Positions 1 through 64,000 of a DNA stretch of 64,000 nt are shown one piece after another. Location: contig NC_135553.1 of NCBI RefSeq assembly GCF_964340395.1, positions 17,100,501 to 17,164,500 on the forward strand, written 5' to 3'. The position numbers and the translations under genes were made by a program. Position 1 is the first letter of the stretch, and every line of letters begins with the position of its first letter. Below the pieces are notes generated by a model. It worked only from the letters and a program-made list of their open reading frames with translations, made no database searches and was not told the origin of the DNA. Origin of the DNA: Glandiceps talaboti. Its lineage: Eukaryota > Hemichordata > Enteropneusta > Spengelidae.

Positions 1-646
1 CTGATGTGCACTTAATATAGGCATCATGTTACTAAAAATACAGTACTCTTCCTGTGATCACAAACTTTGTTGCAGTATAAATGTTACTAGTATTTGAAAT
101 TATTGTCCATTTTGGCCACTACAGCACAACTACCAGTACATGTAGTTAAATGTATTGCCCTTGAATTTTTGAGTATGCCACCCACCCATTCACCCACCCA
201 TCCACCCACATCATAGACAGTGGAGAAGAAAAGGATGTGCAACTGCAGCATATCCTTTCAAATCAAGTGCTTGAATCCCTTTAACACCATGCCCATAAAT
301 GGATTAATTGTGTGGCGTCTGACTTGCAAGTGTGATAAGATCACGCTAAATCTCACAATTTGTGAGATGTGGTTATGCAAATATTGGCCATGACATGAGT
401 TCAATGACAACTCAAATCAAATATATCATAGTTTGTTGTACCATAGCCTTTGTATTCTTCGAGAGTTCATGATTACTTGTGATAATTAGTTAGTGATTTG
501 AGGGCTACAGCAAGTTGTTTCTTCTCCACTGTTTATGGTGAATATAACTCAATGTTGTATTTTGACCAAAGATTTCAGACGACGCCACCCACTCACACGG
601 TCACTGTAAATATAACTAAATGCGGTGTTTTGACCACTATTTTCAG
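1..646 (+). other. SNX8 intron (3' part) with small inverted repeat and duplicated acceptor
   Basis: This is the intron upstream of the first visible SNX8 exon. It holds a short CCCACC/CCATTC-rich run at 177-212. A weak inverted repeat, ACAGTGGAGAAGAAA near 219-233 and its complement near 518-532, may mark a small foldback element. At 541-590 there is a diverged copy of the acceptor region at 609-660. No coding exon was recognised. Confidence 0.5.
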
Positions 647-3600
647 AGGAAGCCACTGATATGCTACTAATGTGTAAGGAGTTGACATCATTGTCCAATG
701 AATCTAACCCTACATCAGCCTGGGCATGTGGTTCTAGTGATACATGGACAAATCTCAAACGGGGATTTAAAGCAATTGCAGTAGAGTTTGCTGGCATCTC
801 TGATAAATGTGCACAACAGGTAAAAAAACAATGTGATAGTTCAGTCGACTTTGATAGCCATTTTCATGCATCACATAGATCACACCATATCATCATATCA
901 GGGAATATGAAGACTAAAACTTGATTCAGAGATGTCAGTCACATGGCATTCTCCTGGATTCTAGGCTGTGTTGAGATAGACATTTAATGTAATCTATGAA
1001 ATGATGCTATAGAACTCAACTACCATGCCATTGCTCTCACTTCTTGGCCAAAAGCTGTTTTCTGAACAGCACTCCTAGTGGCCAAACCATGAAATCTTTT
1101 GTTTTTCTTATTCTCATCAAAAAAGAAATTCAGCTTCTGCAATGTTACTTCTTACCCTCTTCATTGCTTATTTCCTAGTAATAACAAAGGAACTATTGGT
1201 CTTTCTACAAATAAACATCAAATATTTTTAGAGATATACATAAAATATTTTTATATATGAGCCCTGTATCATATGGTATTCAGCCTGAAATTTTAATGTC
1301 TATTATTAATATTTTGTGTGATATGCAAAGTGAGTTTTTTCACAAGGTGAATAGGTTTATAGTCAAGCAACATATCATTAATGAGTGATATATAGTAAAG
1401 TAAATACAAGTTTCTTTGTAAACTATACAATTTTTTCTTCATCTACAGAGTGCCAGGGAAGAAGACACAGTGGTTGAAATGTTACATTTATTTTTAGATC
1501 TGCTTACAGCATATAAGGTAAGAATTTATTCAGTCTTGTCATCTTTCTGATCATAGTTTTTGTTGCTATTTTCAATATTTCGTCATCCCATGTAGGGAAA
1601 TACCAGTTGATATTTGGATGGTGCTTGTCACTATTAGTATAATAGAGTGCAGTGACAACGGCCGTAATGTAGTATGTGTATTTTTTCCGAGATATCGTCA
1701 CCTTGTACTTCCTGGCTGTAGGAATATCATATATCATGGAATATGGGAGTGCTATGGCATTTTCGTGCATTTGGGAATGCAGTAATTAGCTATTTCCTGT
1801 ATATTTAAAGGAACAATAAATTGGCGATACAATATGACATCAGATGTTGTCACCATATGATCTTTTCATACATCTATTTCCTGGGTAAAGACATATCTAT
1901 GTGTAAATACAATTCTGTGTATTTCCTTGCTGTTCTTTGTGTTCAGGAATAATAGGGAATTTCCTTGTACTGCCCCCCCCCCCCCCCTTCCACTGAAGTA
2001 TTAATATTTTGTTCAATTTTGATTTGACAATACATTGTCATAAAATTCAATGGTATCGTAGATATGTATTTTAATTGACATATTTGTATATTTTTATCTC
2101 GACAAAGTGTGAGAAGAGCCTTTGGCTCAACAGTCTATCGAGTTTCAATAAAGTCTATAAATAATAATAATATGTAGAATTATTTATATTCTTGGTTATG
2201 TATCTTTGTAGTCCCAGCTCCATATATGACATATGAGCATGTTGCTATAGCAATAGAGCTAGACACTCTCTACAAACTCATTTACACACAGTGTAAGGAG
2301 ATAGTAAATCTGGCAAGAATGTAAAACAGTGAACAGAAAGGATGTACTGTAGTTATATATTGTATTCAGACTAGGGGGTCAGGTTAGGGATAGAACTCCT
2401 TAGCATAATCCTGATTTGTATCATATGTGATGTGAGTGGACACTGTTCTGTACTGTAATAGTTCTTATAACCCACAGTTTCTTTGTATGCCCACCAGTAC
2501 ATGGAAATCTATTTAGAGGTAGTGTTCACAGCAGTACGATGAACACGTAACATATAATGTTAAACCAGATTTGTAGAGTTGTATCATCCACAACAAGTGA
2601 ACTGTGGACACAACTCTGTAAGTGTTCTCACCCTCAACTGTTTTGTGTATATACCAAATTATTGGAAATCTTTGAAGTAGTAGTCACAGTAGTTAGTTCT
2701 ACAAGTTTGGTTTGTATGTGATTTTTGACTGTCCAAATATTCATAACTTGACTTATAGGACCTATGTGAGCGACACGAAAAGGGAGTATTGAAAGACCAT
2801 CAATCAGCTTTACAGAAGATGGGTAACATGAAAAAGAAACGAATGACAGCTACTATCAAGGGTCAAGAACAAGCTGGCACCGTAGAACAATTAGAATCTA
2901 GAATTATTGAGGTTAGTATGACTCTCATGTAGGTTGGTGTGACTTATGAACTTTCAACTCTGGTGCAGAAATGACAGTATTTGACCGAAGGACAGTTTTC
3001 AATATATCTATTCATAAATTTTTGTTGTACCATAACTTTTATTCATTTTGAGCAAAAAAGTATGATATTATTGTCTGCTAAAATGTTCCCGCCCACATCT
3101 AGTTGATGGAAGTAACAATTGAAAAAAACAAATAGTAGGTTTAGTGGCAGTGGTTGACAAGTAACTTATGTTTTAATTTGTTGTGTATTCTTACAGCAAG
3201 AGAGTGAAATTATGAACATGGAAAACAGGAATTACTTTTCACTACACTGTTTGCAAATGGAAACTCAACTTATTCACGCCAATTTAGAAGTTATAGCAGA
3301 AATTTTCCAATTACTTGCACATATTGAAGCAAAAGGATCCAAGGAGGTATGTATTTATTTCATTTACAAGTATTTGTGATATTTCAACAGAAAGTGATCA
3401 TTTAAATTGAGAAATATGTTTGTTTGGCAAAAACCTGCCAAGAAATTTAGCATACACACCGTTTGGAGAAAATTGTGGCTAAAAGTAAAAGGTTGATAGG
3501 CGGAAGATGGCCAGGGGAGGGAATTCTCTGCTCACTCATTGTAAGCCATTGGTGTCTTTGCTTATTAGTCAATATTTTGATGAAAATAGTATTTTGTATT

Positions 3601-3882
3601 TATATTCTTCTGTGCCAGTATTTTTAGTGTGAGAGGAGAATGCATGTAGACAGTACTTCTAAAATTAGATGTTACCAAACACATAGCCCTCTGTGTTGAT
3701 GTCTTACATTTCTTTCGTTTTTTTCATGTATCTTTCAGATTTTCACACTATGGGAAGACCTTCAACCCAAAGTGAATACCCTGATTCCGAGTAATGTATC
3801 AAATGCAAAGTCCAACCCTGGTAGTCCCATTGCATCACCATTAGCGTCACCTACATCAGACCGTATCCCATCATTTCCGTAG
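647..3882 (+). CDS. SNX8: Sorting nexin 8 (C-terminal half, 5 exons; 5' part outside window)
   Basis: Exons 647-819, 1449-1517, 2759-2911, 3197-3346 and 3739-3882 (stop TAG 3880-3882) join in frame through AG/GT sites. They give 228 residues, plus two bases of a codon begun in an upstream exon. Known SNX8 proteins are about 465 aa with a PX domain followed by a BAR domain; only the BAR half is here. Recognisable pieces are DLCERHEKGVLKDHQSALQK, EQLESRIIEQESEI and ENRNYFSLHCLQMETQLIH, matching the end of vertebrate SNX8, followed by a short Ser/Pro tail. The family binds endosomal phosphoinositide and acts in endosome-to-Golgi sorting (family knowledge). All introns after the first seen exon are phase 0. 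The acceptor of the first exon has a diverged duplicate 68 bp upstream. The main alternative is a related BAR-type sorting nexin. Confidence 0.85.
1518..2758 (+). other. SNX8 intron; possible retroelement tail at 2098-2172
   Basis: This intron runs between the 23-codon exon and the next one. It contains a poly-C run at 1975-1987. A segment at about 2098-2172 ends in AATAAAGTCTATAAATAATA, which resembles the 3' end of a retroposed element but is too short to classify. No exon was recognised in it. Confidence 0.3.
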
Positions 3883-3987
3883 GGAATCTATGTGCAATTT
3901 ATATTATAGGTATATTAATGAAGTAACTTTTCAAATAGCAAAACTCAAGTTTTAAGTAAAATTTAAAAAGCAATTAAAAAAATATAT

Positions 3988-3993
3988 AATAAA
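3988..3993 (+). terminator. Candidate SNX8 polyadenylation signal AATAAA
   Basis: A canonical AATAAA lies 106 bp past the SNX8 stop codon, in an AT-rich stretch. Another AATAAA lies near 4973, so the 3' UTR could be longer. Confidence 0.45.
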
Positions 3994-4044
3994 TTCTGGC
4001 TCAGCCAAGGAATTTAGCAGACTAGGCATCTTTTGGGTGTAAAA

Positions 4045-4260
4045 ACATTTGACGACTACGTGTCATTTTGGAGGGAAAATATTTGACAAGACTACGTGTC
4101 ATTTTGGAGGGAAAATATTTGACATGCTACACGGTAATTTTAGGGGAAATTGTCATATATATGACAGGAAATAATTTTTGCAGACTATGTGTCATTTTTA
4201 CTGGAATTAATTTAGCCGGACTACATACATTTTTGGTAGGAAAAAAAAATCGACACAACT
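4045..4260 (+). repeat. Degenerate tandem repeat, about 45-bp units
   Basis: Five or so decaying units share GACTACGTGTCATTTT followed by a GGAGGGAAAATATTTGACA-like tail. The first two are nearly identical and the later ones diverge. It lies just past the proposed SNX8 polyadenylation signal. An open frame across it is incidental. Confidence 0.6.
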
Positions 4261-4914
4261 TTGATGGGAAATTCAAGACTGCAAGTATAAGGTTGCAAAA
4301 TTTTCTAAATTCTGAAAGTCTGTCTGCATACTTTGTCACCTTTGTTTTGGAAACTCTGTCTACAATCTTGCATTTGGTACCTTCATGTAACATTTCACTG
4401 TCTAACATTTGCCATGATAGTTTGTTAAAATTTCACTGCCTTTCATGTGCTCTATCTCTGCAACTTAAAAAAAATTGGAGGCTGAATATACGAATAAAAT
4501 TTAATAGGCCATTGTACTTCTAGTTCACCTTGATTTTGAAAAAAAAAATTGTCATGATGCAAAGTAAAAAAAACTTTGCCAACTTAAAAAATAACTTGAA
4601 TTGGCCTAATGTTTTTTATGCAGTCATAGCTATGAATACAAGATAAGACATTACATATAGGGTAAGTAATATGTAGGTAATAGGTACACGGCACATCTAT
4701 GTTACTTAGATCATAGACAGTGGACACTTTCTATGCTTACATTCACATCAACTTTTTAACATCAGTACACAACATGAAGACTTTTCATTCCACTCTGACC
4801 CCCTATGTTGCTGATAATGTTTTCACTAGGATCAGTTATGACGATATAGTAGTCACACCAAAATACAAAAAATACACCCAGTTTAGAAAACAAAATATGC
4901 CTTGTAAAGATATG

Positions 4915-5680
4915 AAGTTAGATGGTCAAAGTCGAGAGTTTAATATATTTGTGATGTTTCTTATCAATATGTGAATAAAAAGACTGACATATCGCACGAC
5001 TGCAAGATCTCGCGTGATTGCACAACCATTTTAATCGTAATCAAGACTAGTCTCTTCCGTATAGAAATGTCATGATTGATGTTAATTATTCATGAGAAGT
5101 GATTAACATGTACTTATTAGCATAAAGAGGTGCTTTCTTATTACCTGTCACCTGATTCAAAAGGTCACCTGACTCAGGTCAAATGTCATCTGCCAGTTGC
5201 TATGGATCGATACTATGATAACTTATAACATAAGCTTTCTTTGTTAGTTCTCCCTATCTTTACCAGAGAAGTAGCCTTGGATAATTCTCTTCTCAGTGGA
5301 TCGGCTGAATGTGACTAAAATTTAACTTGCAGAGTCTGAAATTAGTGCTGTCATACATTTCTGTAATCTTTATGTAAATGCCAGGTCTTAACATTAAAAT
5401 GTAAATTGCCATGGTAATTTGTGAGGTGAACCTTTACATCATGTTAAACAAGACATTTCACCCTGATCGGTCATTTCCCCTGCCAATCATTCACACAATT
5501 AACATAATTACCAGTGGTGAATTGGCACCGGTAAAAGCAGAAGAGCCCAGTTAAGATTCTAAATCAAAACAGTTATGCAATCATGGGAGATTTCGCAGTC
5601 ACACAAGATTTCAGGCTTTTTTATTCACAAACCGATAACATCACAAATCAATCAATCTATCCAAACCACAACTTGACCAG
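4915..5680. repeat. Foldback element with long imperfect inverted arms
   Basis: The left arm at about 4915-5050 and the right arm at about 5540-5680 are reverse complements over more than 100 bp. Shared segments include TGTGAATAAAAA, GACTGC and TGATTGCA. The arms flank a unique core of about 490 bp. The structure resembles a MITE or other non-autonomous DNA transposon. Outer ends and target duplication were not resolved. Confidence 0.5.
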
Positions 5681-6270
5681 TCTAAAATGAAATAGTGTCA
5701 GCTGCAATTCATCTTTAAAAGTGTACTGTTCATTGGTTGGCTAAGTAATATCTTGAGTACCAATCATGAAATCATCCAATCAGAAGAATGAACACTAAGT
5801 ATAAATCTATACAACAGTTAGAGTGACAGCACTACACAACTCAATATATCAAAATGTAGTCAGATGCGAAAATAAATCATATTTATGTTTTGACCTAAAT
5901 ATTTATTGTTAACTTTTTATGTGGTTGATTCATATAGAAAACGTCAGAAGCAATATACAGAATCTAATTATTAAAAACATATTCTTTCTGAGTTCAAAAT
6001 AATGTGACATGTTTGTGGGCCAAAGTTATACCCACCTATGATAGAGCTTTCACACTACCACAGACAAGGGCGAATTTCTTCCCTGTCTGTGATTCTACTG
6101 AAGATGACTACCCATCTATGGCAGAACTTCACATGACTGGAGACATCCACATGGTTTGGCATTCTGTGTTATGTAGTTATTTCTTCATTCAGTTCAGAAT
6201 CTGATAACTGTTTATTCAGGAAGACATTCAGGGTAATTACGCTGCCTTGCGTTCAAGGACATGTTTGTGT

Positions 6271-8006
6271 TTAAAGTGGCCATATGGAGAACGAAGGGTA
6301 TTTATTTTAGATTTTTAGCACAACTGAACTTGTTCAGTAGTGCTATAGGGATCGCCCGGCGTCTGTCTGTCTGTGTGTGTGTGTGTGTGGATGTGTGTGT
6401 GTGTGTGTGTGTGTAAACAACTTAAAGTCAAAAACCGCTGAACCGATTGCCACGATATTTGGTGGGTCCATTACTTTGGGTGTCTAGTTGGGAAATTGTT
6501 CAAATCAAAATGATCACATCACAGGTGTGTGATTTGGGTCAAAAAATTTGATTTTTGGTCAAAAAACTTAAACTCAGAAACTACTGGGCAGATTGGTGCG
6601 AAATTTGGTGGGAACATTCTTAAGGGGATGTAAAGTAAGATTTGTTCATGACGGGATGATTCCATCAGTGATATGCAAATTAGGGCTAAAAATGTGTCTT
6701 TTTGGTTAAAAATCTATAATTCTAAAACTACTGAGCAGATTGGGCTGAAATTTAATGGGAATGTATCTAGGGATGTATGGACGAAGAAGTATTAAGCATA
6801 CCATGATTCCGTGAGTGATATGCAAATTAGGTGTAAAAATGTTCATTTTTGGTCAAAAACTTATATCTCAAAAAGTACTTGGTCAGTTAGTCTGAAACTT
6901 GGCTAGATGTTTCTGAAACTGTTATTCTGCAGATTTTCTTAAAAACATTTTGACAAAATTGGCCCTAGCGACCATGACCACGCCCTTTAGCAACAACCAA
7001 ATGGCAGTATATTTTGGTCAAATAACAACATCATCTGGTAAGCAAGTGAGTAAACATTCAAAAAATGTATGCAAATACCCTAGCAACCATGACCGCGCCC
7101 ATAGCAACAGCCAAACGGTGGTGTATTTCACAAAGATAACAACAGGGTTTAATAGATAATTGAATAAACATCCAAAAAATGTATGTAAATTTGCATAGCA
7201 ACAAGACCACGCCCATAACAACAGCCAAATAATCACGTATATTGCAAAGATAACAACAGGAATAGAAAGACAGATGAATAAACATTCAAAAAAATGTATG
7301 CAAATACCCTAGTAACCATGACCACGCCCATAGCAACAGCCAAACGGTGGTGTATTTCACAAAGATAACAACAGGGTTTAATAGACAATTGAATAAACAT
7401 TCAAAAAATGTATGTAAATTTTCCTAGCAACAAGACCACGCCCATAGCAACAGCCAAATGATCACGTATATTGCAAAGAGAATATCAGGAATTCATACAC
7501 AAGTGAACAAAAACATACACAAATGTATGCAAATGTATCTAACAACATGACCACGCCCATAGCAACAGCCAAATGATAGCATTTATCGTAAAGATAGCAA
7601 CATGGTTGGATAGGCAACTGGATAGTTATTCAGCAAATAAACACCTATTGTTAGCATAGACTAGCATATGGATAAACATTTTTAAAAACTACAGTTGTGC
7701 TACAACGCCATTGGCGGTATTTTTAATATATAAAACAACTTTACCTTGTTTTCCAACATTGGCAAAGTCCATGTTTTGTAACTCAATAAATTGCAAAAGC
7801 TAAAATAGTGTGGGAAAATGTTATTATTATGTGTACAATAACAAACACTTCACACACTTTAAAAAAAAAAAATTAATTTATTGAGTTCCAAACAAGGACT
7901 TGGTACATATGTAGTTTCACACTGCTTTTTCAAGTGGACACATATAGTAAAGTAGTTTTATAAATTAAAAATCCAAAATAATTTGTCATCCATATTGACA
8001 CTTTAA
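6271..8006. mobile_element. MITE with TTAA ends, split by a younger 1.4-kb insertion
   Basis: The left arm starts TTAAAGTGGCCATATGG at 6271. The right arm ends at a TTAA at 8003-8006, after an internal stretch matching the right arms of the copies at 60085-60336 and 62494-62850. The MITE sequence breaks off near 6317 and resumes near 7722. Everything between belongs to a different repeat (separate entry). TTAA at each end fits a TTAA target duplication, as made by piggyBac-type transposases. The superfamily assignment is inference. Confidence 0.65.
6317..7721 (+). mobile_element. 1.4-kb repeat element, copy 1 (inserted in a MITE)
   Basis: One end carries AGCACAACTGAAC, a short ACTGAACTTGTTCAGT hairpin and GATCGCCCGGCG. 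This is followed by a GT microsatellite (6376-6412) and four decayed units of about 130 bp built round AAACTACTG, CAGATT and GAAATTTGGTGGG (6420-6930). After them come about seven units of roughly 110 bp containing CATAGCAACAGCCAAA (6950-7600). The other end has CTACAACGCCATTGGCGG. A second copy lies reversed at 57834-59060, with the same order of parts. No transposase or reverse transcriptase is encoded, so it is non-autonomous. The class is unknown. Confidence 0.7.
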
Positions 8007-8408
8007 AACAATACATACATAAAGTTGATAAACATCAGAAAGTTTAACAAAATAATAATTCTAGGAACAACAATACACACACTTGAAGGGTTCATAACTA
8101 ACATACAGCTTGCATATTAGGTGAGCAGTCTAGAGAAAAAATGTTATAGGTTATATAGCTCCTAGTACCGGGTAGAATGTCTATCTCTGAACAACATCAT
8201 CTCGAGTATTACGTTGTATTTGACAGTCCAAAGCATATTGTCTGAACAATTCTATCTTGATTAGTATGCTGTATTTAGCAGTCAAACTGTAATTTCTATA
8301 CAACTGTGTCTAGATCAGTATGTTGTATTTGTCAGCGTATTCTCTGCCATATGCTTATTGCTCCATATGAGAACACAGGTCATTTTATTTGACTTTATGA
8401 ACACTTCA

Positions 8409-8412
<4 letters not shown>

Positions 8413-8445
<33 letters not shown>
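8413..8445. repeat. CA microsatellite
   Basis: An uninterrupted (CA)n run in the intergenic space between SNX8 and POLD2. The surrounding 8007-9300 shows no gene that I can support. Confidence 0.85.
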
Positions 8446-8446
<1 letters not shown>

Positions 8447-9339
8447 AGTTCAGTCCTTTCATCCCAAAACTTTAATTCTTGCTGTTGTGCCAACATGCCC
8501 ACTTTGTCACTCACAAGTCTTAAAATAAATATGTCTTTGAATATTTAAGACTTGATACTTCTTCAAACAAGTCTAGAATGATTACATATAGTCTGTGCTA
8601 GGTATTAGGATTGTACCAAGCACTGTAACACGTAAGAATTAAATGGATATTCCCGTCAAAACCAGTGGAATACTACTTTTATTAACCCATCATCTGAAAA
8701 GTGTTCAACACGCAAGTTCACTTTGTATTAACTGTATACTGAATTAACTTAAAGAGTAAATTGGCTGATTTTATTTTCAAACACTTGATTGTGATCAACA
8801 TTACAATGAAATACGACTTTGTACGGAAATATCAATGTTCAACTATGCTTATTTTGTGATTTTATCAAATGGCAGACATTGTGTTGAATGTAGAACAGCA
8901 CGCCAAACTTACAAATTAATGTCAAAACAAAGGATGTTCATATAATGGATACCAGATGTTCACTCTTCAGACATGTTTTATTTCTTGCCTATAGATTTGA
9001 TTTTACACCTGGGATACTGAACCTATATGTAAATTATATTGACCTTTGACCTTGAGGGGACAAGTAAACCATGTTAATATGGTTTCCTACTGATGCATGA
9101 AATGTTGATTTTATTAGCAGTACTTTTTTTTTTTTTGGCAAAATGTTTTATTTCCGTATTGAAAGTTTTGATTTCTAATATCTTTGCCCCAATACTTGTG
9201 AGACTTTAGTTTTTAAAAAAGCAGATAAAAGGGTTGTAATGTTGTTTAGCATGTCAGTCATTATAAGTACTAGTCACAGTAGATCAATGTCAAAATGTAC
9301 ACTTCATTCCTGTTGTTCTGTATTACTACCAAAATACAT

Positions 9340-9590
9340 GAAATAAAGGGAAATGTATATATTTTCAATGAGTGTCTGTTGTATGACTGGCTTATTTGCA
9401 TAAATGTATATGAATACAGTGATTTGTATGTATATATTTTCAATGTATCATGTTTTACTGGCAAATGTATGCAAATACACTGATTTGTATGTAAATGAGT
9501 GTCTATTGTATGACTGGCTTATTTGCATAAATGTATATGAATACAGTGATTTGTATGTATATATTTTCAACGAGTGTCTGTGTTCAGTTG
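9340..9590 (+). repeat. Tandem repeat containing TTTGTATGTATATATTTTCA
   Basis: About two and a half long units alternate GATTTGTATGTATATATTTT and GACTGGCTTATTTGCATAAA segments. Overlapping open frames on both strands come only from this repeat. Confidence 0.6.
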
Positions 9591-10102
9591 TGCAATATAT
9601 AAAATGTCTTGGTGGGGGGGGGGTCTTCATGGTAGTCGTGGCATGTAAATTTACTATGGTAGGCAACAAAATACAAGGCAAATCATGAATATTCAATGTG
9701 CAAGCGTTCCATACTCATGAATATGCAGTGTTCAACCATTCCATATTAATGAGAGAAAGCATGACTGCTAGTAAGGGCTTCCACTAACAAACGGCCAATA
9801 ATTTTTAATTTGTATTTCTCGGCAATTGCACATAATGTAAGTGATGTAAAAATCATAAAATGACTACAACCCAAAGTTTTCAAAAATGCCTTTATTTCCT
9901 GGAGTGGCGTTCTCTTTAATTCTGTCAGTCTCTACAACCTAGAGATGGTACAAATCTTAAATTGAAATGTTTTGGGTGTAAATTGAGATAATTGATAAGT
10001 ACGTCCTACCTTACAGTTCATTAGGGTACTACATCACATCCCGTGCACACCCTCATGATACAGTGTTTTCAACAGAAAGTAGTCCGATTTTTTGTTTTCA
10101 GG

Positions 10103-10108
10103 TTTATT
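10103..10108 (-). terminator. Candidate POLD2 polyadenylation signal
   Basis: TTTATT on the plus strand reads AATAAA on the minus strand, about 240 bp past the POLD2 stop codon. Confidence 0.4.
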
Positions 10109-10346
10109 CATTTTCAGATTTGAGGTACATCACAATATGTAGTACAGTATATGTGACTGATCTAGAATTAATTATTTTGGTTTTGGTGAAAGTTCTTACC
10201 ACCAAGAATGTTGTTGTTACAGTAGTGGAAAGTTAAGCGTGTTTATGTTGACATACAATTCGTTCATGTTGACAGGGCAAAAGTAATGCTTAGCTTGCCA
10301 GTGCTGTAATAGTGAATATAGTGTTTATAAAATTCTACATGTAGTA

Positions 10347-13300
10347 TTAAGCTTCATCCATTTCAACATCACTGTGTCCATTGGATTGAGGTGTGAGATG
10401 ACTGGAGAACATGACAGGTTCACATTGAAGTGTACGTAGATTAACAAGAACACATACACTGTTGTCTACAAACTTTGGTACAGTAATCAGCAGTACTTTG
10501 TGACCAGCTATACCTGCAAGAAACAAGAAACACATGAAGGATTGAGTGAAAACCACACAGTTTTTTTAGTCTGTTTACGATATATTCCCTGAAATCTCTC
10601 ATACCTAGGCTTGTAACTACAATTTGGAAAAAGCTGTTTATACAGTTTGAAAATCTCAATGTATAAATGCTCAATCAACTTGTCGTCACCATGGAGTTTT
10701 CAAAGATATGCAGATGACACATGCAAATGAAGTGTATGCAGATTAACACACGCTCAACTGCATGTGTTAATCTGCATATTCTTCATCTGCATATATTTGA
10801 ATACTCCATGGTAACGGCAATCTGATTGAGAATTTATACATTGAAATTTTCAAACCGCAATTACAGCAATTCTAGTTACCAGCTTAGGCCAAGATAATAT
10901 ACCGCAAGTCATTAGTGTCGTAAACAGGCTACAAACTTTGGTATGGAAATTTGGAATTAACAAATAAAATGTGATGAATTTGAACACTTACTATCAACAA
11001 CTTTAAACTGGAACTCAGGTTGATTTCCAGCAAAGTAGATGTGAGGGCATTCTGTCAGGATAAATGGATCCTCAGAATAGAACGGATAACAACCTGGAAA
11101 CAAACACATGAGATAAAAACAAATCATAACAAAGAGATATACATTAGATCCACAAAACTTTACGCTCAGTCTTACAAGAGATGCTTCTGAGAATTATGTC
11201 TTGTAAATGGTGTGTAATATATTGCAAAGATAGCGGTTTTCTGTATCTGGTGCTGTGGGTGCTGTAAGGTGTTCCATAGACTTACCGAATGTATCTGGTG
11301 CTGTGGGTGCTAAATGACAGCACTGTAAGGTTTTCTATAAACTCACCTAATGTATCTGGTGTTGTGGGTGCTAAATGACAACACTGTAAGGTTTTCTATA
11401 AACTCACCTAATGTATCTGGTGCTGTGGGTGCTAAATGACAGCACTGTAAGGTTTTCTATAAACTCACCTAATGCATTTGGTGCTGTGGGTGCTAAATGA
11501 CAGCACTGTAAAGTTTTCTATAAACTCACCTAATGCATCTGGTGCTGTGGGTGCTAAATGACAGCACTGTAAGGTTTTCTATAAACTCACCTAATGTATC
11601 TGGTGTTGTGGGTGCTAAATGACAGCACTGTAAGGTTTTCTATAAACTCACCTAATGCATTTGGTGCTGTGGGTGCTAAATGACAGCACTGTAAAGTTTT
11701 CTATAAACTCACCTAATGCATCTGGTGCTGTGGGTGCTAAATGACAGCACTGTAAGGTTTTCTACAAACTCACGTAATGCATCTGGTGCTGTGGGTGCTA
11801 AATGACAGCACTGTAAGGTTTTCTATAAACTCACCTAATGCATCTGGTGCTGTGGGTGCTAAATGACAGCACTGTAAGGTTTTCTATAAACTCACCTAAT
11901 GTATCTGGTGCTGTGGGTGCTAAATGACAGCACTGTAAGGTTTTCTATAAACTCACCTAATGCATTTGGTGCTGTGGGTGCTAAATGACAGCACTGTAAG
12001 GTTTTCTATAAACTCACCTAATGCATCTGGTGCTGTGGGTGCTAAATGACAGCACTGTAAAGTTTTCTATAAACTCACCTAATGCATCTGGTGCTGTGGG
12101 TGCTAAATGACAGCACTGTAAGGTTTTCTATAAACTCACCTAATGCATCTGGTGCTGTGGGTGCTAAATGACAGCACTGTAAGGTTTTCTACAAACTCAC
12201 CTAATGTATCTGGTGCTGTGGGTGCTAAATGACAGCACTGTCAGGTTTCTTTAAACTAACCTAATGCATCTGGTGCTGTGGGTGCTAAATGACAGCACTG
12301 TAAGGTTTTCTATAAACTCACCTAATGTATCTGGTGTTGTGGGTGCTAAATGACAACACTGTAAGGTTTTCTATAAACTCACCTAATGTATCTGGTGCTG
12401 TGGGTGCTAAATGACAGCACTGTAAGGTTTTCTATAAACTCACCTAATGCATCTGGTGCTGTGGGTGCTAAATGACAGCACTGTAAAGTTTTCTATAAAC
12501 TCACCTAATGCATCTGGTGCTGTGGGTGCTAAATGACAGCACTGTAAGGTTTTCTATAAACTCACCTAATGCATCTGGTGCTGTGGGTGCTAAATGACAG
12601 CACTGTAAGGTTTTCTATAGACTCACCTAATGTATCTGGTGCTGTGGGTGCTAAATGACAGCACTGTAAGGTTTTCTATAAACTCACCTAATGCATCTGG
12701 TGCTGTGGGTGCTAAATGACAGCACTGTAAGGTTTTCTATAAACTCACCTAATGCATCTGGTGCTGTGGGTGCTAAATGACAGCACTGTAAGGTTTTCTA
12801 CAAACTCACCTAATGTATCTGGTGCTGTGGGTGCTAAATGACAGCACTGTAAGGTTTTCTATAAACTCACCTAATGCATCTGGTGCTGTGGGTGCTAAAT
12901 GACAGCACTGTAAGGTTTTCTACAAACTCACCTAATGTATCTGGTGCTGTGGGTGCTAAATGACAGCACTGTAAGGTTTTTTCCAGGATATCCAATGTAT
13001 TTTCCATGGAACTAAATCTATAGATATCATCAATATTCTGTCCTGACGTCCCCAGGAATCTGTCAATCAAGTTATTAAACAATATTATAAAATATGACTA
13101 AAACAGTACAATACAGAAACTATGAATTAACCAATATATTACCAAAGATTACAGGCAGATGAAAACTAAATATTATTTTTGAATTCTATAGGTAAATGTT
13201 ACAAATTTTAGATGTCAACATAGACCATTGATAATGCACATATCTGTCAAATATCTCTGCCATCTATAAATGTGTAAAACTTGAAACAATTTGTGAAGAC

Positions 13301-16300
13301 ATTCAAACAGACTTGCAACTAACTCTTATTCACCCATTCTCTGTATTTCTAAAGAAACTCATACCAATTCTGAATTGAAAGATTTGAATGTTACACTTGC
13401 CAACATCAGACTGTGGATAAACAGAACCTGTTATAGTGTTACAAACAGGGAAAGTAAACAACTGAATTGGATTAATAACAATTGGCACAGCATGTCGGAA
13501 CAGCAGAGACTTGTATTACACACCATGGTTTGATAAGAACAGTTTTATGACATCTTTATGTGTACATGAAATGCCAGGGAACTAGAAATTTGTTTGTGAA
13601 TGTGAACTATTGTGTAAAGGTTATACAACTGTTCTTATCAAATGATGGAATGTAATACAAGTCTCTGTTGTTCCTACTTTCTGAGCCCAAGTGTTATTAA
13701 TCCAATTCATTTGTTTACTTTCCCTGTCTGTAACAGGTTCTGTTCGTCCGTGCTCTGATGTCGGCAGTTGTGTAAAAAGAAAAGAAAAGAAGGTTGGGTA
13801 GTTGAAGGATGAAGCAAAGGTTGTCTGTACCTGATTCCTTCTATATTGGCATCATATGGATTAGTGACTGTCTGTAACGTAGGATACACCATGGCTTGTG
13901 GAAACATACACCGATGTAATGGCTGCTGTGGTAAAGTATAGTTGGCGGGGTCGTACTCTCCAGGCATTAAATCCACTGGTACACAACTCTGTTAAACAAA
14001 AACAAAAATAATGCCAATCTCGTGGAGCACAGCTGTAGAGTTTGAGCAATGATTGATATACTATTTTCAGAACGTTTGATTTGTACAACATTATTCTGTC
14101 TTGGCAGGTAACTATGAACCTCAGTTCAGTTGTGAGGGTGAACTTACTTCATTCTATGTATCTCCTGACCTGACCGACCCTATATGTTTTCAATCTGGTG
14201 AATTTAAAAAAAAAATTGATGCCCTCTACAGCAGGATTAGAAAAAAAATCACAACTTCACCAATTGTCAGATGTTAAACTCACAAGTTTGTATCCGAGTC
14301 AAAATTACAGTTTACTGCTGAAATTCTGGAAACTCAATAAAACAAATGGTTCAAAATTTCCTTGACTTTTAATTGTCATTTCTAAGTCATTCAAACTGTT
14401 GAAGTACAAGTATGAATTGAACTCAGTACTAACATGTACTCATACACTTACTATTTTTACTTTTTTTTTCAAACTTTTTTTTTTCAAACTTTTTTTTTAC
14501 TGTTAACAGACCAACTGGCCCATCAGTTTTGATGTGTTACGACAAGAAACACTGAACTAAGTAGGGCTAGCCTGATAAAAACTTTACTGGTTTTATGATC
14601 TGAAAAATTGGCCAAGTTATGATATTGAGGATAAAGTTTATTTTCTATCTTTTACTGTTTGTGATTTTGTGATCATTGCATAAATCAGAAAAAAATTTCA
14701 CACATCAATGCTACTTCTAGATTTGACATTTTAAGAGAATTAAAATTTCCACCATGCCATTCTTGGATTTCAAATATCTCTTCAAATATATTTCTATAGA
14801 AAACAATTTGTCAGTTCTTTCCAAATACAATTTGTGCAACTAAATTTCAAGTATAAAGCAACTACTTGTTGGTTATCTTACCACTAACTGAGTTAGAACA
14901 TCATCCAATGTTTTGACACCTTCAACACTACCTGCAACTGTCTTCTTTGTCAGGTATTTTGCCTACAAATTTAAAATCAGAAAAGTGAAGTCAAAACAAT
15001 TTCAAAACCCTGTATGTAATACCTGTAATTGTCTCAAGCTGTAATTACTATGGTAGAGAAACCCCTTCTTTTAATGACGAGCTACTTTCAAATGTTCAAA
15101 TACATCAGCACATTAACCAATAACGCCCCCCCCAAAAAAAAAAAAAAAAAAAATTAAAAATTAAAAAAAAAAAAAAATTTTTTTTTTTAAAAATGTAAAA
15201 TTTGTTTAAAAATATTTAAAAAAAACAAAAAATAAACAACCAAACAAAAAATAAATTAAATAAATAAATGAATGAATGAATGAATGAATGAAAAAAAATA
15301 TTAAAGAGTACAGTTCGTGTCAAACTTTAAATATTCCACGGCATGTATTTGAACAGTATAACAAAAAAATTTAGTACAGTTTAGTCTAATAAAAAATGCA
15401 AACAATTTGACTACCTTTGTTAAATGTAGATGTTTATAAACCTACTAACCGTGGTGATGACGTCTTTGTCTTGTGTACTGCGACTGAGTGAATTACCAGC
15501 AATTATCACCCGTACAATATTAGAAAACTTCTCCTGATCCATCGTATCACCCAGCTGTCCCGTTACCATGTCAACCAGTAATTGTAAACCCATCAAATGG
15601 TGGCCTTCTTTGCCAATACCAAGTCCAGACATCAATGCTACATATCTGATGTAGAGACAAATTTCAGACATTGAAGTTTAAAATTAGATTCTTGTGAATT
15701 GATGATTAATTTCATTGCATGGTCGTTTGTGGCTTAAGTCCAGAACTCAAATTTGAAATTCAAAGTTAAGTAATGATCTATACTACTCATGGCACAGTAC
15801 AAATAGATGTGATATCTGTGATATGTATAACTTTTGATTTGATTGATTTTTTTTCACATTTCATTTACAGCTAATAATCCATAGCCACACAACTGACCAA
15901 GTGGTATAGATATGTAGAAATGACACCAAAGTTTAAAATTACCTATCAGATTCTGTCAGTGTTGGTGGTATCTGTTCTGGTAATTCAGCATAACAATAAT
16001 CATCCACTTGGAATTTACCGCCGTCTATCTCACAACCATACACTGTTACTATAATACCTGTCAGAAAATAGAAATGACACTCAAATTATCAGAGCATATC
16101 TTCTTCCCCCCACTGCACCACTAAGAAGCTTTCTTATTTTGATCTGCCACTTCATATCAGTATTAGGATATTACTGACTTTGTAAAAATGACCTGTGATT
16201 TCATTAGTATTGGCTATTCCTAAAAACTGACTTTTGATCTCAATAATAATTATTGATCTATGACAGTAATGTTTTTTTACCAACATGTGACATCATCAAT

Positions 16301-18243
16301 ACTGACCTGTGACATCATCAATACTGACACATGACATCATCAATACCTATCTATGACATCACTACAGACCTATGACATCATCAATACTGACCTGTGACAT
16401 CAATACTGACATATGACATCATCAATACCTACCTATGACATCATCAATACAGACCTATGACATCATCAATACACACCTGACATCATGAATGCTGACCTAC
16501 ATGTATGACATCATCAATATTGGCCTATGACATCATCAATACTGACCTATGACATCATCAATACAGACTTATGACATCATCAATACTGACCTATGACATC
16601 AAGACTGACCTATGACATCAATACAGACCTGTAAAATCAATACAGGTCTATGACATCATCAAAACTGACCTATGACATCATCAATACAGACCTATGACAC
16701 CACCAATATTGACCTATGACATCATCAACACTGACCTGTAACAGCTGTTTTCACATCTAGACAACCGACCAATATAATCCTTTGTAGTTCATCTTCTAAT
16801 ATCAGCTGATCTGACTCATCAGTAAATTTTTGTCTCACTGGTTGCGGCATCAAATTGTGCTGAAATGACAACAATAAACAAACAACAATAACAATAAAAC
16901 CAATGTTATAAGGAATTTTATGTCTCGTTGTAGATCTCGGGAGATATGCAACAACGGTTGGCAAACGAGATCATGGTTAAACTTTCCCCGTGGCCATGTG
17001 CGCTGATGTTGAGAACAACAGTGTTGCTAAGCATTTGATACTTTCAGCTTGACAACCCTCAAGTGGTTGCTATGGGTGCAATGGCTCACACAGGATCTCG
17101 TGAGATCTGCCGTGAAATGAAAAAAACGGCTTATTGTCCGAACTTCCCATTATTGCTATTCATTAGAAGTATATAAATGATCTCTTTTCTTTTTCAATTT
17201 AAGTTGTCTGTTTGTGGTTTATGTGCTCCAATAATTTACATCCTAAATCTTAGTAGTACAGATTATCAGAACACAACCAATATCTACACTTCAAAGTCTA
17301 GAGTAGACACACATTAGTTCAAACTGAAATTATTATACCTACCTCTTCACTAATCTCTCTTAGAATACTTGGTTTCAATTCCATATGTTTAAACAGTGTA
17401 CCAGTTACACAACACTTCTTGCCTATTCTCAGGTCACATAACTTCATGATGGAGATATCTGTTCCTGGGATGTTACAATAATTATGTCAAAAGTCAACAT
17501 TTGTCATAAAAAACTAGTTTGCTATTCACACACTGCCATTTCTATCCCTTTACCCCTTTCTGTTACTGGGGTTCCCCAACCTGAGCAAAAACACTGATTA
17601 TAGTGACACTGTCATGCAGAATGAAGACAAATATTGTGAATAGAGTGTATCATTCCCTCTATAGAGAAGGTTTATGACTGACACATACATGTACATTCCA
17701 CTATAAAGGTGTTGTTCTGAGGAACAGTTTGCCACCATCAATGAAATCAGATTTGAGTCAATGACTTCAGAATTTAGATTTTTTTTAAATGTTCTTCGCT
17801 GTCTTATAGTAACAGCTTGTCTTTAACTTTTTGTTAGTCCATTTTAATTAGTTTAGTGATATATTTTTTGCTTTGTCCATCTGTGGTATGTGTGTGTTAG
17901 TTTGTAATCTTGCAAGCAAGTTCGTTGGGATGAATACTTTGTACAAAAAAAATGAATAAACTCGATTTGAAAAAAAAAAAAAAAAAAAAAAAAGAGACTC
18001 AAGAAAGACGCACTAGAGCAGAAAGCGAAAGTAACTTTTCAAGCCATAATACCTACCCCATTTATTTTTAGCCGCTTTAGTTAGCATAGGTCTCATAGAC
18101 AGTAGACGTTCTGCATACACATGTGCATACTGACGACTGAAGCTTGAATCTCGCAGACGAAATCTGTCGGACAAGTTTTCATACGAACACGACGGACGCT
18201 GAAACTCGACTTGTTCCTCTGTTGGTTCCTTCAGTAGTGACAT
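10347..18243 (-). CDS. POLD2: DNA polymerase delta subunit 2 (p50), complete, 10 exons
   Basis: Minus-strand exons: 18057-18243, 17343-17464, 16736-16859, 15943-16057, 15450-15645, 14882-14962, 13831-13988, 12932-13059, 10992-11093, 10347-10513. They sum to 1,380 nt (459 aa plus stop); human POLD2 is 469 aa. Matching blocks include [75 protein letters not shown] and [14 protein letters not shown]. The family has an OB fold followed by an inactive calcineurin-like phosphoesterase domain. It is the B-subunit scaffold of the replicative polymerase in the nucleus. The ATG at 18243 gives the family's expected N-terminal start. Introns 3 and 8 contain minisatellites that include the 5' splice site, intron 7 a MITE and intron 9 a foldback element. 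Confidence 0.95.
10560..10935. mobile_element. Foldback (MITE-like) element in POLD2 intron 9
   Basis: Two arms of about 170 bp are inverted copies. CTGTTTACGA at about 10571 pairs with TCGTAAACAG near 10918. The inner arms share CCATGGAG, ATGCAGATGA and TGCAGATTAACACA before a short loop near 10750. Nothing is coded. It lies between the last two POLD2 exons without disturbing either splice site. Confidence 0.7.
11243..12978 (-). repeat. 61-bp minisatellite made of POLD2 exon 8 end plus its 5' splice site (28 copies and a truncated one)
   Basis: On the coding strand each unit is the last 47 nt of exon 8, ending CAGATACATTAG, plus the first 14 nt of the intron, GTGAGTTTATAGAA. The copy starting at 11291 and the one starting at 12938 are 1,647 bp apart, exactly 27 periods. 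A 48-bp diverged copy with the donor form GGTAAG starts at 11243. The first unit on the coding strand is the genuine exon end, with its donor at 12931. Most copies keep AG|GTGAGT; one reads ACGTGAG and one AGGTTAG. Point differences between units argue against an assembly artefact. Confidence 0.95.
13392..13774. mobile_element. MITE with long terminal inverted repeats in POLD2 intron 7
   Basis: The arms are about 165 bp and begin TACACAACTGCCGACATCAG on the reversed right side, with a slightly diverged left side. Shared inner blocks are ACAGGGAAAGTAAACAA, TTGGATTAATAACA and AGAGACTTGTATTAC. A sister copy lies at 63012-63399 in ZZEF1. No coding capacity. Confidence 0.75.
15120..15310. repeat. 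A-rich low-complexity tract with short AATG repeat
   Basis: A/T homopolymer-rich sequence grades into a TGAA/AATG tetranucleotide run at about 15264-15292, inside POLD2 intron 5. No further signal seen. Confidence 0.7.
16267..16735 (-). repeat. 21-22-bp minisatellite adjoining the POLD2 intron 3 donor
   Basis: About 20 units of the type ACCTATGACATCATCAATACTG fill much of intron 3. On the coding strand the unit reads GTCAGTATTGATGATGTCAT with an AG before the next GTC. The first unit starts exactly at the exon 3 donor (16735), so donor-like GGTCAGT recurs throughout. Some units are shortened or lack ATCATC. Confidence 0.85.
17800..17993 (+). mobile_element. Possible retroposed fragment with poly(A) tail in POLD2 intron 1
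   Basis: Plus-strand sequence runs through AATGAATAAACTCG into a run of more than 20 A residues ending near 17993, close to the exon 1 donor. A poly(A) tail next to an AATAAA-like signal suggests a retroposed 3' end. The source was not identified. Confidence 0.4.
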
Positions 18244-19571
18244 TGTTCGATATCTTGATCAAATGTTGTTTGTAGGAATTAAATAACAAGCTCTACCATC
18301 AATGGAATTGGAAGAACTCAAAGTACTGCAGACCATATGATAAGATACGAGATTGGCTGTTTCAAATTTGCCAAGCAACTTCAGATTCGGAGCAAGTATT
18401 CACCTGGTCCTCGAAATCAATGAATCCAAGTTGGTGTCTAATAACAATCAACACATTCCACTCTTCAAGTCATGAAACAGAAGAAACTTACTCTGTCCCT
18501 TTTCAAGCTTTTCTAAACCTATCAATTCTAGTCTCGTACATTATTCCCTTTTCGCGCCACCTAACCCACAACCTCTGACCTTTGACATGAGCACCAGTCA
18601 AACTTCTGAGCTTTAATTATTTGAATTATCAACTCTACATGGACACTTTCAGATTACAGATTGTATATTGTAGGAATGGATTAATCCTAGGGATATCATT
18701 TTGCCGATAAAATTGTAATATGCCAACAAAAACACCCGATTTAAAGACTCTCGCATAATCACGCGTGATTTGTAGGGATTCCCTTTCATTGCGTCATGAG
18801 TTTCTTTGTTTACATCGGGAGCGAACGCTGATAATAAAGATAGATTTACGGCGGCGACTCGGCGCTCACAGAAATGGTGATTTTTTAAGGTCCTAAAGTT
18901 CTGATAAAGATGTGAAGAATGAGACGGGACCCATCCCAGTGCTTTTTATGGTAAGATTTTAATGAAATTCCCACTGTTTTTATATAATTTACGTATGCTT
19001 TATTGCGCACGAAGTAAACACGTAAGTTGAGTTACACAGCTGGGTTCTGGCCACAGCACACAATGGCTGCATAACACAATAACACTGACACAATCATACG
19101 CCAAAAATAGAAATGAGCCGATAAGTTGCGAAGGAAGGACTTTCTAGTGTTGCATTACCAACCTAGTTATAAAATAACACGGTACCACTTTACAGTTAGC
19201 TCGTAAATTCGTAATGTGGGATTTATCTGCAATCAATAACAAAAACACCGGACCAAAACAGTAGTCGTTTTGTGATGTGACCTTTTATGGGAAGCTTTTG
19301 GAAGAGTTTCATTGTCCCATTTCTAAAAAAACTTGCTGATAGTTTTCAAATGCCAAATGAAAGAAGAAACTCTTGCCGATTGATAAGAAGCTCAACGTCG
19401 ATAAAATGGAAGATGATTTTTTTTTTCCAAAATGGATTTTCAGCCAAAGTGACAGAAACCCCCACACATGATAGGAAGTAGCCTGAAATTCTTATTTTGA
19501 TTTGACCTTAAAATTTATTTCACTCCAGACAGGAAATAGGAAACGGGAAATAAGAGAAACCTAATAGAAAA
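18244..19571. promoter_or_regulatory. Head-to-head promoter region of POLD2 and the NERD gene
   Basis: The start codons of the two divergent genes are 1,328 bp apart. A local CpG-richer stretch lies at about 18755-18870 (ACGCGTGATT, GGCGGCGACTCGGCGC). A possible NERD-gene 5' UTR exon ends with the donor GTAAGAT at 18951 and would splice to the acceptor ending at 19528. An E2F-type site at 18549-18558 has its own entry. No TATA box was evident. Transcription starts cannot be placed from sequence alone. Confidence 0.55.
18549..18558. promoter_or_regulatory. E2F-like site TTTTCGCGCC
   Basis: It matches the E2F/DP consensus (TTTSGCGC) about 306 bp upstream of the POLD2 start codon. E2F control is well known for replication genes, so the site fits S-phase expression of POLD2. 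Use for the neighbouring gene is inference. Confidence 0.55.
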
Positions 19572-22500
19572 ATGTTTGGATTAAACAGTCGATTAGTGCA
19601 AGCTGAGCAGGTGAGCAACCCTCCAGCACACCCAGAAGATGAACAAATGAAAGCAAGTAGAAATGCTGAAAATACTCTAGTGGAAAGGCTTAAAACAGAA
19701 GGTCAAGTCCCAGCAAGTGATTTATTCTGTAGATTACGAATACCAGATGCATTTCATACCAGAAGACATGAAATCGACATTGTTGTACTCACAGGTAAGA
19801 ATTATCATATTGTAAATTTCAATTCCTGAATAAATAATATATTATAAATGTAAAAATTGAATGACTTTTTCAAGACCGTGGATATTTCAAAATTGATTAA
19901 TTTTCAGTTCAGAAAATAGGTTCAGGTGAAGTATAATGACAAACAGAGTAGGTGAAAGGCAATATTTCTTTTTGATTATTATGTTATAGTAGAGAAAATT
20001 TTAAACAACACATTTTTTTTGCTTTGTTTTAAGATATAATTAGTAGAATTATAACAACAACATTGGCAACATTGTCTGAAATAAGTTCACCAGTGCAACG
20101 AAGCTCTGCATTGCAAATCCAAACTGTCTTGACAATATATGTTTGACCTTCAGTTGACTTGTTGTGAAAAGATAAACCTGACCTTGACTTGTCTGGTGCA
20201 TTATAATCATATCAATTTTTCCTTGACCCCGTTTTGTATTCAAATAGCATACGGAATATTTACTATTGAGGTAAAAAACTGGTCAGGTGAGGTCAAATTA
20301 AGTAAGAAAGGTGATCACTGGCTGCAACGGAAACATGTCTACCATGGAGACAATGGCACATCGGTGGAATACGACACACAGCATGGCAATGCAATGGATA
20401 CCATTATAGCTAAAACACAGCTGCTTCGGAGTCAGCTCATCAAAAATGGCTGTTGTTTGAAAGACAAGTACTTCCATCCACGTGTGGTGTTTATGAACCA
20501 GCGTGTTAAGCTGAATGAGAAGATAGCAGGGATCCCAGAAGTCATACTACCAGAAACGTTGTCATATTTTGTGAAATCGTTCCAATGGAGTTTACTGGGC
20601 AAAATGACAAGCTCTATCATACCTGCTATCATTTCAGGTAAGTTAATGTTTTCTATCAAAATGAGAGAGAGAATTCTGAATAGTAGTAGTAGCTGCATAT
20701 CAGAGAGTGTAAATTGAAATAAGGAAGTGAAATCCTGTGTCATTGATAGCATTTCAGTAACTAAATCAAATATAACCATTTCTAGCATTTAGTTTATTAA
20801 GGACTACAACACACTTCCTTGTTTATACATTTAGCCTTATCGACACTGTAATAGAATTACTAATGTGAAAATCCAAAACTAAAAGTGTCCTAAAAAGGCT
20901 TTCCTATTTTTTTAGGAGTCATATAAAAAAATCATAATTTTTCAGCAAAAGGTCACAAAACTTTATAAAAACCCTGAGACTCAAACATTGCACAAGGACA
21001 TTGGTTGTTACATTTTTGTGTTGCTTTCCTGTATCTGTTGTGAATTACTTTGTTTGTGTGAAAAACAACTTGACCTACATTCATGTAATTGTAAATGCTT
21101 TTCTTCAACCATAGTTGTATAGTAATACTTTGACAATGAAATGACTGTAGGTACATTGTTGTACTTGACTGTGTTTTTTTTTTGGTTGGATTGACAGGTC
21201 AACTGTCCTATGCCATGATGGAGGCTGCTAGAAACATATTGATTAAAACTGGTACATGGGATGTTGTACATCTCAATGGAGGCAAATTATTAGAAGGTGC
21301 GTAGATAAAAAACTCACAGTAGTTCCAAAAAATGCGGTAAAAGCAATCAAGTATGGTAACAGTAACAATGGTATTGCACCATTGCTATATTGTGGAGTTG
21401 TGATGGGCAAATAGTTAGAGTGGCTGGCTTGGAATCTGCAGGTTGCAGGTTTGAGCCCCATTACTGCTGTTTGTTTCCGAGTGGCTAAAAGTCCTTGGGC
21501 AAGATTTGAACCACAACTGTGCTTCAGTCAACCCAGCTGTATAATTAGGGACCTGGTAGGATAGAGGTTGCAGTTTGAATGCTTTAAATCCTATGTGCGT
21601 ATAAAGGCTGCAATGGATTGTATGCTCCCCAAGGAGTTGAGGAAGTATAAAGGACCATTGTGCCGCTATAGATCCCAGCCATGGGTAATAATTGTAAAGT
21701 GCTTTGAGCAGAGAAAGCACTATATAAAAACTAACATTATTATTTAACATTAGTATTATTTAATCAATGGAAGGCTGTACAAGATCTTAATCTTAATCAT
21801 AATCTTTATTTCTTATAAAGTGCACTTACATTAAAAATAATCATAAATGCACTGTACAAGTGACAGAAAAAACAAAGTTGGTAAGACTGGTATTAGGGGT
21901 TTAAATTATTTTGAATATAACAAAAGTTTTGTGTAAGGAAGTTGTGTACCATAGTGATCAGACTGTTGATGCATATCTTATTAAAGGGAACACTATCGCA
22001 GTTAATAATGGTATTTTCATAAACTTTCGGTTCTGGAGGGTCAATTCATTGTTTTACATCACCTACATGATGTACAATTTCAGAGAAACATTAAGTTAAA
22101 GTTGTGCCTCATTTGAAGATCTTTCCAGCCTTACCCCATGGGAGTCAGCAGAAATGTTTATGCAATGGTTGAACAATGAATATTCATGACCTTTTTATTG
22201 AAGGTTATAGACACTTAGGATTCATGAATATTCATTCACCCATAGGTGATGTAAGACTGTGAAATGACTCTCCAGAACCCAAAGTTCATGAAAATACTTT
22301 TATTTCCTGGAGTGGTGTTCCCCTTTAATCATGATGGTTTGGTATGTAGCCAAGATTAATTCAAAACTGTTTTATAGCATGTGGTATTCATTTATTGTAG
22401 CAATATGCTTTGACTTGGTTTCCATAGTGATCTCATGCCCCATTTACTTTTAATTTTTTTTATAGGTGATTTCAAAGGCTGTGCTCACTTCAGTCCAAAT

Positions 22501-22755
22501 CGTGGGGAAACAGAAATGATACAATTCTCCCATCAGAGGAATGCTACAATGAGTTCACTGTGGGCAATTGTTGGCTATGTTCCACAAGCTACCATTACAA
22601 TGTACCGGCGGGGAGGTGCTGGCTGGCTGTGGCATTCCACACTTGGAAGTGTCACCATTCCGTACAATGCTGATGTTGTGTTCAGAGTAGCTGGGGAGGA
22701 AACTGACTCCAAAATACCAGCTAATGATATTGACATGATTGTTCTCAGTATTTGA
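19572..22755 (+). CDS. NERD-domain (nuclease-related) protein, 333 aa, 4 coding exons
   Basis: Coding exons 19572-19794, 20248-20637, 21198-21296 and 22466-22755 sum to 1,002 nt; all three introns are phase 1. Residues about 28-150 fit the NERD domain, a relative of restriction-endonuclease-like folds. Visible core residues are Glu33 in NAENTLVERL, Asp69 in HEIDIVVLT, and Glu82 and Lys84 in GIFTIEVKNW, the usual E...D...ExK pattern. The remaining part to residue 333 includes a Trp/Gly-rich segment (YRRGGAGWLWHSTLG) that I do not recognise. No signal peptide or membrane segment is evident, so a cytoplasmic or nuclear site is likely. The start is the first ATG after the acceptor at 19528. Substrate and biological role are unknown. 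It lies head-to-head with POLD2. Confidence 0.82.
21400..21752 (+). mobile_element. tRNA-derived SINE in NERD gene intron 3
   Basis: A box-A-like TTAGAGTGGCTGGC lies near 21414-21427 and a box-B-like GGTTTGAGCCC at 21448-21458, spaced as in a tRNA promoter. About 300 bp downstream, a tail carrying GTAAAGTGCTTTGAGCAGAG and AAGCACTATATAAA ends in ATTATTATT. That tail type is common among animal SINEs mobilised by LINE machinery. The orientation is the same as the host gene. Confidence 0.75.
21981..22328. mobile_element. MITE with TTAA ends and about 80-bp inverted repeats
   Basis: The left end TTAAAGGGAACAC and right end GTGTTCCCCTTTAA are followed inward by inverted matches including TATTTTCAT, AACTTT and GGTTCTGGAG. 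It lies in intron 3 of the NERD gene, directly after the SINE region. A right-end fragment of the same family lies at about 9885-9919. Confidence 0.7.
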
Positions 22756-22944
22756 AATGAATTTGCAGGCAATATATTGAATTTCATACAGAGAAGAAAT
22801 CGTGTGTTGTCCACCACGATTTTTGTGATGTTGTTGAGGTTTATGAAGTAAGTTTATCATGTTGAATAAGTAAGTTTTAAAATGTTGTGTACATAGTCAG
22901 CGTGAAGTTTACCATAACTGAGTCAGATTTTTGTATCGCCATTT

Positions 22945-22950
22945 AATAAA
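22945..22950 (+). terminator. Proximal polyadenylation signal of the NERD gene
   Basis: An AATAAA lies 190 bp after the stop codon. A second AATAAA at 24719-24724 could end a longer 3' UTR. Confidence 0.4.
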
Positions 22951-24763
22951 TGTTAGCATTTAAAGTGCATCACTTTCATTACAGAGTTTACAGACGTGTT
23001 TGTTTGCAATTGTTGTTGTTCACAAACAGTGGACAGTTTGGTAAGTTATGATGAGCCATACACCATGGTGATTCTTGCAATGTCGAATGGAATGTATGAC
23101 CGATAGTGAATTTAACAGGATGTATTTATTCACCTAAACATTTGTGTGTGTTTGTATTTTAAGGAGAAAGTGAGTTTCATACAAAAAATTTGAAAAGTAA
23201 AGAAAAGGAAAGTACATATCAGAAAGTGATATTTGTGGTTTTTTTCATTTTCAGTTTTGGTAAAAATATAAGTTCATTGTCAAGAAAACATAGCAATAGA
23301 CCAGGACAAAAAATGATTGTGTGAAAAAAATGTAGTTATTAGATGTGAATAAACATTTCATCCCTGGCAGTATCAATATAAATGTGTAAATACAGTATTT
23401 TATCTAATCTAAAATTTTTAAATACTTCTTAGATTTCTACCATAAATCATATTATTATTCTTTCAATATTGTACAGAATTCAGTCTAGTTTTTTATATCA
23501 AATCTAACCATTTGAAGATAGATTTTACCAAGCATTTTTCACATTAGTCTGTAAGGTACGCCATGACGGGGCACCCTCACACATCTGTCAACCCCTCACA
23601 GAAAGAGGAGGCTGCTGAGGGTGGAATGTATCTCACAGTCTACTTTCACATAATCAAAATTTTATTCTTTTTTCCCTCATGACAGTTTAGTATACTATAC
23701 TGTATATCAGTAGATAACATATATGCTGCAAAGGAATATTAAATTGAAAATATTCCCACTACCTTGTACTGTTCCATGACGATACTGCTAGTACAAATGT
23801 ATATGTATACCAGTATTATTCTAGTGTTTAGGCTGACGTACAAAACAAAGGTTATTTTTAACTAATATTACCACTGTATGTCCAGTGCACAGTAGATGTA
23901 ACCACAGATAAGTAAGAATCTTGTCTGTGCTGTTTACTAAAACCTATGATGAAAAAAACAGAACCAAATTTTAAAATTTTCCCCAAAATGGTGTTTAGAC
24001 TTAAATCATTAATGAGACCATGTGATAAAAAATACATTCATATTAATAATAATACTTTAAGTATGTGCCATGTGTATCAAATGTCAGGATTGAAATATTG
24101 TTTTTCAATATCTTTATCTATGCCGCTATTCTTGGCTACATAGTGCAGGCATGGAGTAATTAAACATGTTTTGGCATGTAGAATGATATAATAAGTTGCC
24201 ATATTGAACAAATACACCTAAAAAGTGTTGCCTTTTTACAGTTACTGTTACAGTGGTTTCAGGAGTGGCATTCAAAGTTACTGGTTATTTGTTGAATTGT
24301 TATTTCTCATCTATCGATATTTCTAATTTTAAGTCTGTGTGTAGGACACATTTTACATTTGTCATGTCCATTATAAGTGTTAAATTTCAAAGCAAGGAAT
24401 TTAGCTATGATGATAATTATTATTACTTTTTAGTTTGTGAATTATTTGTTGTACCTTGACAAGTGTGGTCATTTACATGTAACTATCTTTAACTGTATTA
24501 CATTGAATGGTTCTTGGAGTATAATTTTTATGATGTGTGTATTTTTTTGAGGTTGTATTTATAGCTAAGCCTTCAAAGTGTAACCTCCACTAAATGAACA
24601 CAGAGTTTGTTTTTTTGTGGTGTCGCAGTTCTGTTATTTAATATTTTTTCCTTGTGGTGCTGTTATAGACACCAGGTCCTAAGTGTAATGTTGAATGTAA
24701 GTTGAAAACATTTGTACAAAATAAAAACAACATTGCAGGCAAAGTTTACATGTTCAAGTTACA

Positions 24764-24769
24764 TTTATT
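24764..24769 (-). terminator. Candidate distal ZZEF1 polyadenylation signal
   Basis: It reads AATAAA on the minus strand, immediately beyond the plus-strand AATAAA at 24719. The two genes would therefore end within about 50 bp of one another. Confidence 0.4.
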
Positions 24770-25935
24770 GAAAAAAAACAAAAGTTATATCAACCCAGTT
24801 ATATACAATACTGAACACGAACCCTTGGACTATGCTTGATTGAGGGTAAAGTGATCCGATATCCGCACAGTGGAATAACTAATAGAGGGGTTGTCATGGA
24901 AACAAATGGGAAGGGAGGGACGACGTTTTAACAAACATACACTTTAAAAACTGTAATATTATAAAAACAAACAAAACTACACTGATCACAAAAATTTTGA
25001 CCAAAATTTACATACAACAATTTGAAAAAGTTGTAAATGGCAAGCATTATGGGATATACAAGGGGATTTTGACATAGTGCAAGAGAATTAGTGATGACAT
25101 CATCACGGTGTTCTTCCTTGGTGGCCAACTAGCAACAAGGATTTTGTGAAAACTATTCAAAGATTAAAAGAAACATAAAGATAGAAATGGTGTAAGAAAA
25201 CAGACATTTTACAACATAATATTTGATCTTTGGGGGTTAAAGTGAAAGAATAACTCAACTATTACTTGAATAAACGTAGAGAAAAAACTGAAAATGAAAC
25301 CTGTCAATCGTTGAAGTTGACACCCACAGCAAGAATGATATAAAGTATATATCATGTCTTTATTTCATAAAACCTAATGACCAGGTACTGTCAGTTTAAT
25401 AGGTGGTGTAATTGTCAATTTAAAACAGTGGACTGGCTATATAAAACATACAAGTTGTAGCAAAGTTAGGGGGTTAGGATAAGGGTCAGTTTGACCCCCC
25501 CTCCCCCCCCCCAAAAAAAAAAAATAAATTGAATTTTATTAAGAATGTGGAACATTTAAGTGGATTAACTGTGCAAAAGATGCATATTCTTATCAAAACT
25601 AAGGAGTTAGGGTTAGGATACAGCAGGGATAGGGATAGGATTAGACCCCCTAACATAACCACTATTCTACACTTGGTTTTAATATCTAAGTGGCATTGCA
25701 TTCTGACATCAAAATCCCCTGCATTGATTTCAAACATTCATAAAACATTACTTCAGTCATAATATTTCTACTACTATATTCGACAGCACTCTGTGTAAAT
25801 GATAGTAATATGACTTGTAGGCAAATAAGTACTGCTAAAACATTCCCATTCCTGGTATGAGTTGTGTCAATTGTTTAAAGACCACCTTGTACAATGATTA
25901 ACAGTTATTTCTGAAAAGTATGTATGTCATACAAT

Positions 25936-26416
25936 CTGATATAGGGAACCTCGCATGATTTCTTTATTTACCTCCAACTTTTATTGGCCTTTGTTGTTGT
26001 TTTTTGTGCTGCGAGTGCCTGATACCTACATCTGACACAATACCATAGGTGTTCTCGGATAAAATGATAGCGTTGAGTGACTTCACTCAACGAATGAGAG
26101 CGCGTCATGCACCGAAATATATGGGTACAGTACTTCAGAATGCTACGTTTGAAAAGAGCTCAAGCCCAGAGCACAGACGACAGTGTTATCATTATTGTTT
26201 GGTGGTTCCCTTTTGTTTCAATTTTGAATGTTGAGTGTTATAGTGTAAGACGGTTTCTGGTTGGCTACATGTAAGTAAGTACGAGATTGGGTACGAGTAC
26301 TCCTATGGTATATTGTGTCAGATTTAGGTATCAGGTGCTCACAGAACAAAAAAAAAGAACAAATGACAATAAAGTAGGAGGTAAATAAAGAAATCACACC
26401 AAGTTCCCTACATCAG
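25936..26416. mobile_element. MITE in the presumptive ZZEF1 3' UTR
   Basis: Inverted arms of roughly 110 bp: TAGGGAACCTCGCATGATTT on the left pairs with the reversed right end TAGGGAACTTGGTGTGATTT. Both continue into TCTTTATTTACCTCC. The core contains an inverted GTTGAGTGACTTCACTCAAC hairpin at about 26072-26091. Non-coding. Confidence 0.7.
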
Positions 26417-26924
26417 ATTTTAATCAGATTGCTAAGTCATACAACTGTGTACTACTGTGGATGTTTCTGTTAACATATGTCATGCAATACTTTGTCCCAT
26501 GTTCACGTTAGCAAATTCAATATATCAAGCCATACTGTTTCAAAAATCTACTTCTATAATTTCCTTACTTGTCATAATAATTTAATGTGATGAAATTTTT
26601 GCATGTCTGTTTTCTGTATATTATTGATATTTTGTTTGACATTAGCACTACCATACAAAATTACAAGACTTTCTCTTGTACCCCTTTGTAAACCCTAGCA
26701 ATGGTTGGTGTCTGTATATATGACCTTATGGTATGATTCCAGTTTGATTTCGTAGACTTCACACACACACACACCACGTCTTTGTACAAAATCATTTGAC
26801 TTCCTGGTGTAAATACGTGTATGATAAGGATTGATGATATCTGATCTGGATTTATAAATAATGAAGACAAAGTAATTGCCTGAAAGTACCGACATTTTGA
26901 GGGTTAAATGACAAAATGATCATG

Positions 26925-27080
26925 TTGAGGTACTAACAGATTGGGAGGTATGTAAGGTTCCGAAAATGACAAAGTGGATTGGGGTAAACATGACAAAATC
27001 ATGTTAATGTACCAACAGACTGGGGTAAAATGAAAAAAAATCGTGTTCAGGTACCAACAGATTGGGGTAAGATGACAAAA
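26925..27080. repeat. Degenerate tandem repeat of about 50 bp
   Basis: Three units share CCAACAGATTGGGGTAA followed by ATGACAAAAT. They lie just past the ZZEF1 stop codon, so they would be transcribed in the 3' UTR. Confidence 0.6.
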
Positions 27081-27113
27081 TGATCAATACAATATGTGCT
27101 GATAAGGTTAAGT

Positions 27114-30100
27114 TTAGACGGCTACAGGCTTAACTTTTCTGAAGGCATCACTAGCTTTGTTTGGGATTCCTAGAGCCATTCCAAGGGCTGCTATGTTCTG
27201 TATGGCCTGCAGAGAAAAACAAGGCATTATTACATTCTGTCTGCCATTCTGTATTGCCTGCAGACAGTAAAACAAAGGTTGTATTAGACTCTGTCATGAC
27301 ATTTTCTTGAGCCGGAATAGTCTAAACACTGTCATGAAAGAAATTTTGAAAGTATATTTTCTACGATGATGCTGTCAGCATAACATGGTAATAGATACGT
27401 TGTTGTCTTGCATTCTCAACTCCAATCTTTATTTGTTGAATATCATAAAAGGAAATTTCAGTGATAGAATACTCAATTTGTTTATGTTTGGAATACTGGC
27501 ACTTTTGACCGGTTTTTAATTATAAATACCATAGTGTAAGTACTTACCTGGGCTGCCACCTTCTTGAGGTCTTCTTCATCTACCATGGCAACCATGTACT
27601 CTTCCTGTATTCCCCATTCCTGTCAATCATAGCAATATCATGTAAACAATCTCATCTCTGTATTTCAACTTTATATTATGTAGCCAACCACCTCTCCCTC
27701 CCTCCCTCCCTCCATCCATCCAATTTATTTACACATACTACTTATGTATCTATAATGCAATACTACTTGTCTGTCTGTCTGTCTGTCTGTTTGTCACAAA
27801 TTTGAATTGTCCATGCCAAAAGAATAATGCACTGACATACCATTGCTAGGTTTTCAGCCCATAGGAATAGTTCCGTCAGAGCTCTTTGTACAGGTGGTAG
27901 AATCTTGGTAGAGCTGTCTTTAGGAGTTTCCTTTGCCATCTTGTTGAGTAACAACCACAGTGGTCTTAGAAGAGTCAGATCTGGGTGGTGGGATTTATCT
28001 ACGGGTGTAGCTGATGTCATGGATACACTGTTAGCAAGATATAGACAGGCAATGTGTTACCAACAAAACTGTATTACAAATTTATTAGCGTCGATATAAG
28101 CATTGACAGCAATGTATTGTCATTAGATGGGTGGGATATGACTTTGGATGTGGCAGCTGTCATGGATGTGCTACTGCCACAATCAGATCAAAATTTTAAA
28201 ACGAAATAAATTTCGGAAGTGGCCTTTGAGGGCGCTGTTGTAATACTACCGTTTTGCCTCCATAGGTGTTACAGCACATATGTTGAACACTTCATGTAGT
28301 TGAACAGACTTCAACTTTTTGCAGATAATGCATCTGGGCCACTTCATATACTATGGGTATTGCTTTCATTTTGGTTTAGATGGCATGCTATAACATAATT
28401 TGGATCAGCAATTTCCAAATAAAGTACAATTATCTGGTTCAGCATATTACCTTATTTAACCCAATATGTTATGTCATCACACCATCATGACAGCAGCTGT
28501 CTTTCCCAGTCTTTCAGTAAATAATAAATTGCACGATTGACGTCATTTTAGTTCCAACAGATACTGTCAATAGCTACGTATATGACTGGTAATCCAGCCT
28601 TCAGTTTACTAAGATAGACCACGGATGTATTAGGGGACTACATCCATGGATAGACACAAACTAAATCTATTGTTCTTCAATGTGGTAGATTACCCAAGTG
28701 GGTGACTCAATAGCGGTTCCACTTTTGTGCAAATGTAATCACCCTGTGATAAACAGAAACACTCAAAGTCCCAAAACAGTACTGCAAGTTCATGTAACTT
28801 GAAATAAACTAATTTTCAGAGACGCATCCCTAGCTTATCACTGTTGTATATCATTATGTTGCAACAATAGTTTTAGTTTGTGTCTATCTTAGTAAACCAA
28901 AGGCTGAATGACCATAGTTATACAACGAATCAAACCAGCCATACGTACCTAGATAAAAGTTGTAATATCCTCAACATTAGCTGTATAACTTTGAGTCTTT
29001 GCTGCCCAGTCTGTCTACATGACACATATACCAACCAGCACCACAGTTCATCCAGAGGCAGTTTCCTGATACGAGGTAAAAATTGTATGTTACAGATATA
29101 AGTAAGATAAAAATAGAAAATATTGACATTCAGTTGGATAAAAGCAACTTAGTAAAGCTATGACTAGGCAATATTCTAATTCAGTTGTTCTGTTAACATT
29201 CCAGTCTGGGTTCAAGCCTGCTTGATGCCAGCTGGGTTTGATTCAAAATTAACCAGGTCTGTATGTAAGAAGTAAGCTCTGTCTGACCCTGCTGCTGAAC
29301 AATGCAGGTTTTCCCCGGGTTACTATGTTTTCCTCCTGGTTTAACATGAGGGCTTCCCTCAGTGGTAACCATATCGACAAATTTATTTCAACAGACACAG
29401 ATACTCATTGCTAGCATTGGTTACTGGTAGTATTTTTTTCACTTCTACTCAAGATATTTTATACTCACTGTGATAAGGAACTCTCTGTTAGTATAGTGTT
29501 CAACAACACATAACCAGTCTCAAACCTGTATCAAATAATCAAGACACAATTTACAGTTAATCAAAATATCGAATACTGAAAATTGTCTTTAAGATCATCA
29601 TTACCAAACAGTAAATCGCCTTTTTTGAACGCTAATCCCTTTTACGACAGACAGTGACTTACTAGCCAAAACAGAGATTTGGTAAAATGAACATAGAGCT
29701 CAGAAGACACACATTGCAACATGAAATACTACACAGGGAGTACAATAAATATCAGATGAAATTGACACTCACCTTCCCATTTTGCCACCAGTGACAGTAA
29801 ACTTGTATCCCCAGTCATTGGTACTACAGTCTGATGAGAACTTGTAGTACAAGGTGTCTCCTAAAATTATAGAAAGTGAAATTACTGAATCAGATATCAA
29901 AGATGACACAGTTTCCATTTCTTCCTGATTTTTGAACACCTTTTCAATATTTTAAATAAAAGTGTCGTAGTACATATATTCAACAGACATAAGGCAATAG
30001 TGATAAATATCATGAACAGATTTCTTTTACAACATAGAAATATTGACACACTTGTAAACACAAGACTTAATTGGTTGAGAAACTTGACCAAGGCTGATGT

Positions 30101-33100
30101 AGTCACCTGTATCCCCAAACACATATACTTCCATCGCACTATAACCCTCTTGCTTCCACCTCCCCTTTACCCCCTTCTTGAATTTCTCATGGACTAACCT
30201 GGTACATCTAAATTGATCCACCAGCTGAACCCCCTCCCCTCCCCTTTGGCCTTCCTCCCTTCTCCCATTTTCTGTGGACCAACCTGATGCATCAAAATTG
30301 ATCCACCTGTCTCTAGCTGAACCCCAAAATTGATCCAACTATCTGTAGCTGCACCCCCTCGCCTTTGCTGCACTTCCCCTCTACCATTTTCTGTGAACTA
30401 CTCCCCTGGTACATTAAAATCAATCCATTTGGCTATAGCTGAGCCATCCCCACCACCACCACCACCACCACCACCACCATTTCTCCCATTTCCTGTGGAC
30501 TTACCAGGTACATCAAAATCAATCCACTTGTCTCTAGCTGAGCCACTGAAGACATGTTTATCTTGTTTGTAATCAGGACTAGATGAGATAATTAACTCAT
30601 CACAACCGTCCTCTGTAGCACATCTTGCATCAAACTTAACAGTTAGAAAGATTGCATTGGGAATGTTAATTTTATCCTACAACAGAGAAGAAAAAAGCAC
30701 AATGGACTGATTATTAACAGTTTGCTGTGGGATCATTAGTATTGTAGCAACTTCCCTGACGTCTATGACCTGGACTATACCATTTTTACAAAGGGCTGTC
30801 CAACCCATATGAAGGGCTTGCAACAATCATGGTAGTTATGACAACAGCTGAAATTATTATATATCTCATGGTCAAGGTCAATATCTAGTTACACTTCCAC
30901 TTTCTCCATTTAGTCCAGCTACACTTAACTTGTCCTCAAAGTTTTCAGATAAAATACACTTACAATGAATATATTGTTGTACAAACCTGTGCAGTTGTGT
31001 TGTTTTTATACGGATGTTCTGATTCTTTTGTTTCTGTGCATAAATTCACCTCCTCCATAAAATGACAGGCTGCCAGAGACAGAGGTGTTAACAACTCTGG
31101 TTTACAATATTGCACTGCATTGCGAACAACCTGTAACCAATACAATATTTAAATGAATTAATTACTTTAACCAATCAAAATTGGTATAATTACATGTAAG
31201 TATCATAAACCAACAAAAATGCAACACTCTGCATAAATTAAATGCTTAAACCAATCAAAATGCAATACTTGGCATAATCAAGTATCAATAACCAATAAAA
31301 ATCAAACACTCTGCATAAATTAACTGCTTTAACCAATCAAATACCATACTTTGTATAAAATGATCTTTGTATCTGTAATAACTTTTTTTGCAGGAACTCA
31401 TCTCTGATACTCAAAACATTTGATTTTGAATGACCTAAATTACCTTGAAATGACAAGCTCTTGGTGTTCATCATCAGGTAACTCCTAAGAAACTACCCTT
31501 ATGCTGCACGTTCTGTATATTATAGATCGGTACCTAACTCACCTTAAAGAAACTACACTTATCCTCAGCTCTCTGTATATTATAGATCGGTACGTAACTC
31601 ACCTTAAAGAAACTACCCTTATGCTGCACGTTCTGTATATTATAGATCGGTATGTAACTCACCTTAAAGAAACTACCCTTATGCTCCACTCTCTGTATAT
31701 TATAGATCGGTATGTAACTCACCTTAAAGAAACTACCCTTATCCTCAGCTCTCTGTATATTATAGATCGGTACGTAACTCACCTTAAAGAAACTACCCTT
31801 ATCCTCAGCTCTCTGTAATAAATCTATGGCACTGACCAGCTGAGTGTGTTCATTGCAACCAAGTGACTGACAGCTGATGATGTAATTATCTCCTGGCCAA
31901 TCAGCTAACACTGCTGACAGCACATGACGTGCATAAATTATGGTTATTGCAGTATTGACCTAGATAAAAAAAGAGGTATTCACATCATCAAAGTTAGTTC
32001 AATGGGTTAAAAGAATACAAGGAATCTGTTGTATAAAAAAAATCACACATTTTAATCAGTTTTCACTGAACTTTTCAAGTCTTCAAAACTATTTGTAATA
32101 ACATGTACTTTGATATGCATTGGCTAAGTTCACAGTTAGTGCCCTATCTAATTACATATCTGATGTAGGCAAATGGCTAGATTTCCTGTAGTTACCTTGG
32201 TTTCATTCCTCTTATATGGTCACTCTTCATCGGATGAATTCAACTCTCACAACGACAAATTAAAAATCAAACAACAATATGAAGGCAATATACTACAGCA
32301 ACAATCAAGCTTTTGGTTTACTAACTTAGATAGACACAAACTAAAACTATTGTTATTTGGTGTGGCTTTCACCATGTAATCAAGATAATGGAAATTCTGG
32401 ATGCTTCCAAAATGTACACTGCAAGATCACGAAAGTCATTACAAATGATACCCTACCGTACACATAACTGAACCAACATCCAGATCGATAGCTTAAGTCT
32501 ACATGTCTAGGCAATAGTTTTAGGATGTGTCTATCTTACCTTGATTGCCACTGTCATAGGCCAAATAAATCTACCCATATTCCTACATTAGAGTTTAATT
32601 GGATATGGCTATTGTCATACACAGTAGCGTATCTCCCAAATTTTCACAAAACTAATCACTTTACTAGTTTTATTTATGCATTTATTTATTTTACTATTTC
32701 ATACTTGATTTGTGAAAAAACCCTGCTGGATTGGATGTAATACCCAAATACTGTACATGGTAATTGTTATGACAACTTACTTTACACAAATATGGCCGTG
32801 ATCCTGACTTGCCGTGGGTTTCCAGTTCTTTACGTAACAGTGTAGAACTCTTACTGCGTTGCTGTCTTCCATAACTCTGGAAAATCAACAGATAAAGGTA
32901 TTTGATGAAATATTCTTGGTTTGGTCTGGGTTTGAATATTGATATTGAACTAAATTGTTATCACGTTTCCATATATGAATGGAAGTATTTACTAAGCATA
33001 TATTCTTGAAATTTGAAATCCAATTTCTACTTCATAAATAAATTATCACTTCATAATTTGATTTACTTTGATTTTGGATGGCTTCAAGATTGACAAGATA

Positions 33101-36100
33101 TTTGAGTCTTTGCTAACATTAGGAATTATATCAAAGATTATACATTGGCCATACATTGAATATATTATATTATATGAATGAATGAATGAATGAATGAATG
33201 AATGAATGAATAAATGAATTAATTAATGGATGAATGAATGAATGAATGAATGAATGGAAGAATGAATGAATGAATGGATGGATGAATGAAAGAATGGGGA
33301 ATGAATGAATGAATGAATGGATGGATGGATGAATGAGTGGATGGATGAAAGAATGAGGAATGAATGAATGAACAAACAAACAAATGAATAAACGAACGAA
33401 TGAATGAATGAACGAATGGATGAATGAATGAATGAATGAATGAATGAATGAATGAATGAATGAATGAATGAATGAATGAATGAATGAATGAATACAATTA
33501 ACTTACTTGTTTCATTTCAGTTTCAGGTGTTGATATTAACTTCTGTATGCCATCATTGGGTTCTTCAATTGCTACATTTACTTGTCTGTAAGTAGTACAA
33601 ACACAATTTTAACATTTTATTACGTATCAGCTTTACTATCTAACTCAAATTCATGACTTGCTTTGGTAAAGTCACCATTTATGTATATAGCTAATAACAC
33701 CAATATGAACAATGATAATAGCTGACATGACTTACTTTGGTAAGGTCTTGGTTGGTGTATAGCTAATAACACCAATATCAACAACTCTATTCTCCATATC
33801 TTCTAATACTGGGGGTTTGAGTGGTTCCCACTTCTTGGCTAAGTCCTTGATATGGTCACTGACATGGAACATATCACCATCAAAGCTGTTGAACAGTAAG
33901 AAAATGCTAAGAATTTAGGAAATACCAATAACACGACAAACCCAGCAAAATTATCTTGATCATGCTATGTTTGACTTTAGTCTTGCTGATAGATGTCAAC
34001 ACTTTGCTCATATACAATAATATATTATAACTTTTCAGTGATATGGCTGCAATGCATACTATAGAAAAGATCCCTAAAAGTAGGATCTTAAAATTAACAG
34101 TATCGGTAATATCAAAGAAAAATCAGGGAAAGTAATGCCAATTTTGAACATATTTACTCATACTTCAAACACAGAAAAACCAGTGTCAAAATTTGGCTCA
34201 TGCATGGTATAAATGTTTTTTTATAAGCAGGTCACATTATGATAAGTGCTCAAAGATACAGTTACTATGGCAATAACAGTCTATACTTACCATTTCTGTA
34301 CTTCATCCAACAGGAGATTAGTCTGTCTACCATTGGCTTCATACATAGCTCTCAGTACAGATAAGGGTGCTTTCAATGCATCATTAGTTATCTACAAACA
34401 AGACGTTTACATAGAGTTTACATTTTGATTTTGATACTTTTGAAAATTTGAAATTTAAAGGAGCGACTCAGAGATTATTTTGAGATGTGATCAACACTTG
34501 GCTGATGCAATACCAATAGAATACTTACTAACAGATATTATTCCCCAAATATATTTCTTTTCTTTTTTTCAGCTAAGGAAAATATGAGTGGCCTAAGGGG
34601 TCTTGTTACTACGAGTACAACATCACTGATAGAATCTAAGCATACACAGGTATACGTATACTGTTCCTCAAACTTAGTCTCCATTCTGATCAGGGGCATG
34701 AGGCAACAATTCTGGTGAAACCCAAAAATGATAATGATATCCAGATAATAAAGGCCCAAGTTAGCTATGAGTCACATTTACATACTTACTTCTTTATTTG
34801 TAGTTTATTTTAATGAACTCATTATACACGTCTACACATATTTGTTATTTTGGGTATGTACTTGTACACTTTCCGGTCTTTTAAAAAATGAAACATTTTT
34901 AACAATCGCAGAAAAAGTTTATATAAATATGGAAGACTCCAAAAAAGAATAAAGGAAAAGAAACTATATGGATAGATTTTGTCTGTAATGATTTAATGGA
35001 ACACGATCATGGTGCATGCAAAATCGACGCTTAGTTCGCTCGCGACAGCTGACGCTTCGATGCGTGACGTGCTGCTTGCCGTGCTCGAGCTCGAGCAAAT
35101 GCATTCCTTGCTTAAACTTGTAATACAGAGGGGTAGGACACGACATCGAATAAACCAATCAGGACGCTTCAATTCGAACATGTGACCCATGAATTTTCGC
35201 TCGAAGCTCGATACCACCTGCTGCCCTCTTGTGGTGAGGTATATATTTCGCATGTTTCAGTACATTGTGGCGTTTGCGGGACAGTAAAACAGATTGCCGA
35301 AACAGCATATTATATGAACTGAAGCTCCGAAACGGTGCGTCTTTTGCGAGGGATATAAACAAAAACACAATTGATAATATCTTGGTTTAATCAATATTTG
35401 ATGCCGTAGAGTTACGGTAGGCTCGAACACACAGTCGATTCCGGTCTATATTATATTTATAAAATTACGTAAAAATAATCATTAAACATTACTCGTCATA
35501 TCTGTGTCTCTTCAAAATATACCTTTGAATGAAAGAGAAAACGTAACAACATCATTTGACTGAGTACACAAAAACGCGTAAGTTTGCCCGAAACAGAAAG
35601 CGTCCGTGAACGAGGGCGATGTGGTTTCAATCTTACGACGAAAAAGAACACCACAGTGTCCTACCCTTCCTTTTTTAGCAATTGAGCAAATTGAGCAAAT
35701 TGAGCAAATGTCGAGCTCGTGCATATGGAATTTTCAACATCCAGTACTTTTATGGACGGTTGCAAAGATTCGAATCATTCGAGCTCGCGATCGCGAGCTC
35801 GCGACAAGACAGATAATTTATATGACCGTTGGGGGCGTTACACAATCGGTACACTCCACACACGTTAGACTAGACATGCATTACGCATGTTACGTCCCAG
35901 TCCGCCGTATTCTATTTATATTTCAGCGCGTTTCAAGTTACTGTATGTATTTTTCTGTGTATTTTAATTAGATATTAATTATTGATTCAAGATAATGAAG
36001 TAATTATAAACTTGACGGAACTTTTTGATATTGTCTTTATTCATGTTATTCAATTGTTGATAGACACCAGAATTGTTGCCTCATGCCCTTGTTCTGATCA

Positions 36101-38307
36101 GAAATTCTGCACTGAAAAAGTTTTCATAACTTTTCTTTGACTCATCTTGACAAGGCCATGTATGCCACTTCCATTAGTCTTGGCTAAATGAAGGAATCTA
36201 TTGGGGAATAATATATTACCCTGGTAGTTGAGCCTTCGGTTCTCTAAGATAGACACAAACTAAAACAATTGTGGCAACATGTTGATACAACAGTGATAAG
36301 CTATTGAATGGGACATTGGTTTAATTATAGTCTCCGTAGGGAGGTGTCTCTCTGAAAACTAGTTTATTTAGACTTCTGTGAACTTGAAGTGCTGTTTTGA
36401 AACTTCAAATGTTTACACACTGTTTATCACAGGGTGATTAGAATTGCACAACCGCCATCACTCACTTGTGTAATCTACCACATTGAAGAGCAACAGATTC
36501 AGTGGTATAATTGTAATTGAAGAATTTACCTGGAAGCATATTTTAGTATTTTCTTCAAGTCCATCCAGTGGATCTAGTCCCCCTACTGGTTCAGTAGGTG
36601 CTGTTGCATCACCTGGTGTCTTGGTAGGTGATGACGGGGTATTCTTTAACTCATCATCATCATCATCATCACTACTACTACTACTACTATCACTACTATC
36701 AGTAGTCCAGTCACTGTACGAATCACTGTTATCATCATCACTACCTCTATGTTCTGGTATAGTGGCATGTTTCTTCTTAGGTATCGGTTTCGTCTTGTGG
36801 TGTTTAACGACAGTCTCTGATTTATCACCAGTGTACAACATCACTGATAGAATCTACACAAAAGATATGATTGGTCAGATCAGTTTCATAAATATCTCTG
36901 TCCACAACTGAGAAATTAATCACACATAGAATTTTTAAAAGAAAATATTTTAGTGGCAATTGGATTTTCAAATCTACATAATGCTGTGTAAATTGTAAAT
37001 ATAGTATACTTGTAGAGTCTCACATATCAAATATCTGTCGTTGCTTGACTCTACACAAAATGAGAATGAAAACAAAGATGTATTCTTAACCATGCAAATT
37101 TATTCTTGCTTGAAAAGTTGATAGGATGACAACAAAAAAGACTATAACAGTTGGTTTTATTGCCATGTACATGTAAAAATTATTACATATGTACTGAGAT
37201 TATTTGTATGGGGGGGGGGGGGGGGGCACATATACTAGTGGTAGGTCACTGCAGTACAATACGGAAAACTTTATTGCATACCCATATACCCATATGCCAT
37301 TCATATGCAAATGAGGATACACTTGTTCATTCTGCATGGTCATGAAAGCATCGTACACTGTCATTTTCATGGAAATTTATTGTTTTGGATAAACATATGT
37401 AATAGTAACAGAACCCCATGTCACGTGAGTTCCAGTGTGGGTACTCAGGGGTATTTGCACAGTGTGGGTACTCAGGGGGTATTTGCACAGTGTGTGTACT
37501 CAAGGGGTATTTGCACAGTGTGTGTACTGAGGGGGTATTTGCACTTGTGCTTGCAGTGTTTTCTGATGCACTTTCACTCTCTACTCTCACACGAAAGTAC
37601 TGCCACAGAGAACACTGCAAGCACTCATGCAATACCCCGAGTATGCCACACTTGCACTCACATGTCATGGGGTTCTGTCATAGTCTTACAGCTCTGTAAT
37701 TACACACATGATTTATTCTTTAACTGACAATTTCAGATTCTTGACCTTCAACAAAACATGATATCATAATATGATAGTTTCACACAGGATGGAGTCACAA
37801 TTTACGGAATCATAATTGTCACTGTAGCCAACTAGTACTTCATCTGACAGACTCATATAAAACAAGAGGTATCACATCTGACTATTTCAACAAACTCATA
37901 AAAAACAAAATATTCTCACCTCTAAGTCTTTCAGCAACCATTGTCTACTAAACCCTGTACCTTTGGAAGCCATGTGAACCAATGACGGAACCAGTCCACT
38001 GTCTAACAGTTGAGTAACACTCCTTAACACATCAGTACTCTGTTTAAAGACATGTACATACAGATACTGATAAGTGAACAGAAAATGAACAGCTACCTTG
38101 ACGTCAATGGAGATTGATAAAAATGAGTACAATGTACTTTTCAAGTTTGAATATTTTGTCATATTGTGTTTATTACAGTGGGGCGTGTTACAAGTTGTCA
38201 ATATGTATCATGTGGTCACATCCTTTTATCAGTATGAGTGAGACTTCCTGTATACAAACATAAACATAAACACAACACACATGAACATACACTGCACACA
38301 CACACAT

Positions 38308-38344
<37 letters not shown>

Positions 38345-38400
38345 TGCACACACACAGACACAGACACACACACACATACACACACACACAGACACACACA

Positions 38401-38477
<77 letters not shown>

Positions 38478-41400
38478 TACCAGTATATGTACTTAAAATT
38501 TAGTTTTAAAACAAGACTGTAAGATAAAATCTAGATTGTCACGTTTCTTTGAAATTTCCATATGGAATTTACCAATAACTCCATATATACCTTACATACC
38601 TGTACTATCTCACAAAAGACAAATGAAAGAACACATGCCATACCTATACTTAATGCATTGGGAAACAAAATCAAAGGAATCCTACTGACTTTAGGAGACG
38701 ATATCTAGAAGAATGACTTTACTTGAGATGTCATTTCTCCTGACACCAAAAACGTTACATCCCCACTCTGTGTAAACTTTAATATCACCAATGTTGAAGT
38801 ATTATCCTACCTGTAAATTAGCTAATATGGCTTTGAGTGTCAAGGCTAGCACCCACATGTTTTCAACGCTCATGACTTTACCTATAAAGGAATACAAATA
38901 CAGCATTACACACACTGACAACAATTTTGGAAAGAAGTAATCTTAACATGGGTACCATAATAACAAAGTACTGACACAATCCTACCAGTGAGGGCGTACT
39001 AAGCAGCCCACACAAGTCATTTCACTATCACAGTATAATGTTCATGTTTTTCAACCTTCTTCTCATATTTCTCGGCAACTTTCTAAAAACAATTGTCATT
39101 ACATATCATGTGTGCATCAGCAAACAAAGATTGGATTTCCTTCAAGTTTGACAATGAGTCAACTGTTTCATAGATACATATCTCATATACTGCTGTCAGT
39201 CTTTTCATTTTATTGCCGTGAATAGTACAATTACATTAATATGGTAATTGAGTCTTTGGTTTAATATATTAAAGATAGACACAAACTAAAACTATTGTCG
39301 CAACATGTTGATACAATAGTGATAAGCTATTGAATGGGACATTGGTTTACTCAGATATCTAGCTAATCTCACCTTGTTTGGACATTCCTAGTATATCCTT
39401 GGCAATATTCAAGAACCTGGCCAACCTTTCTTCATCTAAGGGTTCTCGGATGGCAGGTTTACACTGTACCTGGTATTCTTTCACCTAAAACAGACAAGTT
39501 TAGACAAGTTTATTCCAAGACTTTGACACAAAGAGCACTGTGAAAATTTTTTTTATTCAGCAAAATTTTTACTTTATATTTTTGACATTTGGAAAACATA
39601 TTTAACAACAATATTAACCAGATTTTAATCTCATTTGTTTTGTCTCACGTATTACACTTCTGAATCAAGGTTTTCAAAGCAAATGCTTTGATATACAAAT
39701 ACTTTCAAATGCCAAAAACAAACAAGAGCAGACCTCTGTACCATCACAACAATAGAATTACATTAGAAAGATTTGGATAATCCCCCACAAGTGACATTTT
39801 TACTCAACTTTTACAAATTAGGATCTTTGTGATTACTGTGGATCAAACAATAGCAATGGTCTTTATGTCTGGAGTGAGATGGACATTTTCAATTAACAAC
39901 ACACAAAAGTAAAGGAAATATCATATTTTATTTACAACTTTCACCTTGCAAAATCATATGATTTGAAGTCTTTACTTGACACAGATTGGGTAAGTTTTAC
40001 TTACATGTTTTCTCTTCCTCATTTTAGTGTCTACAATAATGGCTCTATGTACGTCTGATATATGTTTTAGAATAATACACTCTCTGGTATCGCCACTAGC
40101 CTCTGTATGTATAGCTGGTGTTCCTAGTGTCAGAACCTAAAATTAATCACAACATCAAGATTACTTCACAACAAAGTGTCTATATAAATCATGTACAGAT
40201 ACTGTTGGAGTTTTAACACTGAGGTTATAGTGATGAAATATCATTTTGATATCTGCTCAGCTTTCATCAGGGAAAAAACACATTAGATTTGAAGCTGATT
40301 GATGGAAACACATATTATGTCATGTACTGGTTAAAAGTTGATTGGTGAAAGCACACATTACATCATATACTGCATAGATGCTGATTGGTGGAAACACATA
40401 TTATGTCATGTACTGGTTAGAAGCTGATTGGTGGAGGCACACATTACATCATATACTGCATATATGCTGATTGGTGGAAACACATTATGTCATGTACTGG
40501 TTAGAAGTTGATTGGTGAAAGCACATATTACATCATAATAATCATGACACCATATGTCAATGAAGGCAGTTTGAAAATCAGCTTTACCATCAGTTCTTTA
40601 ATTTAAGCAATGTCTGTATGCATAGCAAACCTGGAAATATGGCCATGGTTATGTAACAACAAGTACACCATCAGTGACACAGATGTGGTGGAGAAAGGTA
40701 TTCAAAAATACAAAGTGTCAGCCAATGCAGAAAGGAAAATTTTAAACTTCGAAAACAACTCATGCATCTGATTCAACTTCACAATTTTGACAATACAAAA
40801 AAAGAGACATGCTGATAATTCAGTACTTATTAACAATAGATAATTAAGATAACTGTACCTCTGGGAATCCTGCAACCACAAACAATGCAAAGATACTGGA
40901 TAGTTTAGGTACTTGTGGTAGGTCTTGTAGACATTTACTAATGTTGTTAGCTAACGATGACTTCCAGTAAGAGTAATGACACAGTCTTTGTAAGACATCT
41001 GACATCACGGAGGCCCACTCCAATCCACTCCTACAAAAAAAATATAGTCTTGTAGTTAGACCTGGATCTGTGCTCAGAAGGTTGCTGAACAAAAGCAGAG
41101 ATTGACAGTCTAGTGTGCAGCCAAGAGCAAGCCCTCTCGTGTGCAGCCAAGAGCAAGCCCTCTAGTGTGCAGCCCAGAGCAAGCCCTCTCATGTGCAGCC
41201 CAGAGCAAGCCCTCTCATGTGCAGCCAAGAGCAAGCCCTCTCGTGTGCAGCCCAGAGCAAGCCCTCTCGTGTGCAGCCAAGAGCAAGCCCTCTAGTGTGC
41301 AGCCCAGAGCAAGCCCTCTAGTGTGCAGCCCAGAGCAAGCCCTCTAGTGTGCAGCCCAGAGCAAGCCCTCTAGTGTGCAGCCCAGAGCAAGCCCTCTAGT

Positions 41401-44400
41401 GTGCAGCCAAGAGCAAGCCCTCTAGTGTGCAGCCAAGAGCAAGCCCTCTAGTGTGCAGCCAAGAGCAAGCCCTCTAGTGTGCAGCCAAGAGCAAGCCCTT
41501 GACAGTACCTTTGGTGCTATACAACCTGTGGCCAATTTTAAAGTTACCAGAATTGCCTGAGCGTGTAACAGCTAGACTACAGAATTTACAGTCACTCTTG
41601 AAATATATGATTTATGCAGAATGTCAAACTTTTACAAATTAACAGTAAAGTCACTAGTCTGAACAAATTTTTATTAGTTATGATTAATAATGTAAACTTG
41701 TCAGAAACTTGTTTACACCAGTCCTGACAAATATAGAAGTGATTGTCACAATGGAAATTATCTGAAAAATCTTTACATCAACTGAATAAATCTTGTGGTT
41801 GGAATGTTTTCTACATAGTAACAGTCCAGTGATGAGCGAGAACACTCTTCAAAAAGTGATAGTTGACATGCTGCAAATATTTGCACAAAGATCGTTAAGA
41901 CCAAATAATGTCTTAAACAGGAAAAATTGTACTAGGATGACAAGGAAAAAGACAAACATTACTTTGAAAAAAGTAATAACAGCCATGAAGCCACCCATAT
42001 TTTCAAACCATAACGTCAGTATCAAACATTTTCCCTTCAGCTTACCTTTCAAGACATGATGCTCCAAATGTAAACAAGAACTGTGCAGTTGTAGAGCCAT
42101 CATATTTGACAACAGCACTGCTATCGTCTTTCTGCTGTTCATCAGTCTTAATGGCCTTGTCACATACTTCAGGTGTTAGTCGTTGTAAAACTTGACCAAG
42201 TAATCCTAATGCCAAGTGTTGGGTGTTATTATCATGGCCCTTCTCTCCTCTGTAAATAATAAATAATGGGAATTCAGGGGTTTAGTTTACTTTGAATTTC
42301 ACTGTAATGTGAACACATACCTTGCTATAGCAAACAACATTGGTAAGATGGTATCTACTTTGAATTTCACTGTAATGTGAACACATACCTTGCTATAGCA
42401 AACAACATTGGTAAGATGGTATCTACTTTGAATTTCACTATAATATGAACAAATACCTTGCTATAGCAAACAACATTGGTAAGATGGTATCTACTTTGAA
42501 ATTCACTATAATGTGAACACATACCTTGCTATAGCAAACAACATTGGTAAGATTGTATCTACTTTGAATTTCACTGTAATGTGAACACCTACCTTGCTAT
42601 AGCAAACAGCATTTGGTAAAATTGTATCTACTTTGAATATTTCATTATAATGTGAACACATACCTTGCTATAGAAAACAACATTTGGTAAGATTGTATCT
42701 ACTTTGAATTTCACTGTAATAAATGTGAACACATACCTTGCTATAGCAAACAACATTGGTAAGATGGTATCTACTTTGAAACTCTCCATGACATGTGCAC
42801 ATGCTGCCGTCTTGCCATTCTGTGAAAAGAAACAGAAAAAGACCTAATAAACATGTCATGCTTGTTCACTGGTACATAGTTGATTGATTTTCCGGTTCCA
42901 AGATGCATTGCGCGAGAGGACGGCTTTTATGTTGTTACAGTTAGTCTTGTTTTGTCTTTATTACGTTGGAAATAAAAATTTTATCAGGAAATGATAAAAA
43001 GACATGTTGTATATAACAAAGATTAAACACCATCAATGATTGAGAGGGATTTTACGGGTGAACCCAGGGTAAGGTCAGGTGACAACCACCCCCCACACCC
43101 ACCCCCGAGCTGAGTAGCACATGCAAACCCCTCAGCGTGTACACAATACATGGCGTAATGCATATTGGAACTGGCAACAGGTCTATTGCAAGGACACACC
43201 TGAAGGACACTTGGCCTAGCTTTCAATATAATAACAATTTTCCACAGATTAAAGCCTTTAACAACCACTGTATCAAACTGTATTCTGATTCTGATTCTGT
43301 ATTCAACATCCCTAACCCCAATTTCAGTTTGTCCGAGTTCTTAAATGAGCAATGTATAAACCAATACATTATACCCATCATTCTTGCATTTTATGATATC
43401 TTGTATCTAAGTCTAATAGAAATATTACATTTTGACATTGAAGACACAGTTACATACCTGTGGTAACATTGAACCTAGCAATCCCAGAATTCTCTCCTGT
43501 GAACAGCCAGCAAAGGCTACTTCATGTGCATCAGCAGATGATGTACTGGTAGCCTTTCTGTCATATACAACTGTTAAAACAAAACAATGTTAACAGTCAA
43601 TCATGAGTCAAATATTACTAGTAAACTTTTCAAAAGGGGGCCAAAAATTACTTATTGCTGTCCACAAAAATCCTTATACACGTGTATGGAGGAACAGATA
43701 GAAAGGTATGCTTCACATGGCAGATAGACTGGTAAAAAGGCTTAAACTGACAGACAGACAGACAGACAGGCAGACAGACTGGTACACAGGCACACAGAAA
43801 GACCAGTAGTACTGATGAAAAGGAGACAAACCTTCTTATCAGCATTGTCTATTTCTTCAAACCTCCATGTATAATTTCTTTGTTAAAACTCGCATTAGTT
43901 TTATGAACATCTTACATTTAGTAGACACTGTCATTGATTCCAATCATTTCACCAATACCATAATTTACACAAAATTATTTGTTATCTTATTTCACTATCT
44001 ACCTCCATCAATCTTATCTTTAGTCTCAGCATGGTCTTCTTCTGTTCTGGCTTTTTTACTCTTTGGTTCTTCTTCCGATTCCTCTGTATCATCCTTAGCA
44101 ACGACTCTCTTATCATCTTCTGCTGCAGTTGCCTTGACATCTTTAACTGCAGCTGTCTCGTCACCTCCCTTAGCTTCAGCTATCTTCCCATCTTCCTCTG
44201 CCACTGCTGCTTTGTCGACTTCCCCACTAACTTTGTCCTCACTCTTTTCTGTACTTGTTCCACTGTCTCTTTTTGCTTCATCTTCCTTTTTGTCTTCTTT
44301 TGTTGCAGCCACCTCTTCATCTTTTTTCACACCACTAACTTCATCTTTCTTATCTCCATCAGCAACCTTATCTGGAGTGGTTTCATCACTTTTTCCCTCC

Positions 44401-47400
44401 TCCATCTTTGAAACTTCTTTCACTTTCTCAGCACCTTTGTCCTTTTTCTCATCTTACAAAGAAAAGTGAAATAAGTGTCAATCATCTTTCAACAAATGTT
44501 ACATTTTAATGTAAAATCTTGCATTCATATCATCTTCTAGGCAAATTAATTTGTGAAGCAGATAGGCAGGATCCACTTTTTGAAAAAAATTTGAACTTTT
44601 GAATATCAAACATGCTTACAACTAAAAACCAAGCTCAGTTCTATAAAATCATATATTTGCCATATTTCTAGACAACCATTGAGGAATAATATCACAGAAC
44701 CCCACGGAAGTACCAGTGTGACATAATTGCGGTATTTTAATTAGTGCCTGCAGTGTTCTCTGTGGTTGTACTTTCATGAGCATAGTGAGTGATATTGCAG
44801 CAGAACACAATGCAACCACAAGTGCAAATACTCTGAGTGGCAGCAATGGCATTCACAAATCACAGGATTCTGTTATAATTACATGTCTATCTAAGGGCAA
44901 AGTTCATACATAGTTATGGTGCATTCACATGTCTTCTTGTATGTGGAATGATCACATGGCATACTCATTTGCATACATGTATGCTCATTTGCATACAGAT
45001 AGGAAATGGTATTTTCAGTAGTAGTTGTGAAGTTACGGTATTGAAACCTAGTTTTTTGAAGCGACTATAAATAATGGAGTCAAGTATCAATTTCTATTCA
45101 GCAATATTTTCAGTGTTGCATTGCACTGTAGTGCCAATACAAATATAATGAGTAACACTTAAGTATTAATTTAAAAGCACTATGTACTATGCTCATTTAT
45201 ACTAAATTATAGCATCCATATCAAGTGTAAAAGTACACCGTTTTAATTCGTTTATTTGCAAGCCTAGCATATGGCCTTTCTAACATGGTCAATTAGCAGA
45301 TGAAACAGTATACTTTTATACTTGATGTGGATGCTATAAACAATTGTGGTACATAAAGGAAATGCTTTATTTTGTTGTTATGAGTTGTACTAAGTGTACT
45401 CATCAATGGCAATGCAAGTATATCACTGGCACGTACAGTGTAATGATGTTGACTACCTACCTTTAGTGACAGAACTCTCTGCAAATGTTAGTGATGTAAT
45501 ACACAACTCTATACACTGCTGATGGAGTTGGCTGGCAAATTTCAAATACTCACTGCTTACAACTGTGTATAAAACATAACAAAAATTATCTCTCGATAGC
45601 AAACTACATTGAAATGTGGCTAAAATATAATTGCTTGAATTGATACTACACTACATAAATGATGTCTTCCAACATTTTTGGGTACCTGTATAACTTCCTT
45701 TTTAATGAATATCATATTAAACTAAAGATACTTAGCAACAGACAAGTACCAAAATGGTTGTAAATGTCCCACTAGGTTTTTCATTGAAGTATGCTTCATC
45801 AGAGATTGTCAAAAATATTGAAACCACCAAAACGTTTAGACCAAACACAGTGAGTGATAAAGTCTTACTTCTTCTGGGTTATTCTAAAATTTCAGTGACT
45901 TCAGCTGTACTAAGTTCAAAGTTCACAAGCTCAAAGTTCAAACAAAACACAAAGTTTTGAAAGTATGTTTCAAATTAGACATCATACATTTGTTTTATTT
46001 TAAATTCTTAAATATTAATATTACATAACAATACCTATTAAATAGACAATTGTGTTTATAAAAATGAAAGTTAAAATCTTCAAAAATCTGTTTGTGTTTA
46101 GAATGTGTAGAGTAAATTTACCATGAGGTTGGGGGTTGTTGATAGTATCAGCCAGTGATAATGCCAGAGCAGCAAACTGTATCCAAGAATGGTGATGTAG
46201 ATAGGTGGGTAGTGTACTCATTTGATTGGTATTACTCACTGTAAAAGTTAATATGTCTATGTTTTATACTTAACCACATGTGAAATTGTTAACATACCCT
46301 AACATACTGATAAGTTATATAGAATGGTATACAAAGTGGCATAGAAACAGTTATTTATTGCCAAAATAAAAAGCTCCAAAAATTGTCTTAGTTATAATAA
46401 GTGTGAAATAGCAAGCTTCTTGCATCTTGATTGGAGTGGATAATCAATTCTTGCTAAATATACTTCAAAATTATCTTGACTATTAAAAACAAACTTCATT
46501 TCTACAGAAAACAACAACCTCGCGCTTTCACTGTTTCATCGGTTACCTGGTACCAAGTACCTGCAAACACTGTTGCCATTCTTAAAACATTGAAAGACGG
46601 GAAAAGTACCCTTTACATCATTTGTAACATAGATAAACTAATGAAATACCTGACTGTGCTTACAATGAATAGTTGAAAGACAATTCCAAGCTTACATGGG
46701 AGTTATTAGTTGTATAAGAACAGAGCTGATGATGCTTTTACTTACCTATTTTTAGTGGTATTATAACATTTTCATGGAAAGATTTATGACTAAAAGGAGG
46801 GAAGAAAGAAAATATTGTCAGTGAATATTCATCACTTGAAGCACTGTGCTTTGAATGAATGCAAACACAAGTACAGATTATGGAAAGATTATCATTATCA
46901 GAGGTCTTCCATTGTCATGCAACATAACACTTTAATTTACTAGTGGTATGATGATATGACCACTCTCCATTTACAATGTTTGATCTGCATCTGTCATTAT
47001 AAACTAAGCCATAAACGAAGTAAAAAACACAATTTTTGATCAGATGTGATCAATTTCAATCAAGACTTTATGATGACTACAGAAAATAACCATTAAACCA
47101 TGGAAAACACTGATAAAGCAAACTTCTTAGTGAGACTTTACCTGCTGGGATAAGCCCCGGAATCATAGCACCCATAGCATAAATCAAAATCATCGCATAC
47201 ATTGCAGTGAATACGAGTCCCAACTATGAAGGCTTGGCAATTATCACATTTGTACCTGAAATAAAAAAAAATTTGTTCAAAATTTCATTCTTCAAACACT
47301 GAGAAAATATGGCTTTTATCCCCTCATCATTCTACAGCACATCAACCTATATTTACTTTACTGGTCTTGCGGTACTTGAAATATGAATCAAAACATTCAA

Positions 47401-50400
47401 AAGTGTCATTACTTTTTCCCAATTTTTCGTTAATTATGCTTGAGGAGGTATATTACAATTATTAAACCCCATAGGTGCTAGAACTTCCCCTAACTATGGC
47501 AAACATTTACTAGTTTCAGGATATTAATAGGGATCCTGTATATTGCTATGTTAAACAGATTGTAAATTTGAATTGCAGCATACACACACTAGCCTAGCCT
47601 AAATCTGACTAGTGTAAAGGAGAACGAAATATGCTATGATTTAAATATTTTTCTATTTTTCAACTTACATGAGGTGAACCATTTCATGGTCATCATTATG
47701 TCCTTCTGGTTTCACACCACCAAGATAACATGTATTACACAAATCCATGTCTTCGCAGTGTAAACAACGATACCGTTGCCCTGGTAACAAGACAGCACAC
47801 CCATCACAGGTGATTTCCACATCTAACATATCACAGTATCTTGCGACAAACATGTGCATTGCCTGTATAGGTGATGAAAATACACTCATTTAGTGATGAC
47901 TCTCGGTTTCCTAATATTCATTCTCGCAAACCAGAACTGATATTCTTCCACGACACTGCGAAATATCAAATGGTAAAGGAAGGTGCCGTAAAAAGAGGCT
48001 GTGGTTTACAATGATGCCTTATATTTTACCTTGTGATTGGCTTCAAATGTAAGGTAACAATAGCTTAATCAAATTTGCTTACTTAGTCCTTAACTAAATT
48101 TGTTGGGGAATTTCTATTTCAGATTTTTTTATCAATATTCCACTTACTCTATATTGAAAATTACTTAGTTATCTAATATCTAGACATGACTGACATGGAT
48201 GATGTCACATTTCGTATCACTTGAATGACCTTTTGAGCTGTGTCAGCAAATCCAATGGAAGGAAAGAACTGTCAAACATACATACATAGGCTGCCAGAAA
48301 GATAAACAGCTGATGGACAGTACTACCAAAACTATCAGAACATTTCTGATCAGCCCTGGCGTTATCAATCATAGTATACCACTGTATAAACCCAGCTGTA
48401 CACTTCCAACTATATACTCAACTCCACTTACCCGTTTCTGATCAGCCCTGGCGTTATCAATCATAGAATACCACTGTATAAACCCAGCTGTACACTTCCA
48501 ACTATATACTCAACTCCACTTACCCGTTTCTGATCAGCCCTGGCATTGTCAATCATAGTATACCACTGTATAAACCCAGCTGTACACTTCCTAAGCCAAT
48601 CTTTACATTGTTTATAATCTTCTACCTCCTTAGCATGCCCTTTCTCACTCACAACACTGTCTCTCAGACCAACAGAAGCTGAGAAAAAACCCCACAAAAA
48701 TTAGACAACAAGGAAACTATCCTGCTATCAAGTAGACTTTAATACTCATTACATCAAAATACAATGTTATACCATAATACACTCTACCCACTCAAGGTAT
48801 CAAGTATTTCTAGGTATTTTGATACAGAATTATGGAGCTAACAACAACCTTAGGTTGAGCGAGGAAACATAATATTCCACCTCGGTAAATTAGAACCATT
48901 TAGAATGAATAATAAAGTTCTTAACATTCCTCTGTTCCATCTAATTTTGACCTTTTATGCAGCTAAACAAGTTGTACATTGATGGTATAATCACAGTCCC
49001 TCTTATCATCAATACATACTTAACTACACTGATCCCATAGTTATTTTGTTCATTCTTCATTATGTGATCTAGCTATACAAAATTCTGACATATAGTAGTG
49101 GTAGTAAAATTCATTTAAGAACAGGGTAGCCAGGAAACAACAAAACGCTGATTTCCACCTGGGCCCTGTTACCACTCATTAAAACATTATATGATACAAT
49201 GTCTTCTTAATGTTTGTATTTACCTACTCACAACAGGTACTGTTTTTACCGTTTCTAAAATCTGATACCACAAATTGATATGACTGATAAAAAGTAGTAT
49301 CGGTAATGCTTTAAAAATTGTAGTTTTTACACTTACAACAATTCACACTAACAACGTCCTAGAGGCACTGCTAAGATGTTCATTTCAAAATTTGATAGAG
49401 GAAAGCTAGAAAGTAGCTAATTCCAAACTATGTTATTGAAAGTGTTGTTTTTTTAATCATAGGTACCTGTCTATTTTTCCGGTAAAAATAACTGGGAGAT
49501 ACTCACTTTTTGAGATTTGCAGTAGAAGAGCTGGTATTTGTAGATCAGCTACAAAATGTAGATCATAGGGTTGCCAATCAACATCTAGTAAATGTAGTAG
49601 AAGTGCCTGCATACACTCAAATGCTGACTGGGTAGATCTGAAATAGGCAACAGAAACTCATTGGAGTATAAAGTAACAGGGCTTGCATACATTCAAATGA
49701 ACATGAAAGTAACAACTGACAGAAATCAATATTTCTGGTGACATGGCTTATCATGTTGACTTTCAGGAACCTAAAATTACCAAAGTTACTAGACCATGGA
49801 GTATAACATAACATAACATAACATAACATAACATAACATAACATAACATAATATAACATAACATAACATAAGTGATAACATAACATAACATAACATAACA
49901 TAACATAACATAACATAACATAACATAACATAACATAACATAACATAACATAACATAACATAACATAACATAACATAACAACGTATCTGCTTAATTACCT
50001 GGGATGTTTAGTTTTATCAAAGGAGATGACAGCTTCTGATAATCTTCTCACCAAAGCATAATATGACCTCCGAACTTTACTTTCTAAATCCAATCCACAG
50101 CCTTCCAGTCTGATAGCATAGTGTCTGCAAATAAAACACCATCTAATAGTCACATATCAGCAGTAAAGCAAAACTAATTACAGCCTTCCAGTCTGATAGC
50201 ATAGTGTCTGCAAATAAAACACCATCTAATAGTCACATATCAGCAGTAAAGCAAAACTAATTACAGCCTTCCAGTCTGATAGCATAGTGTCTACAAATAA
50301 AACACCATCTAACAGTCACATATCAGCAGTAAAGCAAAACTAATTACAGCCTTCCAGTCTGATAGCATAGTGTCTACAAATAAAACACCATCTAATAGTC

Positions 50401-53400
50401 ACATATCAGCAGTAAAGCAAAACTAATTACAGCCTTCCAGTCTGATAGCATAGTGTCTGCAAATAAAACACCATCTAATAGTCACATATCAGCAGTAAAG
50501 CAAAACTAATTACAGCTTGACCATTGAATGATCACCGAAAGACTGCATATCGTATACATTTTATCTTCAAATGGAAATTCAATTTTGTTGGTAAACCAGA
50601 GTATATAACTTTCGTCATCAGTGAATAATATGCATACATTCATGCTTGCATTATTTTGTACTGAAGCAGACAATTTCAAACTTATAAATCGTTTTGGGTG
50701 ACCGAATAGTCTTTACATTCGACCTTGCAATCCATGTCATACATGCAGCAAATCATTATAGGATATTGAAGATATTGGAACCAATACTTCCAATTGAGAT
50801 ACAGAAATAATTTGTTCATCACAGTAAAGACATACATTTCATTGAAAATTAGTTTTACTTATATTAGTGTATAATATTTGCAAATGTTGTTGAGTTCAAA
50901 TGTATAAATCTTACTTACACAGGGAGATATTTCTGGACACCAAGCATTCTTGGAGAATACACCAAATCTTACTTACAATGGGAAATGTTTCTGGGCACCG
51001 AGTATTTCTTGGAGAATTCACCAAATTTTACTTACACAGGGAAATGTTTCTGGGCACTGAGCATTCTTGGAAAATTCACAGAATTTTTACTTACAAACAG
51101 AAATGTTTCAGGGCACCAATGCTTCTTGGAAAATTCACCAAACTTTACTTACACAGGGAAATGTTTCTAGGCACTGAGTATTTCTTGATTTTTACTTAGA
51201 AATGGAAATGTTTCTGGGCACTGAGTATTTCTTGGAAAATTCACCAAATTTTTAGTAAGAAACGGAAATGTTTCAGGACACCGAATGTTTCTTGGAAAAT
51301 TCACCAAACTTTACTTACACAGGGAAATGTTTCTGGGCACTGAGCATTTCTTGGAAAATTCACCAAATTTTTAGTAAGAAACGGAAATGTTTCAGGACAC
51401 CGAATGTTTCTTGGAAAATTCACCAAACTTTACTTACACAGGGAAATGTTTCTGGGCACTGAGCATTTCTTGGAGGAAGAGAACACTGGGTACTTGAAAG
51501 AAATGTGGATTGCCATTAATTCTTAGAAACTCAGCAGCAAACATAAAGATATCAGCTAATGCCTGGGCTCTTTGACATCTCTGATCTAATAGGTGACGAA
51601 CTCTGTAGATAGGAAGAACAGTTAAAAATGTCACAAATTAGTTTCATTTGGCATTGTACAATAACATAACCCAAGTTACAATTCTTTTTTCTTTGGACAG
51701 ACATTATTTTTGCTAAAAATATGCAACCATACATTTAGGGATACTTCCGTAAATTTGAGATTTGGGTACAGTTTGTTATGCATTGTACACAGTAAATAAT
51801 GTGATTCTTGAAATGGTTTTTAGATCTATGAAGGTGAAACTATCATCATTACTAAAGATGAAATCTTGCATGTGCTTTATTAAGGAAAACACAATCTATG
51901 AATTCACAAAAATTTCATCTATTGTGCTGTAGCCATGACGTGGTAAATTCTCATGTGTCATTTATTAATAGGGGTCTTTAGATTAAGAATTGTTCATGAC
52001 ATGATGATCCCATCAGTGATATACAAATTAGGGTAAAAAATCTATAATTTCAAAATCACTGAGCAGATTGAGCTGAAATTTGGTGGGAATGTTCTTAGAG
52101 GTGTTTAGATTACAGCAAGTCATTTTTTGGATCAGGCACCTAATTATCAATTTTGCTCACGAGATGGAAAATGAATTCCATCCTCAGTCTTTGTATCTCT
52201 GGTATAAAATCAATATATTTGTACATTTTGAAATACTGTATTCTGTGGTGCTTTTGTCCTCAGTCAGACTCAGTGAAGAGTGTATACGTAATGTCAATCT
52301 CTATGTTCTTACCTTTCTCTGGTTAGTAGGGCATTCTTTACAAAGTCCATGACAAGTTTGAATGATGGATACCTGTCATAACTACTATCTTCCTCTGTCA
52401 GAATATACCGACCCTGTAAAATTCATATTTGTTGTATCGTCAAAATTGGAAAATTGGTAAAATGACAAGGCAATGCTAAAATCATTGTGGAATTACATTA
52501 CATTCAAAGAGGTGGTATTCATCCATTTAACATTACATCATCTACCTATACTCCCCCGTTGAGTGGAATGATCTGCTCCAGAAGTGTACTGCATTATAAC
52601 AACATTTATTGCATCACACCAATAGTGGGAGTAATATAGGGGTGGTCATGTTAAATAGTGTGTAACTTTCAAAGTGTGATCTAAAAAAGAAAACAACAAC
52701 CTCCAGTTTAGTACATCACTCAATACACATAGGATAATAATGATGATGCATATAAATGACTTACTTTGAGATTGGTATCTCTATCTGTAGAATCTTGGGA
52801 TGGTAGTCGGTTTCTTCCAATTTGATAAGATCGACTTCTCATCAAATTTCTTTTACTTTTCACTTTTTCCTATGTGGGTAAAAAGAATTCAACTCATGTC
52901 ATTTGTTATTGTGCATCAACAGACAACAAATACATTAGTAGAATAGAATTGATACTTGTATAGTAGTAGTAGTAATAGTGAAGTTACCTTATTGGAATCA
53001 AGAGACTAATTAGGGGAACATCTAAAAACCACAAGACACATGATAACAACTAAACAATCACAGGTCCTGGCCAGAGAAAAAAAATACTGGCAAAAGAAAA
53101 TACAGGAATCCATCAATTAAAGAGAACACCAGCTGTCCCTCAACCATGACTGTGGATACCATCTCCCACCTATTTACAACAGTCTACTGTCAGGTGATTC
53201 CATTGGGAGGTCACCTGACCAAACAGTATAACATCATTACGCTGATGACCTCAGAGTGATTTGGACGAAAGCTTTGTAGTCACTTCAAAAACTAAATTAA
53301 ATAGGGTAACTTCTCTACTTTAATAATATACTACACATTACCACTATCGAGATTCTAAAATACTGTAATTTTTAAAATCAAAGTTATCCTTTTATCCTTT

Positions 53401-56400
53401 TTCCCCATCAGAAATGTGTACAGAGTATAATCTTCTGTGATATATATCTTGTATAAATACATGGTTCATCTGAATCCTTTGTCGTCGATATCATGTTGTT
53501 AATTTTTTTTTTCGTCATTATGATAATACTAATTCATTACACAGCCATATATAATATCATGTAGAGGATTTGAAATAGAAATTAGTATTGTCCTACCTCC
53601 TGCTTTGGTTCTTGTTTACTTAGACCAGCAAATTTTAACAGGAACATAGCTTTATCTAGACAAATAGTCACTGAAAGATATATAGAGAGATTTACAGTGG
53701 AGGGTATGAAGAGTTTGATTCAATGAAATACATTTTGAAACAATGTAAATTCTAACAATAGTCGTTGATGGTGTCTCTGTCAATACTACCAAGTAGTTGC
53801 AGTCAAGATTTCATCCATACTGAAGACTAGTAATATTCAAGTTTACTAGTTGCTTGACGAGAATGTTCAAATTGGTCAACTGCACATGCTACTTTCTCAG
53901 GGTGACACTATTTTTTACATGTTTCTCATTGCTTTTTCATAGCAATTATGGGTTGGTTGGGCGATTTAAAAAAAGTCAAAAAATAAAAAATAAAAAATAG
54001 TCTTCGTCATATTTCTCTGCATCTCATTTTCCTCCTCTCTACCTTCTTTTTATTGGATTCCTGGTAACAAACCCTTTCCCAGCTTCTCTACACAATTGGC
54101 ATGTTCTCAGGCCCCCTACTTGAATAACTTCCATCATGAAAAAATGCTCTGTTCGTGAACATGTGTCATCATCGCCACCATAACTGTAGATGGCATCAAC
54201 AGTCCAAACACTTGCTTATTCTTGCCAGAGAGGGACAAAATATTAAGGGCGAGTGCAAATAAAAATATTTTTTTATTTTGATGTCAGAGCTGAAAATTTG
54301 GTAATGAGAAACAGAGAAAAAAAAGGGTCAACCTCATCAGAAAAGTGTACAATCTTCTGTAATGGATATCTTGAACAGAGTGAATTTAACATAATATATA
54401 CCTGGTTCATCTGGATCCTTTTTCTGATCTTTTTCCTTTTCCTCTTTCTCACTGGCAACTTTGAATTTCTGACGAAGATCAATCTGGGGGCAGAAGTGAT
54501 AATATTGGGTAACAGTACAGTGTGAAAGATGTGCTGGAGGTACCACACCTTCCATGGTGTGATGTCTCTCAAATCTGTGATTGGCTTCACAACAGTGTTG
54601 TTCGCTAAGACGCTCACATGTGGAGCTTATTTCCCTACTTTACATAAATGATATGAAGGGTAGCGAGCTGTATATGTATGAAAACCCTGTCATTCTTGTA
54701 GACAAAATTGACACCAAGGTTATTTAGGTAGTAATCATTTATCTACTTCCAGAAGTTTAAATCACAATAACATTTAATTAAACACATTCTGATAAGTATC
54801 AATAGTGGAAAGGGGAGACAAGGTACCCCATCACTGTATAAACAATACAAAGTTCACACCAAATGAAAATGCTTGCAGATAGGCTAACATCTATTATACA
54901 TGATACATTTCTGTAAACACATGTTTCTTTGTTAAACCATAACTTCCATACATACTTGTGCCATTCCTTACTACCACTCTAACTTACCAGATATGTTCTT
55001 ATAGTCTCGGCAACTACATAAGCCTGTAGTATACCATCTGATACAGGTAATTCACCCTCAGAGTTGTCTGCAATCAAATATACACAACAAGTGAAGTACC
55101 GGACCCGAATGGTTTCTATGACATGATTTAGTATAACATAGTCATTTTGTATGCACTAGATGACAAGCTGGTCTATTTCACTGACTCTGCTACCCAAGGC
55201 AGCTTCTATGGCAATACCAGAGACACTATGGTTGCAACCCGAAACACTTTATTTACAGTTAACTTTATTATTACTAACTAACTTTTTGTCATGCCTTAGA
55301 CAGACGGTGCTATGTACAATCTAGTATGAATGTGGGTAGATTACTACATGTAAATTAGTGATGAACATGCTAATGTCGTCAATAAATACTGTTAAAATGC
55401 AAAGAGGAAACCAAGATTTTCATTTCACATTTTTGGGTCCCATATAATTATCTATTAAGTTTCAGTTCTGACCATCCTTTCTCAGCAAGACAATTGGCAA
55501 ATACAAACAGCACATAATTTTGTTCTCTTTTATTCACTGTATTATTATCTTTTGTACACTTACAGAGGCAAAGGGCCTACTGGTAGTAACACTATTATAA
55601 AGTTACATTTTAATAATCTGATGAATTTTCCCAAACTTTCCAAACTACGTTTGCTTTACAGCTTCTTTTGCAATAAAATTATTGTGTTGAAATAAAATTT
55701 TCTGAAGTAGTACAAAAAGAATGTAGAATGAAAGTATACAATCATAATTATTAGTGCTAGGTTAATCAAATTGACTTATTCTCTTCAACCCACGGTATGT
55801 TACTTACAATATTTCTCAATCTCATCTCTAAGATCTTGAGTATGCCAAAGCAGTGCAGCAAACACAGCTTTGATAGCACTATCTACAGCTGGACCTCCCA
55901 TACTGGGTACTGGACGCTGATTATGACATCTGTGAATCAGGACAAAATGACGAATATAAACAAATGTGTCATATTGTATGAAAATAACAAACTAACAAAA
56001 CAGATTGTCCAGAGTAGTGAGTATGTATACTACTAGTAAGATAGCAAAAAGTCAAGTAAAATACACTTCATTTTCATTGGAAATTGTTGGTATATCGTCA
56101 CATCAGTGCAGTAAGGTCTTATCTGCCTATACAATTGCATAGCAGATATGACCTGTCTGCACAAGATGCGACAATATCATTGTTAACATTGTTCAATGTT
56201 GTGATGAGTTCATTCCCCCCCCCCCCCCCCCCCAACATATGACAAGTTCTACAAAGCTATTCATCTAAAATATCTTACTTGTCAAGGAAGTCTGAAGCCA
56301 TTCCACTTTCTCCGGTAGAAACACTGCCAAGGAAACTATTGACCACAGAATCTGATGGATTTGTCATCTGGTGAAATGAACACATAAAAATACAACTTAG

Positions 56401-59400
56401 CGTAGTGAAAAGGAAGATGATTTAACTGTCTGTCATAATCCTCTATAGATCTGTGAAATAGTTTTAACATGTATACAAATTAACAACATCTAATAAGGAT
56501 GAATTTTGTTCCAATGACAGCACCAAATATTGTTCTATCATTCCATGATTTTGTTAGGATCTTGGAACGACGTAACAAGGATGAATTTCAGTTAAATTTG
56601 CATAGATTTTCATCCATACATTGCAAAATAATGCTGATGATTCCTGGTAAAATACAAGAACATGGGTATATCTTATGTACACTTTCTGTCTATAACAAAA
56701 AATATTAGTTAATATTTACTATGTAAAATTAAGATAATTCACACACTACTTTTTAGTAAATATATTACTCTACTAAATACTTCTAAATAATGTCATCTTT
56801 CATTCAACCTATTACTATACATAGGAAGAATACCTCAATTATTTTTACCTATATGCATTTTAAAATATACTAGTGTTCAGAGATAACTATTCCTCTTCCC
56901 CTGATTACAAAATTAGTGTACAAGAAAGTGCTTGTGAGATAATTTGTTAATCTCCATTAATTCCATACTAAATGTTCACAATCATATGTCCAGTAAGTAG
57001 ACTTTAAAATATCAATACATGTGTATTACCTTTAGTCGTATCAGTAGATGTTTACACTCACGGTATAATGGGTATAATGCGTTAATTTGGGCAAATAGTG
57101 AGTTTGTTCTAGCAAGCTACTAATTAATGCAAAGCTGATAAACTCAGATAAGACATTGATATCAGGTAGGAAATAGAAAAAAAACAGTGAGAGGAAACAG
57201 TATTTAAAACTTTATTTGAAATATACAGGAAATAATATTAGAAATCAGGAAAATCGCGAGTACAAAATTGATCATTTGTCCTTTACCCTGTGATCTAAGT
57301 AAGCTACCCTCTGTGCATCAACACACCAGATATCAAAGCAATCTGATGAGTGGTAGTCGAGGAGATGATGAAAATGTCATTTTTTGAAGAAAAAAATCAT
57401 AAAAAATTGAAAATGGCACAGATCAACTTGGCATGAACAAATCTGAATAGCCTCCCCCAAGGGAACATGCACACCAAATATCGAAGAATTCTGACTGTCA
57501 CTTTCGGAGAAGATGATGAAAATATAAAAGTTTGACGGACACCAATGATTCCACCTATATACTCTATACCTTAATACAACCTATACCTAAAGCTACGCTT
57601 TCAGCTTTTCGCTGACAGCGGAGGTAATAAAACTGATGAGATAACTTACAAAGTTTCCAGAGAGTGATCTAGTCAGTTTTCCCACCATATATCCACCTCT
57701 GAATAGTGTACTCCATATATCACTTCTAAGTAATGACGATTCTGCTTCTTCTTGGTCTTCAGTAGACTTAGAACTTTCACTACTTGAACTTTTGGGTGTT
57801 ACTGAAAATATAAGACATAATATGAATGAAAAATACTGCCAATGGCGTTGTAGCACAACTGTACAGTTTCTAAAAATGTTTATCCATATGGTAACAATAA
57901 GTGGCCATTTGTTGAATGGCTACCCAGTTGCCTATCCAACCATGTTGCTATCTTTACGATACATGCTATCATTTGGCTGTTGCTATGGGCGTGGTCATGT
58001 TGTTAGATATATTTGCATACATTTCGTGATTATTTGGCTGTTGCTATGGGCATGGTCTTGTTGCTAGGCATATTTACATATATCTTTTGAATGTTTATTA
58101 AATTGTCTATTAATCCTGGTTGTTATCTTTGCAATATATGTGATCATTTGGCTGTTGCTATGGGCGTGGTCTTGTTGCTAGGCAAATTTACATACATATT
58201 TTGAATGTTTATTCAATTGTCTATTAATCCCTGTTGTTATCTTTGTGAAATACACGACCATTTCGCTGTTGATATGGGCGTGGTCATGGTTGCTAGGGTA
58301 TTTACATACATTTTTTGAATGTTTACTCATTTGCCTACCAGATGATGTTGTCATTTGACCAAAATATACTGCCATTTGGTCGTTGCTAAGGGCGTGGTCA
58401 TGGTTGCTAGGGCCAATTTTGTCAAAATGTTTTGATGAAAATCTGCAGAATAACACTTTCAGAAACATCTCACCAAGTTTCAGACTCGGTGACTAAATAG
58501 TTTTTGAGATATAAGTTTTTGACCAAAAATGAACATTTTTACACCTAATTTGCATATCACTCATGGACTCACTGTATGCTTAATATCTCTTCATCCATAC
58601 ATCCCAAGATACATTCTCATTAAATTTCAGCCCCATCTGCTCAGTACTTTTGGAATTATAGATTTTTAACCCAAAAGACACATTTTTAGCCCTAATTTGC
58701 ATATCACTGATGGAATCATCATGTCATGAACAAATCTTACTTTACACCCCCTTCAGAATGTTCCCACCAAATTTCACACCAATCTGCCCAGTAGTTTCTG
58801 AGTTTAAGTTTTTTGACCAAAAATCACATTTTTTTACCCAAATCACAGACCTGTGATGCGATCATTTTGATTTGAACAATTTCCCAACTAGACACCCAAG
58901 GTAATGGACCCACCAAATATCATGGCAATCGGTTCAGCAGTTTTTGACTTTAAGTTGTTTACACACACACACACATCCACACACACACACACACACACAC
59001 ACAGACAGACAGACGCCGGGCGATCCCTATAGCACTACTGAACAAGTTCAGTTGTGCTAAAAATGAATAAATGCAACAGATGGCCTCTGTTTGTGGACCA
59101 AGTGACTATTGTGAGCTTGCAGAAAAAGTTTTCAGGTTTCAGTTGAGTGATTCAATCATCAAACTAATTCAATAGATAAACTTATAGATTTCAGTACTAA
59201 CTCTAGTAACTGGAAATTTCACAAAATGAGTGGCAAATTCCAAAATTAATGCCAAAATTTTAGCATTATTCCAACATTTTAAAATGTTTCCATTAGTTTG
59301 TTTATTACTTAGTAAAATTAATTATGACTAAATAATGCAGCTGTAATTTCTATTCACACATTTTGTACAATTTTCAGTCAAAACTATACACAACACAATT

Positions 59401-62400
59401 AAAAAGAGGTGACATACTAACAGGGTGATAAAAGAGTTTGATCTACAAGATACAAAGGTGACATAGTTCTGTTCTAAAGGATGTATCTAAACAAAGTATA
59501 ATGATTTTACAGGAGATTTCATCTTAGCATGCTATTGCTATTAACTGATCAAATAATTCCTCTTTCTCAATTTCAAACCCTGGAACACATGATATATAGC
59601 ACGCCCTCACATGGCCATAATGTGCAATTATATTAACCAACCAGAAAACCTTTGACAACAATAACAGCCTGTGTCATTATGGTGATGTTGCTTCACCTAT
59701 TTGACAAAGGAATACAGGTATCTTGAAATGGTAGCCAGTTTTATAAGAAACCACTGATCGGTTTAGAATCTCTTCAGGATGTTTTGAAATTGAGGAAAAG
59801 TGAATTCACAACCCTTAACAATTCGAGATTACAGAAAACAAAATTGACAGGTTTTCATTATTTTGTTATCTTGAAATAAATTTTACAAAAGATGATACTA
59901 TAACTTCTCTGACTGTTGTCATTGAATGTTTGAGTATGATTGTAAATAAAGAATGTCACTTTACACAAGTAAACTGAGATGTTTGGAATAGTATACCATA
60001 TTATATATGGGAAGACACTACAAACTTTAAACTTATCAAATTAACTAACCAGGATTTCAATTCAATTCGATTTCATTTTATATGTTAAAGTGGTCATATG
60101 GATTAGGATTGGGTATTTATTTTGGAATTTTAATTGATAAAACATATATGGGATATACGTACAATAACATTATACAAACTTTTTACAAATTTTTTTGCAA
60201 TGTAATGAGTTACAAAGACATACTTGGTCAATGTTGTTTCACATTGATTTTTCAAGTAGGAAGCCACAATAAAATTGTTTTATAAATTAAAAAATCAAAA
60301 TTAAATACCAAATCCTCATACATACGGCCACTTTAAGAATGTGTTGGAATATGATCCAACTAAAACATATGTCAAATAGAGCAATTAAAACTGGATATGA
60401 TTGGTCATAGAGAGTGGAGGTGTTTGGTTTATATTTGAGTTCTTATTTACCTTGTCTAGAGTCCATGACAGAAGCACACAGCTTTCCAAATAACTTAGCA
60501 AGTCCAAGTTGAAGGTCAAATAACCATGACAATGACACATCTGGGCATCCCTTGGCTGTAACCTGGAAAGTAAAGGAACACAATTTTGTTATGTACATCT
60601 AAAAGGAAGTAAAAAGTTGAGAAGTGTGGGACCTGGTGTACATTGTATGCATTTTATCTTGCTATCATAATAGAAAACCATGTATTTTGAATCAAGAGTC
60701 TAAAAAACACTTTCATCGACCAAAAAACCTAATATTTCTGGTAACTTGCTATGTATTAATGCACAAAAGTATGACTGGACACACATATCATTTCTGTTGT
60801 CATGATAAAATAAATGACAAGACACACAATACATAACTTACTGTAAATTTATATCCCCACTCATTGTTACTACTATCAGAGTGAAACAAGAACTGTAGTC
60901 TGGGTCCTCCTTTGAAGTTGACAGTCTTAGGCCATTTCTCACTCCCAACCTTCTGATCAAATCTCTGTTTGAATCCACGAGCATCTGTGAACTCTAGGTA
61001 ATCGTATCTGAGGGAATGAAAATCAGACAACTTATTTATTGAATTACTATTTCATTCTATTACATTTTACAACAGCAATCTATACAAATATTTTCTAAAT
61101 TAATTCTAAAAAAAATATAAAATACACAAATATTTTCTAAATTAATTCCAAGTGTGAAATGAAACTGGCTAATACTTGAACAGTGCATTACAATTAAAAA
61201 TACATTCAGAAGCTCAGAATAACTATCACAAAAACAACACAATTTCAATATTCTATATTGAGAAATTTTGATGAAAAGTTGAAAGCTAACCTCTTCTCAG
61301 TTTCACATCTGGTATCAAATTCTACATGAAATGATGTTGCCCCTGGACAGAAGAATATCTGCGTAATATGTAGATTGTTTTCATAGTTATGAGTTGATTC
61401 GATATTCCAGGTACGTAGCACTACGTTTTCTTGGTTCACCAACCGCCAAGCATCACTGTCAACCTAAAACCAATACAATATCATAGAAAACAGTAAGGTT
61501 TTTTATCATGCATATGCCAAAAATATGTAATATATACTCTGGTCATTCTACATCAAGACAACGCATCTCTATGTCATAACAACCTGTGTCTACATCACTG
61601 GTTCAACTGTGTTCGAAATATGAGTCAAAATGTTCAAAATTATCATTACTTGCCCTAATTTTTTTTTTATATTACTGGCACTGGTATAGTTATGTTATTA
61701 TTCTCCAATATTTTTCTTCATTCAGCCAGAAAATACTCATGACTTAAGGGTTATAATTACCCATCTAGCAACTCATAGTGACAAAAGACCCCTTAGGTCA
61801 CTCATATTTTCATTGGCTGAACGAAGAAAAATATTGAGGAATAATATCTAATGTACCTGAAAATAGTCCATCAATATGTTTGTCTACACAGTACAGTGTG
61901 CATTAATTTTTAGGTTTTCATTTTTTCATGACACTGAAAGTCAGACTCATTTAGTTATAATATTCTATTACTGGGAAACAGTTGACTTGTTAGGAACTGA
62001 TATAAAACACACATGGTACATTTTCTACATGCATACAGATACATGTATTAAATAGTCATATGAATTATCTATAGCTACTTACATCATGAAATACTTTTGG
62101 CATTTCTGGTGCTAATGTCCTTAGCTTCTCTGATATAGGTTGCAGATTTTTTAGCAGTGATATACTGGGTAACTTGTATTCACTCAGTAAGGCTAATGAC
62201 AAAATCTGAAATAAAAGACAAGATGGGACAATATCAACATAAATCAATTTTATGAATCAAATGATGTCAAGAACACAATTTGTTGTTGTACCATACATAA
62301 TCATTGCAGCCATGGAAGCACATTAATACTTCAACTTTGATAGAAAAACTGTATGTACAGTCCAATTGTATCAACATGTCTTCTCACATTTTTACATTCT

Positions 62401-64000
62401 ATTTTAGATATTTTGGGGTTTTTTTTTTACTATTTTCAGATTTCAATGTATATCAGATATGACGTCAGTTAGAACGTAGTTCATCTCCACAAATTAAAGT
62501 GGCCATATGGATAAGGATTTGGTATTTATTTTGGATTTTTGATTTATGAAACAGTTTTATCATGGCTTCCTACTTGGAAAATCAATGTGAAACAACATTA
62601 GCAAGTCTGTATTTGTAACTCAATACATTGCAAAAAGCTAAAAAATGTGTAAAAAGTTTGTTATTGTATGTACAATAACACACATTTTACACATTTATTA
62701 ATCTTTTGCAATTTATTGAGTTACAAACACAGACTTGGTCTATGTTTTTGTTTTTCATTTTGATTTTTCAAGTAGGAAGCCAAGATAAAATTGTTTTATA
62801 AATTAAAAATCCAAAATGAACACAAATCCTCATCCATATGGCCTCTTTAATCTTAGACTACATCTTTACAGGAGTTCTATTTTCATGTTCTAACACATGA
62901 ACACAGTCTATATGTTTTCTTGGGTTTTCATGTTGCATGTCTCTTTCCTTTGATATTACTTAGTCCCTGTGATAAAAATCGTCTGTATTTTACTTTGAAA
63001 TGATGAGAACATGTACAACTGCCGACATCAGACCATAGACGACCAAAACCCTTTAAAAACAGGGAAAGTAAACAATTGAATTGGATTAATAACACTTGGC
63101 TCAGCATGTTGGAAATACAGAGACTTGTAAGTTGTATTACATTCAATCATTTGATAAGAACAGTTGTATGGCCTCTTAACATAATAGTTCACCGTTCACA
63201 CACAAATTTCCAGTTCCCCTGGCATTTCATGTACACTTAAAGAGGCCATTAAACTGATCTTATCAAACCATGGTGTAATGCAAGATCTCTGCTGTTCCAA
63301 CATGCTCAGCCAAGTGTTAATAATTCATTTGTTTACTAAAGTCTATCCATGTTTGTAACAGGTTTTGTTTGTCCACGGTCTGATGTCCGAGGTTGTAAAT
63401 TGAGGTGTTTGACCAAATCACATGATGTGTGTGTCCAATAACTTACCAACTGTCTGAGTGATGTTGCAAGGAAAGATTTTTCAAGTTGATCAATCAAGGG
63501 GTCTTTATTTTTTATCTTGCACAAAGCATCAATAATTGAACAGGCTTTGTCACTCTGCATACCACAATCTGATGTACAAACAAAGGCATTACGTAAGTAT
63601 ACATTGTTTTGAAATAGCAATAATTTACTCAGTTTAGTAACTGTAATACAGAAATTATGGTAGCAGAGAAAAAATATGAGCAATCTATCACTACAGATAT
63701 TATACTTCAAGCATATCACTAATGTCCCCCTTATTTGTAATTTTTTGTCTCGTTTCTGATAAAGATTTTTTATGAAGTTGACCTAAACAGTTAACTAACA
63801 CTTCAACAACACATATGACAAACTTATTTCAAAGAAGTCCTGACAGTTTTGTTACATGTTAATGACTTACATCTGAGTATCCTGGCTACAGCTGGTTCTC
63901 TATGTTTAGTAAGTTTGGTTACTTACATCTGAGTACCATGGCTACAGCTGGTTCTCTATGCTTAGTAAGTTTGGTTACTTACATCTGAGTATCATGGTGA
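27114..64000 (-). CDS. ZZEF1: ZZ-type and EF-hand domain protein 1, last 45 exons (about 1,953 aa; 5' end outside window)
   Basis: Minus-strand exons: 63983-64000 (partial), 63447-63568, 62083-62205, 61291-61463, 60842-61007, 60451-60562, 57650-57801, 56279-56367, 55808-55929, 54988-55067, 54402-54483, 53597-53670, 52765-52869, 52313-52413, 51438-51602, 49999-50124, 49507-49637, 48524-48678, 47669-47862, 47142-47255, 46746-46789, 46122-46238, 45461-45562, 44003-44452, 43458-43570, 42737-42819, 42046-42249, 40859-41030, 40005-40136, 39373-39484, 38811-38881, 37920-38039, 36530-36853, 34291-34391, 33736-33885, 33507-33585, 32781-32876, 31783-31959, 30987-31130, 30505-30676, 29773-29860, 29469-29525, 27841-28027, 27548-27619, 27114-27206. 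Every junction keeps frame. Human ZZEF1 is about 2,961 aa; the missing N-terminus would hold the EF-hand and DOC/APC10 domains. Diagnostic: two adjacent ZZ fingers (GGVKPEGHNDDHEMVH in the first) and two CUB-like segments. ZZEF1 ZZ domains are reported to bind the histone H3 tail. At least seven introns carry copies of their own splice junctions. Confidence 0.92.
28596..28911. mobile_element. MITE with AGATAGACACAAACTAAA-type ends, most complete copy
   Basis: The left end CAGCCTTCAGTTTACTAAG pairs with the reversed right end CAGCCTTTGGTTTACTAAG. Both run into an ATAGACACAAACTAAA element and end with CTATTG. Relatives lie at about 32300-32550, 36228-36490 and 39241-39352. All are in ZZEF1 introns. 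Confidence 0.7.
29469..30676 (-). other. ZZEF1: ZZEF1 second CUB-like segment
   Basis: Exons 30505-30676, 29773-29860 and 29469-29525 encode AIFLTVKFDARCATEDGCDE, ARDKWIDFDVPGDTLYYKF and CSTNDWGYKFTVTGGK. This is the same strand order (VKFD...C...DW/EWGYKFTV) as the upstream CUB-like segment. It lies near the C-terminus, as in vertebrate ZZEF1. Confidence 0.7.
30180..30504 (-). repeat. Degenerate copies of ZZEF1 exon 40 end and donor
   Basis: Four decayed copies of the exon 40 3' end and following intron occur, each 35-100 bp apart. They contain TGGATCAATTTTGATG or variants. Donor positions read CAG|GTTGGT (about 30283), CAG|GTTAGT (about 30200) or a lost GGGGAG (about 30405). A CCA trinucleotide run (about 30451-30479) lies next to the genuine donor. 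Confidence 0.75.
31480..31784 (-). repeat. 60-bp in-frame array of ZZEF1 exon 38 end plus donor
   Basis: Four extra units follow the genuine donor (31782), with donors near 31722, 31662, 31602 and 31542; a decayed unit lies at about 31480. Each unit reads GTGAGTTACGTACCGATC, then an acceptor-like ATACAG, then 30 nt of exon end finishing TTTAAG. The period is 60, so the frame stays open through the whole array. Each unit would translate as VSYVPIYNIQRAEDKGSFFK or variants. Confidence 0.92.
32300..32550. mobile_element. MITE, diverged copy of the AGATAGACACAAAC family
   Basis: The left end AATCAAGCTTTTGG...AGATAGACACAAAC pairs with the reversed right end AATCAAGGTAAGATAGACAC. Located in ZZEF1 intron 37. 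Confidence 0.6.
33174..33493. repeat. TGAA tetranucleotide microsatellite
   Basis: More than 300 bp of (TGAA)n with ATGG and AACA interruptions, in ZZEF1 intron 36 just downstream of its donor. The Phe/Ile/His/Ser-rich open frames here are repeat translations, not genes. Confidence 0.95.
33650..33735 (-). repeat. Single 74-bp duplicate of ZZEF1 exon 35 end with a GC donor
   Basis: The sequence at about 33655-33712 repeats the end of exon 35, including TAGCTAATAACACCAATAT. The genuine donor reads AA|GTAAG, while the copy reads AA|GCAAG, a GC-type donor. Confidence 0.8.
34535..36214. mobile_element. 1.68-kb element with terminal inverted repeats in ZZEF1 intron 33
   Basis: The ends ATATTATTCCCC and GGGGAATAATAT are exact inverted copies, followed inward by TTCAGC/GGCTAAATGAAGG-like matches. 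A second inverted pair lies inside: ATCAGGGGCATGAGGCAA near 34689 and TTGCCTCATGCCCTTG near 36075. A small relative with only the ends lies at 61694-61847. The core at about 34990-35900 is unusually rich in CpG. A 24-bp copy of the start of ZZEF1 exon 33 sits at 34615-34638. No transposase is recognisable; an open frame at 35606-35971 matches nothing I know. Confidence 0.6.
36228..36490. mobile_element. Truncated MITE of the AGATAGACACAAAC family
   Basis: It starts with GAGCCTTCGGTTCTCTAAGA and AGACACAAACTAAAAC, then shares CATGTTGATACAACAGTGAT with the copy at 39241-39352. The reverse-orientation part includes TCACAGGGTGATTA, which matches the copy at 28596. It abuts ZZEF1 exon 33. Confidence 0.55.
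36530..36853 (-). other. ZZEF1: ZZEF1 Ser/Asp-run exon
   Basis: A 324-nt, phase-0 exon encodes 108 residues. These include a lysine-rich stretch (KTKPIPKKKH) and then a run of serines followed by six aspartates, coded by AGT and GAT trinucleotide repeats. The Ser-then-Asp order resembles casein kinase 2 target stretches (inference). Repeat length is likely polymorphic. Confidence 0.75.
37406..37682. mobile_element. MITE with internal minisatellite in ZZEF1 intron 32
   Basis: The ends ACAGAACCCCATG and CATGGGGTTCTGT are inverted, with matching inner CAGTGTTCTCTG/CAGTGTTTTCTG blocks. The left arm has been expanded into about four units of 28 bp containing GTATTTGCACAGTGTG (37440-37545). A relative lies at 44694-44875. 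Confidence 0.65.
38282..38475. repeat. CA microsatellite, about 190 bp
   Basis: (CA)n with a few GA/TA interruptions, in ZZEF1 intron 31. It generates His/Thr and Cys/Val open frames on both strands that are not genes. Confidence 0.95.
40270..40545. repeat. About 55-60-bp tandem repeat with TGATTGGTGG
   Basis: About five units of the type GCTGATTGGTGGAAACACAT with ATTATGTCATGTACTGGTTA lie in ZZEF1 intron 28. No splice site is included in the unit. Confidence 0.75.
41113..41505. repeat. 26-bp minisatellite, about 15 copies
   Basis: The unit is GTGCAGCCAAGAGCAAGCCC followed by TCTAGT, with AAG/CAG and TAG/TCG/TCA variants. It lies in ZZEF1 intron 27. It is much more GC-rich than its surroundings and reads open in several frames, which is a repeat artefact. 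Confidence 0.92.
42300..42738 (-). repeat. 68-73-bp array of ZZEF1 exon 26 end plus donor (six extra copies)
   Basis: Donors at about 42663, 42592, 42524, 42456, 42388 and 42320 repeat the genuine GCAAG|GTATGT at 42736. Each unit carries about 46 nt of exon end (ATACCATCTTACCAATGTTG and onward) and about 22 nt of intron ending ATTACAG. The four intervals among the five distal copies are exactly 68 bp; those near the exon are 71 and 73. Confidence 0.92.
44003..44452 (-). other. ZZEF1: ZZEF1 Lys/Glu/Asp-rich low-complexity exon
   Basis: A single 450-nt exon, by far the largest of the gene, encodes about 149 residues made almost only of K, E, D, A, T, V and S. It includes the possible nuclear-localisation stretch PKSKKAR. 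It is probably disordered. Open frames on the other strand are mirror images of this biased composition. Confidence 0.8.
44694..44875. mobile_element. MITE relative of the 37406 element
   Basis: Starts CACAGAACCCCACGG and ends CACAGGATTCTGT in inverted orientation, with the shared inner GCAGTGTTCTCTGTGG. Located in ZZEF1 intron 23. Confidence 0.5.
45207..45339. repeat. Short foldback repeat in ZZEF1 intron 23
   Basis: TTATAGCATCCATATCAAGT at 45207 pairs with ACTTGATGTGGATGCTATAA at about 45320-45339. The arms of about 35 bp flank a 65-bp loop. It resembles a very small MITE. Confidence 0.65.
47142..47862 (-). other. ZZEF1: ZZEF1 tandem ZZ zinc fingers
   Basis: Exon 47669-47862 encodes CDGC, RYRCLHC, DLCNTC and HNDDHEMVH. 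This is a full ZZ set of three CxxC pairs plus two His. Exon 47142-47255, with the next exon 46746-46789, encodes CDNC, IHCNVC, DLCYGC and SHKSFHE, a second complete set. ZZ fingers bind two zinc ions in a cross-brace. In this family they read histone H3 N-termini (published for the human protein). Confidence 0.88.
48345..48523 (-). repeat. 91-92-bp duplicates of ZZEF1 exon 18 end plus donor
   Basis: Two partial copies follow the genuine exon end (donor 48523). The first keeps GATCAGAAACGG|GTAAGTGG near 48431. The second, near 48347, reads GATCAGAAATG and has lost the donor. About 62 nt of exon are included in each. Confidence 0.88.
49804..49981. repeat. ACATA pentanucleotide microsatellite
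   Basis: About 35 copies of ATAAC/CATAA with two interruptions, in ZZEF1 intron 16, 17 bp from the exon 16 donor. The Met/Leu/Cys/Tyr/Val open frames are translations of the repeat. Confidence 0.95.
50125..50515 (-). repeat. 83-bp array of the ZZEF1 exon 16 acceptor and exon start (four extra copies)
   Basis: CAGCCTTCCAGTCTGATAGC recurs at 50098 (genuine exon), 50181, 50264, 50347 and 50430, exactly 83 bp apart. On the coding strand each unit supplies a pyrimidine-poor TTATTTGCAG or TTATTTGTAG acceptor plus about 30 nt of exon start, then returns to intron sequence. Confidence 0.93.
50915..51441 (-). repeat. About 60-bp array of ZZEF1 exon 15 end plus donor (nine extra copies)
   Basis: GAAATGTTTCTGGGCACTGA-like exon sequence recurs about every 45-62 bp from 50925 to 51442. 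The intron part reads GTAAGTAAAGTTTGGTGAAT in the better copies. Several copies keep TGTGTAAGT; others have CTTACTAAA or similar and no donor. A higher-order two-unit pattern (124 bp) is visible at 51203-51442. Confidence 0.88.
51955..52130 (-). mobile_element. Fragment of the 1.4-kb repeat element in ZZEF1 intron 14
   Basis: It shares ATGATCCCATCAGTGATAT, CACTGAGCAGATTGAGCTGA and AATTTGGTGGGAATGTTCTT with the internal units of the elements at 6317 and 57834. The ends are missing. Confidence 0.65.
57834..59060 (-). mobile_element. 1.4-kb repeat element family, copy 2 (reverse orientation)
   Basis: It begins ACTGCCAATGGCGTTGTAGC and ends AACAAGTTCAGTTGTGCTAA, the mirror image of the copy at 6317-7721. 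It has the same CATAGCAACAGCC-type units, the same AACTACTG...GAAATTTGGTGGG-like units and a CA/GT microsatellite (58965-59003). It starts 33 bp from ZZEF1 exon 7. Confidence 0.75.
60085..60336. mobile_element. TTAA-type MITE, copy 2
   Basis: It runs from TTAAAGTGGTCATATGG to CGGCCACTTTAA, with the inner arm match TTTTATAAATTAAAAA. Located in ZZEF1 intron 6. Same family as 6271-8006 and 62494-62850. Confidence 0.7.
60451..62205 (-). other. ZZEF1: ZZEF1 first CUB-like segment (4-exon block)
   Basis: These exons encode VLRTWNIESTHNYENN, ITQIFFCPGATSFHVEFDTR, CETEKRYDYLEFTDARG and FHSDSSNNEWGYKFTVTA. The order (hydrophobic strand, acidic FD, YDYLEF, then SNNEWGYKF) is that of the CUB-like region of ZZEF1-family proteins and is the most conserved block in the window. 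Exons 61291-61463 and 60842-61007 hold nearly all of it. A MITE at 61694-61847 and MITE copies on either side leave the exons intact. Confidence 0.8.
61694..61847. mobile_element. Short MITE, about 155 bp, ZZEF1 intron 3
   Basis: Arms of about 60 bp: TTATTATTCTCCAATATTTT on the left pairs with the reversed right TATTATTCCTCAATATTTTT. Both run on to TTCAGCCA and GACTTAAGG/GACCTAAGG. The ends match the 1.68-kb element at 34535-36214. Confidence 0.7.
62494..62850. mobile_element. TTAA-type MITE, most complete copy
   Basis: TTAAAGTGGCCATATGGATA at the left and CCATATGGCCTCTTTAA at the right, with arms longer than 100 bp including AGTAGGAAGCC / GGCTTCCTACTT and ACACATTTTACACATTT matches. ZZEF1 intron 2. 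Confidence 0.75.
63012..63399. mobile_element. Long-armed MITE, sister of the POLD2 intron 7 copy
   Basis: The left end TGTACAACTGCCGACATCAG pairs with the reversed right end. It shares ACAGGGAAAGTAAACAATTG and GTGTTAATAATTCATTTG blocks with 13392-13774. ZZEF1 intron 2. Confidence 0.7.
63860..63998 (-). repeat. 56-bp repeats of a ZZEF1 exon end plus donor at the window edge
   Basis: CTCAGAT|GTAAGT recurs with donors at 63982, 63926 and 63870, exactly 56 bp apart. Each unit includes the exon-like ATAGAGAACCAGCTGTAGCC. The genuine exon extends beyond the window, so the true copy number and the real donor are uncertain. Confidence 0.8.

Follow-up and report, generated by a model that had tools for sequence, protein, structure and literature searches.

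Genes and arrays at the locus

The window, by which we mean the whole 64-kb stretch of DNA that was analysed, contains the genes SNX8, POLD2 and ZZEF1, which an earlier note on this DNA had named and whose identities are borne out by Pfam domains and by an alignment to human POLD2. SNX8 encodes PX and Snx8_BAR domains, the POLD2 product aligns to the human POLD2 chain 6s1m_B with E=1.3e-105, and ZZEF1 encodes APC10 and ZZ domains together with an EF-hand match that falls under Pfam's cut-off. Neighbouring DAGK, IQ, LCM and HECT genes were likewise identified with Pfam. Plus-strand open reading frames at window positions 19572-20637, between POLD2 and ZZEF1, resemble a NERD-type protein. A candidate ZZEF1 exon at window positions 44003-44452 would encode approximately 150 residues, among which Lys, Glu, Ala and Asp are abundant. 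To the right, at C6 offsets 107 to 141 kb from the window start, lies a tandem gene cluster whose members are near-identical and look related to ACC synthases or aminotransferases.

Gene models came from a hidden Markov gene finder that trained itself from a starting set of exons recognised in the window, and were then corrected by hand. The finder predicted 129 exons; we removed 18 of these and added or corrected 4, with one re-corrected later, and 7 of the 9 candidate exons of the HECT gene were added by hand. Hand-set exons underlie 3 of the 12 junctions straddled by arrays, at donors 12931, 31782 and 78919. The exon at donor 12931 is backed by human POLD2, and the exon at donor 78919 was called as such without masking and in a shorter form with masking. 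In the 50-kb sequence C10, retroelement open reading frames are prominent, and the curated set takes in no genes from it.

All 11 spans listed in the earlier note hold repeats that abut or straddle an exon-intron boundary of SNX8, POLD2 or ZZEF1 (Table 1). This upholds its central observation, that the edge of an exon is repeated together with its own splice site into the adjoining intron. Eight of the 11 are strong minisatellites, called by Tandem Repeats Finder (TRF) on the 64-kb window, and three are weak or degenerate. Around the site in SNX8 541-646, 9 of 28 bases differ between the two copies. The two copies in ZZEF1 33650-33735 lie 74 bp apart and differ at 8 of 28 bases, with the donor GT changed to GC in the copy. 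The ZZEF1 array at the right edge of the window extends beyond it, to position 64602. Four more straddling arrays were found in the flanks of the window by default TRF, beside the eight strong ones; with weak cases counted, there are 15 cases in 4 genes within approximately 120 kb. By default TRF, the straddled junctions comprise 9 donors and 3 acceptors; a sensitive search gives 11 donors and 8 acceptors. Unit lengths among the 12 straddling arrays range from 22 to 124 bp and the unit sequences are unrelated between loci, in keeping with the proposal of the earlier note that the arrays are independent events. Separately, arrays with 114-bp units that look alike by eye occur in four places (window 7043-7602 and 58032-58411, C6 offsets 71402-71784 and 137862-138067), probably as a minisatellite borne on a dispersed repeat.

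Table 1 Repeats at exon edges of SNX8, POLD2 and ZZEF1, in window positions (TRF, Tandem Repeats Finder).
Gene	Position	Strand	Feature	Basis
SNX8	535..677	+	Weak two-copy duplication, 68 bp apart, at acceptor of exon 647-819	Sensitive TRF
POLD2	11262..12980	-	Array, 61 bp x 28, over donor of exon 12932-13059; 49 exon bp inside array	TRF; exon by human POLD2 alignment
POLD2	12932..13059	-	Exon whose donor recurs in the 61-bp array; ends ...APDTL/G	Hand-added to gene set
POLD2	16288..16737	-	Degenerate array, 22 bp x 21, begins at donor of exon 16736-16859; 9 recognisable decoys	TRF
ZZEF1	30180..30504	-	Irregular degenerate copies of the end of exon 30505-30676 and its donor; 2 recognisable decoys	Weak case
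ZZEF1	31487..31817	-	Array, 60 bp x 5.5, over donor of exon 31783-31959	TRF
ZZEF1	33650..33735	-	Single diverged copy of donor region of exon 33736-33885	Weak case
ZZEF1	42288..42780	-	Array, 68 bp x 7.1, over donor of exon 42737-42819; 6 decoys, GT in 6/6	TRF
ZZEF1	48343..48591	-	Array, 92 bp x 2.7, over donor of exon 48524-48678; single recognised decoy, no differences around site	TRF
ZZEF1	50097..50516	-	Array, 83 bp x 5.1, over acceptor of exon 49999-50124; 4 decoy acceptors, AG in 4/4	TRF
ZZEF1	50906..51474	-	Array, 59 bp x 9.8, over donor of exon 51438-51602; GT kept in 6/9 recognised decoys	TRF
ZZEF1	63865..64602 (window part 63865..64000)	-	Array, units ~56-60 bp, over donor of exon 64563-64722; GT kept in 11/12 decoys	TRF

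Distribution of arrays relative to junctions

We compared the number of straddling arrays with a null in which, for every array, a single founding unit as long as its period was placed at random in genic sequence, not wholly within an exon. The sample comprised 140 kb of modelled genes with 236 junctions, and the array set was limited to periods of at least 18, with low-complexity units removed and overlaps reduced to the best row. Across all genes, 12 of 41 arrays straddled a junction by default TRF against 4.08 expected (P=0.00038), and 19 of 114 did so in the sensitive search against 8.24 expected (P=0.00042). Straddling arrays thus occupy 12 of the 236 junctions in the sample. Arrays clear of junctions are also present in the window, where default TRF finds 15 genic arrays, 7 of them straddling (1.72 expected, P=0.00056), and the sensitive search 46, 10 of them straddling (3.81 expected, P=0.003). 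Since the window had been picked for its striking look, the fair figures are those from outside it, which were 5 of 26 against 2.32 by default TRF (P=0.073), one of the five crossing the window's edge, and 9 of 68 against 4.39 in the sensitive search (P=0.028). The pooled excess therefore stems mostly from the window that drew attention.

Two earlier rounds of the test used other gene sets. With uncurated models, the window gave 5 of 20 against 2.06 (P=0.045), and no significant excess was seen in the left flank (2/24 against 1.19), the right flank (2/29 against 1.88) or C10 (1/9 against 0.61). This round was superseded because exons beside the arrays had been mis-called. The second round, on an earlier gene set, gave 12 of 38 against 3.96 over all genes (P=0.0003), 8 of 22 against 2.84 in ZZEF1 (P=0.0035), and 2 of 14 against 1.09 in genes other than POLD2 and ZZEF1 (P=0.30).

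In a genome-wide motif test, we counted separate loci where a 9-mer recurs 39-69 bases away, on contig C1 together with the initial 23.88 Mb of C2, the stretch with complete listings for all five motifs. The donor 9-mers CAGGTAAGT and AAGGTAAGT yielded 11 and 13 loci, and the controls TGAATGGAC, GACTAGATG and AGTATGAGA yielded 3 each. Occurrences in the genome numbered 7510 and 8922 for the donors, and 5869, 4241 and 5247 for the controls in the same order. Donors and controls thus stand at 24 and 9 loci, a 2.49-fold excess of donors per occurrence (P=0.011) that is based on three controls and on loci defined by motif alone, irrespective of exon position. Raw genome-wide pair counts failed to separate the donors (683 and 849) from six controls (279, 642, 886, 141, 83 and 223). 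Counting by separate loci was chosen after the pair counts had been seen, because long arrays sway raw counts, as for the control GACTAGATG with its 886 pairs. Eight 3-kb loci taken from a 17-bp-spaced donor pattern gave no clear picture. The junction enrichment anticipated in the earlier note is hence supported by the pooled figures, is suggestive outside the window, and finds modest agreement in the motif test but none in the raw pair counts. A modest preference of arrays for junctions is likely, not proven.

It is possible, although we lean against it, that there is no preference at all, and that in a minisatellite-rich genome an exon-minded reader saw the arrays that touch exons. The default figure outside the window, the flanks in the first round and the raw pair counts all agree with such a reading, as does the majority of arrays that do not straddle a junction (29 of 41 by default TRF and 95 of 114 in the sensitive search). 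Against it stand the pooled excess, the sensitive figure outside the window and the surplus of donor 9-mer loci. Tentatively, the opposite may hold, with some factor at exon edges, such as transcription-linked breaks, R-loops, nucleosome edges or short splice-motif repeats, raising the birth rate of tandem duplications so that junctions are hotspots. The excess over the founding-unit null and the genome-wide motif excess are what this would predict. The excess outside the window is small, though, what favours arrays could be the sequence of the donor motif and not where it sits, and the lean towards donors by default TRF becomes slight in the sensitive search.

Decoy splice sites and turnover within the arrays

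We scored as a decoy any copy with at most 9 mismatches to the real site over 28 ungapped bases; decoy numbers are lower bounds. The arrays are polar, with the exon-attached unit at one end, donor copies running into the intron and acceptor copies running upstream. The accumulation of decoy splice sites described in the earlier note is evident, for example, in the 28 donor copies of POLD2, where GT is retained in each of the 27 decoys and the exact score of the real donor (10.7) is reached by 24, with the remaining three at 6.8, 6.0 and 9.2. Over eight arrays, the copies retain 126 of 130 core GT or AG bases. Compared with the real copy, 24 of 627 splice-site positions in these arrays have diverged, as have 240 of 3569 other unit positions (Fisher P=0.0055, indicative only, as array copies share history and are not independent). 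One acceptor array, at 50124, has the opposite trend, with 2 of 60 splice-site positions diverged and 1 of 272 others.

The POLD2 array carries traces of its own turnover. Its exon-attached unit is identical to the units at +122 and +731, and variant units recur along the array, which points to unequal exchange along the array with the exon edge included. The lower divergence of decoy splice sites fits plain tolerance poorly, and could reflect homogenisation with a constrained exon copy or use of the decoys.

We next considered the consequences for the reading frame. Extension of the exon to the nearest decoy is not a multiple of three in 6 of 9 donor arrays. The multiple-of-three extensions are those at ZZEF1 31783, ZZEF1 64563 and the IQ-motif gene, and two of these three meet a stop. 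The 60-bp unit at ZZEF1 31783 preserves the frame, with no stop in the first four units downstream, and donor choice in the array at 31487-31817 could add 20 residues per unit. A further reading is that the arrays are functional, with decoys that regulate splicing, give length isoforms as in this ZZEF1 array, or act as spare sites. The lower divergence at splice-site positions and the open ZZEF1 array are consistent with function, which we nonetheless consider improbable, given that the copies are not independent, that the acceptor array at 50124 reverses the trend and that use of the nearest decoy would throw translation out of frame or into a stop codon for 8 of the 9 donor arrays.

AG|GT motifs and candidate micro-exons

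The earlier note had also described units with an AG before the exon fragment and a GT after it, each of which might act as a micro-exon. The AG|GT motif is present in 5 of 11 donor arrays and so is not the rule. Scored as an acceptor, the AG in those five reaches 1.7-4.8, short of the 5.0 that marks the 5th percentile for real acceptors. Looking for the best partner site within the unit in 13 arrays, we found that none of 78 decoys has a partner that attains the 25th percentile of real sites. The best partner lies above the 5th percentile in five of these arrays (POLD2 12932, ZZEF1 30505, 42737 and 48524, and SNX8 647), and there may be faint micro-exon use in these. The reference set was 117 acceptors and 119 donors of curated exons, the splice-site matrices were generic, and the scoring covered arrays other than those at 33736 and 78920 and micro-exons of at least 9 nt. 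As the paired AG and GT score poorly as splice sites, the micro-exon reading finds little support.

Tandem units that each carry an AG|GT site recall the dual-specific splice sites described in the UBC and VCX3A repeats (PMC10809524). In UBC, as reported there, the monomers are coding and one site serves as both donor and acceptor, unlike the present arrays, in which the motif is confined to a minority of donor arrays and makes a poor acceptor. Dual-specific sites were therefore rejected here as weak by score.

The arrays also resemble intron gain by tandem genomic duplication, in that a tandem duplication makes extra splice sites (PMC3443670). The process described in that paper starts from an exonic segment with AGGT and ends in a new intron, whereas the units here straddle or abut existing boundaries and, by the gene models, only intron has been added. 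We regard it as quite improbable that duplicated AG|GT units are seeding new introns or micro-exons at this locus. Tandem duplication is a recognised route to intron gain (PMC3443670) that has been proposed for arrays of this kind (PMC3087553), and the AG|GT motifs, the five arrays with partners above the 5th percentile and the open 60-bp ZZEF1 unit are compatible with it. The absence of any decoy with a partner at the 25th percentile and the low acceptor scores argue otherwise, as does the position of the arrays beside existing boundaries; no gained intron was identified in this genome, taken alone.

Arrays as probable mirage minisatellites

The structures at this locus are, in our view, probably "mirage" minisatellites, that is, tandem duplications that span an exon-intron boundary, have expanded into the intron and are tolerated. 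Mirages were named in amphioxus Adh3 and have been reported in the globins BflGb6 and BflGb9, TnC and PGBD5 (PMC3087553, PMC3902484). The present arrays share with them a tandem array across an exon-intron boundary on either the donor or the acceptor side, a unit whose sequence and length are specific to the locus, and splice signals kept in many but not all copies. The earlier note had called the structure unfamiliar; the amphioxus mirages are of the same kind, and a 2010 paper had already proposed them as a possible source of new introns (PMC3087553), the same idea that the note put forward. What sets the present case apart from the gene-by-gene reports in amphioxus is the clustering of 15 cases in 4 genes, arrays of up to 28 copies, and a host that is probably an acorn worm, a hemichordate. 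The units at the cluster boundary of BflGb6 are said to be excluded from homogenisation (PMC3087553/PMC3902484), unlike the exon-attached unit of POLD2, which seems to join in the exchange. No report of mirages in a hemichordate was found in the literature searched, most subscription-journal papers lying outside that search; for hemichordate minisatellites it led to the lancelet PGBD5 paper and to one on Merlin transposons. Thus, this is a known kind of repeat rather than a new kind, in a phylum that is apparently new for mirages.

An array of this type would begin with a short tandem duplication that by chance spans an existing exon-intron boundary, and would then grow on the intron side through slippage or unequal exchange. 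Normal splicing would be expected to continue, as the exon-proximal site is untouched; in amphioxus, the Adh3 data and RT-PCR of the globins suggest that splicing is normal (PMC3087553, PMC3902484). An isolated decoy donor, having no good upstream acceptor of its own, would be ignored under exon definition. Wrong choices would be selected against or their products destroyed, considering where the nearest decoys lead in the donor arrays. With an intact proximal site, decoys that lack good partners and harmful alternatives, arrays would be tolerated at boundaries, unlike duplications within an exon. Such tolerance under exon definition is a general principle. Array growth at boundaries is most likely neutral or nearly neutral. 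The five arrays in which the best partner, weak as it is, exceeds the 5th percentile count against this account of the arrays as mirages.

Should up to 27 mostly equal-scoring decoys go unused in a conserved gene, splicing there must depend on exon context and not on site strength, and the POLD2 copies offer a ready-made series for testing this. Mirages in a second deuterostome phylum, at perhaps a few percent of its junctions, would no longer be an oddity of amphioxus but a more general origin of variation in splice sites, and having many junction arrays at once would allow the old idea that mirages seed introns to be tested. It is more doubtful whether exon-intron boundaries are birth sites of minisatellites, such that a few percent of junctions carry near-perfect decoys that evolve in concert with the exon edge through exchange and that the spliceosome passes over. 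Were this true, the genome would amount to an ongoing natural experiment in how splice sites are chosen, and to a store from which new exon ends could arise.

Assembly and mitochondrial genome

The assembly consists of 590 Mb in 47 contigs. One of these, C40 (51,222 bp), contains the mitochondrial genome approximately three times head to tail, with three COX1 matches spaced 15,435 bp apart. This contig, and the fact that the draft assembly of the amphioxus BflGb6 mirage was itself called aberrant (PMC3087553/PMC3902484), might raise the suspicion of an assembly artefact, which we find hardly credible, since the copies differ by point changes and indels, the units differ between arrays, and trace reads and resequencing are reported to back such structures in amphioxus (PMC3087553, PMC3902484).

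The mitochondrial genome also bears on the identity of the host. The codons AAA, AGA and AGG are absent from all 3454 codons of ten genes (0/3454), and the G+C content is 53%. ARAGORN (24 rows) placed a tRNA-Lys with the anticodon CTT between the COX2 and ATPase genes. A second Lys prediction (TTT) lies on the opposite strand within ND5 and was taken for a false hit. ATA occupies several positions at which human or sea urchin carry Ile, and some at which they carry Met. Balanoglossus mitochondria are reported to read ATA as Ile, to lack AAA and to have a CUU anticodon, echinoderm mitochondria to read AAA as Asn, and cephalochordate mitochondria to read ATA as Met and to have a UUU anticodon (PMC3121625, PMC2697986). 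C40 is like Balanoglossus in having no AAA and in its CTT anticodon for tRNA-Lys. These features favour a hemichordate over a cephalochordate as the most likely host, and make a cephalochordate very unlikely. The gene order differs in one respect from that reported for Balanoglossus and Saccoglossus, where CYTB is beside ND5: in C40, CYTB lies between ATP6 and COX3.
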